Source: Marinihelvus fidelis
GTDB taxonomy: Bacteria > Pseudomonadota > Gammaproteobacteria > Xanthomonadales > SZUA-36
Assembly: GCF_008725655.1 (NCBI RefSeq)
Contig: NZ_VYXP01000005.1
Location: forward strand, 62,001 to 126,000
Direction: 5' to 3'
Length of the DNA: 64,000 nt
Shown here: in pieces, positions 1-64,000 of the stretch
Layout: each line of letters begins with the position of its first letter
Position numbering within the stretch: position 1 is the first letter of the stretch
Translations under genes and position numbers: made by a program
The notes under the pieces: generated by a model
The model's database searches: none
What the model saw: only the letters and a program-made list of their open reading frames with translations
Told to the model about the DNA's origin: nothing

Positions 1-1000
1 ACTGCGCCAGCAGCAGGCGCGCCCACCACTGGGTCAGCTGGTCATCAACGTGGGCGTCGGGCACCTGCTCGATAAAGGCCCGCGCGCCCGGATCCAGGTC
101 GACAGTGGCCATCAGCGCGATTTCGCGCATCAGGTCGCCACGGGCCTGGTCGCCCCAGTTGAAATGGCCGTCCAGCGCCGTGAACACGCGCATGGCTTCG
201 GCCGGGTCACGACGCAGCAGTTTGCGCAGCGATGTATCGGTGATCTGGCGCGTGACCGGCGTATCGGGCCAGGCTGCCGCTTTGTCCAGGCCGCGGTAGC
301 GGGTGCGGTCGAGCTGGCGCCAGCGATCGAGCCAGGCCTGGTCAGCCGGGGCGAGGAAACGGGCCAGGTAGGCCGTCAGCGAGGCATTGCCCTCAGCCAT
401 GGCGCGATTGATCCGTGTCCAGGCCAGTTCGGCGTCGACGCCGCCCTGCTTCATCATCCAGGCGAACAGCGGGTCACAGGCATCGGGCTGGGAGTGGCCC
501 ACCGCCCACAGGTCGCGCGCCTGCGCCAGCAGGCCGGTGGTATCGTTTTCGGCCAGCCGCGCGCGGGCGTGGTAACAGCGGTTTTCGTCGGTATCCGCAG
601 TCGCCCCGTAACGCCGCAGCGCGGCCCAGTGCCCGCGCTCGCCCAGCGCCCGCAGCCACGATCGCCGCAACGCGGTGACAAAGGCCCAGTCCTCGTGGGC
701 GTCGAGGAAGGCGGCGACCTCGTCCGGGTCCGCCACCGCACGCCGGTAACGAAAATCTTCGTATTGCCAATAGGGGTAGAGGATGTAGTCGCTCAGGCGC
801 TCGCCCGCGGCGTCAAAGGTCGAGCGGTCGCCGGCCCTGGCCGACTGCCAGGCCTGCATGAACAAGGCACGTTGCGCCGGGTCGACAGCCTGCGCCGCCG
901 GATTTGCCGATACCTGGTTCGCCGACAAAAGCGATAGGGCGCACGCCAGCGCCGCGGCCGCCAGGCCCTGGGTTATGCTGGTCAGATGCACCCTGTTCAT
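1..1000 (-). CDS. slt: Soluble lytic murein transglycosylase, N-terminal part (truncated by window edge)
   Basis: Only the first 333 codons are in the window; the frame stays open to base 1. The ATG at 998-1000 follows a purine-rich TGTGGAGGTC leader. Residues 1-32 form a signal peptide (MNRVHLTSI then an Ala/Leu-rich core ending near VSANP). The mature part is helical and carries pieces typical of the Slt70 superhelical U-domain, such as YPYWQYEDF and DPLFAWMMKQGG. The catalytic SLT domain would lie beyond the edge. The family cleaves the glycan strand of peptidoglycan in the periplasm to anhydro-muropeptides. The assignment rests on the U-domain alone, so a related Slt-like protein is possible. 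Confidence 0.8.
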   Translation of the reverse strand, partial: MNRVHLTSITQGLAAAALACALSLLSANQVSANPAAQAVDPAQRALFMQAWQSARAGDRSTFDAAGERLSDYILYPYWQYEDFRYRRAVADPDEVAAFLDAHEDWAFVTALRRSWLRALGERGHWAALRRYGATADTDENRCYHARARLAENDTTGLLAQARDLWAVGHSQPDACDPLFAWMMKQGGVDAELAWTRINRAMAEGNASLTAYLARFLAPADQAWLDRWRQLDRTRYRGLDKAAAWPDTPVTRQITDTSLRKLLRRDPAEAMRVFTALDGHFNWGDQARGDLMREIALMATVDLDPGARAFIEQVPDAHVDDQLTQWWARLLLAQ

Positions 1001-1100
1001 GACCTCCACAATAGGCAAAGCCCGGTCAGCCGACAAGCCCACTTCGCCCAAGCGAGCGTGACCCGTCACGACGCGGATACGACCACCACGGGAGCCGGCC

Positions 1101-1880
1101 TTGAGCCCCGTTGACCTGGTGGTGATTGGCGCGATCGCCGGGTTCCTGGCGGGATTCCTGGGCATCGGCGGGGGACTCGTGATCGTGCCGGCGCTGACCC
1201 TGTTGTTCAGCCGCGACTCGGCATACGCCCCCCTGGCCACCCACATGGCGGTCGCGACTTCGTTGGCCGTGATGCTGGTCACGTCCCTCAGCTCCATCGT
1301 CGCGCACGCGCGGCGGCGGGCCGTGGACTGGCCACAGGTCGGGCGTTTCGTGCCGGGGTTACTGGTTGGCGCGGCCATCGGCGCCGTGCTCGCCGACCAC
1401 CTGGACACCCGCCAGCTGGCGCTGGTTTTTGCGCTCTTTGTGACCGCCGCGGGCATCCAGTTGCTGGTCGCGCGCACGCCGGAAAAGCAACGCCCGCAAC
1501 CGGGCAAAGCCATCCAGGCCGGGGTGGCCACGGTCATCGGCGCGTTATCGAGCATGGTGGGCATCGGTGGTGGCAGCCTGACGGCACCCTGGCTGATGTG
1601 GCATGGCAGCCTGCCCCAGCGCGCGGTGGCCACGGCGGCCGCCTGCGGCTACCCGATCGCCGTCGCCGGCGCATTGACGTTCGTTGTACTTGGCCGCGAG
1701 CTGGGCCTGGGGGTGACCGGCTATGTTGACCTGCAGGCGTTCGCCGGCATTGCCATCGCCGGCGTATTGACGGCACCGATCGGCGCGGCCGTGGTGCACC
1801 ACACCGATCCAGCGCGGGTCAGGAAGATTTTCGGATTCTGCCTGCTGGCCGTGGCGGCCAGGATGGCGTGGGGCGCATAG
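1101..1880 (+). CDS. TSUP (TauE/SafE) family membrane exporter
   Basis: This 259-residue protein has about eight hydrophobic segments and the two internally repeated signatures of the family: GFLGIGGGLVIVPAL near residue 20 and SSMVGIGGGSLTAPW near residue 150. TSUP proteins move small anions such as sulfite, sulfoacetate or thiosulfate across the inner membrane; the substrate cannot be told from sequence. The TTG start is supported by a GGGAG Shine-Dalgarno six bases upstream. It is divergent from slt, and its stop codon lies in a strong hairpin shared with the convergent dsbA. Confidence 0.85.
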   Translation: MSPVDLVVIGAIAGFLAGFLGIGGGLVIVPALTLLFSRDSAYAPLATHMAVATSLAVMLVTSLSSIVAHARRRAVDWPQVGRFVPGLLVGAAIGAVLADHLDTRQLALVFALFVTAAGIQLLVARTPEKQRPQPGKAIQAGVATVIGALSSMVGIGGGSLTAPWLMWHGSLPQRAVATAAACGYPIAVAGALTFVVLGRELGLGVTGYVDLQAFAGIAIAGVLTAPIGAAVVHHTDPARVRKIFGFCLLAVAARMAWGA

Positions 1881-1888
1881 CGCCCCAC
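1868..1888. terminator. Hairpin at TSUP stop, between convergent TSUP and dsbA genes
   Basis: GTGGGGCGC (1868-1876) and GCGCCCCAC (1880-1888) form a 9-bp stem with an ATA loop. There is no T-run on either side, so it may be a weak bidirectional terminator or a 3'-end stabiliser. Confidence 0.4.
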
Positions 1889-1904
1889 GTTGAGACCCGG
1901 GTGG

Positions 1905-2573
1905 TTACTGCGCCGGGGTGGCGACCTGGGCCACTGACTCCGTGGCCATTTCCTGCGCGACCAGGTAGTCAACAACGGCCAGCATCTGGTCGAAACCGCT
2001 GACGGCACCACCCGCGCTGACACGGTACTTGCCATTGACCAGCATTGACGGCGTACCGCTAACACCGGCCTGGCGCACCTGCTGCTGTTCACGCTTCATG
2101 CGCATGTCGACGGCGAACGACTTCGACGTGGCGACGAACTTTTCGGCGTCAACGCCAAACTGGGAGTAGAACTCGGCCAGCTCGTCCATGTTGCGCATCT
2201 GGCGCTTGTCTTTCCAGATGATGTCCATCATTGCCTTGTGCGAGGCGTTCTCGATACCGAGCACGGACGCGGTGACATAGGCGCGGGCGTACAGCGACCA
2301 GATGGCGCGGCCGAACTCGACCGGGATGCGGTCAAACTGCACCGATTCCGGCTGCTTGGCGTGCCAGTTCTCGATGTACGGCTCGAAGGAGGCACAGTGG
2401 CTGCACAGGTAGCTGAACACCTCGGTCACCTTGACGCCGTCAATCGGGCGATAGCCCTCGGGCTGTTCGATGGTGAAGTAGTGCTTGCCTTCTTCAAACG
2501 GCGCGCCGGACTGTGCCCAGGCGGGGAAGGACGCAGCGGCCAGGCTGATTACGGTCAACAGGGTCTTGATCAT
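1905..2573 (-). CDS. dsbA: Thiol:disulfide interchange protein DsbA
   Basis: Periplasmic oxidase that introduces disulfides into exported proteins. The 222-residue product begins MIKTLLTVIS with a cleavable signal peptide ending ...PAWAQ. The thioredoxin-fold active site is CSHC in YLCSHCASFEP, where the usual DsbA dipeptide is Pro-His; the cis-Pro loop is SGTPSMLVNG. I take the ATG at 2571-2573 because GGAGAG sits just upstream of it; an in-frame ATG four codons earlier is possible. The gene follows cytochrome c4 on the same strand, with engB opposite, as in pseudomonads. Confidence 0.9.
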   Translation of the reverse strand: MIKTLLTVISLAAASFPAWAQSGAPFEEGKHYFTIEQPEGYRPIDGVKVTEVFSYLCSHCASFEPYIENWHAKQPESVQFDRIPVEFGRAIWSLYARAYVTASVLGIENASHKAMMDIIWKDKRQMRNMDELAEFYSQFGVDAEKFVATSKSFAVDMRMKREQQQVRQAGVSGTPSMLVNGKYRVSAGGAVSGFDQMLAVVDYLVAQEMATESVAQVATPAQ

Positions 2574-2609
2574 GGCTCTCTCCATTGCTTCCGGCTGTGA
2601 CCACGCAAA

Positions 2610-2629
2610 CCGCGCGGGGTTCCGCGCGG
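2610..2629. other. GC hairpin between cytochrome c4 and dsbA
   Basis: CCGCGCGG (2610-2617) pairs with an identical palindromic arm (2622-2629) around a GGTT loop. There is no T-tract. It may be an attenuator or an mRNA stability element between two co-oriented genes. Confidence 0.35.
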
Positions 2630-2648
2630 CGGGTCCAGCGGCGTGGAA

Positions 2649-3275
2649 TTATTCGCCGGCGGCGTGCAGGCCTTCGATGTAGCTGGCGACGGCGTCGATT
2701 TCGGCGTCGGTCAGGTAACGGGCCACGCCGGTCATGACCTGGCTGGGCGCGTCGTCTTCACCCCAGGTGTCACCGGCGCGGAATTTCTTCAGCATGTTGG
2801 CCGTGTAGGTGGCGTGCTGGCCAGCCAGTTTCGGGTAACCGGCGAGCGGGATGCCTTCACCGGCCGCGCCATGGCAGGCCAGGCAGGCGGGCGTGCCTTC
2901 ATCGGCGTTGCCACCGCGGTAGAGCTTTTCGCCGGCGGCGACCAGCGCCTCGTCGGCGGCGGCCGGCTTGGCGGCCTGCTCGGAGAAGTACGCGGCCAGG
3001 TCTTCGATGTCCTGCGCGTCCAGGCTGGCGACCAGGGCCTGCATTTCCGGCACCGGGCGCTCGCCATCGCGAATCAGCGTGGTCTGGCGGACCAGGTAGT
3101 CCGGGTGCTGGCCGGCCAGTTTCGGCCAGTTGGCCACGGTGCTGTTACCGTCAATGCCATGACAGGCCGCGCAGGTGGCAGCTTTGCTTTGCCCGGCGGC
3201 CGCGTCGCCCTCGGCGAAGGCGGTCAGGCTCATCAGGATGGACAGGCTGGCTACAGCCCAGCGAATTGCGATCAT
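2649..3275 (-). CDS. Di-haem cytochrome c4
   Basis: The 208-residue exported protein (signal peptide MIAIRWAVASLSILMSLTAFA) has two haem-attachment motifs, CAACH near residue 37 and CLACH near residue 132, in two similar roughly 90-residue lobes. This is the layout of cytochrome c4, an electron carrier to terminal oxidases. Axial Met candidates lie in each lobe (VPEMQALV and PSQVMTGVA). The ATG at 3273-3275 is preceded by GGAGAC; an upstream in-frame start would put 49 polar residues before the signal peptide and was rejected. The engB-cytochrome c4-dsbA neighbourhood supports the call. Confidence 0.9.
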   Translation of the reverse strand: MIAIRWAVASLSILMSLTAFAEGDAAAGQSKAATCAACHGIDGNSTVANWPKLAGQHPDYLVRQTTLIRDGERPVPEMQALVASLDAQDIEDLAAYFSEQAAKPAAADEALVAAGEKLYRGGNADEGTPACLACHGAAGEGIPLAGYPKLAGQHATYTANMLKKFRAGDTWGEDDAPSQVMTGVARYLTDAEIDAVASYIEGLHAAGE

Positions 3276-3408
3276 GGCTCGTGTCTCCGTTCCCTCACGA
3301 TGGGATGCTAAGTCGGTACAATGGTCCGGACGGCCCGCTATTATCCCGATTTCAATCGCCGCATTCCAGCGCTGGTGACCAGCGCGGCGGCCCGCCTGGA
3401 GCGACACC

Positions 3409-4029
3409 ATGCCCGCCGACAACCCGTTCCGACAGGCCCAGTACCTGACCAGCGCCCATCACCTGCACCAGTTGCCACCGGACGCCGGCTTCGAATTCGC
3501 CATCGCCGGCCGTTCAAATGCCGGCAAATCCAGCGCCTTGAACACCCTGACAGGACAGAAATCACTGGCGCGAACCAGCAAGACCCCGGGACGCACGCAG
3601 CAGATCGTAATTTTCGAGCTGGATATCTCGCGGCGCATCGCCGACCTGCCCGGCTATGGCTACGCCAAGGTGCCGGTGAAGCTCAAGCAGCACTGGACCC
3701 AGGTCATGGAAACCTACCTGGAGACCCGCCACTGCCTGCGCGGCGTGGTCCTGGTCATGGATATCCGCCACCCGCTGAAGCCGTTCGACGAGCAGATGCT
3801 GAACTGGAGCGCGGCCGCCGGCCTGCCCGTGCACGTGCTGCTGACCAAGGCCGACAAGCTCAAGCGCGGCCCGGCGCAGGCCTCGTTGCTGAAAGTGCGC
3901 AAGGCCTTACCCCCTGGCGCCACGGCGCAGGTATTTTCATCGACCAGCCGGCAGGGGCTGGAAGAATGGGTCGAGACCATCAAGCCGTGGATGGACTACG
4001 GCACTGACAGCCCGGATGGCGTCGATTAA
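3409..4029 (+). CDS. engB: Ribosome biogenesis GTP-binding protein EngB (YihA/YsxC)
   Basis: This 206-residue GTPase acts in assembly of the large ribosomal subunit. The G1 motif is GRSNAGKSS, G2 is the T in KTPGRTQ, G3 is DLPGYGYAKV and G4 is TKADKL, all intact and spaced as in the TrmE-Era-EngA family. Start context MPADNPFRQAQYL is typical of proteobacterial EngB. The coding region is divergent from cytochrome c4, with 133 bases between the two starts that presumably hold both promoters. Confidence 0.95.
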   Translation: MPADNPFRQAQYLTSAHHLHQLPPDAGFEFAIAGRSNAGKSSALNTLTGQKSLARTSKTPGRTQQIVIFELDISRRIADLPGYGYAKVPVKLKQHWTQVMETYLETRHCLRGVVLVMDIRHPLKPFDEQMLNWSAAAGLPVHVLLTKADKLKRGPAQASLLKVRKALPPGATAQVFSSTSRQGLEEWVETIKPWMDYGTDSPDGVD

Positions 4030-5884
<1,855 letters not shown>

Positions 5885-5888
<4 letters not shown>

Positions 5889-6556
5889 CGCTTCGAGCGC
5901 TTGCGCGGGTCTTCAAGCAGGTCACCGTCGGCGTTGATGGCCGGATAGGCGACATCGTGGTCGCGGCACCAGCGCGCCAGCGTCGGGTGCAGCCATTCGA
6001 ACCGCGTTTTCCGGTGTTTTGCGGGCGCCATCCGGCTGCTCTCGTACAAACCCGCGGCACGGCGCTGCGCCAGCGCCTCGTACAAGACCACTGCGCAGGC
6101 CACCGATACGTTCAGTGACTGGCTCATGCCCATCATCGGGATGACAATCTCGGTATCCACGCGCGCCAGCGCGTCGTCGGTCACGCCAAAGGCCTCGGTA
6201 CCCAGCAGCAACGCGGTCGGCACGGTGTAATCCACATCCCGGTAATCAACAGCCCGGTCGGAAAGGTGCGCGCCAAGGATGGTGAAGCCATCCGACTTCA
6301 ATGACGCGCAGGCGCTGTCGATGTCGTCATGAATGACCGGTGTGACCCACTTTTCCGCCCCCTGGGAGGTGTGCCAGTGACGCCTGGGCCGGTCCTTGCC
6401 CGGCACGATGTGGACTTCGGGAATGCCGACGGCGTCGCAGGTGCGTACCACGGCCGACAGGTTGCGCGGCTTGTGCAGGTTCTCGGCCAGGATGGCCAGG
6501 TCGGGCTGGCGCCGGTTGAGCACGCCGTCCAGGCGCGCGAGCCGCTCCGGGGTCAT
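5885..6556 (-). CDS. trmH: tRNA (guanosine(18)-2'-O)-methyltransferase TrmH
   Basis: SpoU-family knotted methyltransferase of 223 residues. Motif 1 is NLSAVVRTCDAVGI, motif 2 is LLLGTEAFGVTDDAL, motif 3 is IPMMGMSQSLNVSVACAV; the C-terminal extension is basic (KHRKTRFEWL, DPRKRSKR), as in TrmH rather than RlmB. The ATG at 6554-6556 overlaps the stop of the upstream TRAP permease gene (ATGA). Upstream in-frame starts would run through that gene and give a low-complexity Arg/Gly sequence. Confidence 0.93.
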
Positions 6557-7059
6557 GCGGCCGCTTGGGTGCCGCGAATGTGCGCCAGTTGCCGGGGCAG
6601 GGCCGCGAGGGCCTGGGCCAGGAGCAACAGCGGCATGACCAAGACCAGGGTCTTCAGCAGGTAGACCGCGGCCAGGCCGCCGGCCTCGCCGGACGCCTCG
6701 CGCATTCGCCACGAGGCGGCCACGTAATCCCAACCGACCAGCAGCACGAAAATGCAGAACGGTGCCAGCAAAATCAGCGTGCCCAGCAGGTCGACCCAAG
6801 CCTGCCGGCGCGGTGACGCCTGGCGATAGAAGATGTCCACGCGGACATGACCATCATCCTGCAAGGTCCAGGCCGCGGCCACCATGAAAACGGTCGCGTG
6901 CATCCAGGTGACCGATTCCTGCAACCAGATCCAGCCGCGATCAAGGCCGTAGCGCAGCACCACGATACCGAAGGTCACGACCACCATGGCCAGGGTCAGC
7001 CAAGCCGCGGCCCGCCCCAGCACGGCGACGGCCCGTTCGACCGTCCCGGTCAATGCCAC
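6553..7059 (-). CDS. TRAP-type small permease (DctQ-like), without visible partners
   Basis: The 168-residue protein has four hydrophobic helices (about residues 14-34, 48-66, 88-110 and 130-152) and the DctQ signatures FGIVVLRYGL and WLQESVTWMHA. DctQ subunits work with a 12-helix DctM and a periplasmic binding protein to import carboxylates. Neither partner is adjacent: the gene lies between a DUF2782 gene (10-base overlap at its start) and trmH (4-base overlap at its end). It could serve a DctM elsewhere in the genome. Confidence 0.8.
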   Translation of the reverse strand: MALTGTVERAVAVLGRAAAWLTLAMVVVTFGIVVLRYGLDRGWIWLQESVTWMHATVFMVAAAWTLQDDGHVRVDIFYRQASPRRQAWVDLLGTLILLAPFCIFVLLVGWDYVAASWRMREASGEAGGLAAVYLLKTLVLVMPLLLLAQALAALPRQLAHIRGTQAAA

Positions 7060-7478
7060 TCCTTGATCTTCCAGTACACCGGCTTGACCGGGTAGGCGGA
7101 GCGGTCGCTCTCGCGCAACTCCAGGCGGCCGTCACCGTCGTCGTCGACGTAGTAGTACGGAATGCCGTTTTTCGGCGTGATCTTCACCATGTAGACCTGG
7201 CCGTCCATGCGGTACTCCTCGACCAGGTTGTCGTCCTCGTCGCGGCGGATATCAACGGTGGGCTCCAGGCGGGAATCTTCGTCCTGCACTTTTGGCGGGA
7301 TGGGCACGCCCTCGTCCAGTTCCTCGACCGGGCGATCCGGCGCGTCAATGGGCGGGATCGGCGGCGGCGCGGCCGGGTCGTCCGACTGCGCGGCCAGCGG
7401 CAAAGGTGCCAGCAACAGCAGGGCCACCGGCCACCTGGCCAGCCTGGCAGTAACGCATTCGTGGATTCGTCGAATCAT
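7050..7478 (-). CDS. DUF2782 domain-containing exported protein
   Basis: A 142-residue protein with a signal peptide (MIRRIHECVTARLARWPVALLLL...AAQ), a Pro/Asp-rich stretch (residues 33-60) and a compact C-terminal DUF2782 domain, recognisable by EYRMDGQVYMVKITPKNG and PYYYVDDDGDGRLE. The family is of unknown function and is commonly found divergent from polA in gammaproteobacteria, as here. Confidence 0.85.
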   Translation of the reverse strand: MIRRIHECVTARLARWPVALLLLAPLPLAAQSDDPAAPPPIPPIDAPDRPVEELDEGVPIPPKVQDEDSRLEPTVDIRRDEDDNLVEEYRMDGQVYMVKITPKNGIPYYYVDDDGDGRLELRESDRSAYPVKPVYWKIKEWH

Positions 7479-7504
7479 GCCTGTATCCCCCCACCGGGTT
7501 TGAG

Positions 7505-7517
7505 TATGCTGAGCATA
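7505..7517. promoter_or_regulatory. Palindrome in the DUF2782/polA divergent intergenic region
   Basis: TATGCT-G-AGCATA is a perfect inverted repeat midway between the two divergent starts. It could be an operator, or a fortuitous -10-like element on both strands. No clear -35 element accompanies it. Confidence 0.3.
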
Positions 7518-7546
7518 GCAGACCTCATAACCCGGCTTCCCTAACC

Positions 7547-10240
7547 ATGCTCAGCCCTGATTCCAAGACCCTCTACCTGGTGGACGGTTCGTCCTACCTG
7601 TACCGCGCCTTTCACGCCCTGCCCAACCTGACCAATTCCGGGGGTGAGCCCACCGGCGCGCTGCTGGGCGTGGCCAACATGCTGCGCCGCCTGGTCCGCG
7701 AAGCCACCGACGCCGGCAGTGACCGCGTGGCCGTAGTGTTCGACGCCAAGGGGCCCACCTTCCGCCACGAACTGTACGCTGACTACAAGGCCAATCGGCC
7801 GCCGATGCCCGGCGAACTGCGCGCCCAGGTCGAATCCATTCACCAGCTGGTCCAGCTGCTCGGACTGCCGATCATCCAGGTCGAGGGCGTGGAAGCCGAC
7901 GACGTGATCGGCACACTCGCGCGCCGGGCCGAGGCTGACGGCCTGGGCTGCGTGGTCTCCACCGGCGACAAGGACCTGGCTCAGCTGGTCACCGACCGGG
8001 TCACGCTGGTCAACACCATGTCCGACACCCGCATGGACCGGGCCGGCGTCGAGGAAAAGTTTGGCGTGCCACCGGAGCGTATCGTCGATTTCCTGGCCCT
8101 GACTGGCGACAAGGCCGACAACATTCCGGGCGTTGAAAAGTGCGGGCCAAAGACCGCGGCCAAGTGGCTGCAGGCCTGGGGCGACCTGGATGGCGTCATG
8201 GCCCACGCCGACGAGATCGGCGGAAAAATTGGCGGCTACCTGCGCGACGCATTGGAGACCCTGCCTTTATCGCGGGAACTGGCGACCATTCGCGACAATG
8301 TTGAGCTCGACAGCGCGCCCGACGCATTGCGCATGGGCGATACCGACGAATCGGCGCTGCGCGAGTTCCTGCAGCGTTACGAGTTCAACAGCTGGCTGCA
8401 GGAACTGGGCGACGAACCCACCGCGCCGGTCGAGGCCCGGTACGACACCGTCACCGACCAGGCGGGGTTCGAGGCCTGGGTCGAGCGCCTGCGGGGCGCG
8501 GAGCTGATCGCTTTCGATACCGAGACCGACAGCCTGGACCCGATGCGCGCCAACCTGGTCGGCCTCAGCTTCGCGGTCGAGCCCGGCCATGCCGCCTACC
8601 TGCCCCTGGGCCACGACTACCCCGGCGCGCCGAAACAGCTGGCCATGGATGATGTGCTTGAAGCGCTCCGCCCGATCCTCGAAAGCCCGGACCACGCCCT
8701 GGTCGGCCAGCACTTCAAATACGACATGAACGTCCTGGCCCGCTACGGCATCGAGGTCGATGGCCTGGCCTACGACACCATGCTTGAGTCCTACGTCTTC
8801 AACAGCACCGGCAGCCGCCACGACATGGATTCGCTGGCGCTGAAATACCTGGGTCGCAACACCATTCACTACGAAGATGTCGCCGGCAAGGGTGCGAAGC
8901 AGATCACCTTCAACCAGGTGGCGCTGGAGGAGGCCGGCCCTTACGCGGCCGAAGACGCCGACATCACGCTGCAACTGCACCAGCACCTGTGGCCCAGGCT
9001 GTCAGAAGAGGCCGCGCCGGCCAGCGTGTTCAGCGACATCGAGATGCCCCTGGTGCCGGTTCTGGCGCGCATGGAGCGCCACGGCGTACTGATCGACGGT
9101 GAGCTGCTGCGCCGGCAGAGCAGCGAGATGGCCAGGGACATTATCGACCTGGAGAAGCGCGCCCACGAGGCCGCCGGCCAGCCATTCAACCTGGGTTCAC
9201 CCAAGCAACTACAGGAGATCCTGTTCGAGAAGCTGGAACTGCCGGTGGTGCGCCGCACGCCGAAAGGCCAGCCGTCGACCGCCGAAGACGTGCTGCACGA
9301 GCTGGCCGCGGACTTCGAGTTGCCGAAACTGATCCTGGAATACCGCTCGCTGTCGAAGCTGAAGTCCACCTATACCGACAAGCTGCCGGAGGAGATCAAC
9401 CCGGACACCGGCCGCGTGCACACCTCGTACCACCAGGCAGTGGCGGCAACCGGGCGGCTGTCGTCGTCCAATCCCAACCTGCAGAACATCCCGATCCGCA
9501 CCGCGCGCGGGCGGCGGATCCGCGAGGCCTTCATCGCCCCCGAGGGCATGTGCGTGCTCGCCGCCGACTATTCGCAGATCGAACTGCGGATCATGGCCCA
9601 CCTGTCGTCTGATGAGGGCCTGCTGCGCGCGTTCCGTGACGGCGTGGATGTCCACCGTGCCACGGCCGGTGAGGTCTTTGGCGTGGATGCCGAAGCCGTC
9701 ACCACGGACCAGCGCCGCGCCGCCAAGGCCATCAACTTCGGGCTGATGTACGGCATGTCGGCCTTCGGCCTGGCACGACAGCTGGATATCGCCCGCGGCG
9801 AGGCGCTGGACTACATGGACACCTATTTCGCCCGCTACCCCGGGGTGCGCGATTACATGGAGCGCACCCGCGAAACGGCGCGGGAACAGGGCTACGTGGA
9901 AACGCTGTTCGGCCGTCGCCTGTACCTGCCGGACATCACCGCGTCGAACCAGCAGCGCCGCCAGGGCGCCGAGCGCGCCGCCATCAACGCGCCCATGCAG
10001 GGCACCGCGGCCGACATCATCAAGCGCGCCATGATCACCGTCGATCGCTGGCTGCGTTCCGAGCAGCCGCGGACACGCCTGACCATGCAGGTGCACGATG
10101 AACTGGTCCTGGAAGTCCCCGTCGACGACCTGGACACGGTCCGCGCCGGCATCATCGAGCGCATGGAAGCAGCGGCGGAGTTGGACGTGCCGCTGGTGGT
10201 CGACGCCGGCCACGGCCCAAACTGGGACGACGCCCATTGA
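7547..10240 (+). CDS. polA: DNA polymerase I
   Basis: Full-length 897-residue enzyme for Okazaki fragment maturation and repair. The N-terminal 5' nuclease domain (about 1-290) opens YLVDGSSYLYRAFHAL and holds the helix-hairpin-helix DNA site near TGDKADNIPG. The 3'-5' exonuclease (about 310-500) keeps FDTETD and YDTMLESYV, so proofreading looks intact. The polymerase domain shows motif A DYSQIELRIMAH, motif B RRAAKAINFGLMYG and motif C QVHDELVLEV. The purine-rich inverted repeat follows its stop directly. Confidence 0.98.
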   Translation: MLSPDSKTLYLVDGSSYLYRAFHALPNLTNSGGEPTGALLGVANMLRRLVREATDAGSDRVAVVFDAKGPTFRHELYADYKANRPPMPGELRAQVESIHQLVQLLGLPIIQVEGVEADDVIGTLARRAEADGLGCVVSTGDKDLAQLVTDRVTLVNTMSDTRMDRAGVEEKFGVPPERIVDFLALTGDKADNIPGVEKCGPKTAAKWLQAWGDLDGVMAHADEIGGKIGGYLRDALETLPLSRELATIRDNVELDSAPDALRMGDTDESALREFLQRYEFNSWLQELGDEPTAPVEARYDTVTDQAGFEAWVERLRGAELIAFDTETDSLDPMRANLVGLSFAVEPGHAAYLPLGHDYPGAPKQLAMDDVLEALRPILESPDHALVGQHFKYDMNVLARYGIEVDGLAYDTMLESYVFNSTGSRHDMDSLALKYLGRNTIHYEDVAGKGAKQITFNQVALEEAGPYAAEDADITLQLHQHLWPRLSEEAAPASVFSDIEMPLVPVLARMERHGVLIDGELLRRQSSEMARDIIDLEKRAHEAAGQPFNLGSPKQLQEILFEKLELPVVRRTPKGQPSTAEDVLHELAADFELPKLILEYRSLSKLKSTYTDKLPEEINPDTGRVHTSYHQAVAATGRLSSSNPNLQNIPIRTARGRRIREAFIAPEGMCVLAADYSQIELRIMAHLSSDEGLLRAFRDGVDVHRATAGEVFGVDAEAVTTDQRRAAKAINFGLMYGMSAFGLARQLDIARGEALDYMDTYFARYPGVRDYMERTRETAREQGYVETLFGRRLYLPDITASNQQRRQGAERAAINAPMQGTAADIIKRAMITVDRWLRSEQPRTRLTMQVHDELVLEVPVDDLDTVRAGIIERMEAAAELDVPLVVDAGHGPNWDDAH

Positions 10241-10245
10241 TGGGA

Positions 10246-10316
10246 GGAGTGAGGAGAGAGGAGTGAATAGCAAGAACTCTCCCACTCCTTACTCCTCACT
10301 CCTCTCTCATTACTCC
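10246..10316. repeat. Purine/pyrimidine inverted repeat downstream of polA
   Basis: The 21-base arm at 10246-10266 (starting GGAGTGAGGAGAGA) matches the reverse complement of 10296-10316 at 19 of 21 positions, around a 29-base loop that itself contains further ACTCCT units. The arms are built of GAGGAGT-type units. It may act as a terminator for polA or be a member of a dispersed intergenic repeat family. Confidence 0.6.
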
Positions 10317-10324
10317 TCACCAAC

Positions 10325-10353
10325 AAAAAACCCCGGGCGCGGGGCGCCCGGGG
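10325..10353 (-). terminator. Rho-independent terminator of hemF / candidate small RNA
   Basis: CCCCGGGCGC (10331-10340) and GCGCCCGGGG (10344-10353) form a 10-bp stem with a three-base loop; on the minus strand it is followed directly by TTTTTT (10330-10325). Confidence 0.85.
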
Positions 10354-10468
10354 TTAACGAAGGGTTCCGGCTTTGGGGGAAGCACCGAACCCGGTTTTAG
10401 GTCCACCCAGGGAGGAGGCGGACCGAGCCACGGAAGCGGCTCGTTAAATCAGACCACCGGGGGGGTGT
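10325..10468 (-). ncRNA. Candidate C-rich-loop small RNA (or hemF 3'UTR RNA) between hemF and polA
   Basis: Read on the minus strand, the bases right after the hemF stop fold into consecutive stem-loops. SL1 (10467-10455) is CACC/GGTG with a CCCCC loop. SL2 (10442-10425) is GAGCC/GGCTC with a CUUCC-containing loop. SL3 (10424-10400) is GGTCCGCC/GGTGGACC with loop UCCUCCCUG. SL4 (10392-10362) is GGGTTC/GAACCC with a CCCCC-containing loop. A 10-bp GC hairpin with U6 ends it. Loops of this kind can pair with Shine-Dalgarno sequences. The place beside polA is that of Spot 42 in E. coli and ErsA in Pseudomonas, and C-rich loops recall Xanthomonas sX13. No strong own promoter is evident, so it may be processed from hemF mRNA. 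Confidence 0.5.
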
Positions 10469-11973
<1,505 letters not shown>

Positions 11974-11978
11974 GGGTG

Positions 11979-14435
11979 TCAGGCTTCGGTGCTTGCCGGC
12001 ACCTTCGCGGTGCTTTTCTTGGTGGCCTTTTTCTTAGACGCCTTCTTCTTTGACGTCTTCTTGCCCGCGGCCTTCTTCGTGGTCTTCTTCCTGGCCTTCT
12101 TTTTCGCGGCCTTCTTGCGCCGGCCGCGCTTGGGCTCCGGCGCGGCTTCCAGCACCGCTTCGCATTCTTCCAACGTGTAGGATTCCGGCTCGCGGTCCTT
12201 CGGCAGGCGGACGTTCTTGTGGCCGTCCGTGATGAACGGCCCCCAGCGGCCTTTCAGGATCTGGATTTCGCTGTCTTCCCAGGTGCGCAGGATCTTGTCC
12301 AGATCGGCCTGCTTCTTGGCCGCGATCAGCTCCAGCGCCTGCTCCAGGGTGACATCGTGCGGGTCGATTTCCTTCAGCGAAACAAATTTGCTGCCGTAAC
12401 GGATGAACGGGCCGAAACGGCCGATACCGGCGGCGATGTCCTCGCCGTCTTCCGTCTCGCCTAGGTCACGCGGCAGCTTGAACAGCTCCAGGGCTTCTTC
12501 CAGCGTGATGGTTTCCAGGCTCTGGCCCGGGCGCAACCCGGCGAAGGCCGGCTTGTCGTCGTCATCGCGGGTGCCGATCATCGCGTGCGGGCCATAGCGA
12601 CCCAGGCGCACCGACACGGGTTTGCCGGTCTTCGGATCGTCGCCAAGGATGCGCGCCTGGCGCGCGTCGTCGCGGCTGACCGTCTCGGCCTTTTCCTCGA
12701 TGCGTTCGTGGAATGGCTTCCAGAACTCGGTCAGCAACGGCTTCCAGTCGCGTTCGCCGCGCGAGACCGCGTCCAGGTCGTCTTCCAGGCGCGCGGTGAA
12801 TTCGTAATCGACATAGTCGTCGAAATGGTTTTCCAGGAACCGCTCAACCACGCGACCCGTGTCGGTCGGGATAAACCGGCGGCGGTCGATGTAGACATAG
12901 TGCCGGTTCTGCAACGTCTGGATGATGCTGGCGTAGGTTGACGGCCGGCCGATGCCATATTCCTCCAGCGTCTTGACCAGGCTCGCTTCCGAGTAACGGG
13001 GCGGCGGCTGGGTGAAGTGCTGGTCGGCGCGGATGTCGTTGACCACCACCTCGTCGCCTTCCTCGAGTTGCGGCAGCCGTACTTCTTTCTCTTCCTTGCC
13101 CTGGGCCGCGCTTTCTTCATAGGCCGCCAGGAAACCGGGGAAGGTCACCACCGAGCCGTTGGCGCGGAACGTGGCACCAGCGCCGCAATCGAATTCGACC
13201 GCCACCAGGTCCAGTTTTGCCGGCGTCATCTGTGAAGCCACCGAGCGCTTCCAGATCAGGCCGTAGAGCCTGGCCTGGTCTTCGCTTAAGTAACGCTTCG
13301 CCTTGTCCGGGGTCAGGTCGGCCATGGTCGGGCGGATGGCCTCGTGGGCCTCCTGGGCGTTCTTCGACTTGTTGGCGTAAAAGTTCGGCTTTTCCGGCAG
13401 GTAGTCGGCGCCAAACTGTCGCGATATCTGTCCACGCAGGTCATTCAGCGCATCGTTGGACAGCGTCACCGAGTCGGTACGCATATACGTGATCAGGCCC
13501 TGGTTGACTCCATCGATGGCCACGCCCTCGTACAACTGCTGCGCGGTCTGCATGGTGCGCCTTGCGGTGAAGCCCAGCTTGCGCGAGGCATCCATCTGCA
13601 GGGTCGAGGTGATGAACGGCGCCGCCGGCCGGCGCTGGCGCTGGCTGCGGTCGACGCGGTTGACCACCAGGCGGCCCGGCGTGGGCGCATCCGCGGTGCC
13701 GCCGACACCGGCGTGGCCGGCCAGCGCGGCGCGCGCACCGGCCGCCGTGTCGCCGTCGGTAATATCGAACTGCTCGTATTTCTTGCCGTTGAGCTGCACC
13801 AGGCGCGACTCGAACGGTGTGTCGCCCTTTTGCATGTCGGCGTGGAACGACCAGTATTCCTGCGGATCGAAGGCCTCGATCTCGCGCTCACGCTCGACGA
13901 TCATGCGCAACGCTGGGCTCTGTACACGGCCGGCGGACAGGCCGGTCTTGATCTTGCGCCACAGCAGCGGTGACAGGTTGAAGCCCACCAGGTGGTCCAG
14001 CGCGCGGCGGGCCTGCTGCGCGTTGACCAGGTCCATCGACAGCTCCCGCGGATTGGCGACGGCCTCTTCGATGGCGCGTTTGGTAATTTCGGAGAACTCG
14101 ACGCGGTAGAAATCACGGCCGTCCACCAGGCCCTTCTCACGCAGGATCTCGTAGATATGCCAGGAGATGGCCTCGCCTTCGCGATCAAGGTCAGTGGCGA
14201 GGTACACGGCTTCGGCCTTTTTGGCGGCCTTGATAATGCGATCCACGTGCTTCTTGCTGCCATCGGACAGCTCGTAGTGCATCGCGAAGTCATTGTCGAT
14301 ATCAACCGCGCCGTCCTTCGACGGCAGGTCACGGATATGCCCGTATGACGCCAGCACCTCGAAATCCGGTCCGAGGTAGCGGTTGATGGTAGTCGCCTTG
14401 GCCGGCGACTCTACGATGAGCAGATTTTTTGCCAT
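11979..14435 (-). CDS. topA: DNA topoisomerase I with lysine-rich C-terminal tail
   Basis: Type IA enzyme that relaxes negative supercoils. The Toprim domain begins LLIVESPAKATTINRYLG and contains TDLDREGEAISWH; the active-site tyrosine is in TYMRTDSVTLS; the AGRVQSPALRMIVERE block is intact. Instead of the tetracysteine zinc fingers of the E. coli enzyme, the C-terminal part has Topo-C-type repeats (VRLGRYGPHAMIG, GIGRFGPFIRYG, LKGRWGPFITDG). It ends with about 45 residues made of KKA/KKT/KKS units, resembling histone H1-like tails. Length 818 residues. Confidence 0.97.
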   Translation of the reverse strand: MAKNLLIVESPAKATTINRYLGPDFEVLASYGHIRDLPSKDGAVDIDNDFAMHYELSDGSKKHVDRIIKAAKKAEAVYLATDLDREGEAISWHIYEILREKGLVDGRDFYRVEFSEITKRAIEEAVANPRELSMDLVNAQQARRALDHLVGFNLSPLLWRKIKTGLSAGRVQSPALRMIVEREREIEAFDPQEYWSFHADMQKGDTPFESRLVQLNGKKYEQFDITDGDTAAGARAALAGHAGVGGTADAPTPGRLVVNRVDRSQRQRRPAAPFITSTLQMDASRKLGFTARRTMQTAQQLYEGVAIDGVNQGLITYMRTDSVTLSNDALNDLRGQISRQFGADYLPEKPNFYANKSKNAQEAHEAIRPTMADLTPDKAKRYLSEDQARLYGLIWKRSVASQMTPAKLDLVAVEFDCGAGATFRANGSVVTFPGFLAAYEESAAQGKEEKEVRLPQLEEGDEVVVNDIRADQHFTQPPPRYSEASLVKTLEEYGIGRPSTYASIIQTLQNRHYVYIDRRRFIPTDTGRVVERFLENHFDDYVDYEFTARLEDDLDAVSRGERDWKPLLTEFWKPFHERIEEKAETVSRDDARQARILGDDPKTGKPVSVRLGRYGPHAMIGTRDDDDKPAFAGLRPGQSLETITLEEALELFKLPRDLGETEDGEDIAAGIGRFGPFIRYGSKFVSLKEIDPHDVTLEQALELIAAKKQADLDKILRTWEDSEIQILKGRWGPFITDGHKNVRLPKDREPESYTLEECEAVLEAAPEPKRGRRKKAAKKKARKKTTKKAAGKKTSKKKASKKKATKKSTAKVPASTEA

Positions 14436-14575
14436 ATGAAAGAACCCGCGGGCTCTCCTCGTGGTACGGAGCGCGCGAGCTTTGATTGACGCTTCCGAAT
14501 GATCAGCACAGGCGACATCCCGTCACCCTCGAATGGGCGACTGGTCGCACCCCGGGCCAGGCGACCCTTTTTTAA

Positions 14576-15052
14576 TTAGTGCCGATATTCCTGTTCGCTG
14601 TCAAACATGAAGTCTTCCATCCAGGCGTAGTTGGCTTCCTGGCCCGGCTGGTTGAACAGCACCATCAGCACCACCCACTTCACGTCTTCCAGCGTGATTT
14701 CCTCGGCGTCCAGGGCCATTAACCGGTCCAGGACCAGCTCGCGGCGCTGCGCGTCGAGAATGCCGATGTTTTCCAGGTACATCAGGAAATCCCGGCTGTC
14801 GGTTTCGATGCGATTGACCTCGGAATCAACATAGACGCGGATCGGGCGGTCGGCCTGCAGCTTGAGTTCCGGCAAATGCCGTTGCTCAGCCAGTCCATCC
14901 AGCCAGTGAAACGCCTTGTCGATTTCGGCGGCGGTGAATCCCGCCTGGTGCAGGTTGTCTTCCATGTCGGCCCGGTCAGGTTCTTGCTCGGGCTCGTCAT
15001 AGAAGTACTTCTCGAACAGAAACATCAGTACGTCGAGTACGTTTTCTTTCAT
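14576..15052 (-). CDS. smg: Smg family protein (DUF494)
   Basis: A small acidic cytoplasmic protein of 158 residues starting MKENVLDVLMFLFEKYF, the typical opening of Smg, and ending in a DUF494 helical domain (LEDVKWVVLMVLFNQPG). Its function is not established; it lies between dprA and topA in many gammaproteobacteria, as here. The ATG at 15050-15052 has AGAGGAA just upstream; a longer start would add 22 residues without family support. Confidence 0.9.
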   Translation of the reverse strand: MKENVLDVLMFLFEKYFYDEPEQEPDRADMEDNLHQAGFTAAEIDKAFHWLDGLAEQRHLPELKLQADRPIRVYVDSEVNRIETDSRDFLMYLENIGILDAQRRELVLDRLMALDAEEITLEDVKWVVLMVLFNQPGQEANYAWMEDFMFDSEQEYRH

Positions 15053-15210
15053 TATTTCCTCTGGTCGCAGGTCATCTTTTTTTATCAGGCAGATGACCAG
15101 TCCTCTCAGCTCCAGCACGTCCAGCTTTCAACAAATAGCCGCCCGCGTCAATGGATAACGAAAAATTTTTCCTGTTTTCAGGGCAATGTACGACAAGTCG
15201 AAAGAAATGG

Positions 15211-15226
15211 CGGCAAAAATGCCGTT
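15211..15226 (-). terminator. Weak hairpin after dprA
   Basis: On the minus strand, immediately after the dprA stop, CGGCA and TGCCG enclose a T-rich loop, followed by a partly T-rich stretch. The stem is only five to six bp, so termination is uncertain. Confidence 0.25.
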
Positions 15227-15227
15227 A

Positions 15228-16367
15228 TCAAGGTGTCGTCGGCGCCCTCAGGCAAACACGGCCACCCGGCAACAGTTCGACACGGTCACGCAGCTCAAGC
15301 ATCAGTAACATCGACGAGACCTCGCGGGCGCGCAGGCCGCTGCTCTCGATCACCCGGTCAATCGCCACCGGGTCATGGCCAATGGCCTCCAGTAGTCGCG
15401 CGTAGTCGGGATCATCGTCGAAACCGTCATGCGCCGCCGCCGCGTCGGCTTTGGCCGGGACGGATGCGGGCGCGCCCAGGCGTTCGCGCAGCGCGTCTGC
15501 GAGTTCCGCGGCCACCGGTGCCAGCGCCTCGACAATGTCTTCCGTGGCCTCGGTCAGGCGCGCGCCCTGCTTGATCAGCCGGTGGCAGCCTTTCGCCATC
15601 GGGTTATGCAAAGACCCCGGCAGCGCGAATACCTCGCGGCCCTGCTCCGCCGCCAGGCGCGCCGTGATCAGCGAGCCGGATTTCATGCCGGCCTCGACCA
15701 CAAGGACACCCAGAGACAGCCCGGCGATGATGCGGTTGCGGCCGGGAAAGTGCGACGGCCGCGCCGTCGTGCCGGGCGTGAACTCCGTGACCACCGCACC
15801 CTGCCTGGCGATGCGCGCCGCGTCATCGCGGTGGGCGGCTGGATACACGACGTCCGGCCCCGTACCCATGACCGCGATTGTCGGCAGGCCCCGGTCCAGC
15901 ACCGCCCGGTGCGCGGTGATATCGATGCCCGCGGCCAGGCCGCTGGTGATGGTGAAACCATGCGCGCCCAGGGTGGCGGAAAAATCACCGGCGTGGTCGA
16001 AGCCACCGCGGGTCGGGTTGCGACTGCCAACAATGGCCACCTGCGGCGTCCACAGCAAGGCGGGGTCGCCGGCCACCCATAACGCGGCCGGTGGCGACGC
16101 GATGCGGCGCAGCAGCGGCGGATAGTCCTCGTCGCCCAGGGTCAGCAGGTGATGCCCTTCGTGCTCGAGCCAGCGCTGGTCCCTGGCGAGCAGGGCCTCG
16201 TCCGGGTGCCGGATTGCCTCGATCGCTTCGGCGCCGATACCAGCCCGTTCCAGCGTGGCCGAATCTGCACGCACCAGGGTATGGACATCGCCCAGCCTTT
16301 CCAGCGCCTGGCGCAGCCCCTGGTGTCCCAGGCCCGGCGCCCGCAGGGCCACCAACCAGTCTCTCAT
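15228..16367 (-). CDS. dprA: DNA processing protein DprA (Smf)
   Basis: Loads RecA on incoming single-stranded DNA in natural transformation. The 379-residue protein has an N-terminal helix-hairpin-helix/SAM-like part (1-75), a Rossmann domain with GSRNPTRGG, SGLAAGIDITAH, GTGPDVVYPAAH, FPGRNRIIAGLS and SGSLITARLAAEQGR, and a C-terminal winged-helix region (about 310-375, GHDPVAIDRVIESSGL). It is followed by smg and topA and preceded by the LysM gene on the same strand. Confidence 0.95.
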   Translation of the reverse strand: MRDWLVALRAPGLGHQGLRQALERLGDVHTLVRADSATLERAGIGAEAIEAIRHPDEALLARDQRWLEHEGHHLLTLGDEDYPPLLRRIASPPAALWVAGDPALLWTPQVAIVGSRNPTRGGFDHAGDFSATLGAHGFTITSGLAAGIDITAHRAVLDRGLPTIAVMGTGPDVVYPAAHRDDAARIARQGAVVTEFTPGTTARPSHFPGRNRIIAGLSLGVLVVEAGMKSGSLITARLAAEQGREVFALPGSLHNPMAKGCHRLIKQGARLTEATEDIVEALAPVAAELADALRERLGAPASVPAKADAAAAHDGFDDDPDYARLLEAIGHDPVAIDRVIESSGLRAREVSSMLLMLELRDRVELLPGGRVCLRAPTTP

Positions 16368-16385
16368 GTCACTCCTGCCTTAAAC

Positions 16386-16410
16386 GAAACGGGGCGCCCT
16401 GAGGCGCCCC
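16386..16410 (-). terminator. Terminator after the LysM gene
   Basis: GGGGCGCC (16391-16398) and GGCGCCCC (16403-16410) form an 8-bp stem with a four-base loop. On the minus strand the hairpin is followed by GTTTCGTTTA. It would separate the LysM gene from dprA at least partly. Confidence 0.65.
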
Positions 16411-16437
16411 GCGAAAACAATGCTTATCAGCCAGGCG

Positions 16438-17616
16438 TCACAACGTCTCGTCCGGGTGCTTGAGAATGTCATCCTCGAGCGTTTCCTTGTCACCGGCCAT
16501 GATCAGCGCGTAGCTGACTTCGTCGAATACGCGGAACACCATGATGTGCGCATTGAACTCGTCCGGCAATGTCACAAAGTTGTCTCCTTCTGTAGGAGGA
16601 AGTGTCCACGTGCCCGCAGGATATTTGACACGGTCACGGATTTCCGCGCCCGGTGAGAACGCCGAGAACACGTGGCCCGGCTCGACGCCCAGGTCACGAC
16701 CGCCACTGATGGACACCATCTTCAGGTGACCGACCAGGCGATTGTTGCCCTCTACCCCCAGCACGCGCATGCCATCGGGAATAACGCTCATGGCGTGGGG
16801 TACATACTCATCCGGGTAACCCAGGCGATCCAGAGGCATGATGCGGTCGCCTTCCTGCACGGCGCCTTGCGAAGTGCCGATCGTCAGGATGGCCGGGTCG
16901 CCCTGCTTGGACAGCATGACTTCGGCGACCTGGTACAGTTCGAAGCCGATCACGTCACCCTTGTTCTTGTTGAAATACGCCGTGGATTCCCAGAAACCCG
17001 GGTGATACTCGTGGTCAACCGGCGCATGCAGGCCATAACCCGGCTCGCGAACGCGGATGATGTTGCCATCTTTCTGGCGCACGTAAATATTGCCCAGGCG
17101 CATGACCGCGTAATAGTCGCCGACGCTACCCTGCACACCGCGCGCATAGGTGCGGTCCTTGTGCATTGAGCGCAGGCGCTGCTCGTTGTTGGCGACCACG
17201 TAGGGCAGCGCGTCAAACTGCTCGGCGCTGACCACCTGCATATTGCGAATCAGGCCAGCCAGCTCCTCGTGCGGAATGGGTGGCACGGCCTCGCGATTGG
17301 TCACACGCGCGTCCGGGCTCAGCCGTACGGTCGGACGACCACGGTCAACCATCAGGCGCGGCTGGCCGTCGACATAAACCAGGCGAAGCTTGTCGCCGGG
17401 ATAAATCAGGTGAGGATTTTCAATCTGCTGGTTGGCATGCCAGATGGCTGGCCATTGCCATGGATGATCCAGGAATTTCCCGGAAATGTCCCAGAGCGTG
17501 TCCCCCTTAACTACAATGTATTCATCCGGGTGGTCGGTGCGGACAGACACATCCTGTGCCATCACTGCCCCGGACAGGAGCATCACCAGGATGAGGTAAA
17601 TGAGTTTCCTTTTCAC
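16438..17616 (-). CDS. Exported LysM peptidoglycan-binding protein
   Basis: A 392-residue protein with a signal peptide (VKRKLIYLILVMLLSGAVMA) and one LysM domain at about residues 32-80 (EYIVVKGDTLWDISGKFL, NPHLIYPGDKLRLVY). The remaining 300 residues have no recognised catalytic domain. It sits beside dprA and opposite def as in many gammaproteobacteria, where it is annotated as a LysM-domain protein. The GTG at 17614-17616 is chosen for the good GGGGAAAGGAAA leader and because it opens the signal peptide directly. Confidence 0.85.
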   Translation of the reverse strand: MKRKLIYLILVMLLSGAVMAQDVSVRTDHPDEYIVVKGDTLWDISGKFLDHPWQWPAIWHANQQIENPHLIYPGDKLRLVYVDGQPRLMVDRGRPTVRLSPDARVTNREAVPPIPHEELAGLIRNMQVVSAEQFDALPYVVANNEQRLRSMHKDRTYARGVQGSVGDYYAVMRLGNIYVRQKDGNIIRVREPGYGLHAPVDHEYHPGFWESTAYFNKNKGDVIGFELYQVAEVMLSKQGDPAILTIGTSQGAVQEGDRIMPLDRLGYPDEYVPHAMSVIPDGMRVLGVEGNNRLVGHLKMVSISGGRDLGVEPGHVFSAFSPGAEIRDRVKYPAGTWTLPPTEGDNFVTLPDEFNAHIMVFRVFDEVSYALIMAGDKETLEDDILKHPDETL

Positions 17617-17756
17617 TTTCCTTTCCCCGTTTTTCCAGGCGTCCCGCCTGCTGACCTGTGCGGCCGTTGTCATGTGGCGAACATGGTTCGTCATTAGCTA
17701 TCATAATTAAAGCTGTCAGAAAGTTCATCTAAATTATTTAAGCGGAACGTATTTCT

Positions 17757-18275
17757 ATGGCCCTGATGGAAATCCTCGAATTCCCCGACCCGCGCCTGCG
17801 AACCATCGCCAAGGCGGTGGAGACCTTTGACGAGGCCCTCGCCGACCTGGTCCGGGACATGCTCGAGACCATGTACAACGAGAAAGGCATTGGACTGGCC
17901 GCCACCCAGGTCGATGTCCACCAGCAAGTGCTGGTCATGGACACCAGCGATTCTCGCGAAGAAGCGCGCGTGTACATCAACCCGAAGATCATCGAGGCCG
18001 ACGGCCACCAGGTCTACGAGGAAGGCTGCCTGTCGGTGCCCGGCATCTATGCCAACGTCGAGCGGGCCGAATCGATCCGGGTCGAGGCCCAGGGCGTCGA
18101 CGGCGAGCGCTTCGAGGCCACCCTGGATGGCCTGGACGCGGTCTGCCTGCAGCACGAAATGGACCACCTGCAGGGCAAGCTCTTCGTCGACTACCTGTCT
18201 CCGCTGAAGCGCCAGATGGTCCGCAAGAAACTCGAAAAGGCGCGCCGGCAAGCCGTTCCGGCCGGCGGCGCCTGA
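17757..18275 (+). CDS. def: Peptide deformylase
   Basis: Metalloprotease that removes the formyl group from nascent proteins. All three motifs are present in 172 residues: [17 protein letters not shown] (metal-binding Cys) and [12 protein letters not shown] (HExxH-type site). First gene of def-fmt-rsmB, followed by fmt after 23 bases. The AT-rich 140-base spacer to the divergent LysM gene should contain both promoters. Confidence 0.97.
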
Positions 18276-18298
18276 ACACCCGCAGGACACCCCTGACA

Positions 18299-19237
18299 AT
18301 GCGAATCCCTTCACCGCGTATCATCTACGCGGGCACGCCAGACTTTGCCGTCCCGCCCCTGCGCCGCCTGCTCGAGGCCGGTGCGGACGTGGCGGCCGTG
18401 CTGACCCAGCCGGACCGTCGTGCCGGCCGTGGCCGGAAAATGCAGCAAAGCCCGGTCAAGCAACTGGCGCTTGCGCATGATGTCGAGGTGATGCAGCCCG
18501 CCAGCCTTCGCGACCCCGAGGCGCATGCACCTCTGGCAGCGCTGCAGGCCGACCTGATGATCGTAGCCGCCTATGGGCTGATCCTGCCGAAGGCGGTGCT
18601 GGACATCCCACGCCTGGGTTGCTGGAACATCCATGCCTCGCTATTGCCGCGCTGGCGTGGCGCGGCGCCCATCCAGCGTGCCATCGAGGCCGGCGATACA
18701 GAATCAGGCGTCTGCATCATGCAGATGGCGCCCGGCCTGGACACCGGCCCCGTCTTCCACCACCTGGCGACCGCCATCGGTCCCGACGATACCGGGGCGA
18801 GCCTGCATGACCGGCTCGCGGTACTGGGCGCCGACGCGCTTTCGCACTGCCTGGGCCAGCTCGCCCGGGGAGCGCTACCGGAGCCGGTGCCCCAGGATGA
18901 TGATGCCGCCGTGTACGCCCACAAGCTGACCAAGGACGAGGCCCGGCTGGACTGGCAACTCGACGCCATGACGCTCGAGCGCCAGGTGCGGGCATTCAAC
19001 CCCTGGCCCGTGGCCTGGTGTGAGCACGAAGGCAAGCGACTGCGGGTGTGGTCCGCACGGGCGCGCAACAGCGGTTCCGGCACGCCCGGGCAGGTCATTG
19101 CGGCCGGCGCCGACGGCATCGACGTGGCCACCGGCCAGGGCAGCCTGCGGCTGCTGGAAGTGCAGGCCGAAGGCGGTCGGCGCGTCAGCGTGACCGACTG
19201 GCTGAACGCACAGGCCGCACCCGGGCAGCTGAAATGA
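18299..19237 (+). CDS. fmt: Methionyl-tRNA formyltransferase
   Basis: Formylates initiator Met-tRNA with 10-formyl-tetrahydrofolate. The 312-residue protein has the formyltransferase core with IIYAGTPDFAVPPL, QPDRRAGRGRK, the catalytic NIHASLLPRWRGAAPIQRAI and the C-terminal OB-like domain (VRAFNPWPVAWCE). Works as a pair with peptide deformylase encoded just upstream; overlaps rsmB by four bases (ATGA). Confidence 0.97.
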   Translation: MRIPSPRIIYAGTPDFAVPPLRRLLEAGADVAAVLTQPDRRAGRGRKMQQSPVKQLALAHDVEVMQPASLRDPEAHAPLAALQADLMIVAAYGLILPKAVLDIPRLGCWNIHASLLPRWRGAAPIQRAIEAGDTESGVCIMQMAPGLDTGPVFHHLATAIGPDDTGASLHDRLAVLGADALSHCLGQLARGALPEPVPQDDDAAVYAHKLTKDEARLDWQLDAMTLERQVRAFNPWPVAWCEHEGKRLRVWSARARNSGSGTPGQVIAAGADGIDVATGQGSLRLLEVQAEGGRRVSVTDWLNAQAAPGQLK

Positions 19238-20532
19238 AGAACGCCAGGGGCGAAGATGCCCGGCGTGTCGCGCTCAGGGCCATCATCGCCGTCATGAACC
19301 ATCACGGCGCCCTGACGGACCCTGCCCTGTTCGAGTCGGCCCGCGACGACCGCGAGCGGGCCTTTGCCCGTCGCCTGGCCAATGGCGTGGTGCGCTGGTC
19401 CGGTGCGCTCGAAGCACTGGCCGGTGAATTGCTGGACCGCCCCCTCAAGCCCAGGGATCGGGATATCGCCCTGTTGCTTCAGCTGGGCATCTACCAGCTC
19501 TGGCGCGAAGACACGCCGGGACACGCCGCCGTTCATGCCACGGCCGAGGTCGCGCGGTCGCTGCGCAAGGCCTGGGCCGTTGGCCTGGTCAATGCCGTGC
19601 TGCGCCGCTTCCTGCGCGAGCGCGACGAGCGGCTGGCGGCGCTTGAATCCCGCGATGCGGCCCTGTCGCACCCGCCGTGGCTGCTGGGGATGTTGAAAAA
19701 AGACTGGCCCGACCAATGGCGGTCGATCGTCGACGCCAACAACGAGCAGCCACCCATGTGGCTGCGCACGAACGGACAGCGGATCACGCGCGACACCCTG
19801 GCCATGCAGCTGACCAACGCCGGCTTCCAGGCCACTTCGCATCCGGAAGTGGATATGGCCCTGCGGCTCGACCCACCCGCCCCGGTCGAACAGGCCCCGG
19901 GCTTCAGCGAAGGACACTGGAGCGTCCAGGATGCCGCCGCGCAACTGGCGGCGCACTACCTGGCGCCACGGCCCGGCGACCGCATCCTGGATGCCTGCGC
20001 GGCCCCGGGCGGCAAGACCTGCCACCTGCTGGAGCGCGAGCCGAACCTGCAGCTCACCGCGCTGGACAACGATGAACGCCGCCTGGGGCGTGTCCGCGAA
20101 AACCTTGCGCGGCTGGGGCTGGAAGCCCGGCTACAGGTGGGCGACGCCACCGATCCTTCCGGCTGGTGGGATGGCGAACCCTTCGACCGGATTCTCCTTG
20201 ACGCCCCGTGCAGCGCCATCGGCGTCATCCGCCGCCACCCGGAAATCAAGTGGCAGCGCACCCCCGAGCAGGTTGGCGCCGCGGTGGCGTTGCAGGCAAA
20301 GATGCTGGATGCGCTCTGGCCCCTGCTGCGGCCGGGCGGTATCCTTGTGTACGCGACCTGCTCCGTGCTGAAACGTGAAAATAGCCAGCAAATTCAGCGA
20401 TTTCTTCAAGACAACCCTTCCGCGTCCGTGGACAGCGACCCGGCGGGCGACGAATCGCCCGGTCGGCAGGTCCTTACCGGCGAGACGGGCATGGACGGGT
20501 TCTACTACGCGACGCTTCGCAAGCCTGCTTAG
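19234..20532 (+). CDS. rsmB: 16S rRNA (cytosine(967)-C5)-methyltransferase RsmB
   Basis: The 432-residue protein has an N-terminal NusB-like RNA-binding domain (about 1-140) and a Rossmann methyltransferase with the SAM loop DACAAPGGKTCHLLE, catalytic-cysteine motifs LDAPCSAIGVIRRHPEIKW and YATCSVLKREN, and HWSVQDAAAQL. The ATG at 19234 overlaps the fmt stop. Its 3' end overlaps the possible start of the next gene. Confidence 0.95.
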   Translation: MKNARGEDARRVALRAIIAVMNHHGALTDPALFESARDDRERAFARRLANGVVRWSGALEALAGELLDRPLKPRDRDIALLLQLGIYQLWREDTPGHAAVHATAEVARSLRKAWAVGLVNAVLRRFLRERDERLAALESRDAALSHPPWLLGMLKKDWPDQWRSIVDANNEQPPMWLRTNGQRITRDTLAMQLTNAGFQATSHPEVDMALRLDPPAPVEQAPGFSEGHWSVQDAAAQLAAHYLAPRPGDRILDACAAPGGKTCHLLEREPNLQLTALDNDERRLGRVRENLARLGLEARLQVGDATDPSGWWDGEPFDRILLDAPCSAIGVIRRHPEIKWQRTPEQVGAAVALQAKMLDALWPLLRPGGILVYATCSVLKRENSQQIQRFLQDNPSASVDSDPAGDESPGRQVLTGETGMDGFYYATLRKPA

Positions 20533-21055
20533 CTTGACCGCCCTGCTGCTTTGCGCCTGCGAGCGCGCGCCGGTTGAGCATGGTTTCGAAATTCGAAACG
20601 CCACCCTGCGCCCGGCGCGCGATGATCTCCGGGTCGACCTGCAACTGAATATCGAACTCAGCCATGCCGCACGCAGGGCGCTGTGGCGCGGCGTGACACT
20701 GGAAATCCTGGTGAATTCGGAGCTTCGCCAGGCCGACAGCAGGGACCTGGTCACGGCGGCCAGGGACCACTGGACCCTGCGCTACCTGCCACTGAGTGAG
20801 CAGTTCCAGCTCACGGGACCGGGCCAGGACGACGTGCAGACCTTTCCCCGCCTGCGGCATGCCCTGCGCGCCACCGGGAAGCTGGACTACCGCCTGCCCA
20901 CCGGTGAACTACGGGCCGGCGACTACCAGTTCCGGGTCAGGGCCCGCCTTGACCGGTCCGCGCTGCCGGCGCCGATCCAGTTGCCGGCGCTGCTGTTCCG
21001 GCGTTGGCACCACGACAGCGGATGGACGCAATGGCCATTGAAAACAAGCGGCTGA
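20375..21055 (+). CDS. DUF4390 domain-containing exported protein (start uncertain)
   Basis: The frame encodes a DUF4390 protein: EIRNATLRPARDDLRVDLQLNIEL, LRYLPLSEQFQLT and WTQWPLKTSG are typical. A signal-like segment FASLLSLTALLLCAC runs across the rsmB stop, with a possible lipobox before the second cysteine. No ATG fits: the only in-frame starts are GTG at 20375, inside rsmB and 47 codons before the hydrophobic stretch, and TTG at 20534, which would leave a very short signal. Family function is unknown; it typically precedes an ntrY-like kinase gene. Confidence 0.75.
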   Translation: MKIASKFSDFFKTTLPRPWTATRRATNRPVGRSLPARRAWTGSTTRRFASLLSLTALLLCACERAPVEHGFEIRNATLRPARDDLRVDLQLNIELSHAARRALWRGVTLEILVNSELRQADSRDLVTAARDHWTLRYLPLSEQFQLTGPGQDDVQTFPRLRHALRATGKLDYRLPTGELRAGDYQFRVRARLDRSALPAPIQLPALLFRRWHHDSGWTQWPLKTSG

Positions 21056-23220
21056 GACGACGCCTGTTCCGTGTTGCCCCGGTGCTGGCCGCGCTGCTGG
21101 TGCTGCTGGTCTCGCTGGTGCTGGTCAGTGACGTACCCGAGGATGCCGGCGGCTACAACCGCGTTTACCTGTGGGTACTGGTACTGACCATCGTTGCCCT
21201 TGCGCTGCTGGCCCTGGCCATCGTGTCCCGGTTCGTCGCCCTTTACCGCAACGTTCGCGCCGAGGTTCCAGGGGCAAGGCTCTCGGCCCGCTGGGTCCGG
21301 AACTTCCTCGTCATGTCGTTGCCGCCGGCCCTGATCGTCTATTTCGTGTCCGCGTGGTTTCTCTCCAAAACCGTGGACAGCTGGTTTGATGTCGAGGTCG
21401 AGTCGGCCCTCGCCGACTCCCTGCGCCTGGGCAAGGAGTTCCTCGACCGCCGCACCTTCGAGGCCCGGGGCCAGGTGCGCCAACTGGGCAATGCCATCGA
21501 TATGGCCGATGACGACAACGATGCAATCCGGCGCGTGCTGCTGGACAGCGTCAGGGCGGCCGGCCCGGTGGAGCTCAGCGTGCTGTCGGCCAACGGCCGT
21601 ATCGAGGCCAGCGCGGCCTTCGACCCACTGGCCAGCCTGCCCGACCGGCCAGGAGACTACGCACTGCTGCAGGCACGGGAGCGTGGCGAGTACGCCGCGG
21701 CGGAGCCCGGCGCCGATGGCAGCCTGACCATCCGGGTGCTGCAGCGCTTACCTGACACCGGCTCTGGCGGCGGCGTCTACCTATTGCAGGCGCTGTACCC
21801 CCTGCCCGAGACCATCAGCGCACTCACCAGCAATATCGAGCAGGAATACCACCGATACCAGAACATCGCCTACCTGCGTGGCTGGCTGAAGCAGAGTTTC
21901 CTGCTGATCCTGTCGCTGGTCCTGGGCCTGACGGTGCTGCTGGCGATCCTGGCGGCGCTGACCGCCGCGCGCCGAATGGTCGCGCCGATCTCCAGCCTGG
22001 CGCTGGCCACGCGCCGGGTGGCCTCCGGCGACCTGGGGCAAGCCGTGGAAACCGGCGGGCGCGATGAAATCGGCTTCCTGGCGCAGTCGTTCAATGAAAT
22101 GACCGAGGCCCTGCTGCGCGCCAGCGACGAGGCGGAAAGCAGCCGCGCCAGGCTGCAGGCCCAGGGCGAGTACCTGGAGACCGTGCTCGGCAGCCTGAGC
22201 GCCGGCGTATTCTCGCTCGACGGTGAAGGTCGGCTGGTCCGCGTCAACCGGGCCGCCGAGAAGATTCTCGGGCTGCCGGCCGGCGCCAGCGTCGGCCAGC
22301 CCCTGGCAAAGCTGGCCGCCGGCGGAACTGACCTGCAACCGCTGACCGACACCATCGGCCGCCACCTGGGTCGCGGCCATGGCGGCTGGCAGGAGGAGAT
22401 CCTGCTGGAACGTGACGGCCGCCCGCTGGTTCTGCTGGCCCGCGGCTCCAGGCTGGCCTCCACCGAGTCGAACGATGGCCACGTGGTGGTGTTCGACGAC
22501 GTCACCGTGCTCAACCGCGCCCAGCGCGATGCCGCCTGGGCCGAAGTCGCGCGGCGACTGGCGCACGAGGTCAAGAACCCGCTGACGCCCATCCGCCTGG
22601 CCGCCGAGCGCCTGCGCATGAAGCTGATGGACCGCCTGGACGGGCGCGACGCCGAGATGCTCGACCGCTCGGCCACCACCATCGTGGCCCAGGTCGAGGC
22701 GTTGCGAAAACTGGTCGACGCCTTCGGCGACTATGCCCGCGAGCCGGACCTGGAGCGCGTGCCGGTGCGCCTGGACCGCCTGGTCAACAATGTCGTGGAA
22801 CTCTACCGGCAGGGCGACCCCGGGCTGGTGATCGAGCTTGACATGTGTGAGGGCCCGGAGGGCCTTTCCGCGGATGCCGGCCAGTTGAGGCAGCTGCTGC
22901 ACAACCTGATCCGAAACGCCATCGAGGCCAACGTTGACGGCCGCCCGACCCGCATCGGCATCCGCACCCGGGTCATTGATGACGACGACGAAGCGCGCCT
23001 GGAACTGCGCGTGGACGATAACGGACCGGGGTTCCCCGACTCGGTGCTGGCCCAGCCGTTCGAACCCTATGTCACGCACAAGCCCAACGGCAGCGGCCTG
23101 GGGCTGGCCATCTGCCGCAAGATCATCGATGACCACGACGGCACGATTGCCATCGTCAATCACGACGGCGGCGCCCGCGCCGTCATTACGCTTCCGCTGG
23201 CGCCCGAAACGGTGTCATGA
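21022..23220 (+). CDS. ntrY: NtrY-like membrane sensor histidine kinase
   Basis: A 732-residue kinase: helices at about residues 18-38, 48-68 and 88-108, a periplasmic or extracytoplasmic sensing region (about 115-285), a fourth helix (about 290-312), HAMP, a PAS domain (LETVLGSLSAGVFSLDGEG), HisKA with phospho-acceptor His515 in RRLAHEVKNPLTP, and an HATPase with NLIRNAIEAN, DNGPGFPDS and GSGLGLAICRK. The ATG at 21022 overlaps the DUF4390 frame; a second ATG lies nine bases later. Its partner regulator follows after 79 bases. The sensed signal is unknown. Confidence 0.88.
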   Translation: MDAMAIENKRLRRRLFRVAPVLAALLVLLVSLVLVSDVPEDAGGYNRVYLWVLVLTIVALALLALAIVSRFVALYRNVRAEVPGARLSARWVRNFLVMSLPPALIVYFVSAWFLSKTVDSWFDVEVESALADSLRLGKEFLDRRTFEARGQVRQLGNAIDMADDDNDAIRRVLLDSVRAAGPVELSVLSANGRIEASAAFDPLASLPDRPGDYALLQARERGEYAAAEPGADGSLTIRVLQRLPDTGSGGGVYLLQALYPLPETISALTSNIEQEYHRYQNIAYLRGWLKQSFLLILSLVLGLTVLLAILAALTAARRMVAPISSLALATRRVASGDLGQAVETGGRDEIGFLAQSFNEMTEALLRASDEAESSRARLQAQGEYLETVLGSLSAGVFSLDGEGRLVRVNRAAEKILGLPAGASVGQPLAKLAAGGTDLQPLTDTIGRHLGRGHGGWQEEILLERDGRPLVLLARGSRLASTESNDGHVVVFDDVTVLNRAQRDAAWAEVARRLAHEVKNPLTPIRLAAERLRMKLMDRLDGRDAEMLDRSATTIVAQVEALRKLVDAFGDYAREPDLERVPVRLDRLVNNVVELYRQGDPGLVIELDMCEGPEGLSADAGQLRQLLHNLIRNAIEANVDGRPTRIGIRTRVIDDDDEARLELRVDDNGPGFPDSVLAQPFEPYVTHKPNGSGLGLAICRKIIDDHDGTIAIVNHDGGARAVITLPLAPETVS

Positions 23221-23299
23221 CGGGCTGAATTCCGTTATTCTGCTGTTGTTTCCCTGCAACACCGGGGCGATACCCGCCCACGCGAAGGTGAGTAGCCGC

Positions 23300-24664
23300 A
23301 TGGCCCAAACACGGATCCTGGTGGTCGACGACGAACCCGACATCCGCCAGCTGATGGGTGACATTCTCGAGGACGAAGGCTACGTCGTGGAAACGGCGGA
23401 AAACGGTGAGACGGCGCGCGCCGCGTTTAACCGAGAAGAGCCCGACCTGGTACTGCTGGACATCTGGATGCCGGACGTTGACGGTATCACCCTGCTCAAG
23501 GAATGGTCCGCCAGCGGCCGGCTGGACTGCCCGGTGGTGATGATCTCCGGGCACGGCACACTCGAAACTGCGGTTGAGGCGACCCGGCTGGGCGCCGTCG
23601 ACTTCGTCCAGAAACCCCTTTCACTGGCCAAGCTGCTGGCCACCGTCAAGCAGGCCCTGGGCAAGCGCCAGGCCGCGCCGCGACCAGTCGCCGGCCCCAG
23701 GGGCGGGGATACCGAGCCGCAGGGCAGCAGCCCGCAGATGCAGTTGCTACGCCAGAAGGCCGAGCAGGCCGCGTGCCACGACCGGCCCATCTTCATCACC
23801 GGCGAAGCAGGCAGCGGCAAGGAAACACTGGCCGCGTGGATTCATCGCCTGGGCGGCGGCGACTCACCGTTCACGGTGCTCGACACCACGCGCGTCAACG
23901 ATGATGCCGTGGCTTGCCTGTTCGGTGATGGGGCGGAGTCCGGCGCGCTGGAAGCGGCGGACACCGGTACGCTTTATATCCCGGAAGCGGCACTGCTGAC
24001 CCGCGAGGTCCAGGTGCTGCTGAGCGCGATCCTGGAAGCGCGGCAGTGGTCGCGACCGGGTGAAGCCAGTCCACGGCCCCTGCGCTGCCGGGTCATCGCC
24101 AGCGTGTCCGGCGACCCCATGGCCCATATCGACAATGGCGACCTGCTTGAGCAGCTCTACCTGCAGCTGAATGTCCTGCCACTGCACCTGCCGGCGTTGC
24201 GCGATCGCCCGCAGGACGTGCCCGAGCTGGTCAGCTGGTACACCGACTGGTTCTCCAACAACGAGGGCCTGGCCTGGCGCGCCTTCCCGGTGTCGGCACT
24301 GAACCGCCTGCGCAACCATGGCTGGCCGGGTAACGAACGTGAACTGCGCAACGTGGTCCAGCGCCTGCTGATCATGGGTGGTGAAGGCGAGGTCAGCGTG
24401 CAGGAAATCGAGGACGCACTGAAGCACCCGGCCACGGAGTCCTCCGGCGGTCCGGCAACGACCCTGCCCAGCGCCTTCGAGCTGCCACTGCGCGAAGCGC
24501 GCGAGCAATTCGAGCGTGAATACCTGGTCTACCAGCTGCGCAAGGCCGGCGGCAGCGTCGGTAAACTGTCAGACGCGGTCGGCATGGAGCGCACGCACCT
24601 GTACCGCAAACTCCGGTCACTGGGGATTGACCCCAAGACCATCGCCAGCGAGTCCGCTTCGTGA
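23300..24664 (+). CDS. ntrX: NtrX-like response regulator with degenerate AAA+ domain
   Basis: The 454-residue protein has a receiver domain (phospho-acceptor Asp54 in LVLLDIWMPDVDG, lysine in FVQKPLS), a sigma-54-activator-type AAA+ domain and a C-terminal Fis-like helix-turn-helix (VGKLSDAVGMERTHLYRKL). Walker A is intact (GEAGSGKE, 168-175), and so is GWPGNERELRNV. The GAFTGA loop that contacts sigma-54 is missing, the expected segment being shortened to FGDGAESGALEAAD, and Walker B reads GTLYIPEA instead of GTLFLDEI. It is probably unable to activate sigma-54 and may be a DNA-binding repressor or activator of another kind. Confidence 0.85.
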   Translation: MAQTRILVVDDEPDIRQLMGDILEDEGYVVETAENGETARAAFNREEPDLVLLDIWMPDVDGITLLKEWSASGRLDCPVVMISGHGTLETAVEATRLGAVDFVQKPLSLAKLLATVKQALGKRQAAPRPVAGPRGGDTEPQGSSPQMQLLRQKAEQAACHDRPIFITGEAGSGKETLAAWIHRLGGGDSPFTVLDTTRVNDDAVACLFGDGAESGALEAADTGTLYIPEAALLTREVQVLLSAILEARQWSRPGEASPRPLRCRVIASVSGDPMAHIDNGDLLEQLYLQLNVLPLHLPALRDRPQDVPELVSWYTDWFSNNEGLAWRAFPVSALNRLRNHGWPGNERELRNVVQRLLIMGGEGEVSVQEIEDALKHPATESSGGPATTLPSAFELPLREAREQFEREYLVYQLRKAGGSVGKLSDAVGMERTHLYRKLRSLGIDPKTIASESAS

Positions 24665-26037
24665 AGATCGTCATCCTGGGCGCCGGCCAGGTCGGCTCCA
24701 CCGTGGCCCACAGCCTGTCGTCGGAAGACAACGACATCACCGTTATCGACACCAACCAGCAGCAACTGCGACAACTGCAGGATCACCTGGATATCCGCGT
24801 GGTCCACGGCCATGCCTCGCACCCGAAGATCCTGGTGCGGGCGGGTATCGAGGATGCCGACCTGGTGGTCGCCGTGACCAATTCCGACGAGGTCAACATG
24901 GTCGCCTGCCAGGTGGCGTACACGCTGTTCAACACCCCCACCCGCGTGGCGCGGGTGCGCTCGGCCGCCTACACCGATTACCCCAGTCTGTTCAGCCGCG
25001 AGCATTCGCCGATCGACGTGCTGATCAGCCCGGAACAGCTCATCACCCAGCACATCGCCCGGCTGATCCAGTACCCGGGCGCGCTGCAGGTGCTGGATTT
25101 TGCCGAGGGCCGTGCTCAGCTGGTCGCCACCCAGGCAGATGCCGGTGGCCTGCTGGTCGGCCAGCAGCTGAGCACGCTCAAGGATCACCTGCCGGCCGGC
25201 GGCGACGCGCGCGTGGCGGCCATTTACCGCCAGGGCCAGCTGGTGGTGCCGGACGGCAACACCGTGATCGAAGAGAACGACACCGTGTTCTTCCTGGCCG
25301 CGCGCCGGCACATTCCGGCGATGATGCAGGAGTTACGCCCGCGCGACCGCGCCGTGCGGCGTATCGTGCTGGCTGGCGGTGGCCATATCGGCAGCGCGCT
25401 GGCCCGACAGCTGGAGCGCGATCACCACGTCAAGGTCATCGAGCGCGACCCCGAGCGCGCCGAGGCGATTGCCGAGGAGCTGGAAAAGGCCATCGTGCTG
25501 ATCGGCGACTGCGCCGACGAAAACCTGATGCGCGAAGAGGCCATCGAGACCGCAGACGTGTTCTGCGTGCTCACCAACGACGACGAGGCCAATATCCTGG
25601 CGTCGATGCTGGCCAAGCGCATGGGCGCACGCAAGGTCATCGCCATCATCAACCGACCAGCCTACGTCGACCTGGTCGAATCGGGCGAGATTGATATCGC
25701 CGTTTCCCCGGAGCAGATCACCATCGGCTCGCTGCTCACGCATATCCGCAGGGGCAGCATCGTGCGCGTTCATTCGCTGCGACGCGGCGCAGCCGAGGCG
25801 ATCGAGGCCGAGGCCCTGGGCGACCGCCACTCATCGCGCGTGGTGGGCCGGGCGCTGGAAGACCTGCCGCTGCCCGAGGGCACCACCATCGGCGCCATTG
25901 TCCGTGGCGATGAGGTCATCATCGCCCACCACGACACGGTGATCGCGGAGAACGACCACGTGCTGCTGTTCGTGCCGGACAAGCGCCAGATTCCGGCCGT
26001 CGAGGCCCTGTTCCAGGTCAGCGCGACCTTCGTCTGA
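24661..26037 (+). CDS. trkA: Trk potassium uptake regulator TrkA
   Basis: Peripheral NAD-binding subunit of the Trk potassium importer. The 458 residues comprise two RCK halves, each starting with a Rossmann loop: VILGAGQVGSTVAHSL and IVLAGGGHIGSALARQL, each followed by a TrkA-C domain. The GTG at 24661 overlaps the stop of the ntrX-like gene (GTGA), and trkH follows after two bases, so kinase, regulator and transporter appear to be one operon. Confidence 0.95.
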   Translation: MKIVILGAGQVGSTVAHSLSSEDNDITVIDTNQQQLRQLQDHLDIRVVHGHASHPKILVRAGIEDADLVVAVTNSDEVNMVACQVAYTLFNTPTRVARVRSAAYTDYPSLFSREHSPIDVLISPEQLITQHIARLIQYPGALQVLDFAEGRAQLVATQADAGGLLVGQQLSTLKDHLPAGGDARVAAIYRQGQLVVPDGNTVIEENDTVFFLAARRHIPAMMQELRPRDRAVRRIVLAGGGHIGSALARQLERDHHVKVIERDPERAEAIAEELEKAIVLIGDCADENLMREEAIETADVFCVLTNDDEANILASMLAKRMGARKVIAIINRPAYVDLVESGEIDIAVSPEQITIGSLLTHIRRGSIVRVHSLRRGAAEAIEAEALGDRHSSRVVGRALEDLPLPEGTTIGAIVRGDEVIIAHHDTVIAENDHVLLFVPDKRQIPAVEALFQVSATFV

Positions 26038-26039
26038 CG

Positions 26040-27491
26040 ATGAAGTTTGCCGCCATCCAGCGGGTGATCGGCGCCCTGGTCGCCTGGTCCAGCCTGATGA
26101 TGCTGCCACCGGCGTTCGTCTCGTGGATTTACGACGACCACGCCGCCTACATGTTCCTGCTGGCCGCCATCGTACTCGTGGTCGTGGGCGGCCTGATCTG
26201 GTGGCCGGTGCGCAAGGACGCCCGCGACCTGCGCCTGCGCGACGGCTTCATCATCGTCGCCGCCTGCTGGCTGGTGCTGGCCATGGTCGGTGCATTGCCG
26301 TTCCTGCTGCTGCCGCAGCCGCAGATGAGTTACGTGGACGCCCTGTTCGAATCCATGTCCGGCCTGACGACCACCGGCGCCACAGTGCTCGACCATATCG
26401 ACACCCTGCCGCATGGCATCCTGTTCTATCGCCAGCAGCTGCAGTGGCTGGGCGGCATGGGCATCATCGTGCTGGCGGTGGCCATCCTGCCGATGCTGCG
26501 CGTTGGCGGCATGCAGTTGTTCCGCGCGGAGACCCCGGGGCCCATGAAAGACGCCAAGCTCACGCCGCGCATCGCCGAAACGGCCAAGGCGCTGTGGCTG
26601 CTGTACCTGGGCATCACGGTCACCTGCACGCTGTCGTTCTGGCTGGGCGGCATGACCTTGTTCGACGCGATCAGTCACGCCTTCAGCACCGTCGCCATCG
26701 GCGGCTTCTCGACCCATGACACCAGCTTCGGCTATTTCGACAGCCCCACGCTGGAAGCCATTGCCATGGTGTTCATGATCATCTCGGGGATGAACTTCGC
26801 GCTGCACTTCTCGGCCTGGCGAAAAGCCAGCGCACAGCCCTATTTCAACGATTCGGAACTGAAAACCTACGCAGTACTGCTGGCAGGCTTCACGGTGCTG
26901 GTGGCCTTCATGCTGGTCTATAACGGCACCTTCGGCACGCTGGGCGAAGCCGTGCGTTTTGGCGGTTTCCAGGTGGTTTCGGCATTGACCACGACCGGGT
27001 TCACGACCACCGAATTCCACCAGTGGCAGGGCTGGATCCCGCTGGCGTTGATCTCGATGGCGTTTATTGGCGGCTGCGCCGGCAGCACGGCCGGCGGCAT
27101 GAAAGTCATCCGCCTGCAATTGCTTTACCGCCACGCCACCCGCGAGATTCACCGCCTGATTCACCCGCACGCCGTGTTGCCAGTGAAGTTCGGGGGCTAC
27201 AGGGCCGCCGAGTCCGTGCTTGATGCCGTGACCGGCTTCTTCTTCCTGTTCGCGGCCAGCACGGCGCTGATGACGCTGCTGCTGGTCGCCACCGGGCTGG
27301 ACCTGCTGACGGCGTTCACGGCGGTGACGGCTTGCATTACCAACCTGGGCCCGGGCCTGGGCGACGTGGCTTACTCTTACGCCAGCCTGGGCGATGTCGC
27401 CAAGCTGATCCTGTCTTTCGCAATGCTGGCCGGGCGACTGGAGATCTACACCCTGCTGGTGCTGTTGACCCCGGCATTCTGGCGCGATTGA
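26040..27491 (+). CDS. trkH: Trk potassium uptake channel TrkH
   Basis: Inner-membrane pore subunit of 483 residues with multiple helices and four pore-loop repeats, e.g. ESMSGLTTTGATVL, FSTVAIGGFSTHD, SALTTTGFTTTEF and VTACITNLGPGLGDV. GGCAGSTAGGMKVIRL is the conserved TrkH/TrkG block. It works with TrkA encoded immediately upstream. Confidence 0.97.
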   Translation: MKFAAIQRVIGALVAWSSLMMLPPAFVSWIYDDHAAYMFLLAAIVLVVVGGLIWWPVRKDARDLRLRDGFIIVAACWLVLAMVGALPFLLLPQPQMSYVDALFESMSGLTTTGATVLDHIDTLPHGILFYRQQLQWLGGMGIIVLAVAILPMLRVGGMQLFRAETPGPMKDAKLTPRIAETAKALWLLYLGITVTCTLSFWLGGMTLFDAISHAFSTVAIGGFSTHDTSFGYFDSPTLEAIAMVFMIISGMNFALHFSAWRKASAQPYFNDSELKTYAVLLAGFTVLVAFMLVYNGTFGTLGEAVRFGGFQVVSALTTTGFTTTEFHQWQGWIPLALISMAFIGGCAGSTAGGMKVIRLQLLYRHATREIHRLIHPHAVLPVKFGGYRAAESVLDAVTGFFFLFAASTALMTLLLVATGLDLLTAFTAVTACITNLGPGLGDVAYSYASLGDVAKLILSFAMLAGRLEIYTLLVLLTPAFWRD

Positions 27492-27494
27492 ACC

Positions 27495-27513
27495 GGCCCG
27501 GGCAGGCCGGGCC
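27495..27513. terminator. Hairpin between convergent trkH and acyltransferase genes
   Basis: GGCCCGG (27495-27501) and CCGGGCC (27507-27513) enclose a five-base loop right after the trkH stop. There is no T-run; it may serve both strands weakly. Confidence 0.45.
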
Positions 27514-27527
27514 ATGGTGGGACCTGG

Positions 27528-28400
27528 CTAGTAGAACCTCGTCTCACCCTCCGGCCGAGCCCGGAACCGCTTGTAGGCCCACAGGTACTGGGCCGGGGCA
27601 AGCGCGATACAGCGTTCCACCCCTTCGTTCACGGCCGCGACGGCGCGGTCCAGGTCATCGGAATAGATATCCGGGTGCGGGGCCAGGAAGTGGGTCTGGT
27701 AGCGTCCGCCGGGCGCTCGCAGGCAGACCGCGAACAGGGCCCGCGCACCGGTGCGCCCCAGCAGGCGCGGCGCCAGCACACCCGTGAGCGCCGGCACGCC
27801 GAAGAACGGCGCGAAGCGGCCGTCACCGGCGCGTGGCTCCTGGTCCGGCAGGATCGCCACAGCACGACCGTCGGCCAGGCCCCTGACCAGGGCCTTCAGC
27901 CCCTGGCGGCCCGCCGGCACCAGGTTGGCGCCGAACCGACCGCGCCGTTCGACCAGCAGCCGGTTGACGGCGTCGTCCTCGCTGGGCTTATACAACGTCG
28001 CCGCCAGCACGTCTGACAGCATCAGGCCCAGCATTTCCCAGGCGCCATGGTGCGGCGCGAGCAGCACGACGCCTTTGCCGGGCGCCAGTGCCTGGCGGTA
28101 GCTGTCCTCGCCGACCACGGGCAGGAAGCGGCTGTCGAAGCGTCGCCGCGATGAATACCAGGCCAGGCCCGTTTCCAGGCCGTTGTTGGCATAGTGGTGC
28201 AGGGACTGCCGCGCCAGCGCCTCGCATTCGGCCTCGGCCATGTCCGGGTAGCACAGCGACAGGTTCTTCAGGCTCACCTTGCGCAGGCGTTTCGACACGC
28301 GCCAGACCAGCGCACCCAGCGGCCAGGCCAGCGTCGACAGCCAGGCCGCCGGCAGCAGGCTGAACACGAACGCCATGGTTTTCAGGGTGAGTGCTTTCAT
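27528..28400 (-). CDS. Lipid A biosynthesis acyltransferase (LpxL/HtrB family)
   Basis: A 290-residue protein with an N-terminal membrane anchor (FVFSLLPAAWLSTLAWPLGALV) and the acyltransferase motif HHGAWE (H-x4-E, near residue 117), plus ILPDQEPRAGDGRFAPFFG. The family transfers a secondary acyl chain to lipid A precursors on the inner face of the inner membrane. I cannot decide between LpxL, LpxM and LpxP-like roles. Confidence 0.88.
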   Translation of the reverse strand: MKALTLKTMAFVFSLLPAAWLSTLAWPLGALVWRVSKRLRKVSLKNLSLCYPDMAEAECEALARQSLHHYANNGLETGLAWYSSRRRFDSRFLPVVGEDSYRQALAPGKGVVLLAPHHGAWEMLGLMLSDVLAATLYKPSEDDAVNRLLVERRGRFGANLVPAGRQGLKALVRGLADGRAVAILPDQEPRAGDGRFAPFFGVPALTGVLAPRLLGRTGARALFAVCLRAPGGRYQTHFLAPHPDIYSDDLDRAVAAVNEGVERCIALAPAQYLWAYKRFRARPEGETRFY

Positions 28401-28490
28401 TCCATAGTCCGGGGAGTTTCCCGCGGCCCAACCTGATACGCTATGCGTTTTCCGGTGGTCCCGTCGGCGGGGCGGGTGATTGAGCGTCGC

Positions 28491-28961
28491 ATGATCGCAT
28501 TATTGCAAAGGGTATCGGAAGCCACGGTGCTTGTGAAACAGGTCGACGTCACCCGCGAAGCCGGCGCCATCGGCGCCGGGCTGGTGGTCCTTGTGGGCGT
28601 GGAAAAAGGCGACACCGCCGCCCAGGCCGAACGGTTGCTGGAGCGCCTGCTGGCTTACCGCGTGTTTCCCGACCACGCCGGAAAGATGAACCTGAATATC
28701 GAACAGGTAGGCGGCGAGCTGATGCTGGTGTCGCAGTTTACACTGGCGGCCAATACCCGTAGCGGCAATCGCCCCAGCTTTACCTCGGCGGCCGACCCCG
28801 AGACCGGGCGCCAGCTGTTCGACTACCTGCTCGCGCTCGCACGTTCCCGTCTGGGTACCTGCGCGACCGGGGAATTTGGCGCCCACATGATGGTCAGACT
28901 GGTCAATGACGGCCCCGTGACTTTCAGGCTCCGGGTGCCGCCGGAACCAACCGACAACTGA
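28491..28961 (+). CDS. dtd: D-aminoacyl-tRNA deacylase
   Basis: Frees tRNAs mischarged with D-amino acids (and glycine on tRNA-Ala). The 156-residue protein begins [13 protein letters not shown] and has both signature loops, [17 protein letters not shown] and NDGPVTFRL, the latter containing the Gly-cisPro motif. The ATG at 28491 is preferred over one 16 codons earlier because all Dtd proteins start at this point. Confidence 0.95.
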
Positions 28962-29009
28962 GAACGTCCGAGCCACCGGACACAGGCAAGACCCAAGGAG
29001 AGCAAACCC

Positions 29010-29450
29010 ATGCGTGACCTCGTCACCCGAATCACACCCATCATCCTGATGCTGCTGGCGCTGGCCGCGAGCCCCGCCTTCGCACAGGGCGACCCCGATG
29101 AAAATCCGTCAACACGGGAACTGGTTGAACTCGGCCTGCAGGAGTTTCGCGAGCAGCTGAACCTGAGCGATTACCAGTGGACCCAGGTGGAGCAGATTCT
29201 GCGCAGCGGCGTCCGCCAGCGCATCGCCATCGCCCGGCGCTATGGCCTGGACGGCACGCTGGAATCCATCGAGTCGATGGACAGGAAACAGAAGCGGCGG
29301 CTGGAAAAGGACCTGAAGCAGTCCCGCAAGGACACCACCGAGCGCATGAAGCGCTTCCTGGACAAGGACCAGTACAAGGCCTTCAAGGCGCTGCAGGAAG
29401 ACCTGCACGAGGCCATCGTGGCGCGCATCGAGGCAGCCACGGAAAGCTGA
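29010..29450 (+). CDS. Small secreted helical protein of unknown function
   Basis: I do not recognise this gene firmly. Its 146 residues start with a signal peptide (MRDLVTRITPIILMLLALAASPAFA) followed by a highly charged, almost entirely helical mature part (KQKRRLEKDLKQSRKDTTERM, then FLDKDQYKAFKALQEDL). The size and the L-x-x-x-Q-x-x-x-F-K pattern near the C-terminus recall CpxP/Spy-type periplasmic proteins, but the LTxxQ motifs are not clear. An AAGGAGAGC leader sits nine bases before the ATG. Confidence 0.7.
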   Translation: MRDLVTRITPIILMLLALAASPAFAQGDPDENPSTRELVELGLQEFREQLNLSDYQWTQVEQILRSGVRQRIAIARRYGLDGTLESIESMDRKQKRRLEKDLKQSRKDTTERMKRFLDKDQYKAFKALQEDLHEAIVARIEAATES

Positions 29451-29479
29451 GCCAGGCCCTGCCGCGACGGCGGCGCCAC

Positions 29480-30877
29480 TCAGTCTTCGTCGTCGCGGTC
29501 CTTCAGTTTACGGGTCAGGGTATTGCGGCCAACACCCAGCACCCTGGCGGCATCAACGCGCTTGCCACCGGTGTAATCCAGGGCCTCTTCGAACAATACC
29601 TGCTCCATGTCATCCCGGACCGTGACCATCAGGTCTTGCTGGCCGGTGGGCAGGGCTTCCCTGACCCAGGCCCGCAGGTGTTCCTGCCAGGGGTCATCGT
29701 CACGACCCTGGGATGGGCCTGCCACTGACAGTTCCGCCGGCAGGTCCTCCGGGAAGACCTGCTCACCCGGCGCCATGACACACAGTTGCTGGCAGACGTT
29801 CTGCAACTGGCGAACATTGCCGGGCCAGGGCTGTGACTTCAGCAGGCTGATGGTTTCGGGCCTCAGCGTCTTCACTTCCAACCCCATCTCGATGGCGGCC
29901 TGCTCAAGAAAGTGCTCAGCCAGCGCCGGAATGTCGCTGGTGCGCTCGCGCAGCGGCGGCATGGAAATGGTGATGACGTTCAGGCGGTGGTACAGGTCCT
30001 CACGAAACGAGCCGTCGGAGATATGCGCATCCAGGTTCTGGTGCGTGGCGGCGATCACGCGGACATCCGCCTTCAGCAGGTCCCGCCCACCCACCCGGTA
30101 GTAGTCTCCCTCGGCCAGTACGCGCAGCAGGCGCGTCTGCAGGGTCAGCGGCATGTCGCCGATTTCGTCCAGGAACAGCGTGCCACCGGCGGCTTCCTCG
30201 AACCGTCCGTGGCGGCGCGAGTGCGCGCCGGTGAACGAACCGCGCTCGTGGCCAAACAGCTCTGACTCCAGCAGCTCTGACGGGATAGCCGCGGTATTGA
30301 TGGCCACGAACGGCCCGCCGGAGCGCGGGCTGTGCTCGTGCAGCGCCCGTGCGACCACTTCCTTGCCGGAACCAGTCTCGCCGGTGATCAGTACGCTGAT
30401 GTTCGAGCGCGACAGCCGGCCGATAGTGCGGAACACCTCCTGCATGGCCGGCGAATCGCCGATCATGCGGCTGTCCGGTTCCTTCGGCGCCGGCCGCGTC
30501 GAGGCCGGGCGATGGACCACGGCACTGGCGACCGTGGACAACACCTGGTCCAGGTCGAACGGCTTGGGCAGGTAATCGAACACGCCTTTCTGGAACGCGG
30601 TGACGGCCTGGTCGAGGTCGGAAAAACCGGTCATGGCGATCACCGGGATTTCCCGTTGTTCGGCGCGCAGCGCATCAAGCACCGTCAGGCCGTCGGCATC
30701 CGGCAGGCGGATGTCGGTCAGGATCACGTCCGGCGAGCCCTTGGTTAGCGCCTCGTTGAGTTCGCCGACGGTGGAAAACGTGGAGACCCGGTACTCGGCC
30801 CGCGACAACGCGCGCTCGAGTACAAAGCGGATGGCCTCGTCGTCATCATTGACCCAGACCAGCGGCCGTTCACTCAT
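29480..30877 (-). CDS. glnG: Nitrogen regulation response regulator NtrC (NR-I)
   Basis: Phosphorylated by NtrB, it activates sigma-54 promoters under nitrogen limitation. The 465-residue protein has a receiver (phospho-acceptor Asp55 in ILTDIRLPDADG), an intact AAA+ core with Walker A GETGSGKE, the sigma-54 loop as GSFTGA, Walker B GTLFLDEIGDMP, and a Fis-type HTH (KRVDAARVLGVGRNTLTRKL). The ATG at 30875-30877 overlaps the end of ntrB by eight bases. Contrast with the degenerate regulator at 23300-24664. Confidence 0.96.
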   Translation of the reverse strand: MSERPLVWVNDDDEAIRFVLERALSRAEYRVSTFSTVGELNEALTKGSPDVILTDIRLPDADGLTVLDALRAEQREIPVIAMTGFSDLDQAVTAFQKGVFDYLPKPFDLDQVLSTVASAVVHRPASTRPAPKEPDSRMIGDSPAMQEVFRTIGRLSRSNISVLITGETGSGKEVVARALHEHSPRSGGPFVAINTAAIPSELLESELFGHERGSFTGAHSRRHGRFEEAAGGTLFLDEIGDMPLTLQTRLLRVLAEGDYYRVGGRDLLKADVRVIAATHQNLDAHISDGSFREDLYHRLNVITISMPPLRERTSDIPALAEHFLEQAAIEMGLEVKTLRPETISLLKSQPWPGNVRQLQNVCQQLCVMAPGEQVFPEDLPAELSVAGPSQGRDDDPWQEHLRAWVREALPTGQQDLMVTVRDDMEQVLFEEALDYTGGKRVDAARVLGVGRNTLTRKLKDRDDED

Positions 30878-31874
30878 GGCCGTTCTCCCGTGCAGGTATT
30901 CGGAGTGTGAAGCGGCTTCCGTGCTCCAGTGCGTCATAGCTCATGAGTCCTCCGTGATCGGCCGCGATCTGTTGGGCCAGCGCCAGTCCCAAACCGGTGC
31001 CATCGCGCCGGCCGGTCACCATGGGCAGGAAAAGTAGCGGACGTAACCGCTCGGGCACGCCATCGCCATCGTCCTCGACATCGACGCGAATCAGGTAACC
31101 GCTGTGCTCGAACAGTGCCGAGTCATGCTCGACACGGGTGCGGGCGGAAATGGTAGTGGCGCCGGACTGCGCCGCGTTGCGCGCCAGGTTGACGAACAGC
31201 TGGCGGATTGCCGTGCCATCACCATTGACCTCGGGAATGCTGGGGTCATAGTCACGCACGACATTGATCTTGAAACCATGCTCGGTCTCGAGCAGTTGCA
31301 GCGCCTCTTCGAGCGCACGGTGAATATCGAGCGGCTCGCGCTCCATCTGCGGCTGCCAGAAACTCTGGATCAGCTCCTCGACCCGGTCGACTTCACGAAT
31401 AATCAGCTGCGCCAGCGTGCCCAGCTCACGTTCTTCCAGTTCCGCGACCAGCATCTGGGCCGCGCCGCGGATACCGCCCAGCGGGTTGCGGATCTCGTGA
31501 CCCAGGTTGCGGCGCAGCAGGTTCAGCAGGCCGGTCTGCACCTCCATCTGCTGGAGTTGCTGTTGCTGGCGGCTCCAGCCGGTGCTGTGAAATTCGAGCA
31601 GCAGGTGGCCAGCATCAAGCACACCGATGTGACAGTCATAGAAGCCACCGGCCATCTTGCACTCGTGCAGCCGCCGGGGTCGATAGTCGGTACGAATGTC
31701 CTGCAGGGCGACGTAAAGGGGTTCGGGTATGCCCCAGATCCGGTCGATGGGGTGCCCCGCAAGGCGGTCACGGTTGGCCGAGAGGCACTGCTCGGCGGCA
31801 CCGTTGACCCGCAGGATACAGTTGGCCGCATCCAGTTCCACCACGGCGGTGTCCAGTTCCTCGATGAGGCTCAT
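30870..31874 (-). CDS. glnL: Nitrogen regulation sensor kinase NtrB (NR-II)
   Basis: Cytoplasmic kinase of 334 residues that phosphorylates or dephosphorylates NtrC under PII control. It has an N-terminal PAS (about 1-100), a HisKA with His126 in RRNLGHEIRNPLGG and an HATPase domain (NLARNAAQSGA, DDGDGVPE, GTGLGLALAQQ). The ATG at 31872-31874 is preceded by GGGGGTG; a GTG two codons earlier is an alternative. The Shine-Dalgarno lies in a near-perfect palindrome (31878-31892). Confidence 0.94.
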   Translation of the reverse strand: MSLIEELDTAVVELDAANCILRVNGAAEQCLSANRDRLAGHPIDRIWGIPEPLYVALQDIRTDYRPRRLHECKMAGGFYDCHIGVLDAGHLLLEFHSTGWSRQQQQLQQMEVQTGLLNLLRRNLGHEIRNPLGGIRGAAQMLVAELEERELGTLAQLIIREVDRVEELIQSFWQPQMEREPLDIHRALEEALQLLETEHGFKINVVRDYDPSIPEVNGDGTAIRQLFVNLARNAAQSGATTISARTRVEHDSALFEHSGYLIRVDVEDDGDGVPERLRPLLFLPMVTGRRDGTGLGLALAQQIAADHGGLMSYDALEHGSRFTLRIPARENGHE

Positions 31875-31877
31875 GGA

Positions 31878-31892
31878 CACCCCCGGGGGGTG
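31878..31892 (-). promoter_or_regulatory. Palindrome covering the ntrB ribosome binding site
   Basis: CACCCCC followed by GGGGGGTG lies immediately before the ntrB ATG on the minus strand. The G-rich arm is also the only Shine-Dalgarno candidate, so folding would hide it and could limit ntrBC translation. Confidence 0.35.
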
Positions 31893-31907
31893 ACTGGCGA
31901 GCCCCGA

Positions 31908-32528
31908 TCAGCCGCCGCGCGGCGTCGGTCGTACGACGTTGTTGACGTTCTGCTGGTGAATGAAAAACGTGACCGGGCCGGCCAGCGCGACGATCTGGTC
32001 CATGGCGTCGAGCAGTTCCGCGCGCACGGTATGCTCACCGCGATCGAGCCGCGGCGTGCTGTACAGTGACTGCGAAGTCGTGGTGACCACCTGCTCATCG
32101 ATATAGATCCTGACCTTCATTCCCTGTTGCAGACCCATGCTGGTGTCCCAGGCGACGGTGGCGGTATTCGCGGTACCCCAGTAGCTCTGCTCCGGGGTGG
32201 GGCTGACCAGGCGAAAATCGCGGTACTCGGCCTGCATCCGGCGCAGGACTTCGCGTGGGTTTTCCTCGCCGCTCTCGGCCTGCTCGGCCACCGCGGCCTT
32301 CTCCGCCTCGGTCTTTGTCGCCTTGTACTCGGGCCGCTCGACTACGCTCAGCTCGCGCAGTTTCATCGGCTCGGCGCCGGGGCCCGGGGGCTGGTCCGTG
32401 TAAGTGACATTGCCGTCGGCATCGACCGTCTTGTAGACATCGGCCATGACCGGGCTCGCGGCCATCGTGATTCCGGCCACCCCGGTCAGGATGAGCCATC
32501 GTGCGCGGCGCAATCGCTGGTCCTTCAT
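31908..32528 (-). CDS. DUF4124 domain-containing exported protein
   Basis: A 206-residue protein with a basic n-region and signal peptide (MKDQRLRRARWLILTGVAG...VMA), then the DUF4124 domain (DVYKTVDADGNVTYTDQPP), a helical charged linker and a C-terminal beta-rich part (MKVRIYIDEQVV, LDRGEHTVRAELLD). Function unknown; a DUF4124 gene between glnA and ntrBC is a recurring arrangement in gammaproteobacteria. The ATG at 32526-32528 is chosen because of the GAGAGGGGAAC leader. Confidence 0.85.
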   Translation of the reverse strand: MKDQRLRRARWLILTGVAGITMAASPVMADVYKTVDADGNVTYTDQPPGPGAEPMKLRELSVVERPEYKATKTEAEKAAVAEQAESGEENPREVLRRMQAEYRDFRLVSPTPEQSYWGTANTATVAWDTSMGLQQGMKVRIYIDEQVVTTTSQSLYSTPRLDRGEHTVRAELLDAMDQIVALAGPVTFFIHQQNVNNVVRPTPRGG

Positions 32529-32590
32529 GTTCCCCTCTCCATTCATGCATGGCGTGAACAGCTCCCGACACAGGACACTTTCTGTGCGTA

Positions 32591-32616
32591 CGCGCCGGGC
32601 ACAGTGTCCCGGCGCG
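32591..32616 (-). other. Stable hairpin between glnA and the DUF4124-ntrBC genes
   Basis: CGCGCCGGG (32591-32599) pairs with CCCGGCGCG (32608-32616) around an eight-base loop, 15 bases after the glnA stop. No T-run follows on the minus strand. It could protect the glnA 3' end or attenuate read-through into ntrBC, as between glnA and glnL in enterobacteria. Confidence 0.5.
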
Positions 32617-32630
32617 CCGCATTCACGCTA

Positions 32631-34040
32631 TTAGCAAGAATAGTACATGTCGAACTCGATGGGGTGAGTTGACATGCGGAAACGCGTGACTTCGTCCATC
32701 TTCAGTGCGATGTAACCGTCGATGAGGTCATCGCTGAAGACGCCACCGGCCTTGAGGAATTCGCGGTCGGCATCCAGCGCTTCCAGGGCCTGGTCCAGGC
32801 TATGGCAGACGGTCGGGATGTCCTTGGCTTCTTCCGGCTCAAGGTCGTACAGGTCCTTGTCCATCGCCGGGCCCGGATCGATCTTGTTGACGATGCCGTC
32901 GAGGCCGGCCATCAGCATGGCGGCGAAGGTCAGGTAGCCGCTGCCCACCGGGTCGCCGAAGCGCACTTCGATACGACGGGCTTTCGGGCTGGAGACCCAC
33001 GGAATACGCACGGAAGCTGAACGGTTACGGGCCGAGTAGGCCAGCATGACCGGTGCTTCGAAGCCCGGGACCAGGCGCTTGTAGCTGTTCGTCGACGCGT
33101 TGGAGAACGCGTTGATGGCGCGCGCATGCTTGAAGATACCGCCGATGTAGTGCAGCGCCGTCTGCGACAGGCCGCCGTACTCGTCACCGGAGAACAGGTT
33201 CTTGCCATCCTTGGTCAACGACTGGTGCACGTGCATGCCCGAGCCGTTGTCACCCACCAGCGGTTTCGGCATGAAGGTCGCGGTCTGGCCGTTGGCGTGG
33301 GCGACGTTGGCAATGGCGTACTTCATCAGCAGCAGCTCATCGGCCTTGCGGGTCAGCGTGTTGAACTTGGTGCCGATCTCACACTGGCCGGCGGTGCCCA
33401 CTTCGTGATGGTGCACTTCAACGGGCACGCCCAGCTTTTCCAGCACCAGGCACATCTCGGCACGCAGGTCGTGCAGCGAATCCACCGGCGGGACCGGGAA
33501 GTAGCCGCCTTTCACGCGGGTGCGGTGACCCGGGTTGCCGCCGTCGTACTCGGTGCCGGTGTTCCAGGCCGCTTCCTGCGAGTCGATCTCGTAGTGCGCG
33601 CCCTTGATGGAGTCGCCGAAACGGACGTCGTCAAACACGAAGAATTCCGGCTCCGGGCCGAAGTAGGCGGTGTCGGCGATGCCGCTGGACTTCAGGTAGG
33701 CCTCGGCGCGCAGCGCGAGTGAACGCGGACAGCGCGAGTAGCCTTCCATGGTGTCCGGTTCGAGCACGTCGCAACGGACGATCAGCGTCTTGTGCTCCGA
33801 AAACGGATCCAGGACCACGGAATCCTTGTCCGGCATCAGCACCATGTCGGATTCGTTGATGCCTTTCCAGCCCGCGATCGATGAGCCGTCAAACATCTTG
33901 CCTTCTTCGAAGAGGTCCTCGTCCACCATGCTGGCCGGCAGCGTCACGTGCTGCTCCTTGCCATTGGTGTCGCAGAATCGCAGGTCGACGAATTCGATGT
34001 CGTCGTCCTTGATGTCTTTAAGAATGTCTTTCGTGCTCAT
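32631..34040 (-). CDS. glnA: Type I glutamine synthetase
   Basis: ATP-dependent ammonium assimilation into glutamine; dodecameric cytoplasmic enzyme. The 469-residue length, [22 protein letters not shown], the ATP site [19 protein letters not shown] and [10 protein letters not shown] mark GSI-beta. The adenylylation tyrosine is present in [16 protein letters not shown], so GlnE control is expected. An AGGAG Shine-Dalgarno lies 12 bases before the ATG, and a sigma-54 promoter and NtrC sites are upstream. Confidence 0.98.
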
Positions 34041-34095
34041 TAAAGCGGTTCTCCTGTTGGTTTATTGATGTGACCCAATCTGGTTCGAGATATAG

Positions 34096-34113
34096 ATGCA
34101 GGAATGATGCCAA
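34096..34113 (-). promoter_or_regulatory. Sigma-54 promoter of glnA
   Basis: The minus strand reads TTGGCATCATTCCTGCAT: the invariant GG (-24) and GC (-12) are exactly ten bases apart, as sigma-54 requires. Transcription would start near 34086, giving a leader of about 45 bases before the glnA ATG at 34040. Confidence 0.75.
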
Positions 34114-34249
34114 CTCGCACAATTCTGGACATTCGCACCGGGGTCGCGTGTTTCTCGAACTTAGCAGCCTGTTTTGACCTTTTAGCGACAGTTTTTCGCT
34201 CATGCGGCCGTGCCGGAATGACACCACGCCAGCCATCGAGCCAGGGAGC

Positions 34250-34264
34250 GCACCATCATGGCAC
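34250..34264 (-). promoter_or_regulatory. Probable NtrC binding site (proximal)
   Basis: GCACCATCATGGCAC matches the NtrC consensus GCACCA-N3-TGGTGC in the first half and in TGG, with mismatches in the last three bases. It lies about 165-180 bases upstream of the predicted glnA start point. Confidence 0.45.
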
Positions 34265-34278
34265 GGCCATGGAATATT

Positions 34279-34295
34279 TGCACTATTACGGTGCG
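34279..34295 (-). promoter_or_regulatory. Probable NtrC binding site (distal)
   Basis: TGCAC-N7-GTGCG, against the dyad TGCAC-N7-GTGCA of known NtrC enhancers, with the same centre spacing. It overlaps the last codons of uppP and lies about 200 bases upstream of the predicted glnA start point. Confidence 0.55.
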
Positions 34296-35092
34296 CTGTA
34301 GATGACAGCCAGCAGTGCGACACCCAGAACAAGGCGGTAAATCACGAATGGCGTCAGCCCAACGCGCTCAAGAAGGGCAAGAAACACGGAGATGCAGGCC
34401 CAACCCGCGGCCGCAGACAGTATGACGGTGGCCCAGAACGCCCCCCAGGGCACCTTCACCGCGCCGCTGGCGATTTCCCATGCACCAAAAAGGCCCGCCG
34501 CGGCAATCACGGGGATCGACAGCAGGAAGGAGAAGCGTGCTGCGGACAGGGCGTCGAACCCCAGCGCCCGCGCCATGGTAATGGTGATGCCCGAACGCGA
34601 CACCCCGGGCACCAGCGCCAGGACCTGGGCGACGCCGATGGCCAGGCCAGGGCGCAGGCCCAGCTGTTCGATCGCCTTGTTGGCGGGTGCGAAGCGGTCG
34701 GCGATCCAAAGCAGGACCCCGAAAATGAGGGTGGTGGCCGCGACCACGCGGATATCACGAAGATAGGTGGAGACCGCGTCAAAGGCCAGCGCGCCCACCA
34801 GCAGCACGGGCAGGCAGGCGGTCAACAGCGTCAGCGCCAGTCGACGGTCCTGTTGCACACGCTCACCCGGGCCGGCGCCGAACACGGCGGCCGCCATGCG
34901 CAGCAGGTCCCTGTGAAACCAGGCCACCACGGCCAGCAGCGTGCCCAGGTGGGCGGCCACGTCCAGCACCAGCCCCTGGTCCTCCCATCCCGCAAGCTGG
35001 CCGACCAGCACCAGGTGCGCGGAACTCGATACGGGCAGGAACTCGGTCAGGCCCTGGACAATGGCCAGGACCACGACCTGTAACGCGGTCAT
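34286..35092 (-). CDS. uppP: Undecaprenyl-diphosphatase (BacA type)
   Basis: Integral membrane phosphatase that recycles undecaprenyl diphosphate for cell-wall synthesis. The 268 residues contain the family motifs QGLTEFLPVSSSAHL near the N-terminus and ALVPGVSRSGITIT, with about eight helices. Its 3' end carries part of the putative NtrC enhancer for glnA. It follows the sugar dehydrogenase gene by 17 bases. Confidence 0.95.
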   Translation of the reverse strand: MTALQVVVLAIVQGLTEFLPVSSSAHLVLVGQLAGWEDQGLVLDVAAHLGTLLAVVAWFHRDLLRMAAAVFGAGPGERVQQDRRLALTLLTACLPVLLVGALAFDAVSTYLRDIRVVAATTLIFGVLLWIADRFAPANKAIEQLGLRPGLAIGVAQVLALVPGVSRSGITITMARALGFDALSAARFSFLLSIPVIAAAGLFGAWEIASGAVKVPWGAFWATVILSAAAGWACISVFLALLERVGLTPFVIYRLVLGVALLAVIYSAP

Positions 35093-35109
35093 GAAGTCAC
35101 TGTCAGCAT

Positions 35110-36207
<1,098 letters not shown>

Positions 36208-36348
36208 GCCGGAATGGTACAACAAGCCGGCGCACCATCACGCAGCCACGCCTTCCAGCTCGCCCCGCCGCTTTAGACGCGATTTAGACTGCCAACCAAT
36301 CAGCACGTAAATCAACTATTTGCGCCCCCGGGCGTACTGGAAATTAGT

Positions 36349-36354
36349 TATAGT
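36349..36354 (+). promoter_or_regulatory. Possible -10 element of the TolB-TPR array promoter
   Basis: TATAGT lies in an AT-richer island of the 304-base region between the divergent dehydrogenase gene and the first array gene (36208-36511). No convincing -35 hexamer is found at 16-18 bases. Apart from this and a short TTTAGAC direct repeat near 36274-36290, I see nothing else in that region. Confidence 0.3.
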
Positions 36355-36511
36355 GGAGCCCTGTCGCGAGGGCGACATTCATGCATGCACGAGGCAACTA
36401 GAGGAACCGGCCAGACACCGCCATCCAATGAAAACAACAGGCCCGGCGCAACCCATTGATTGGCGTGGATAATTGCCCGGGCAGTCGTTCATCGAGGGGC
36501 AGAAACGACGC

Positions 36512-38743
36512 ATGGCACTCCTGGAGGAGTTAAAGCGCAGGAACGTATTCCGCGTGGGCATCGCCTACGCGGTCGGTGCATGGCTGTTGCTCCAGTTCAC
36601 CGAAGTCCTGTCCGAACTGCTCGATCTCCCGCCTGAAATCGGCCCCATCGTCGTCACCCTGGTGGCCATCGGCTTCCCAATTGCACTGTTCTTCGCCTGG
36701 GCCTTCGAGTTGACGCCGGAGGGCATCAAGCGCGAATCGGAAGTGACGCGGGAAACCTCGATCACCCGCCAGACCGGCCGCAAGCTGGACCGCGCCATCA
36801 TCGGCATGCTGGTCCTGGTTGCCGCCTACTTCATCTGGGAATCCCGGTTCGCAGAGCGTTCGGAACCGCAATCAATACCCGTTGCCGACGAAGGTGCGCC
36901 AACGGCACCCGACACACCGCCGCCTGCGGGCGCCAGCGCGGCACCGGCCACCCAGCCCAATTCCATCGCGGTGCTGCCGTTCGATAACCGCAGCCGCGTC
37001 GCAGACGACGAGTTCTTCGTCGACGGCATCCACGATGACCTGCTGACCAACCTGGCGCGCATCGGTGGCCTCAAGGTCATTTCACGAACATCCGTGGCGG
37101 GTTACCGCGGTACCGCAAAGCGTATTCCGGAAATTGCCAGGGAACTGGGGGTCGCCACGGTGATGGAGGGCGCCGTTCAGCGTTCCGGCGACACGGTTCG
37201 CATCAACGTGCAGCTGATCGACGCGGCCACGGATGAGCACCTGTGGGCGGAAATCTTCGACCGCCAGCTGACTGCTGACAACCTGTTCGCCATACAGACC
37301 GAGATCTCCGAGCGTATCGCCGGGGCGTTACAGGCCGAGCTCTCTCCGGCAGAGACCCAGCGCCTGGAAACCCGCCCGACTAACGACCTGGCGGCCTACA
37401 ACGCCTATCTTCGGGGCCGCCAGCTGATGCGTAGCCGGCGCTCGGATGACCTGGCGGCGGCGCTTGAAGAGTTTCGCCGCGCGACAACGCTCGACCCGGA
37501 ATTCGCACTCGCGTGGGTGGGCGTGGCGGATTCGGCGAACCTGTCCAAGTCATACGGCACCCTGGCGTTTACTGAAGCCGTGGACATCCAGAAAGATGCC
37601 TCCGCCCGGGCGCTCAACCTTGACCCAGAGCTGGGCGAAGCCCACTTGGCTAGGGCCTCACTGCTTGAAGACATAGGTGAGGACCCACAAGCCGATTATG
37701 AGCGCGCAATAGAACTGAGCCCCGGCTATGCCACGGCCTACCACTGGTACGCCATCTGGCTGGACGACCACACTGAACGGATACCCGAGGCCACCCGGAT
37801 GCTGGAACGGGCCCTGGAGCTCGACCCTCTATCCTCCATCATTCGGCGGGCCTACGCCGGCACACTCACCCAGGCCGGACGGTACGAAGACGCGCAGCGA
37901 CAGCTTGATGAGTTGCTCACCATGGACCCGGAATTCGTGCCGGCCATTGGTGGACAGGCTCTACTCCAGGGCATCGCCGGTGACATCGACGAACGCATCC
38001 TGACGTTGCGCCGCATCATTGAGCTCGACCCGAACAATCTCGGCATGTATCTCGGACTACTGTGGTCGTATATCGATATTGGCCAGTACGAAGCCATTGC
38101 AGACCTGAGGGCACAGATGGTCGAAATCGACGAGGACAGCCTCAACGTGGCCTGGCTCGACGCCATTCGCACCATGGGCAACGGCAACCCGGCCGGTGCG
38201 CTGGAGCAGATCAAGTGGATTGGCAGCCAGATGGGTGAACCGCCATTCATCAGGCAGATCGAGGCCATGCTGCACGCCCAGCAGGGAGATCCACAAGCCA
38301 CCCGCGCCGCATTTGATGCCTACAGCAGCGATTACTTCAGCCGCGAGACATGGCGTGGGCCGATCACCCGAAATCCACAGGACGCATGCATCGCGGGCTG
38401 GTCGATGCTGCATACCGGCGACACGGCGCTCGGCCAGGAACTGATCGAGGCGACCATCACGTTTGTCGAAGACGAGTTGCCGGAATACGTTGACCATGCA
38501 GCCAATTGGGGTATCGAATGGTGCTACGTCATCCGTGGCGACCTCGATTCGGCGTTGCAGGTGGTCGAGACACGGTTCCGGCATGGGCATTTTCAATTCT
38601 GGCACATGTACCACCGATTTCCGTTAATGGCGCCGCTGGTCCGCGAACCCCGGTTCGCGGAACTTGACCGCCGGGTCGAAGCCATTTTGACCGATCAACG
38701 TGAGCACCTCGCCCAAATTGACGCCGAGGATGCCGGTCCGTGA
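36512..38743 (+). CDS. TolB/FlgO-like TPR membrane protein, array member 1 of 10
   Basis: Length 743 residues. Helices at about 13-33, 44-64 and 94-110. The loop between helices 2 and 3 is strongly basic (KRESEVTRETSITRQTGRK), which puts it in the cytoplasm and the C-terminal 630 residues in the periplasm. A Pro/Ala linker (115-149) leads to the TolB-like domain at 150-290, of the type marked by DGIHDDLLT, ISRTSV and DEHLWAE. TPR-like helical pairs fill about 300-700 (LDPEFALAWVGVAD, LDPNNLGMYLGLL). The ATG at 36512 is chosen as it opens the conserved MALLEELKRRN tip. It shares subtype with members 2 and 4. Molecular role unknown; no enzymatic motif is seen. Confidence 0.85.
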   Translation: MALLEELKRRNVFRVGIAYAVGAWLLLQFTEVLSELLDLPPEIGPIVVTLVAIGFPIALFFAWAFELTPEGIKRESEVTRETSITRQTGRKLDRAIIGMLVLVAAYFIWESRFAERSEPQSIPVADEGAPTAPDTPPPAGASAAPATQPNSIAVLPFDNRSRVADDEFFVDGIHDDLLTNLARIGGLKVISRTSVAGYRGTAKRIPEIARELGVATVMEGAVQRSGDTVRINVQLIDAATDEHLWAEIFDRQLTADNLFAIQTEISERIAGALQAELSPAETQRLETRPTNDLAAYNAYLRGRQLMRSRRSDDLAAALEEFRRATTLDPEFALAWVGVADSANLSKSYGTLAFTEAVDIQKDASARALNLDPELGEAHLARASLLEDIGEDPQADYERAIELSPGYATAYHWYAIWLDDHTERIPEATRMLERALELDPLSSIIRRAYAGTLTQAGRYEDAQRQLDELLTMDPEFVPAIGGQALLQGIAGDIDERILTLRRIIELDPNNLGMYLGLLWSYIDIGQYEAIADLRAQMVEIDEDSLNVAWLDAIRTMGNGNPAGALEQIKWIGSQMGEPPFIRQIEAMLHAQQGDPQATRAAFDAYSSDYFSRETWRGPITRNPQDACIAGWSMLHTGDTALGQELIEATITFVEDELPEYVDHAANWGIEWCYVIRGDLDSALQVVETRFRHGHFQFWHMYHRFPLMAPLVREPRFAELDRRVEAILTDQREHLAQIDAEDAGP

Positions 38744-40818
38744 GCCTGGTCGCTGAACTCAAACGCCGCAACGTCTTCAAGGTCGCCATCGCCTATGCCG
38801 TCACGGCCTGGGTGCTGCTGCAGGCCACCGAGGTGGTCTCCGACATTCTTGAGTTGCCGGCCTGGGCGCCGAAACTGATCCTGCTGATCCTGGTGGTCGG
38901 GTTCGTGCCCGCACTGATCATCGCCTGGGCCTTCGAGCTGACGCCGGATGGCGTCAAGCTGGAAAGCGAAGTCGACCGGTCGCAATCGGTGACCCGCAAA
39001 ACCGGCCGTAAACTCGACTTCATCATCATGGCCCTGCTGGGACTGTCACTGGCCTACTTCATCTGGGAATCCCGCTTTAAGCAGGCGGCTGATATGGAGG
39101 TCGCCAACCCCACCCCCGTGACACAAGGCACGCCGGCGGAACCGGCGGAACCGGTTCGCCAGGTGCCAACGGAACGGGCAGAAGCCAACCGCAACTCCAT
39201 CGCCGTGCTGCCGTTCGCCAATCGCAGCGCTGAAGCCGCCGATGCCTATTTCACCGATGGCATTCATGACGACCTGCTCACCCAGCTGTCCAAGATCGGC
39301 GAGTTCAGCGTCATCTCTCGCACGTCGGTCATGGAATACCGCGACACCACCAAGAACCTGCGGGACATCGCCGGCGAACTGGATGTCGCCCACATCATGG
39401 AAGGCGCCGTGCAACGCGCCGGCAACCGGGTTCGTATCAATGTCCAGTTAATTGACGCGACCACCGACGAACACCTGTGGGCGGAAATCTACGACCGCGA
39501 ACTGACCACCGACAACCTGTTCGACATCCAGTCCGAGATTGCCATCGCCATTGCCGGCGCACTGAGCGCGACGCTGACCGACCGCGAACTCGCCGCCATG
39601 TCGGAGGCACCGACTGCAAACGTGGCAGCCTACGAACTCTACTTGCAGGCACGGCAACTGGGTTTCGAGCAGGACCAGCTCAGCAACCAGACGGCGCTGG
39701 AACTGGCGCACGAGGCGCTGCGGCTCGACCCGGAGTTCAAACTGGCCTGGGTGACCCTGGCCGAAGCGCAGCTGACCCGGTACTGGTGGTACTCCGGTGG
39801 CGACCCTGAAATGCGAGGCATGGCCCGGGAGTCCATCAACAGGGCGCGCGCCCTCGACGATGACTTTCCGGAGTTGTTCATGGCCGAAGGACTCTACTGG
39901 TACTGGGGCCACCTGGATTACGAACGCGCCATTTACAACTTCGGCCAGGCGATTGAGCGCGCGCCCAACGACGCCGCCGCTTACTACCGTCTAGCCTGGG
40001 CATCGCGTCGGGGCGACCAGTGGGAACAAACGGTCGACGCCTATCGCCAGGGCTTGCGCCTGGACCCGCGGATCGCCCATTACTGGGGCGACTACGGCCT
40101 GACGCTGACACTGCTCCACCGCTATGACGAGGCAATGGCCGCCCACGCCAGGGCGCGCGCACTGGAGCCGGACAGCCATCTCCTGCGAGCGCTCGAGGCA
40201 TTGACGGTTTTGCAAGCCACCGGGAACACTGAAGCGGCGATTGGCCTGTCAACCGGCGCCCAGCACACCACCGAATGGGACAACATCGACACCTATATTG
40301 CCGTACGACTGGCCGCCGACCGTTTTGAAGAGGCGTTGGCGACCATCCAGAAAATGGATGCACGGATGGAAGTGCAGCGCCAACTGATCGCGCTACGAGA
40401 AGACCAGGCCGCTCAGGTTTACCACTTCATGGGTGATTTCGAAGCGTCCAGCGCCGCAGCCGACGCGGCCTGGTTTCGACTGCAAGGCCTGCGCGAAACG
40501 CTGGGCGAGGATTACCGGATACTGCTGGCGGAAGCCCGTGTTTCGGCCTTGCGGGGTGAAGTCGGCGAGCCATTACAACGCCGGGTGACCGGCGCATTGG
40601 ACGCACAACCCCCGGACGGCGTTGAAAGCAAACGCGTCGCCCTGGAAGCGGCCCGGATCTATGCCATGGCGGACATGGGTGATGATGCGGTCAGTCTGCT
40701 CGAGCCCCTGTTTCAGCCACCCAGCCTGGTGTCGGTTCACACCGTCGGCACGGACCCGGCCTTCGATGGCATCCGTGAATCGCCGGCGTTCATCGCGATG
40801 ATGGAGCGGGTCCAATGA
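38740..40818 (+). CDS. TolB/FlgO-like TPR membrane protein, array member 2 of 10
   Basis: Length 692 residues; GTG start overlapping the stop of member 1 (GTGA). Helix 1 carries ATEVVSDILELP, similar to member 1, and helix 3 ends AYFIWESRF as in member 1. The TolB-like domain starts at about residue 152 (NSIAVLPFANRS) and has DGIHDDLLT and ISRTSVMEYRDT. TPR units visible: YERAIYNFGQAIERAPNDA, AYRQGLRLDPRIAHYWG and AHARARALEPDSHLLRAL. The C-terminus ends in the recurring D-P-x-F type block (GTDPAFDGIRESPAF). Confidence 0.85.
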   Translation: MSLVAELKRRNVFKVAIAYAVTAWVLLQATEVVSDILELPAWAPKLILLILVVGFVPALIIAWAFELTPDGVKLESEVDRSQSVTRKTGRKLDFIIMALLGLSLAYFIWESRFKQAADMEVANPTPVTQGTPAEPAEPVRQVPTERAEANRNSIAVLPFANRSAEAADAYFTDGIHDDLLTQLSKIGEFSVISRTSVMEYRDTTKNLRDIAGELDVAHIMEGAVQRAGNRVRINVQLIDATTDEHLWAEIYDRELTTDNLFDIQSEIAIAIAGALSATLTDRELAAMSEAPTANVAAYELYLQARQLGFEQDQLSNQTALELAHEALRLDPEFKLAWVTLAEAQLTRYWWYSGGDPEMRGMARESINRARALDDDFPELFMAEGLYWYWGHLDYERAIYNFGQAIERAPNDAAAYYRLAWASRRGDQWEQTVDAYRQGLRLDPRIAHYWGDYGLTLTLLHRYDEAMAAHARARALEPDSHLLRALEALTVLQATGNTEAAIGLSTGAQHTTEWDNIDTYIAVRLAADRFEEALATIQKMDARMEVQRQLIALREDQAAQVYHFMGDFEASSAAADAAWFRLQGLRETLGEDYRILLAEARVSALRGEVGEPLQRRVTGALDAQPPDGVESKRVALEAARIYAMADMGDDAVSLLEPLFQPPSLVSVHTVGTDPAFDGIRESPAFIAMMERVQ

Positions 40819-42620
40819 GCCTGCTCGGCAAGATGAAAGACCGCAACGTGTTCCGCGTGGGCATGGTCTATATCGTCGCTGCCTGGGTGCTGGTCCAGAT
40901 GATGGACATCATCCTTGACGACATGGCGGCGCCGGACTGGATCCTGCAGTTCGTCGTGTTCCTGTGTTTCGCCGGGTTCCCGCTCGCGCTGTGGCTGGCG
41001 TGGACGTTCGCGCTGACGCCGGACGGTCTGCGGATGGAAAAACACGTGGATCGGCGGCAATGGGCTGAGCAACCCGCGACGAGCAAACTGGACTACGTGA
41101 TCGTTGCGCTGCTGGCCGCGGTCATTGGCCTGGTGGCACTGGAGCGGTTCATGCCGAAAGCCGTGCCGACGCCCGCCGCGGTCGTCGTCGATACACCTGC
41201 ACCTGTCTCCGAAGCCGAGCCAGTCGAGATACTGGACAACTCGATCGCGGTGCTGCCGTTCGACAACCTCAGCGATGACGCGAGCCAGGGCTACTTCTCC
41301 GACGGCCTGGCCGATGAAATCCTCAATGCACTGGTCAAGGTGGACGGCCTGGCGGTTGCCTCCAGAACGTCATCTTTCGCACTCAAGGGGGATACCCGCA
41401 GCATCCAGCAGATCGCGCGGGCCCTGCGCGTGGCTAACGTACTCGAAGGCAGCGTCCGCAAGGTCGGCGACCGGTTGCGCGTGACCGCGCAGCTGATTGA
41501 CGCCGAAACCGACGTGCACCTGTGGTCGGACAGCTACGACCGCGACTTGACCGATATTTTCCAGGTACAGGAAGAAATCGCCAATGCCATCGTCGCCGCG
41601 CTGACGGTGGAGTTGGGCCAGGAACTGCAGTCAGTCAGCATTGCCCGGGGCACCGCCAGCATCGACGCCTATGACCTGTACCTTCGCGGCCGGGAACTGT
41701 TCATCGTCCGCGAAAACCTGCCGCAGAGCTGGGAGCTGCTGCAGCAGGTGACGCACCTTGACCCTGAATTCGCCCGCGCCTGGGAAACGCTGGCCGCGGT
41801 GCACTCCGTGGCCACCTCGTGGTTCCCCGGCGACGGCATTGACCACGAGTCGCTGGCGCTCGCGGCCGCGCGCCGCGCACTGGAACTGGACCCCGGGCTG
41901 TCGATGCCGCACGCCGTCATCGGCATGAAACATGAGGTGACCGGCGCCGGCTACGCGGGCGCGATCGCCAGCCTGGACACGGCCATCGCCAACGACCCGA
42001 ACAACGCCACCGCCTTTCTCTGGCGCGGCATTACCCTGAAAGACATGGGCTACGCGCAGCGCGCCCTGGCCGATTTTGACGCCTGCCTGGCCGTCGACCC
42101 GGCCTACCTGAACTGCCAGCAGTACCGCGCCAGCACCCTGATGACGCTGGGCCGGGTGAGCGAAGGCGTGCAGCAGTTCGAGGCCACGCTGCCCTACAAC
42201 TTTCACTCCGAGTCGGACGTATTTGTCAGCTACTACGTGAAAACCAGACAACTGAACATGGCCTACCTGGTGGCCTCCCTGGCATTGCGCCTCCCCTACG
42301 CACCCATTCGCGACTGGATCGCCGTGATCGAGAATCCGGACGCCGACCATTCGGCCGGCCTGGCCCGCTTCGAGGATTGGGGTGCCGCCAACAACATCAC
42401 GGTCTGCGACATGGATACTCTGGCTGTCGATTTCGGCCAGGTGCAGTGCTACACGACCATCAAGACGGCCCGCATGATGTGGGAACCGGCGGCCATCGAG
42501 TTCCGCCGCTCGCCGGGCTTCACCGAATGGGTCGACACCCACTTGATCGATTTCTGGCGTGAGCAAGGCTTTCCGGAGCAGTGCCGCGAATCCGGCGATG
42601 GAGGTTATGCCTGTGACTGA
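40815..42620 (+). CDS. TolB/FlgO-like TPR membrane protein, array member 3 of 10 (divergent anchor)
   Basis: Length 601 residues, ATG overlapping the previous stop. Its anchor departs most from the others: KMKDRNVFRVGMVYI instead of ELKRRN, a cysteine within helix 2 (VVFLCFAGFPLAL), FALTPDG instead of FE-TPEG, and HVDRRQWAEQPATSKLD in place of the SIT-x-x-TGRKLD loop. The TolB-like domain (from about 141) belongs with member 5: FSDGLADEILNALVKVDGL. The TPR half is short (LDPGLSMPHAVIGMKHE, NDPNNATAFLWRGITLKD). The C-terminal region has several cysteines (VCDMDT, VQCYTT, EQCRES, YACD), unusual in this family. Confidence 0.85.
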   Translation: MSLLGKMKDRNVFRVGMVYIVAAWVLVQMMDIILDDMAAPDWILQFVVFLCFAGFPLALWLAWTFALTPDGLRMEKHVDRRQWAEQPATSKLDYVIVALLAAVIGLVALERFMPKAVPTPAAVVVDTPAPVSEAEPVEILDNSIAVLPFDNLSDDASQGYFSDGLADEILNALVKVDGLAVASRTSSFALKGDTRSIQQIARALRVANVLEGSVRKVGDRLRVTAQLIDAETDVHLWSDSYDRDLTDIFQVQEEIANAIVAALTVELGQELQSVSIARGTASIDAYDLYLRGRELFIVRENLPQSWELLQQVTHLDPEFARAWETLAAVHSVATSWFPGDGIDHESLALAAARRALELDPGLSMPHAVIGMKHEVTGAGYAGAIASLDTAIANDPNNATAFLWRGITLKDMGYAQRALADFDACLAVDPAYLNCQQYRASTLMTLGRVSEGVQQFEATLPYNFHSESDVFVSYYVKTRQLNMAYLVASLALRLPYAPIRDWIAVIENPDADHSAGLARFEDWGAANNITVCDMDTLAVDFGQVQCYTTIKTARMMWEPAAIEFRRSPGFTEWVDTHLIDFWREQGFPEQCRESGDGGYACD

Positions 42621-42635
42621 CCGGAGTACCCGGCC

Positions 42636-44738
42636 ATGAGCCTGTTTGTCGAGCTCAAACGCCGCAATGTTTTCAAGGTGAGCATCGCCTACGCGGTGGT
42701 GGCCTGGCTGGTCATGCAGGTGGCCGACGTGGTCTTCGACGCCATCGGCACGCCGCCGTGGGTGATGCAGACGCTGTTGGTGATCCTGGCCATCGGCCTG
42801 CTGTTCGCCATTTTCTTCGCCTGGGCCTTCGAGATCACCCCCGAGGGCCTGAAGCGCGAAAAGGATGTCGATCGCAGCCAGTCGATCACCGGCCGGACCG
42901 GCCGCAAGCTCGATTTCGCCATCATCGGGCTACTGGTCGTGGCGCTGGCGTACTTCATCTACGAGTCGCGTTTCATGGACCGCGCCGCAGAAGCGCCGAC
43001 CGGCGCCCAGGCAACGGACACCGCAACCACCGGGAGCGATCCTGTCGCCAGCGCGGCAACCGCCGAGCCGGCCATCGACGCCAGTTCAATCGCCGTGCTG
43101 CCCTTCGCCAACCGCAGCCAGCGCGAAGATGACCTGTTTTTCACCGACGGCATTCACGACGACCTGCTCACGCAACTGGCCAAGATCGGCGGCCTGAAAG
43201 TCATCTCGCGCACATCGGTGATGCAGTACAAGGACACGCAGAAGCCGATACCGGAAATCGCGCAGGAGCTTCGTGTCGGCACCATCCTGGAAGGCGGCGT
43301 GCAGCGCGCCGGCAACCGCATCCGCATCAACGCCCAGCTGATCGACGTGACCCACGACCAGCACCTGTGGGCCGAGACGTTTGACCGCGAGATGTCGGTG
43401 GAGAACATCTTCGAGATCCAGTCGGAAATCACCCGCCAGATCGTCGCGGCGGTGCGCGGCGAACTGACCGAGGAAGAGCAGCGCGACCTGGGGCAGCTGC
43501 CCACGGACAACATGGCCGCCTACGAGGCCTACCTGAAGGCGCAGGCGGCGCTGCACCGGCCGGACTACGTTGTCGATAACTACATCGAGGCCGGGCACTG
43601 GGCCCGGCAGGCCGTGGACCTGGATCCCCGCTTTGCCCAGGCCTGGGCCATCCTGGTGGAAACCAACGGCCAGTCCATCTGGATGGGCCAGGACAGCAGC
43701 CCGGCACGTTTCGAAGCCGCGCGCGAGGCGCTGGAGAACGCCGAGCGGCTGGGCCCGGGCCTGGCCGAAACCGTTGCCGCCCGGGCCGAATACCAGTACC
43801 GGGTTGAGCAGGATTTCCAGGCCGCCGCGCAGACCTATGCGCGCGCACTGGCCATGCGCCCGGGCGACGCGGAACTGCTGTTCCGGCTGGCGGTCGCCAA
43901 GCGCCGGACCCCCGACGTGGAAGGCGCCCTGGAGGCCATGCGCCGCGCCATCGAACTGGATCCCAACAATGCCCGAGTGCCCACCCTGCTGGTGGAAACC
44001 CTGGGCAACATGGCGCGGTTCGAGGAGGCCGAGCCAATGGCCAGGGACTTGATCTTCCGGGCGCCGGACGCCCAGGATGCCAGGGCCACCCTCGCGGCCA
44101 TCGAGATGTACAGCGGCCGGATCACCGAGGCGCGGGCAACGCTGGAACAGGTTTTGCCCAACGCCGGCGCCACTTACTACTTCGCACTGACAGAGCTGCC
44201 CTATTACGAGAACGACTTCGAAAAGGCCGTCGCGACCTGGAACTCGGCGCTGGTTCAACGCGCGGTGAACAGCCGCGGGTTCATGGGCCACGATTACGTT
44301 GGCCGGGCCTGGGCCTGGCGCCTGCTGGGCCAGCACGAAACGGCGGTCTCCGAGGCCCGAAAGGGCATCGACGTGCTGCGGGCGCTGGAACCCACCGGCA
44401 CCAACCACGACGCCTTCGAAATGACCACCCTGGCCGAACTCTACGCCCTGGCGGGCGATCACGAAGCGGCGCTCGCGGCATCCGCGCGAGCCGTGGCCCT
44501 GATGCCGAAAGAGCAGGATTTCCTGTATGGCAGCTTCATGGCCCAGGCGCGTGTCGGCACACTGGCCCTGGCCGGTAATCGCGAGCAGGCTCTGGCCGAA
44601 CTCGAGCAGGTACTCAACTCTCCCTACCGCCCTGACAACCGGGCGATCTGGAACGACCCCCGCTGGGACTTCATGAAAGACGACCCGCGTTTCCGCGCGC
44701 TGGTCGCGCCCGATGATGCAATGGATGTAAGCCTATGA
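42636..44738 (+). CDS. TolB/FlgO-like TPR membrane protein, array member 4 of 10
   Basis: Length 700 residues; the ATG follows a 15-base gap. The first two helices match member 5 (VVAWLVMQVADVVFDAIG identical in both), whereas the third helix (AYFIYESRF) and the TolB-like domain (from about 150: DGIHDDLLTQLAKIGGLKVISRTSV) match members 1 and 2. The gene therefore looks like a mosaic. The TPR region is long and regular (MRRAIELDPNNARVPTLLVE, AAQTYARALAMRPGDAELL). It ends DPRWDFMKDDPRFRALV. Confidence 0.87.
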   Translation: MSLFVELKRRNVFKVSIAYAVVAWLVMQVADVVFDAIGTPPWVMQTLLVILAIGLLFAIFFAWAFEITPEGLKREKDVDRSQSITGRTGRKLDFAIIGLLVVALAYFIYESRFMDRAAEAPTGAQATDTATTGSDPVASAATAEPAIDASSIAVLPFANRSQREDDLFFTDGIHDDLLTQLAKIGGLKVISRTSVMQYKDTQKPIPEIAQELRVGTILEGGVQRAGNRIRINAQLIDVTHDQHLWAETFDREMSVENIFEIQSEITRQIVAAVRGELTEEEQRDLGQLPTDNMAAYEAYLKAQAALHRPDYVVDNYIEAGHWARQAVDLDPRFAQAWAILVETNGQSIWMGQDSSPARFEAAREALENAERLGPGLAETVAARAEYQYRVEQDFQAAAQTYARALAMRPGDAELLFRLAVAKRRTPDVEGALEAMRRAIELDPNNARVPTLLVETLGNMARFEEAEPMARDLIFRAPDAQDARATLAAIEMYSGRITEARATLEQVLPNAGATYYFALTELPYYENDFEKAVATWNSALVQRAVNSRGFMGHDYVGRAWAWRLLGQHETAVSEARKGIDVLRALEPTGTNHDAFEMTTLAELYALAGDHEAALAASARAVALMPKEQDFLYGSFMAQARVGTLALAGNREQALAELEQVLNSPYRPDNRAIWNDPRWDFMKDDPRFRALVAPDDAMDVSL

Positions 44739-46906
44739 GCCTGGTTGAAGAACTCAAACGCCGCAACGTGTTCCGCGTGGGCATCGCCTACGTGGTCGTG
44801 GCCTGGCTGGTCATGCAGGTGGCCGACGTGGTGTTCGACGCGATCGGCTCACCGGACTGGGTGATGAAGACGCTGCTGGTGGTGCTGGCCATCGGCCTGG
44901 TGTTCGCAATCATCTTCGCCTGGGCGTTCGAACTCACACCCGAGGGCATCAAGCGTGAGCACGAGGTCAACCGGGAGACCTCGATCACCCGTACCACCGG
45001 CCGCAAGCTGGACCGCGTCATCATCGGCGTACTGGTCCTGGCGCTGGGCTATTTCGCCTGGGACAAGTTCCTGGGGGGTGACACACCCGTCACGGCCGAC
45101 GACGCCGCGACACCATCAACACCGGAAAACACGACCCCGACCGAGCTCGACGAGTCCATTGCCGTACTGCCCTTCGTCAACATGAGCGCAAACGCCGAGA
45201 ACGAATATTTCTCAGACGGCCTGTCAGAAGAGCTCCTGAACCTGCTGGCCAAGGTCGACGGCCTGAAGGTGGCCGCGCGCACGTCCTCGTTCAAATTCAA
45301 GGGCGCAGAAGCGGATATCAATGAGATCGGCCAGGCATTGAACGTGGCCACCGTGCTGGAGGGCTCGGTGCGCCGCTCCGGCAACCAGGCACGCATCACT
45401 GCGCAGCTGATCAAGGTCGACGACGGCTTCCACCTGTGGTCAGAAACCTACGACCGTGAGCTGGACAATATCTTCGAGGTGCAGGACGAAATCGCCCGTG
45501 CCATCGTCGATGCGCTGAAGCTGCCCCTGCTGGGTGAGGACGAATCCGCGGTGGCCCACCAGTCAGCCAGCTTCGAGGCCTACGACCTCTACCTGCTCGG
45601 CCGCCACCACTTGCGCGAGCTCAACGCGGATGGGTTCGCCAAGGCCACCGACTACTTCAAGCGCGCGGTCGAACTCGACCCGCAGTTCGCGCCGGCCTGG
45701 GCCCGGCTGGGTGAAGCCTACATGGGCTCCTCGGACTACGGCAGCCTGCCGCTGGAGGACGCCATCGCGCTCGCAACGCCGGCCATTGACCAGGCCCTGT
45801 CACTGGACCCCGCCCTGGCCGAGGCCAGGATGGCAAAGAGCCTGCTGGACAGTTACCGCGGTGAGTTCGTTGACGCCCTGGCCGTGGCCGAGGCGGTGCT
45901 GGCCGAAGACCCCGACAACATCGACGCCATCCACGCCGTGGCCAGCCTGGTCGGCGAGTCCGACCCGGCACGCCAGGTCGAACTGGCCGCCGCGGCGATG
46001 AGCGTCGACCCCCTGTCCGAACTGTCCCGCGACATGGCCGTCCGGGCGGCAACCATCGAAGGCGGCTACGACGCCGCCCAGGCGTTGCTGTCCGATTGGA
46101 TTTCTAGGGAGCCGGACAACCCCGGCCTGTACGAGTCCTGGGTGACCGTTGCCCGCTGGTACGCCAGGATGGATATCGCTATTGAGCAGGCCCGGCGCGT
46201 TCATGAGCTGCGTGACGGCGATGTCATGCCCGCCGCCCTGCTGGTCATGATGCACCTCCGGATCGAAGACCCGGATGGCGCGGCGTACTGGCTGGAACAG
46301 GCCAGGTCGCGTGGCCCGGATTCCCGCTGGGCCACCTGGTCGGCGCGATACTTCCAGGAATACCAGGGCGAAATGGAAACCCTGGTCACCGAGATCGGCG
46401 CGATGGTGGGATCCGGAGAGGCGCTCAGCCCCGACCACCTGACCCTCTATGGCGAAACGTTGATCCGGTTGGGCCGGAATGAAGAAGCACGACGGGTGCT
46501 CTCTGAGGCCCTGCAGAAGGCCGGCGGACGACCGGACCAGCCACCCAGGACGGGTGAAGTGCGGTCGCTGTCCCTGTTGGCTAACATTTCTCCCGAGGGC
46601 CCGGAACGCCAGGCCCTGATCGACCGCGTTCGGCTGGGCATTGATCACTTCCTGGCCAACTTCTCCGATATGCCGTTCAGCCATGTTCACGCCGCCCGCC
46701 TCGCCGCGCTCACTGGAGACCGGCCGGGGTTGTTCGCAGCGCTAGACCGGGCAATTGAGCTCGGCGAGACCGGGGCGACCTGGACTGAAACCGATCCGAT
46801 TTTCGCCGCCTGGCGCGATGAACCGCAGTTCCGCGAAGTCCTCGCCCGCATGCGCCAGAACGCCGCGCGCCAAAGGGACAGCCTGGCCGCCGGAGACGCG
46901 TTATGA
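44735..46906 (+). CDS. TolB/FlgO-like TPR membrane protein, array member 5 of 10
   Basis: Length 723 residues, ATG overlapping the previous stop. The anchor is of the member 4/7 type (QVADVVFDAIGSPDW). The TolB-like domain (from about 141) reads SIAVLPFVNMSANAENEYF, FSDGLSEELLNLLAKVDGLKV and ARTSSFKFKG, the form nearest to the family consensus. TPR-like units follow (DYFKRAVELDPQFAPAWARL, AIDQALSLDPALAEARMAKS). The C-terminus is TDPIFAAWRDEPQFREVL. Confidence 0.87.
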   Translation: MSLVEELKRRNVFRVGIAYVVVAWLVMQVADVVFDAIGSPDWVMKTLLVVLAIGLVFAIIFAWAFELTPEGIKREHEVNRETSITRTTGRKLDRVIIGVLVLALGYFAWDKFLGGDTPVTADDAATPSTPENTTPTELDESIAVLPFVNMSANAENEYFSDGLSEELLNLLAKVDGLKVAARTSSFKFKGAEADINEIGQALNVATVLEGSVRRSGNQARITAQLIKVDDGFHLWSETYDRELDNIFEVQDEIARAIVDALKLPLLGEDESAVAHQSASFEAYDLYLLGRHHLRELNADGFAKATDYFKRAVELDPQFAPAWARLGEAYMGSSDYGSLPLEDAIALATPAIDQALSLDPALAEARMAKSLLDSYRGEFVDALAVAEAVLAEDPDNIDAIHAVASLVGESDPARQVELAAAAMSVDPLSELSRDMAVRAATIEGGYDAAQALLSDWISREPDNPGLYESWVTVARWYARMDIAIEQARRVHELRDGDVMPAALLVMMHLRIEDPDGAAYWLEQARSRGPDSRWATWSARYFQEYQGEMETLVTEIGAMVGSGEALSPDHLTLYGETLIRLGRNEEARRVLSEALQKAGGRPDQPPRTGEVRSLSLLANISPEGPERQALIDRVRLGIDHFLANFSDMPFSHVHAARLAALTGDRPGLFAALDRAIELGETGATWTETDPIFAAWRDEPQFREVLARMRQNAARQRDSLAAGDAL

Positions 46907-49152
46907 GCTTTTTCGCGGAACTGAAAAGAAGAAACGTCATCCGGGTGGCGCTCGCCTACCTGCTGATCGCCTGGGTGTTGCTGCAGGCCGCGGACTTCGC
47001 CCTCGACCTGATCGACGCCCCCAACTGGGTGATCCAGGCCCTGTTCATGCTGGCCGCCCTGGGGCTGCCCGCCGTGTTGGTGTTCAGCTGGGTGTTCGAA
47101 ATGACGCCGGAGGGCCTGAAACGCGAGCACGAAGTCGATCGTACACAGTCGATCACGCCGCAGACCGGCCAGAAGCTGAACCGCGTCATCATCGGCGCGC
47201 TGACACTGGCGGTGGCCTACCTGCTGGTGGACAAGATGGTGTTGCAGGACCGTGCTGTCGCACCTGCGGAACCGGTTGCGGCGACAACCGCCGAGCCCGT
47301 TGAAGAAGCGCCCGCCGTACCGGACAAGCCCTCCGTCGCGGTCCTGCCCTTCGTCAACATGTCCGGCAGTGAAGACAACGAGTACTTTTCCGACGGCCTG
47401 ACCGAAACCCTGCTGCACATGCTGGCGCAGTTGCCCGACCTGCAGGTTGCCGCCCGAACCTCGTCGTTCGCCTTCAAGGGCCAGAACGCGAGTGTCGGTG
47501 AAATCGCCACCGCACTGGGCGTGGCGCACATTCTCGAGGGCAGCGTACAGCGTGCCGGCGACAAGGTGCGCGTGACCGCGCAGCTGATCAAGGCCGACGA
47601 CGGCTTCCACCTTTGGTCGGAGACCTACGACCGCGACCTGGTTGACATCTTCGCCATCCAGGACGAGATCGCCACTGATGTCGCCAGCGCGCTGGACGCC
47701 TCGCTGCTGGGCAACGAGCACCCGGACCTGCACGGCGTGGAAACCACTGACCTCGCCGCCTACGACCTGTACCTGAAAGGCCTTCAGCAACAGGCGATCT
47801 ATTCATACGGCAGCCTCGACGAAGCGGAAAGGCACTTCAAGCAGGCCCTGGCCCGCGATCCGGAGTTCACCGACGCGCGCCTGGCGCTGGTGCGCAACTA
47901 CCTGCTGAAGTTCCGCACCGGCCAGATCGATGTCACGGAGGAGCGCCGCCACGTCGAACCCCTGCTCGCGCAGATCCGTACCAGCGACCCCGACAGCCGC
48001 CTGGCGCGCGCCTACGAACTTCACCTCGAAATCTACGACTGGAGCAACAACACTTCGAAAGATGAGGTCATGACGCGGATCGAAGAGCAACGGGCGTTGC
48101 TGCCGCTGATCCCCACCGATTCGTTCATCCGTACCGAAAACGCCGGCGCGCTCAGCTTCTTTGAGCACTACGAAGAGGCCCTGCAGGTGCTCGAGGCCGG
48201 GTTAATGCTCGACCCGTTGGATCCGGCTATCAATGCGCAGATTGGGGGCATCTACCTGAACACGGACAACCTGGAGAAGGCGCGGGTGGCGTTTGAAAAG
48301 GCGCGCGACCTGGCACCGGAAAACCCGAATTCCTACGGCAACCTGGCCGAACTGGAGCGACAGGAGAACAACCTGCCCGCCGCACTGGACCATCTGAGGA
48401 TATCGGCCGAACTCGACCCCGAAGACCATGAAATCCAGGCCGTCATCGCGGAAATCCTTTTCGCACTCGAATTGCCCGAGGAAGGCGCCCGCTGGGCCGC
48501 ACGCGCCCAGGTCCTGGGCCCCGGAACGCCGATCACGCGCAGAATACAGCTTGAAGAGGCCTTCGCCCGAGGCGAAACCGACCGTGCCATCGCACTGGCG
48601 CAATCGATGATCGTCGACCAGGTACCCAATCGCTATGGTTCGTTCTTCGTCGCGGCCGTGACCTACGCGGACCTGATGATGCGCGAAGGGCGTTCCCGGG
48701 AAGCCTACGAGTTTCTCATGGCGACCCGCCCGGACATCGCCGATTTCAGCGCCACGGGACTCGACTTCCAGGGCCGGGTCATGCGCCAGTTCGCCATCCA
48801 GCTAATGTCGGGTTTCGACACCTTCGAAAATCGCCAAACGGCATGGAACGCGCACTCCGAAGCCATGGAGGCCACCGGCTTCGACTGGCTGGACGAAGAC
48901 AGCGGCTCGCTGACACTGGACTTGCTGATCAACGGCAGGACCGACGAAGCGGTCGCACAGTTCCTCGAACATCGACTGGATGAACCGGTCGCCCAGAACC
49001 TCTACCGCCACCGCAAGTGGATGCCGGACATGAACGCCCCGCTGTACGCCGACCCGCGGGTCGAGGCGGCGCTGGCGGAACGGTCGCGTGAAGTCGCCGC
49101 AGTCCGGGCGGAGGTTCAGGAAATGCTGTTGCAGCCGGAGTGGAACCTGTGA
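46903..49152 (+). CDS. TolB/FlgO-like TPR membrane protein, array member 6 of 10
   Basis: Length 749 residues, ATG overlapping the previous stop. The anchor is of the type LLQAADFALDLIDAPNWVI with FEMTPEG, as in members 8-10. From SITPQTGQKLN onwards, through helix 3 (AYLLVDKMVLQDRA) and the TolB-like domain (from about 143: FSDGLTETLLHMLAQLPDLQV), it matches member 7. The TPR part includes ARVAFEKARDLAPENPNSYG and ALDHLRISAELDPEDHEI. It ends EVQEMLLQPEWNL, a tail shared with member 7. Confidence 0.87.
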   Translation: MSFFAELKRRNVIRVALAYLLIAWVLLQAADFALDLIDAPNWVIQALFMLAALGLPAVLVFSWVFEMTPEGLKREHEVDRTQSITPQTGQKLNRVIIGALTLAVAYLLVDKMVLQDRAVAPAEPVAATTAEPVEEAPAVPDKPSVAVLPFVNMSGSEDNEYFSDGLTETLLHMLAQLPDLQVAARTSSFAFKGQNASVGEIATALGVAHILEGSVQRAGDKVRVTAQLIKADDGFHLWSETYDRDLVDIFAIQDEIATDVASALDASLLGNEHPDLHGVETTDLAAYDLYLKGLQQQAIYSYGSLDEAERHFKQALARDPEFTDARLALVRNYLLKFRTGQIDVTEERRHVEPLLAQIRTSDPDSRLARAYELHLEIYDWSNNTSKDEVMTRIEEQRALLPLIPTDSFIRTENAGALSFFEHYEEALQVLEAGLMLDPLDPAINAQIGGIYLNTDNLEKARVAFEKARDLAPENPNSYGNLAELERQENNLPAALDHLRISAELDPEDHEIQAVIAEILFALELPEEGARWAARAQVLGPGTPITRRIQLEEAFARGETDRAIALAQSMIVDQVPNRYGSFFVAAVTYADLMMREGRSREAYEFLMATRPDIADFSATGLDFQGRVMRQFAIQLMSGFDTFENRQTAWNAHSEAMEATGFDWLDEDSGSLTLDLLINGRTDEAVAQFLEHRLDEPVAQNLYRHRKWMPDMNAPLYADPRVEAALAERSREVAAVRAEVQEMLLQPEWNL

Positions 49153-49165
49153 CCGGAGCCCAGAC

Positions 49166-51421
49166 ATGAGCCTGTTCGCCGAACTCAAACGCCGCAACGT
49201 TTTCCGGGTGGGCATCGCCTACCTGATCGTGGCCTGGCTGGTTATCCAGGTGGCCGATGTCATGATCGACAACATCGGCGCGCCGGACTGGTTGTTCAGC
49301 GGCATCCTGCTGGTGCTGGCGATCGGGTTTGCGCTCGCACTGGTGTTCGCATGGGCTTTTGAACTGACGCCGGAAGGCATCAAGCGCGAACACCAGGTGG
49401 ATCGCTCGCAGTCGATCACACCGCAGACCGGGCAGAAGCTGAATTTCCTGATTATCGGTGGGCTGTCACTGGCCGTGGTCTACCTGCTGGTGGACAAGCT
49501 GGTGCTGCAGGACCGAGCTGACGCCCCGGCACAGGCGGTCGAATCCACGGCGCCGGCCAATGACGCAGCCAGCACCGACGTAACCGAGGTGCCCGACAAG
49601 CCGTCCGTCGCCGTGCTGCCCTTCGTTAACATGTCGGACGACAAGGCGAATGAATATTTCTCCGACGGCCTGACCGAGACGCTGCTGCACATGCTGGCAC
49701 AGCTGCCCGACCTGCAGGTGCCGGCCAGGACCTCGTCGTTCGCTTTCAAGGGCCAGAACACCAGCGTCAGCGAGATCGCCGCGGTGCTGGGCGTTGCACA
49801 TATCCTGGAGGGCAGCGTGCAGCGCGCCGGTGACCGGGTGCGCGTCACGGCCCAGTTGATTCGCGCCGAGGACGGCTACCACGTCTGGTCGCAAAGCTAC
49901 ACGCGGCCGCTGGACGATATCTTTGCCATCCAGGACGAAATCGCCACTGACGTGGCCCGCTCCCTGGACGCCTCGCTGCTGGGCAGCGACGAAATGCTGC
50001 ACGGGGTCGAAACGCAAAACACCGCGGCGTACGACATCTACCTTCAGGCGCTGGAACAGCAGGCACTGGGCACCTACGCCAGCCTGCCCCTGGCCGAATC
50101 GCTGTTCAAGAAGGCCCTGGCCCAGGACCCGGATTTCATCGACGCCAAGCTGGGGCTGGTGAGGAACTACCTGGGCAAGGCATTCACCGGGCTGATCGAT
50201 ACCGACCAGGCCTGGCTGCTCTCAGAACCCTTGCTGGGGCAGGTCCTGGTGGCGCAACCCAACCACCCTGTCGCGCAACTGATGGAAAACAGCTTTACGC
50301 TCTTGCCGGATAACAGCAACTCGAGCCCCGACGACTTTGTCGGAGCGCTCAACCGTATTCGTGACCTGTTGCCACTGGCGCCAACGGAAAGCCGGCTTCG
50401 TGCCAACACGGCGATGATGGCCCACTTTTTTATCAGCGACGATCGCACACCGCTGGCCCTGCTGGATGCAGGACTCAGGATCGACCCGCTGGAGCCAGAG
50501 CTCCTGAATGCCAAGGGTTTCGTCCTGCGCGAACAGCGGCGTTTTGAAGAAGCCGACCTCTGGTTCATGAAGGCTTACGAACAGGCGCCTGACGATCCCA
50601 ACATCCGAGGAAACATCGCCCAGCTCAAGGCCGATACCGGCGACATCAAGGGTGAACTGGAGTGGCTGCGCCTGGCCAGCGAATCCGACCCGCACGACCA
50701 CGAACTGGCGGCCATGCTGGCGTCACGGTTCTATGACCTGGACATGGCAGAGGAAGGCGACCGTTGGACCAACCGCGTCCTTTCGCTGGCGCCGCGATCG
50801 CCGATGGGCCGCAAGGTCGAACTCGAACGGGCCAGGGCGCACGGTGACGACGCTCTCGCACTCACGCTGGCCCGGTCAATGCTCGAAGATGACATCGATT
50901 TTCGCCACGGCTCCTTTTCCAGCGCCGTGTTCGGTTACGTGGAACTGATGACCGATGCCGGAAAAGCGCGTGAAGGGTTCGATGAACTCAGCGCACTTCG
51001 CCCCGGGGCAATGGCCTTTGATGGCCAACCGGGCAGCCTGACCGACGGGCTTGTCATCATGGCGGCGCTGGAGTGGTTGCCGCTGATTTTCGAACCCGAA
51101 GACGTCAACCGCATGTGGCAGAACGCCCGTGTTTCGCTTGACCATGCGCTTCCACGCTGGGTTGAGAATCCGATCGCCAAGCTGTGGATTGCCCGGTACG
51201 AGGAAGATCCGCAGTCAGCGCAGTCTGTCGTCCTCGATGAGCTGATCCCACGCCCGCCCGGCAGGAACCTCGGCCTGCCTGACCTGCTCGCTCGTCCGGT
51301 CATGCAGCCCGTGTTCGAAGATCCGGAAGTGCAGGCCGCCCTGGCACAGCTGGAGCGGGAGGCCGATGCGTTGCGCGGCGAAGTCCGCGAAATGCTGCTG
51401 CAACCGGAATGGAACCCATGA
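49166..51421 (+). CDS. TolB/FlgO-like TPR membrane protein, array member 7 of 10
   Basis: Length 751 residues. The ATG at 49166 follows a 13-base gap; in-frame codons upstream belong to the 3' end of member 6. Anchor type QVADVMIDNIGAPDW with FELTPEGIKRE, like members 4 and 5, but everything after SITPQTGQKLN resembles member 6 (VDKLVLQDRADAPAQ, FSDGLTETLLHMLAQLPDLQV, ending EVREMLLQPEWNP). This is a second mosaic case. TPR-like units are less regular (LDAGLRIDPLEPELLNAKGF, WFMKAYEQAPDDPNIRGNI). Confidence 0.87.
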   Translation: MSLFAELKRRNVFRVGIAYLIVAWLVIQVADVMIDNIGAPDWLFSGILLVLAIGFALALVFAWAFELTPEGIKREHQVDRSQSITPQTGQKLNFLIIGGLSLAVVYLLVDKLVLQDRADAPAQAVESTAPANDAASTDVTEVPDKPSVAVLPFVNMSDDKANEYFSDGLTETLLHMLAQLPDLQVPARTSSFAFKGQNTSVSEIAAVLGVAHILEGSVQRAGDRVRVTAQLIRAEDGYHVWSQSYTRPLDDIFAIQDEIATDVARSLDASLLGSDEMLHGVETQNTAAYDIYLQALEQQALGTYASLPLAESLFKKALAQDPDFIDAKLGLVRNYLGKAFTGLIDTDQAWLLSEPLLGQVLVAQPNHPVAQLMENSFTLLPDNSNSSPDDFVGALNRIRDLLPLAPTESRLRANTAMMAHFFISDDRTPLALLDAGLRIDPLEPELLNAKGFVLREQRRFEEADLWFMKAYEQAPDDPNIRGNIAQLKADTGDIKGELEWLRLASESDPHDHELAAMLASRFYDLDMAEEGDRWTNRVLSLAPRSPMGRKVELERARAHGDDALALTLARSMLEDDIDFRHGSFSSAVFGYVELMTDAGKAREGFDELSALRPGAMAFDGQPGSLTDGLVIMAALEWLPLIFEPEDVNRMWQNARVSLDHALPRWVENPIAKLWIARYEEDPQSAQSVVLDELIPRPPGRNLGLPDLLARPVMQPVFEDPEVQAALAQLEREADALRGEVREMLLQPEWNP

Positions 51422-51440
51422 CCGCCAACCGTGACCGGCG

Positions 51441-53237
51441 ATGAACTTTCTCGCCGAACTCAAGCGCCGTAACGTATTCCGCGCGGGTATCGCCTACGTA
51501 CTGATGGGATGGGTCCTGCTGCAGGGCGCCGACTTCGTTCTTGACCTGATCGGGGCACCTGAGTGGGTGATCCGGGCGCTCGCCGTGGTCATCGTGGTTG
51601 GCCTGCCGATTACGCTGTTTTTCGCCTGGGCGTTCGAAATGACGCCGGAAGGCCTGAAACGTGATCACGAGGTCGACCGGTCGCAGTCCATCACGCCGCA
51701 GACCGGCCGCAAACTGGACCGCGCCATTATCGCGTTCCTTGCCGTGGCGCTGTTGCTGGTGCTGGCTGAACGATTCTTCCTGGCGGAGCCCGCGCCCGTG
51801 CCCGAACAGGTGACAGAAGCCACGTCGGAGGAAGAAGCCGGGCCACCACCGGACACCGGCACGTCGCTGGCCGTCCTCGCCTTCGAGAACATGTCGCCAG
51901 ACCCCGAAAACGAGTTTTTCGCCGACGGCATTTCGGAGGAGATTCTCAACGTGCTTTCCGGTCTCGAGGACCTGCGGGTGATCGCGCGTACGTCGGCTTT
52001 TTCGTTCAAGGGTTCGGGCGCCACAGTCGCGGAGATTGCCGGCAAGCTGGACGTCAGCCACGTCCTGGAAGGCAGCGTGCGGCGGGCCGGCAATCGCGTA
52101 CGGGTCACCGCCCAGCTGATCGAAACGAACGGCGAATCACACCTCTGGTCCGAGACCTACGACCGCGATTTGGACGACATCTTCGCCGTGCAGGACGAGA
52201 TCGCCCGCGCCATTACCCGAGAATTGCAGCTGCAACTCACCCCCGAGCAGGAAAATCTTCTGGTGGCGCAGCCCACGGACAACCTGGAGGCCTATAACAA
52301 GTACCTGCAGGGCCGCCAGTTGTGGCACAGCCGCGGCCCACAGAACCTGCAGGCGGCCGCCATCCTGTTGCAGGACGCGGTCGAACTCGACCCGGGCTTC
52401 GCCGAGGCCTGGGCCGCGCTGGCCGATACCTGGTTGCTGATCCCGGAATATTCCCCGACCCGCACACTGGAGACCATCCCGCCTGCCCGTGACGCCGTCA
52501 ATCGGGCGCTGGAATTGAAACCCGGCATGCCCCAGGCCCTGACAACCCGGGCCTACATCCGGTTCATGTACGACTTCGACTGGGACAACGCGGCGCGGGA
52601 CTTCGAGCGGGCCATCGAACTCGATCCCGACTACCCCACGGCACAGCAGTGGTATGGCGAGTACCTGGCGGTCCGAAACCGGGATACCGACGCGGCCCTG
52701 GCGCAGTTTCGCAAGGCCGCCCAGATGGATCCTCTGGCGCCGGTGATGTGGAACGTGTCCGGGTGGGTCGCCGCGCAGGCGGGCAGACTGGAGGAGAGCA
52801 ACCGGTATTACGAGCGCACCCTCGAGATCGAACCCGGATTCCTGGCGACCTATGCCAACCTGACCCTTAACTATATCCAGCTGGGTGAATATGAACACGC
52901 CCGCGAGATGTGGGTGCGCGCAGCGGCCCTGGGTGAATTCGACACCGAAGACGGCTTCAATCTTATCGAAGCCATGCATGATCCCACGGCCAGGCAGGCC
53001 TACATCGAAGGCCTCGCGACCAACCCCAACTGGCGCAGCGGCGCGGTCGATCGTGCGTTCGTGTACATGCTGCTGGGCGAAGAGGAGCGGGCCATGGCGG
53101 ACCTTGAGCGCGGTCTCGAAGTGGGTGACCCCTACGCCGCGCACGCCAACCGCATGACGATCTACGACCCGCTTCGCGACGATCCGCGCTTCCAGGCGTA
53201 CCTGGCGAAAATGAACCTGTGGCCCCCAGAGGATTGA
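51441..53237 (+). CDS. TolB/FlgO-like TPR membrane protein, array member 8 of 10
   Basis: Length 598 residues, the shortest. The ATG follows a 19-base gap and the tip is MNFLAELKRRN. Anchor LLQGADFVLDLIGAPEWVI. The TolB-like domain (from about 141) is unusual in SLAVLAFENMSPDPENEFF, with Ala replacing the Pro of the V-L-P-F signature, followed by ADGISEEILNVLSGLEDLRV. TPR units are canonical (FERAIELDPDYPTAQQWYGE, QFRKAAQMDPLAPVMWNVSG, YYERTLEIEPGFLATYANL). It ends MTIYDPLRDDPRFQAYL. Confidence 0.86.
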   Translation: MNFLAELKRRNVFRAGIAYVLMGWVLLQGADFVLDLIGAPEWVIRALAVVIVVGLPITLFFAWAFEMTPEGLKRDHEVDRSQSITPQTGRKLDRAIIAFLAVALLLVLAERFFLAEPAPVPEQVTEATSEEEAGPPPDTGTSLAVLAFENMSPDPENEFFADGISEEILNVLSGLEDLRVIARTSAFSFKGSGATVAEIAGKLDVSHVLEGSVRRAGNRVRVTAQLIETNGESHLWSETYDRDLDDIFAVQDEIARAITRELQLQLTPEQENLLVAQPTDNLEAYNKYLQGRQLWHSRGPQNLQAAAILLQDAVELDPGFAEAWAALADTWLLIPEYSPTRTLETIPPARDAVNRALELKPGMPQALTTRAYIRFMYDFDWDNAARDFERAIELDPDYPTAQQWYGEYLAVRNRDTDAALAQFRKAAQMDPLAPVMWNVSGWVAAQAGRLEESNRYYERTLEIEPGFLATYANLTLNYIQLGEYEHAREMWVRAAALGEFDTEDGFNLIEAMHDPTARQAYIEGLATNPNWRSGAVDRAFVYMLLGEEERAMADLERGLEVGDPYAAHANRMTIYDPLRDDPRFQAYLAKMNLWPPED

Positions 53238-53238
53238 G

Positions 53239-55113
53239 GTGAGCCTGTTCAACGAGCTCAAGCGGCGCAATGTCATCCGTGTCGCCATCGCATACCTGCT
53301 ACTGGGCTGGGTCGTGCTGCAGGGCGCAGACTTCGCCCTCGACCTGATCGGCGCGCCGGACTGGGTGATTCGTGCGCTGGCAATTGTCGCCCTGGTCGGC
53401 CTGCCGTTCGCACTGGCCTTTTCCTGGGCCTTCGAAATGACGCCGGAGGGCATCAAGCGCGAAGCCGAGGTCAATCGCGATGAATCCATCGCGCCGGCGA
53501 CCGGCCAGAAGCTGAACGGCATGATCATCGCGCTGCTGGTACTGGCGGTGGCGCTGCTTTTGATCGACCGATACCGCGCACCACGGATTGAACAACCGAT
53601 CACTGGAAAACCCTCGGTATCGCCCGATAGTGTGTCGCCGGACATCTCGACCGACACGGCGGCACCGGGGAATTCGGTCGCGGTACTGCCATTCCGCGCC
53701 ATGTCCAGCGGCGAGGACGACGAGTATTTCGCCGACGGGCTGACCGAGGAGATCCTGAACTCGCTGGCCCAGGTGCCCGGCCTGTCGGTCACATCGCGTA
53801 CCTCGGCGTTTTACTTTAAGGACAAGGACCTGCCTATTCGGGATATTGCCGAGCGGCTCAACGTGAAACACGTGGTCGAGGGGTCCGTACGCCGCTCCGG
53901 GGATCGCCTCCGCGTCACAGCACAGCTCATTCGGGCCGACGACGACACCCACCTGTGGTCGAATACCTACGACCGCACGGACGCCGATGCCATCGCCGTG
54001 CAGGAAGACATCGCGCAACGAATCGCCGAAACCCTGAACGTATTTCTCGATGAGAATACGCTGGCGCAAATGCGCCGGGCGGGCATTCGCGACGTCCACG
54101 CTTTCATCGAGTACGCGCGCGGCGTGAAGATGCAGCACGCCGCGCACGGCAGCGATGCCCAACTGGAAGAGCTGGCGCAGGCCAACACGCACCTGGCCGC
54201 CGCGGTGGAAGCCGCGCCGGGTTTCGCCCGGGCCTGGCAGGATTACTCTGACTATTACACCCACGTACTGATCGACAGCGCCATTGGTGAGCTGTCACCG
54301 AAACCGACGGACGACGAACTGCAAGCTGCATACGCGGAGACGCAACGAGCCTTCCAGCAGGCCGCCCGCCACGCCACCAATCCCGGCGCACGCGCCGCTG
54401 CGGAACTGGATCTCGCCATCATCCGGGGCGAATCCGGCAACTGGCGACCGCTGCTCGAAACAGCGCTCGCCTCCGAGACCTGCATCGAGCTCATCTGGGC
54501 TCACCTGATCGCCTACCTGCCCGAATTTTCCGACCAGTTCGGCACGTTGCTCGAGCGCCTGATTCAGTGCGACCCGATGGCATCCGATAACTGGGGCGAA
54601 CTGGCTGACAATCTCATCAGCCAGGGACAGCCTGCGCGCGCACTCGAACGTCTCGATGCCGCATTCGTCGTCGGTGACGAATTTCTGAATCTGTCCCGGA
54701 TCAACGCTTTGGTGGCCCTGGGAGAGTTCGAAACCGCCGAATCGGTGGCCGCCATCGACCTGGCTAATGAGGGCAGTCGCTACAAGGCGCGGATGGAAAT
54801 CGCCGCGGCCCGGGGCGACCTTGAGGGCGTACTGGCCAGCGGCGACGCCCTGGCACGCGAGCAGCTCATGAACGAATACCTGGCCCTGTTGCAGGCCGCC
54901 TGGACCGGGGATCGCGACACCGCCAACGCGATCGCTGGGCGAATCGACGCGCAACCCCTGGGTCACATGGCCCTGATGGTCAGCATGCTCTGGTGCCAAT
55001 GCGGCGCTCCATTCGATCTGGACGCCGCACCCCGCTTCGCGGATATGTGGCGCCAAGCCGAGTTTCCCTGGCCACTGCCGGCCGCCATCGACTTTCCAAT
55101 GAAGGAGTGGTGA
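53239..55113 (+). CDS. TolB/FlgO-like TPR membrane protein, array member 9 of 10
   Basis: Length 624 residues; GTG start one base after the previous stop. Anchor LLGWVVLQGADFALDLIGAPDWVI; loop SIAPATGQKLN. TolB-like domain from about 145 (NSVAVLPFRAMSSGEDDEYF, ADGLTEEILNSLAQVPGLSV). The C-terminal half differs from members 1-8: TPR periodicity is weak and the protein ends with a block containing LWCQCGAPFDLDAAP and IDFPMKEW, shared only with member 10. Confidence 0.86.
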   Translation: MSLFNELKRRNVIRVAIAYLLLGWVVLQGADFALDLIGAPDWVIRALAIVALVGLPFALAFSWAFEMTPEGIKREAEVNRDESIAPATGQKLNGMIIALLVLAVALLLIDRYRAPRIEQPITGKPSVSPDSVSPDISTDTAAPGNSVAVLPFRAMSSGEDDEYFADGLTEEILNSLAQVPGLSVTSRTSAFYFKDKDLPIRDIAERLNVKHVVEGSVRRSGDRLRVTAQLIRADDDTHLWSNTYDRTDADAIAVQEDIAQRIAETLNVFLDENTLAQMRRAGIRDVHAFIEYARGVKMQHAAHGSDAQLEELAQANTHLAAAVEAAPGFARAWQDYSDYYTHVLIDSAIGELSPKPTDDELQAAYAETQRAFQQAARHATNPGARAAAELDLAIIRGESGNWRPLLETALASETCIELIWAHLIAYLPEFSDQFGTLLERLIQCDPMASDNWGELADNLISQGQPARALERLDAAFVVGDEFLNLSRINALVALGEFETAESVAAIDLANEGSRYKARMEIAAARGDLEGVLASGDALAREQLMNEYLALLQAAWTGDRDTANAIAGRIDAQPLGHMALMVSMLWCQCGAPFDLDAAPRFADMWRQAEFPWPLPAAIDFPMKEW

Positions 55114-55117
55114 CCGA

Positions 55118-57001
55118 ATGAGCTTTTTCGCCGAACTCAAGCGCCGCAACGTGTTTCGCGTGGGCATCGCCTACGTGCTGGTCGCGTGGATCGTGCTCCA
55201 GGGCATCGACTTTCTCGTCGACCTGATCGATGCGCCGGCCTGGGTGCTGCAGATTTTCTTTGCCGCCGCGGCGATCGGCCTTTTGTCGGTGCTGATTTTT
55301 TCCTGGGTCTTTGAAATGACCCCGGAAGGGTTGAAGAAGGAACGTGACATCGACCGGGACCGGTCCATCGCACCCCAGACCGGGCGCAAGCTTGATCGCG
55401 TCATCATCGCCTTTCTTGCCATCGCGGTGGTCGTGCTGCTGGTGGAGCGATTCAGTCAGCCCGCCAGAATCGACGAGCCGGTTGCAAGCGCCCGGTCGAC
55501 GTCACCAACCGCAGATTCTGCCGAAGCCCCGACAAACGCCCCGCCGAAGAAAAGCCTGGCCGTCCTGCCTTTCGTCGCGCTCAGCAACGGCCCGGATGAC
55601 GAGTTTTTCGCCGACGGCCTGACCGAGGAAATCCTCAACTCGCTGGCGCAACTGCCCGAGCTCCGGGTCACGGCGCGCACGTCCGCGTTCGCCTTCAAGG
55701 GGCAGGATCTGCCGGTCCAGGAGATCGGCGAAACGCTGGGCGTCGGCCATGTCGTCGAGGGCTCGGTGCGCCGCGCCGGCGAGCGGTTGCGGGTGACCGC
55801 GCAGCTGGTGCAGGCCGAAGACGGTTTCCACCTTTGGTCCAAAAACTACGACCGCGATTACGGCGACACCATCGCAATCCAGGAGGACATCGCCGAGCAG
55901 ATCGCCGCGGCGCTTGATGTGGTCATGGACGAGGGCAAGCGCGACTCCATGCGCCGGGTCGGACTGCGCGATCCCGCGGCCTTCATCGCCTGGCAGAAAG
56001 GCACACTCGCCGCACAGATCGCCCATGGCACCGTGGACCAGATTCCGGGCCTGCTGGAGGCCAACGCGCATTTTGAAGAAGTCCTCGAACATGCTCCCGA
56101 CTATGCGCCTGCCTGGGTCGCGCACAGTGACCCTTACGGACACATCCTCAATGACAGTGCAACCGGCGAAAGTTCGCTCGACGATGTACCTGAGTCGATG
56201 GTCAACACTGCGCTGCAGATGGCGGCCAATGACCTGGCAAAGGCGGCGGAACACGCCACCGGCCTGGATGAACGGGCTGGTGCCGAACTCGACCTGGCCA
56301 TTCTCACCGGTGATTTCTACGACATTCGCCGTCGCCTGGAAGCCTACCTGGCCAGCGAAGGTTGCGACCATGCCCAGTGGGTTGATCCGGTGGCGACGGT
56401 GTTTGGCTTCGCGGAACAGGTGATCGACCGGCTGGGTCATGTCACCGCCTGCGATCCGCTGTGGAGCACCGTGGTGTTTTCAAGGGCACGCGCCGCACTC
56501 TGGAACGGGCAGACGGAACGCGCACGGGACATCATTGCCATGGTCCGGGAACAGTCCTCCCACCCTTGGCTGGACCTGATCCAGGTCCGCTCCTACATCA
56601 TCGATGGACAACTCGAATCAGCCCGGGCCGAGATTGACCAGGCCCGCTCGATGGACCCGTTCTGGCGGAAACAAAATGCGCTGATGCTCGCGGCCGCCAG
56701 TGGGGACCGCGACAACATGACGCGACTCGTAGAGTTGGCCTACGAGGACGGGAGCAGGTCCGGCTTTTTCGACCTGCAATTCCACGCCATGAGCGGCGAC
56801 CGGGAGGCCGCCAACCGGGTTGCCGCCCGCATCGACCAGGACGCCTACGGTCCGCTGCCGCTGATCCTGATCATCAACTGGTGCATGTGTGGTGCGCCGT
56901 TTGACCTGGAGGCCACACCCAATTTGGCGGCCGAGATCGCAGAAGGCGGCTTGCCCTGGCCACCGGCGGAAATCATCAATTTTCCACTTAAACAATGGTA
57001 A
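55118..57001 (+). CDS. TolB/FlgO-like TPR membrane protein, array member 10 of 10
   Basis: Length 627 residues; ATG four bases after the previous stop. Anchor IVLQGIDFLVDLIDAPAWVL; TolB-like domain from about 147 (KSLAVLPFVALSNGPDDEFF, ADGLTEEILNSLAQLPELRV). It is the sister of member 9 over its whole length, including the insertion VGLRDPAAFIAW after the TolB-like domain and the C-terminal NWCMCGAPFDLEATP with INFPLKQW. The array stops here, followed by 150 bases before the next gene. Confidence 0.86.
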   Translation: MSFFAELKRRNVFRVGIAYVLVAWIVLQGIDFLVDLIDAPAWVLQIFFAAAAIGLLSVLIFSWVFEMTPEGLKKERDIDRDRSIAPQTGRKLDRVIIAFLAIAVVVLLVERFSQPARIDEPVASARSTSPTADSAEAPTNAPPKKSLAVLPFVALSNGPDDEFFADGLTEEILNSLAQLPELRVTARTSAFAFKGQDLPVQEIGETLGVGHVVEGSVRRAGERLRVTAQLVQAEDGFHLWSKNYDRDYGDTIAIQEDIAEQIAAALDVVMDEGKRDSMRRVGLRDPAAFIAWQKGTLAAQIAHGTVDQIPGLLEANAHFEEVLEHAPDYAPAWVAHSDPYGHILNDSATGESSLDDVPESMVNTALQMAANDLAKAAEHATGLDERAGAELDLAILTGDFYDIRRRLEAYLASEGCDHAQWVDPVATVFGFAEQVIDRLGHVTACDPLWSTVVFSRARAALWNGQTERARDIIAMVREQSSHPWLDLIQVRSYIIDGQLESARAEIDQARSMDPFWRKQNALMLAAASGDRDNMTRLVELAYEDGSRSGFFDLQFHAMSGDREAANRVAARIDQDAYGPLPLILIINWCMCGAPFDLEATPNLAAEIAEGGLPWPPAEIINFPLKQW

Positions 57002-57083
57002 GCCGGGGTAAACGAATGTCGCGTTCAGGCAAGCTTCAGCTTGTGGATGCGATCATAGTGCCACTGTCGCCGGAAACTGACTC

Positions 57084-57105
57084 GTGACTTGCGTCACTGT
57101 CGCAA
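57084..57105. other. Overlapping alternative hairpins after the array
   Basis: GTGAC-TTGC-GTCAC (57084-57097) and TTGCG-N7-CGCAA (57089-57105) share bases and exclude each other. They lie between the last array gene and the DUF2628 gene. Neither has a T-run; function unclear. Confidence 0.25.
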
Positions 57106-57151
57106 AGCACAGGCCCGGCGCAAGATGACCAGACAGAGGGCATGACCAGCC

Positions 57152-57553
57152 ATGCATATTTACGACATCTACAGGCACCCAGATTACGGCTACCAGGCCG
57201 TACGCCGCGGTTTTTCGTGGCAGGCGTTCCTGTTGCCGTCGGTCTGGGCGGTACGACGTGGGCTGGGTTACATCACCCTGGTCCTGGTGATCGCCACTTC
57301 TCTCGCATTCGATATCGCCGAGTTGCTAGGCCAGTGGGCCGGACACCCGGTCAGCCAGGTGATGATCCTGGTGGCGCTGTCCGTGGTCGTCGGGCTGAAG
57401 CCTGGTTTCGATGGCTACCGTTGGCACGCCCGGGCGCTGAAGGACGACGATTTCAGGTTCCAGTGCTCCGTTGCGGCCAGCAGCCGACGGAAAGCCATTC
57501 GGGCGGCGGCCGGTGAACAGCCATTTGCCGGCGCGGTGAACGTCGCCGCCTGA
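57152..57553 (+). CDS. DUF2628 family small membrane protein
   Basis: 133 residues. The N-terminal block HPDYGYQAVRRGFSWQAFLLPSVWAVRRG is typical of DUF2628, followed by two hydrophobic segments (YITLVLVIATSLAFDI and VMILVALSVVVGL) and a basic C-terminal tail. Function of the family is not known. It may be read from its own promoter or by read-through from the array. Confidence 0.75.
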   Translation: MHIYDIYRHPDYGYQAVRRGFSWQAFLLPSVWAVRRGLGYITLVLVIATSLAFDIAELLGQWAGHPVSQVMILVALSVVVGLKPGFDGYRWHARALKDDDFRFQCSVAASSRRKAIRAAAGEQPFAGAVNVAA

Positions 57554-57558
57554 ACCTG

Positions 57559-57595
57559 GCCCGGCGGCGGCATCCGTCGCCACCGGCCGCCGGGC
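57559..57595. terminator. Hairpin between convergent DUF2628 and aceB genes
   Basis: GCCCGGCGGC (57559-57568) is complementary to GCCGCCGGGC (57586-57595) over ten bases around a 17-base loop. No T-run follows on either strand. It probably marks the shared 3' ends. Confidence 0.5.
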
Positions 57596-57602
57596 GATCC
57601 TC

Positions 57603-59243
57603 CTAGTCCCCCAGCTGCGCGTACGCCGGCAACGTCAGGAAGTCCCCCAGTTCGTAGCTGCGCGTCATGCCCTTAAGCAATGCCGTCGCGCAGTTGATCG
57701 CCTGGATGTCGAGGATGTTCGCGTCGGCGCACAGCAGCCGCCGGGCGTCATCGAAACATTCATCCAGCCAGTCGTGGTCGACCGCTCGTCCATTGGACAG
57801 CGTTACGCCGTGGTGTGCCCACTGCCATAGCTGGGCGCGGGCGATTTCGGCCGTGGCGGCGTCTTCCATCAGGTGGTGAATGGCCACACAGCCGTTGCCG
57901 CGCAGCCAGGCGGCCAGGTAGCGCACCGCCACATCCACGTTGCGCCGCACGCCGGCCTCGGTGATCTCGCCGCTGCAGGGCGCCAGCAGCATGGCCTCGC
58001 TGATCGGCTCGATCGCCGGCCGCCAGCCCAGCTGGTTGTCGCCGTGGATCACCGCGTCGAAGGCTTCGCGGGCCAGCGGCTCCAGCGCCGGATGGGCCAC
58101 CCAGGTGCCGTCGTGGCCGTCGGCGGCCTCGCGCTGCTTGTCGGCTGACACGCGCGCCAGCGCTTCGGCATTGGCCTGCTCGTCTTCGCGAATCGGCACC
58201 TGCGCCGCCATGCCGCCCATGGCGAAGGCGCCGCGCCGGTGGCAGGTGTCGATCAGCAGCTGCGAGTAGGCGCGCAGGAACGGCGTTGTCATGCTCACCG
58301 CATCACGATCAGGCAGTACGTGGTCCGGGTGCTTCCGCAGCGTCTTGATCCAGGAAAAGATGTAGTCCCAGCGGCCGCAGTTCAGGCCCAGGGCGCGGTC
58401 GCGCAGTGCGTGCAGGATCTCGTGCATCTGGAACACCGCCGGCAGCGTCTCGACCAGTATGGTCACGCGGATGGTGGCGGGCTTTAACCCTAAGCGACGT
58501 TCCGAGAAACTGATCACATCGTTCCACCACTCGGCCTCGGTGTGGTGCTGCAGTTTCGGCAGGTAGAAGTACGGCCGGCTGCCGCGGCGCGCCAGCTCAC
58601 CGTGGTTGTGGAACAGGTACAGGCCGAAATCGACCAGCGCGGCCGGCACCGGGCGGCCGCGGAAACGCAGGTGGCGCTCGGGCAGGTGCAGGCCGCGCGG
58701 GCGCACCATCAGCACGGCGGTTTCATCATTCAGCGCGTAGTGCTTGCCCTCGGCGCTGGTGAAATCAATCTCCCGGCGAATGGCGTCGAACAGGTTCACC
58801 TGGCCGGCAACGATGTTGATCCACGTGGGCGCGGTGGAATCCTCGAAATCCGCCATGTAGACCTGGGCGCCGGAGTTCAACGCGTTGACGACCATCTTGC
58901 GGGTGACGGGACCGGTGATCTCGGTGCGGCGATCCAGCACTTCTTCGGGAATGGCCGCGACCGACCAGTCGTTTTCGCGCACCAGCGCGGTGGCCGGCGC
59001 GAACCCGGGCAGTTCGCCGTCGTCGTAGCGCGCCTGGCGGCGCTCACGTTCGGCCAGCAGGCGCTTCAGGTCCGGGGTGAAACGCTCGACCAGCTCACCG
59101 ACAAAGGCCAGCGCTTCCGGCGTCAGGATGCGTTGTTGGTCGGGCGTGGGCGCGCGCAGCAGTTCCAGCGTCTCGTCGCGGACCGGCTCCAGTTCGGCTC
59201 GCGGCGATTGCAGGGCTTCGAATTCATGAGTGGCAAGGCTCAT
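57603..59243 (-). CDS. aceB: Malate synthase A
   Basis: Glyoxylate-shunt enzyme joining acetyl-CoA and glyoxylate to malate. The 546-residue length is that of isoform A, and the signature region LGLNCGRWDYIFSWIKTLR with FMADFEDS-type metal site (VYMADFEDSTAPTW) is present, as is MGGMAAQVPI. The ATG at 59241-59243 has GAGGAA at good distance; an ATG two codons earlier is too close to it. No isocitrate lyase gene lies in the window; the divergent neighbour is a LysR regulator. Confidence 0.96.
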   Translation of the reverse strand: MSLATHEFEALQSPRAELEPVRDETLELLRAPTPDQQRILTPEALAFVGELVERFTPDLKRLLAERERRQARYDDGELPGFAPATALVRENDWSVAAIPEEVLDRRTEITGPVTRKMVVNALNSGAQVYMADFEDSTAPTWINIVAGQVNLFDAIRREIDFTSAEGKHYALNDETAVLMVRPRGLHLPERHLRFRGRPVPAALVDFGLYLFHNHGELARRGSRPYFYLPKLQHHTEAEWWNDVISFSERRLGLKPATIRVTILVETLPAVFQMHEILHALRDRALGLNCGRWDYIFSWIKTLRKHPDHVLPDRDAVSMTTPFLRAYSQLLIDTCHRRGAFAMGGMAAQVPIREDEQANAEALARVSADKQREAADGHDGTWVAHPALEPLAREAFDAVIHGDNQLGWRPAIEPISEAMLLAPCSGEITEAGVRRNVDVAVRYLAAWLRGNGCVAIHHLMEDAATAEIARAQLWQWAHHGVTLSNGRAVDHDWLDECFDDARRLLCADANILDIQAINCATALLKGMTRSYELGDFLTLPAYAQLGD

Positions 59244-59303
59244 GGGCATTTCCTCATCGGGACGTTGGCATGTGCCGAACAGGTTATGCGCGCGCGACCA
59301 TGA

Positions 59304-59334
59304 TTGAAAAGATGAATCTTTGAATGACTATAAT
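59304..59334 (+). promoter_or_regulatory. Promoter of the LysR gene with operator-like inverted repeat
   Basis: TTGAAA (59304-59309) and a perfect TATAAT (59329-59334) are separated by 19 bases. The spacer contains AAAGAT-GA-ATCTTT (59308-59321), a perfect 6-bp inverted repeat. A regulator bound there would affect this promoter and could also control the divergent aceB. Confidence 0.6.
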
Positions 59335-59365
59335 GAGTTTTGTTAAAGCTAAGGCGCGAAACCCC

Positions 59366-60319
59366 ATGACCGACACCACCCGCCACTACTACAAGGGCAA
59401 TTCGCTGAAACAACTGCGCGCCTTCTGCGCCGTCGCCCGCGCCGGCAGCATGACCGACGCGGCGCGCGAACTGTTCCTGAGCCAGTCGGCCGTGAGCCTG
59501 CAGGTCAAGGCGCTGGAACAACAAATGGGCGTGGAACTGTTCGAACGCCGCGGCCCCAACATCAGCCTGACACCGGACGGCCGCAAGCTGATGGACATGG
59601 CGCGGCCGCTGGTGGAAGGCATCGACGACCTGCCGCAGCGCTTCGAACACGAGGTCCGCGGCGGCGCGGATTCCGGCGAACTGGTGATCGCCGGCGGCGA
59701 ATCGGCGATGACCTACATCCTGCCCGACCTTCTGGGCCGCTTCCAGAACGACCACCGCGGCATCCAGGTCAGCCTGCGCAACGTCGGCATCAGCGAGGGC
59801 CTGGGCCTGATCCGCGACGACGAGGCCGATTTCGCCGTTGGCTCTATGCTCGACGTGCCATCGGATATCGCCTACACGCCCATGTGGTCACATGCACCCA
59901 TGCTGATCATGCCCGCCGGCCACCCGCTGGCCGGGCAAGACGACATCCAGCTGGCCGACATCGCCGCCCACGACCTGATCCTGCCACCCCGGCGCCTGAC
60001 CACCTGGCGCCTGGTCGACCGCGTGTTCCAGCAGCAGGGCGTGCCCTTCAACGTGGCCCTGGAGGTCAACGGCTGGGGCGTCATCAAGCGCCTGGTGGAA
60101 GCCGGCCTGGGCCTGTCCATCGTCTCGGGCGTGTGCGTGCTGGACGACGACAACCTGGTCGCCCGCGACATGAGCGCCCACTTCCCCCGCCGCGACTACG
60201 GCATCGTCACCCGCCGCGGCCGCCACCTGCCGGCACCCGCCCGCGCCTTCCTGGAAGCCATCCAGGACACGGCGCCGCCGCGCTCACCGTGGGAGCAGGA
60301 GGGGCACTCCTCGCGCTAG
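59366..60319 (+). CDS. LysR-family transcriptional regulator divergent from aceB
   Basis: 317 residues: an N-terminal winged HTH (LKQLRAFCAVARAGSMTDAA, LSQSAVSLQVKALEQQMGV) and a type-2 periplasmic-binding-protein-like effector domain (about 95-305). The ATG at 59366 is chosen because the frame's earlier ATG lies upstream of the predicted transcription start. LysR regulators commonly control the divergent gene, so acetate/glyoxylate metabolism is the likely target, though unproven. Confidence 0.9.
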   Translation: MTDTTRHYYKGNSLKQLRAFCAVARAGSMTDAARELFLSQSAVSLQVKALEQQMGVELFERRGPNISLTPDGRKLMDMARPLVEGIDDLPQRFEHEVRGGADSGELVIAGGESAMTYILPDLLGRFQNDHRGIQVSLRNVGISEGLGLIRDDEADFAVGSMLDVPSDIAYTPMWSHAPMLIMPAGHPLAGQDDIQLADIAAHDLILPPRRLTTWRLVDRVFQQQGVPFNVALEVNGWGVIKRLVEAGLGLSIVSGVCVLDDDNLVARDMSAHFPRRDYGIVTRRGRHLPAPARAFLEAIQDTAPPRSPWEQEGHSSR

Positions 60320-60358
60320 CACGCTAAGATCTGGAAAACACCAACAAAAAGGGATGCC

Positions 60359-62005
60359 ATGAACCGGAACTACGCGCTCGCGCTCGCCATCGCTCTTGCC
60401 CTGGCCCTGAACCTCGTCGCCACCGGCACGGCGTTCGGCTGGACCATCGAAAAGATACCGGAAACCGAATCCGCGAACTGGCCGCAAACGCTGGAAACAC
60501 GGGCCACCGGCCGCGCCGTCACGAACGCCGAGACCGGCGAATGGCTGCGCCAGTGGCCGGGCACTTATTTTGAAACGGCGTTCTCAGGCGACCGCGTGGC
60601 CTTCCGCATTGGCGCGGGCGATGTGATCCTGGACGTGCGTGTGGACGACGATGCCCCCGTCATTCTTGGCAAACCGGAACCCGGCCTGTATCAACTCACC
60701 GGCCTGGCCCCCGGCGACCACCGGCTGCGCGTCGATGTCGCCTCGGAGAACCAGGGCTGGACGACCATCTTTGGCGGTTTCTTCGCGGGCGAAGGCACCC
60801 GGGCGTTGCCGCTACCGGCCCGCGAGGTCCAGCTCGAGTTCATCGGTGACTCCCACACCGTCGGTTACGCCAACCGCTCCTGGCAGCGCGAGTGCGACAA
60901 CGACGAGGTCTGGGCCACCACCGCCACCTCGCGCGGCATCGCCCCGCTGGCCGCCGCGGCATTCGACGCCGACTACCAGGTCAACGCCATTTCCGGCCGC
61001 GGCGTGGTCAGGAACTACGGCGGCGGTGACGGCGACACCCTCCCGCAGGCGTACCCGTACACGCTGTTCGACAAGACCAGGGCCTACACCGACGCCACCT
61101 GGTCACCAGCGGTCATCGTCATCGCGCTGGGCACCAATGATTTTTCAACGCCGCTCACCGATGGCGAACCCTGGCAAGACCGCGCGGCATTGCGCGAAGC
61201 CTACGCGGACCGCTACATGCGTTTCGTGCTGGATCTGCGCGAGCGTCATCCGGACGCGGGCTTCGTGCTCTGGATCGCCGACCGCCCCGAGGGCGAGATC
61301 AGCACCGCCCTGCAACACGTAGTCGACAAGCTGGCGGTGCGCGGCGAGCGCCGCGTGGAGATGGTCATCGTCAGCGACCTGGAAATGACCGCCTGCCACT
61401 GGCACCCCGGCCAGGCCGACAACCAGCGCGTGGCCACGGCGCTGAATGGCGCCATTGCCCGCCAGTTGGCCGCTGCCGGCTCGGGGAACGAAGACTCGAA
61501 AGCCGCTCAGCTACAGCAGCGCCTGGCCAACAATCCCGCCACCCCCTGGAACGTTTACGGCCCCGGCCAGGTGACCGAGGTCCTTCCCGGCGAAGGCCCC
61601 CAGGGCTTCCCGGCGTTCCGCGTCGATGTACAGTCGAAAGCCGCCAACCCCTGGGAAATCGGCACCGTCAACAGCATCGAAAAGCCCATCGCCAAAGACG
61701 ATGTCATCGTCGTCGCCCTGTGGCTGCGCGCGCCACACCTTGCCGACGGCGAGACCACGGAGATCCCCAGCTTCGGCCTGAGCCTGTCCTCCCCGCCCTA
61801 CGACGGCATCGCCGGCAATTCGGCCACCGTGACCCACCAGTGGCAACAGTTCTTCGCCACCGGCACCGCCGGCAAGAACTTCAGCGCCAGCGAACTGGGG
61901 CTGGGTGTCCACCTGGGCAACGCCGCCCGTGTCATCGACCTGGGGCCAGTGCGGGTGTTCAACCTGGGGCCGGGGGCGGATGTCAGCGGGTTGGTGGGGG
62001 ACTAG
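60359..62005 (+). CDS. Secreted SGNH-family esterase resembling CE2 acetyl esterases
   Basis: 548 residues with a signal peptide (MNRNYALALAIALALALNLVATGTAFG). An N-terminal beta-rich domain (about 30-150) precedes an SGNH hydrolase (about 155-380): block I GDSHTVGYA with the nucleophile serine, GTNDF as block III and the catalytic histidine in CHWHPGQADNQRVA. This jelly-roll plus SGNH order is that of CE2 carbohydrate esterases, which remove acetyl groups from polysaccharides. A further beta-rich domain (about 395-548, VDVQSKAANPWEIG) may bind carbohydrate. Substrate not inferable. Confidence 0.8.
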   Translation: MNRNYALALAIALALALNLVATGTAFGWTIEKIPETESANWPQTLETRATGRAVTNAETGEWLRQWPGTYFETAFSGDRVAFRIGAGDVILDVRVDDDAPVILGKPEPGLYQLTGLAPGDHRLRVDVASENQGWTTIFGGFFAGEGTRALPLPAREVQLEFIGDSHTVGYANRSWQRECDNDEVWATTATSRGIAPLAAAAFDADYQVNAISGRGVVRNYGGGDGDTLPQAYPYTLFDKTRAYTDATWSPAVIVIALGTNDFSTPLTDGEPWQDRAALREAYADRYMRFVLDLRERHPDAGFVLWIADRPEGEISTALQHVVDKLAVRGERRVEMVIVSDLEMTACHWHPGQADNQRVATALNGAIARQLAAAGSGNEDSKAAQLQQRLANNPATPWNVYGPGQVTEVLPGEGPQGFPAFRVDVQSKAANPWEIGTVNSIEKPIAKDDVIVVALWLRAPHLADGETTEIPSFGLSLSSPPYDGIAGNSATVTHQWQQFFATGTAGKNFSASELGLGVHLGNAARVIDLGPVRVFNLGPGADVSGLVGD

Positions 62006-62040
62006 GCCAGACCATCCGCCATCAGCCGGCGTGGTTTAAT

Positions 62041-62085
62041 ATGCTATTATGCATCAAATGGAAGACATGATATGTAATAACATAT
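62041..62085 (+). promoter_or_regulatory. Putative hipBA promoter and operators
   Basis: Two palindromes precede hipB: ATGC-TATTAT-GCAT (62041-62054), whose centre is a -10-like TATTAT, and ATATGT-AATA-ACATAT (62070-62085), which runs into the hipB start codon. HipB-type antitoxins bind such paired operators to autorepress their operon. Confidence 0.5.
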
Positions 62086-62419
62086 GCCCAACTACACCAC
62101 AGCGTCGATCACAACAGCGCTCAGGAACGCACGCAAAGCCCGGGGCCTGAGCCAGCGCGCCCTGGGCGAACTGACCGGCGTGCCCCAAAGCCACATCTCC
62201 CGGATCGAGCAGGGCAACGTCGACCTGCGCGTCTCCAGCCTGGTGGAACTCGCCCGCACACTGGGCCTTGAACTCGCACTGGTGCCACGCGAAGCCTTGC
62301 CCGCCATCAGCGCCATGACCCAAAGCACCGCGACGCATGACCCGCGCTATCGGCCCGGGACAATGGAGGCACGCCCCGCTTACAGCCTGGATGACGATGA
62401 CACCGGCGATGGCGACTAG
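62084..62419 (+). CDS. hipB: HipB-like antitoxin / XRE-family repressor
   Basis: 111-residue DNA-binding protein with an XRE helix-turn-helix at about 10-62 (KARGLSQRALGELTGVPQSHI, SRIEQGNVDLRVSSLVELA) and an acidic, disordered C-terminus (SLDDDDTGDGD). As in HipBA modules it would bind the kinase and repress the operon. No Shine-Dalgarno lies at normal distance; the start codon is inside the second palindrome. The end overlaps hipA. Confidence 0.85.
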   Translation: MPNYTTASITTALRNARKARGLSQRALGELTGVPQSHISRIEQGNVDLRVSSLVELARTLGLELALVPREALPAISAMTQSTATHDPRYRPGTMEARPAYSLDDDDTGDGD

Positions 62420-63638
62420 CGTCTCCGTCCTCAATGTCCTGCTGCACGGCGAACCCGTCGCCACGCTGACGCGTGTCGATGGCGACCGCACACTGTTCGC
62501 GTTCTACGACCACTACATCAACGACCCAAAACGTCCGACACTGAGCCTGGGCTTCAAGGACAGACTCGGCGAGCTGATCACGGCGTTAAGGCCGGTGCAG
62601 ACCCGCATCCAGCCCTTTCTGTCCAACCTGCTACCGGAAGGCCCCATGCGCGGCTACCTGGCCGAGCAGTCCGGTGTCAGCCCGGAACGGGAGTTCTTCC
62701 TGCTATGGGCCCTTGGCGAGGATCTGCCCGGCGCCGTGACGGTTGAATCCGCCACCGGTGAGGCGTGGCCACCAGCCCGCGACAACGCGTCGGGGCCGCA
62801 TACAGGAGATGAACGCCAAACCGCCCTGCGATTCTCACTCGCCGGCGTGCAACTCAAGTTCTCCGCCGTCGAGAACACCGAGAACAAGGGACTGACCATT
62901 CCCGCCCGGGGCATCGGCGGCTCGTGGATCGTCAAGTTGCCGTCGCACCAATTTACCGGCGCCCCGGAGAACGAATTTTCGATGCTGACGCTCGCGCGGC
63001 TGATCGGAATGGACGTACCGGCCACCCGGCTGGTTGATGTCGACACCATCACGAACCTGCCCACCGGCGCCGGAACACCCAAAGGCCAGGCCCTGGCCAT
63101 CAAGCGGTTCGACCGCTTGCCCGACGGCAGTAAAGTCCACTTCGAGGATTTCGCCCAGATCTTCGGCGTTTACCCGGCCGACAAATACGCCCGGGCCAGC
63201 GCCATGAACATCGCCACGGTCATCGGCGCAGAAGGCAACCACCAGGACATCGCCGAGTTCGTCCGCCGCCTGACCTTCAACACCCTGATCGGCAACGCCG
63301 ACATGCACCTGAAAAACTGGTCGATGATCTACCACGACACGCGCACCGCTACGCTGGCGCCAGCTTACGATTTCGTCTCGACCATCCCCTACATGGCAGA
63401 CGAATCGGCCGCCCTTCGCGTAAGCCGCACCCGGCGATTCGACGAATTCACGTATGACGAACTCGCTCACATGGCCGCCCGCTCACGCCTGCCCCAGAAA
63501 ATCGTGCTCGACGCCGCCCGCGAGACCACCGCGCTCTTCCACGAAACCTGGAACCAGGAGAAGCACAACCTGCCGTTGTCACGGGAGGTGATCAGCGCCA
63601 TCGAAGCGCACCTGCGCAAAGTGCCGATTGCCGGGTAA
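62409..63638 (+). CDS. hipA: HipA-like serine/threonine kinase toxin
   Basis: 409 residues: an N-terminal subdomain (SVLNVLLHGEPVATL..FLSNLLPEGPMR) and a HipA-C kinase domain with the autophosphorylation-loop motif FSLAGVQLKFSA, ATP lysine region ALAIKRFDR, catalytic NADMHLKNWSMI and metal-binding APAYDFVS. HipA kinases phosphorylate aminoacyl-tRNA synthetases and induce dormancy. The ATG at 62409 overlaps the hipB end; an ATG at 62397 is also possible. The full N-subdomain is present, so this is a two-gene HipBA, not the split HipBST form. Confidence 0.9.
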   Translation: MATSVSVLNVLLHGEPVATLTRVDGDRTLFAFYDHYINDPKRPTLSLGFKDRLGELITALRPVQTRIQPFLSNLLPEGPMRGYLAEQSGVSPEREFFLLWALGEDLPGAVTVESATGEAWPPARDNASGPHTGDERQTALRFSLAGVQLKFSAVENTENKGLTIPARGIGGSWIVKLPSHQFTGAPENEFSMLTLARLIGMDVPATRLVDVDTITNLPTGAGTPKGQALAIKRFDRLPDGSKVHFEDFAQIFGVYPADKYARASAMNIATVIGAEGNHQDIAEFVRRLTFNTLIGNADMHLKNWSMIYHDTRTATLAPAYDFVSTIPYMADESAALRVSRTRRFDEFTYDELAHMAARSRLPQKIVLDAARETTALFHETWNQEKHNLPLSREVISAIEAHLRKVPIAG

Positions 63639-63778
63639 TCCAGAAGCAACGCCCAACCCCTCCGTAAAACCGCCCCCCCCGCGACACGCCATCCACCACC
63701 AACTCGCCACCCCAAAAACTTTCGCGCCCTTCGCGAAATCAGCGTAATTGGCGTCCTGTTTTGACGACCTCCCAACAA

Positions 63779-63812
63779 AAGAAAAACCCGGGCTGTCACC
63801 GACCCGGGTCTT
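63779..63812 (-). terminator. Terminator of the ammonium transporter gene
   Basis: On the minus strand, ACCCGGG and CCCGGGT enclose a ten-base loop and are followed by TTTTTCTTTTG. It lies about 26 bases after the amtB stop. Between the hipA stop and this element (63639-63778) I see no gene. Confidence 0.75.
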
Positions 63813-63837
63813 CCACACACACTTACTTTTCTGAAAC

Positions 63838-64000
63838 TTACGCGGACTTGAACTCCGGGTAGGCCTCGATGCCGCACTCGCCGACATCCAGTCCTTCGTA
63901 CTCCTCTTCCTCGGAGACTCGGATGCCCATCACCAGCTTGAGCACGAACCAGACGATGAAGCTGGTCACAAACACCCAGGTGAAGATGGTGAACGCACCC
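63838..64000 (-). CDS. amtB: Ammonium transporter, C-terminal end (truncated by window edge)
   Basis: The last 53 codons are in the window. They encode the final transmembrane helix ([20 protein letters not shown]) and the cytoplasmic tail [24 protein letters not shown], the hallmark C-terminus of Amt/MEP channels that contacts PII proteins. The rest, and probably a glnK gene, lie beyond the edge. The stop codon is TAA at 63838-63840. Confidence 0.9.

Follow-up and report, generated by a model that had tools for sequence, protein, structure and literature searches.

The tandem array and its flanks

The analysed window, a stretch of 64,000 nucleotides from Marinihelvus fidelis, contains ten consecutive paralogous genes, here called T1 to T10. 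The array, its flanking genes and the parts of T8 are as follows:

35110-36225, - strand: GSDH-like gene, divergent; belongs to the conserved left flank
36512-38743, + strand: T1, 743 aa; three-helix membrane (3TM) module, alpha/beta (TolB/FlgO-like) domain and TPR region; orthologue in G001 at L133:2667-4898
38740-40818, + strand: T2, 692 aa, T1-type architecture; one clade with relatives in G001, G002, G006 and G024
40815-42620, + strand: T3, 601 aa, T1-type architecture; one clade with relatives in G001, G002, G006 and G024
42636-44738, + strand: T4, 700 aa, T1-type architecture
44735-46906, + strand: T5, 723 aa, T1-type architecture
46903-49152, + strand: T6, 749 aa, T1-type architecture; residues 1 to ~250 match the one gene that G001 has instead of T6 and T7
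49166-51421, + strand: T7, 751 aa, T1-type architecture; matched over its later portion by that G001 gene
51441-53237, + strand: T8, 598 aa, T1-type architecture; AlphaFold2 model with CadC-fold ectodomain
51441-51776, + strand: 3TM module of T8, residues 1-112; helices from the model, putatively membrane-spanning
51864-52301, + strand: alpha/beta (TolB/FlgO-like) domain of T8, residues 142-287
52302-53234, + strand: TPR region of T8, residues 288-598
53239-55113, + strand: T9, 624 aa, T1-type architecture; C-terminal part without Pfam TPR match
55118-57001, + strand: T10, 627 aa, T1-type architecture; C-terminal part without Pfam TPR match
57152-57553, + strand: small DUF2628-like gene, 133 aa; PF10947 at E 0.0037 and 18.1 bits, under the cut-off of 23
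57603-59249, - strand: malate synthase gene of the right flank, convergent; 14 of the 39 family genomes have it at E<=1e-100

The first-pass annotation had described ten consecutive, co-oriented and near-touching paralogues of 598-751 aa with a common domain order and operon-like spacing, and the open reading frames at 36512-57001 agree with it on each point. The gaps from T1 to T10 are -4, -4, +15, -4, -4, +13, +19, +1 and +4 bp, and all ten proteins align from residue 1. Each member scores 170-230 bits against membrane-module and TolB-like profiles that were built with these same ten. Longer alternative starts are available for T1 (36473) and T7 (49088), but the alignment favours the shorter ones. 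Simple scans for promoter and terminator sites at the array gave no excess over shuffled sequences, and it is thus from the spacing that we infer a single transcript; the ten genes probably form one operon.

The small DUF2628-like gene, an eleventh gene linked to the array, is co-oriented with it and lies 150 bp downstream of T10. It adjoins array members in seven genomes and an array remnant in an eighth, and it is absent from the array ends of G002, G005 and G018 and from sites with one or no member.

Membrane module and predicted topology

The array members start with an N-terminal membrane module of about 112 aa and three helices, from which a linker leads to the ectodomain. In the T8 model, the long hydrophobic helices TM1 (residues 12-37), TM2 (41-64) and TM3 (85-112) precede the ectodomain, with hairpin strands at 65-68 and 71-74, and the three helices are aligned across all ten members. 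The K/R numbers over 108 rows are 3.3 before TM1, 0.05 between TM1 and TM2, 3.0 between TM2 and TM3, and 0.6 after TM3. Since acidic residues (4.8) outnumber basic ones (3.0) in the TM2-TM3 loop of these rows, the main supports of the topology call are the N-terminus and the likeness to CadC. The array proteins are predicted to be oriented N-in/C-out with the TPR part in the periplasm; the earlier suggestion of an inner-membrane anchor with a large periplasmic part is upheld by the charge pattern and by the three modelled helices.

No curated Pfam family was found for the membrane module, to which Pfam matches were weak and scattered. DUF2207_C was listed for the modules of 8 of 12 members (best E 0.002), which may be a chance match to membrane helices. 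Stand-alone copies of the module are encoded in the genome of M. fidelis itself (L009:2983-3357, 124 aa) and between array members in G013 (L140:2218-2625, 135 aa).

A predicted CadC-type ectodomain

CadC is the acid sensor of E. coli, a membrane-integrated pH regulator of the ToxR-like family (PDB 3LY7-3LYA), and CadC-type ectodomains are known as the part responsible for sensing in proteins that bear an output as well. The AlphaFold2 model of T8 (pLDDT 91.9) shows a periplasmic part that is predicted to fold like the sensor ectodomain of E. coli CadC; T8 is the sole member modelled, and the other nine are tied to this ectodomain type by alignment. In the VIA-align comparison, which covers mainly residues 141-583 of the model, the top four rows are the CadC ectodomain structures (3LY7/8/9/A), aligned to residues 133-462 with Z scores of 21.8-22.4 and rmsd values of 4.1-4.4 over 303-307 of 318-323 residues, about 2 Z units ahead of the next TPR row. 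Foldseek ranks CadC 9th, 13th, 14th and 23rd (E 1.2e-7 to 5.7e-7), under several TPR chains. The periplasmic part of the NCBIfam CadC profile matches eight of the ten members at E<=0.1, including five at E<1e-4, and none of these matches reaches the cut-off. When the PDB was searched by sequence with the full alignment, the best 60 of 314 rows were TPR proteins or TPR-like designs, and the TolB-like domain alone retrieved just CcmE (E 0.005-0.006) and one chance-level row.

As in CadC, the periplasmic part has an alpha/beta domain first and TPR helices after it (Z about 22 for T8), and the ectodomain is C-terminal to the membrane part. Unlike CadC, the array proteins have no cytoplasmic wHTH domain, three membrane helices instead of one, a longer helical-repeat part and ten paralogues in tandem. 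None of the ten has a cysteine in the alpha/beta domain, so that the regulatory disulfide of CadC is impossible in them. PMC3096576 describes the cysteine pair of the CadC ectodomain as well conserved in Enterobacteriales; as this is stated for that order, the disulfide may not define the wider CadC/ToxR-like family.

The part previously designated "TolB/FlgO-like plus TPR" has a CadC-type fold in the T8 model, and the FlgO and TolB profiles match weakly. When twelve single alpha/beta domains were scanned (the ten array members and two others), all matched FlgO (PF17680) at E<=0.1, the best of the twelve at E 1e-4, and one matched TolB_N (PF04052); the FlgO score of the T8 domain was 15.2 bits. 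At full length, T5 and T7 scored 17.4 and 17.6 bits against a FlgO gathering threshold of 22.6, and the other eight were unlisted at E<=0.01. The TolB profile TIGR02800 matched four of the ten members, confined to the first ~150 of its 418 positions, and the T8 model contains helices after the alpha/beta domain, with no TolB beta-propeller. The array proteins show weak similarity in the alpha/beta domain to FlgO and TolB_N, but differ in their N-terminal inner-membrane module and in lacking the propeller of TolB. TPRs had been claimed for every member; Pfam TPR matches were obtained in eight, but not in T9 and T10, which had no Pfam match at E<=0.01.

No member matches Trans_reg_C (PF00486) at E<=0.01, the N-termini being taken up by the membrane module, and the earlier statement that no output domain is visible stands, none being recognisable with Pfam or NCBIfam profiles. 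The TolB-like/TPR part is shared with the TIGR04510 peptide-modification cyclase, which matches six of the ten members there, and with proteins in the same genome in which this part is placed behind Trans_reg_C (four proteins) or a protein kinase (one protein). Those proteins all bear an output domain, whereas the array members show none. A cyclase-like insert read by eye in L010:2974-5391 was unconfirmed by Pfam.

Divergence and selection

The median pairwise identity (45 pairs for each part) is 53% in the membrane module, 48% in the alpha/beta domain and 27% in the TPR part, in line with the earlier notion of differing TPR surfaces. The TPR part of T5 has a dN/dS of 0.54, and the TPR divergence may reflect relaxed constraint rather than ligand diversification. 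Eight of the ten genes have one-to-one orthologues in G001 in the same order. The dN/dS ratio against the nearest G001 ORF ranges from 0.12 to 0.37 for all ten genes, which, judged from substitution patterns, are under purifying selection.

The idea of a hypervariable locus was rejected, as dS in the array is not above that of 60 mechanically picked flanking ORFs (median 0.78; Mann-Whitney p 0.23). An apparently fast array had come from a comparison with four flanking genes, three with dS of about 0.2 and UppP with 0.67; the low-dS genes among them are part of a recently exchanged tract.

Distribution among relatives

The array occupies a conserved site, from GSDH-uppP-glnA-ntrBC to malate synthase, which contains 0, 1, 3, 9 or at least 10 members in relatives. 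There are none in G047, one in G003 and a frame-broken remnant in G023; members at this site are dispensable, given the first two genomes. G001 has one gene where T6 and T7 would be expected; it is T6-like to about residue 250 and T7-like beyond. G006 and G024, which belong to other genera, share both the T2 and the T3 lineage with the array, in the same order, indicating that these copies are old and have been retained.

The membrane module is present in all 39 family genomes, with 1-71 copies each, and in 8 of 274 genomes sampled across the class; one other family has a ten-gene array that is largely its own expansion. Such genes had been described as usually single, which holds for 58 of 80 named loci without a run of two (the best 80 of a longer list, with stretches of up to 10 kb on each side), but not within the family itself, where runs of between three and at least ten members are found repeatedly. 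Five relatives encode a chain in which two ectodomains are fused. Module counts follow the TolB-like counts (rho 0.98, 39 genomes).

No conserved neighbour of the family genes was found: the commonest Pfam families occurred in 4 of the 106 proteins scanned, which were 105 hand-picked from 171 neighbours in other loci, those left out being mostly short or shadow-like ORFs, and the small gene of the array. Clustering of the neighbours brought out the flanks of the array site, the small gene and groups of 3-6 loci, several of which are shadow ORFs. Alpha/beta-hydrolase-type families lead the neighbours, with 3-4 members among the 25 most frequent of 172 families. Such an array was not named in any top-ranked title of a literature search with thin coverage of subscription journals.

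Interpretation

The array is best read as encoding receptors or scaffolds that present different TPR surfaces in the periplasm and share a putative partner. We favour, with a probability of about 0.4, the view that the ten are receptor-like inner-membrane proteins of a common design, which act on a shared partner outside the array. Each would be anchored by the conserved three-helix membrane module with its short cytoplasmic hairpin (FE-TPEG motif), and a flexible linker would join this anchor to the periplasmic CadC-type ectodomain of alpha/beta domain and TPRs, with further helical repeats. The TPR surface of each member would bind a different periplasmic ligand or protein, the members may associate through their shared parts, and they would act on a common partner, encoded elsewhere, as opposed to each regulating DNA itself. 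The fused double ectodomains fit, but do not prove, the suggestion that the ten form one multi-subunit complex.

A periplasmic scaffold is a somewhat unlikely but serious competitor, in which ten adaptors would hold envelope enzymes or assembly factors, one client per TPR surface, with no signalling. NlpI and LpoA are TPR proteins with scaffold-like action in the periplasm; the NlpI profile matches some members weakly and the LpoB profile matches one, and both the double ectodomains and the lack of a visible output would suit such a role. However, the CadC-type ectodomain is a sensory fold, the TolB-like/TPR part stands behind signalling outputs in the same genome, and a range of 1 to 71 copies together with a member-free site would be out of the ordinary if this were a core assembly scaffold.

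We consider it unlikely that the set arose by neutral or weakly selected tandem amplification, with copies gained and lost by unequal crossing-over and the set having no special function. The T6/T7-like gene in G001, the variation from 0 to at least 10 copies at the site and from 1 to 71 per genome, and the broken remnant in G023 are what such a process would leave, but all ten frames are open at low dN/dS, and the T2 and T3 lineages are shared in order across genera.

An elaboration of the receptor-like reading, which we find quite doubtful, is a receptor repertoire in which a constant membrane and alpha/beta module carries diversified TPRs. Recombination at a fixed site would make, lose and re-join copies, and combinatorial periplasmic complexes, partly heteromers as the double ectodomains suggest, would signal through the shared membrane module without a known output domain.

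In this bacterial family the sensing half has been multiplied, up to 71 copies per genome, on a module without a curated Pfam family, while DNA-binding outputs have not. If the proteins are receptors, they would represent an unrecognised route for periplasmic signals across the membrane; if they are scaffolds, a large and so far undescribed envelope assembly. With the membrane module, the stand-alone modules, the one-member site and the zero-member site now located, either reading is testable.

The ToxR/ToxS and VtrA/VtrC co-components, described in PMC9214523, provide examples of wHTH regulators with a periplasmic partner that has no output. The array resembles them in that its neighbouring or overlapping genes encode membrane proteins that have a periplasmic domain but lack an output, but the same paper places the co-components beside their wHTH partner and describes VtrC as lipocalin-like. 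That every array member supplies the ligand-binding half to one membrane-bound wHTH regulator is improbable, even with four Trans_reg_C proteins with a TolB-like/TPR part in the genome: no Trans_reg_C gene was found among the ten array and ten flanking genes scanned, where a LysR-type gene (PF00126/PF03466) is located two places to the right of the array, and the number of Trans_reg_C domains, response regulators included, does not track module counts (Spearman 0.06, p 0.71, 39 genomes; 68 modules to 6 Trans_reg_C in G024 and 34 to 5 in G014), which argues against one-to-one pairing of the ToxR/ToxS kind.

An ECF sigma factor as the common partner was likewise unsupported, as the PF07638 matches in G024 (68 modules) and G051 (71 modules) are all weak. 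Some other high-copy genomes (G006, G023) do have strong matches to PF07638, and ECF sigma genes with this Pfam domain adjoin a 3TM-TolB gene (L011) and the kinase-TolB gene (L016).

Array layout and domain organization

Ten open reading frames (T1-T10) on the forward strand occupy positions 36512-57001, uninterrupted by any further gene and with intergenic gaps of -4 to +19 bases, which bears out the consecutive, co-oriented and tightly spaced row described in the first-pass annotation. The G+C content of the array (0.615-0.653 in 2-kb steps) resembles that of its surroundings, and no tRNA genes were found in the whole window. The locus contains:

left flank: GSDH, uppP/bacA, glnA, a DUF4124 gene, ntrB and ntrC
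36512-57001, +: T1-T10
57152-57553, +: small gene (133 aa), the eleventh gene, co-oriented with the array and 150 bp past it
right flank: malate synthase, LysR regulator, GDSL-type esterase and HipA (HipA-like kinase, 62337-63638)

The small gene matches DUF2628 of Pfam below the cut-off (E 0.0037).

The ten proteins align along their full length with a single order of domains, as had been claimed. Each opens with a membrane module of about 112 residues, connected by a linker of 28-40 residues to an alpha/beta domain, and the TPR region, 311-460 residues long among the ten, is C-terminal to this domain. TPRs had been assigned to all ten, of which eight have Pfam matches, while T9 and T10 were without a match at E<=0.01. 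Structure prediction covered T8 alone (mean pLDDT 91.9), and in this model the module consists of a short helix 1, two long hydrophobic helices, a hairpin bearing an FE-TPEG motif, and finally a third long helix. A Pfam search of the module yielded scattered weak matches and nothing more. Over 108 family members, the first loop has 0.05 K/R residues and the second (TM2-TM3) loop 3.0, compared with 3.3 ahead of TM1 and 0.6 following TM3. This charge pattern fits a predicted N-in/C-out topology, although the second loop is net acidic. In one paralogue with a membrane module and a TolB-TPR part (L010:2974-5391), a long insert sits between TM2 and TM3; its likeness by eye to a degenerate nucleotide cyclase found no confirmation in Pfam.

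Similarity of the ectodomain to CadC

The top structural match for the periplasmic part of T8 was the CadC sensor ectodomain (3LY7, 3LY8, 3LY9, 3LYA), with Z-scores of 21.8-22.4, an rmsd of 4.1-4.4 and 11-12% identity. The alignments take in 303-307 of 318-323 residues, and nearly the entire length of the CadC ectodomain is covered. Other TPR-containing proteins followed at Z 20.2 or lower, a lead for CadC of about 2 Z units, and Foldseek placed several TPR chains higher than CadC. A CadC sequence profile matched eight of the ten members at E<=0.1, every one under the family cut-off. The earlier TolB/FlgO label is appropriate for the alpha/beta domain as a weak family resemblance. Published precedents are CadC (PMC3096576) and co-component systems (PMC9214523).

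Constant and variable parts of the proteins

Median pairwise identity within the array is 53% for the membrane module, 48% for the alpha/beta domain and 27% for the TPR region (45 pairs each). Identity to the eight one-to-one orthologues in G001, a relative with nine array genes, is 83-99%, 86-100% and 46-96% for the same three parts, and 30-66% for the linker. Whole-gene dN/dS against G001 ranges from 0.12 to 0.37, with T6 and T7 compared to the nearest G001 ORF. Sixty flanking ORFs have a median dS of 0.78, with low-dS genes counted in, and the dS of the array does not exceed theirs (p 0.23). Malate synthase, LysR, GDSL and two more genes, which span 57603-62005 and continue to about 65.5 kb in window coordinates (L186), have dS values to G001 of only 0.14-0.24, far from the flanking median, and form a tract of recently exchanged DNA. 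Portions of T1, T4 and T8 have comparably low dS.

History of the array site

A tree of 99 sequences, built on the alpha/beta domain together with the membrane module, gives T1-T5 and T8-T10 one G001 partner each, with gene order preserved. The T2 and T3 clades also contain sequences from other genera (G006, G024), and the best matches in G006 follow the order T1-T2-T3. The sixth gene of the nine-gene G001 array is T6-like to about residue 250 and T7-like beyond, a mosaic that indicates unequal crossing-over.

Members adjoin the left flank (GSDH and/or uppP, frequently also with glnA and ntrBC) in G001, G002, G003, G013, G014, G018 and the SZUA-36 genome. The right flank, meaning malate synthase and/or LysR, has members next to it in G001, G002, G003, G005, G018, G045 and G049. 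Judging from these neighborhoods, the array site is common to the window and its relatives. Malate synthase was detected in only 14 of the 39 family genomes at E<=1e-100. Flank adjacency is not strict: a gene of about 860 residues adjoins GSDH in G013, G018 and also at the member-free G047 site (L137:6479-9052, L164:13213-15828, L197:3642-6212), and a gene of 423-437 residues adjoins malate synthase in G023, G045, G047 and G049. Around the site there is one member in G003, three in G018, nine in G001, ten in the window and at least ten in G049, running to the contig end; none was found at the G047 site, and G023 has only a frame-broken remnant (L198:4749-5377). The sites in G004 and G048 are interrupted by contig ends. 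These locus maps suggest birth and death of members at the site.

The small gene adjoins array members in G000, G001, G006, G013, G024, G045 and G049, and in G023 it lies, still open, next to the remnant; in G006 and G013 the contigs that carry it lack the malate synthase flank. No copy was detected at the downstream ends examined in G002, G005 and G018 or at the G003 and G047 sites, so its linkage to the array is frequent, not obligatory.

Distribution

The membrane module was identified in all 39 family genomes (1-71 matches, median 11), with at least ten matches in 24. A class-wide survey, scoring up to 15 candidates per genome, recovered it in 8 of 274 genomes, including that of the window and G146, the latter through a 23-residue match alone. 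In a different family of the class, a single contig of G059 (L188) has a co-oriented run of ten members with this architecture, the last of them truncated where the contig stops. Seven have their nearest relatives within the run and three among window-family sequences, one a tie (quick tree, no support values), which suggests largely, perhaps not wholly, an expansion of its own. A synteny search for arrays of at least five members, as had been proposed, gave such runs at 8 of 80 named GTDB loci, and runs of at least two at 22, the 80 being the best among the matches listed. The longer runs among these 80 include Verrucomicrobiota and Balneola records; the Verrucomicrobiota run of seven contains fragments, five being full length. 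Some of the 80 loci apparently come from the same genomes as G002, G006, G013 and G014. Arrays are often cut because many assemblies are fragmented.

Possible functions

No recognized output domain is present in any array member, in agreement with the first-pass annotation. Elsewhere in the same genome, TolB-like/TPR parts lie behind Trans_reg_C, the wHTH output domain as in CadC (L013, L014, L018, L019), and behind a protein kinase (L016). The reading that we tentatively favor, at a probability of about 0.4, is a receptor set with one common putative partner; a periplasmic scaffold is only slightly less probable. Three-helix modules without an ectodomain occur on their own (L009:2983-3357, L140:2218-2625), one of them amid array members, which suggests that the membrane module probably serves an independent function.

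Two ectodomains are present on one chain behind a single membrane module in G002, G013, G024, G045 and G049 (L153, L138, L154, L180, L173). This fused gene is the final family member seen downstream in all five relatives and directly adjoins the small gene in three. The fusions imply that neighboring ectodomains are able to share one compartment and one chain, and separate array proteins may associate with each other.

One-to-one partnership with wHTH regulators is disfavored, since module counts in the 39 family genomes are unrelated to Trans_reg_C counts (rho 0.06, p 0.71), yet track TolB-like counts (rho 0.98). As for the putative partner of the receptor set, a Pfam scan of 106 direct neighbors of family genes, mostly from L053-L132, revealed no conserved neighbor; the commonest families were DLH (4), Hydrolase_4 (4) and Peptidase_S9 (3), as raw counts. 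An ECF sigma factor was not found as a shared partner. ECF sigma factor genes adjoin the kinase-TolB-TPR gene of L016 and the 3TM-TolB-TPR gene of L011.
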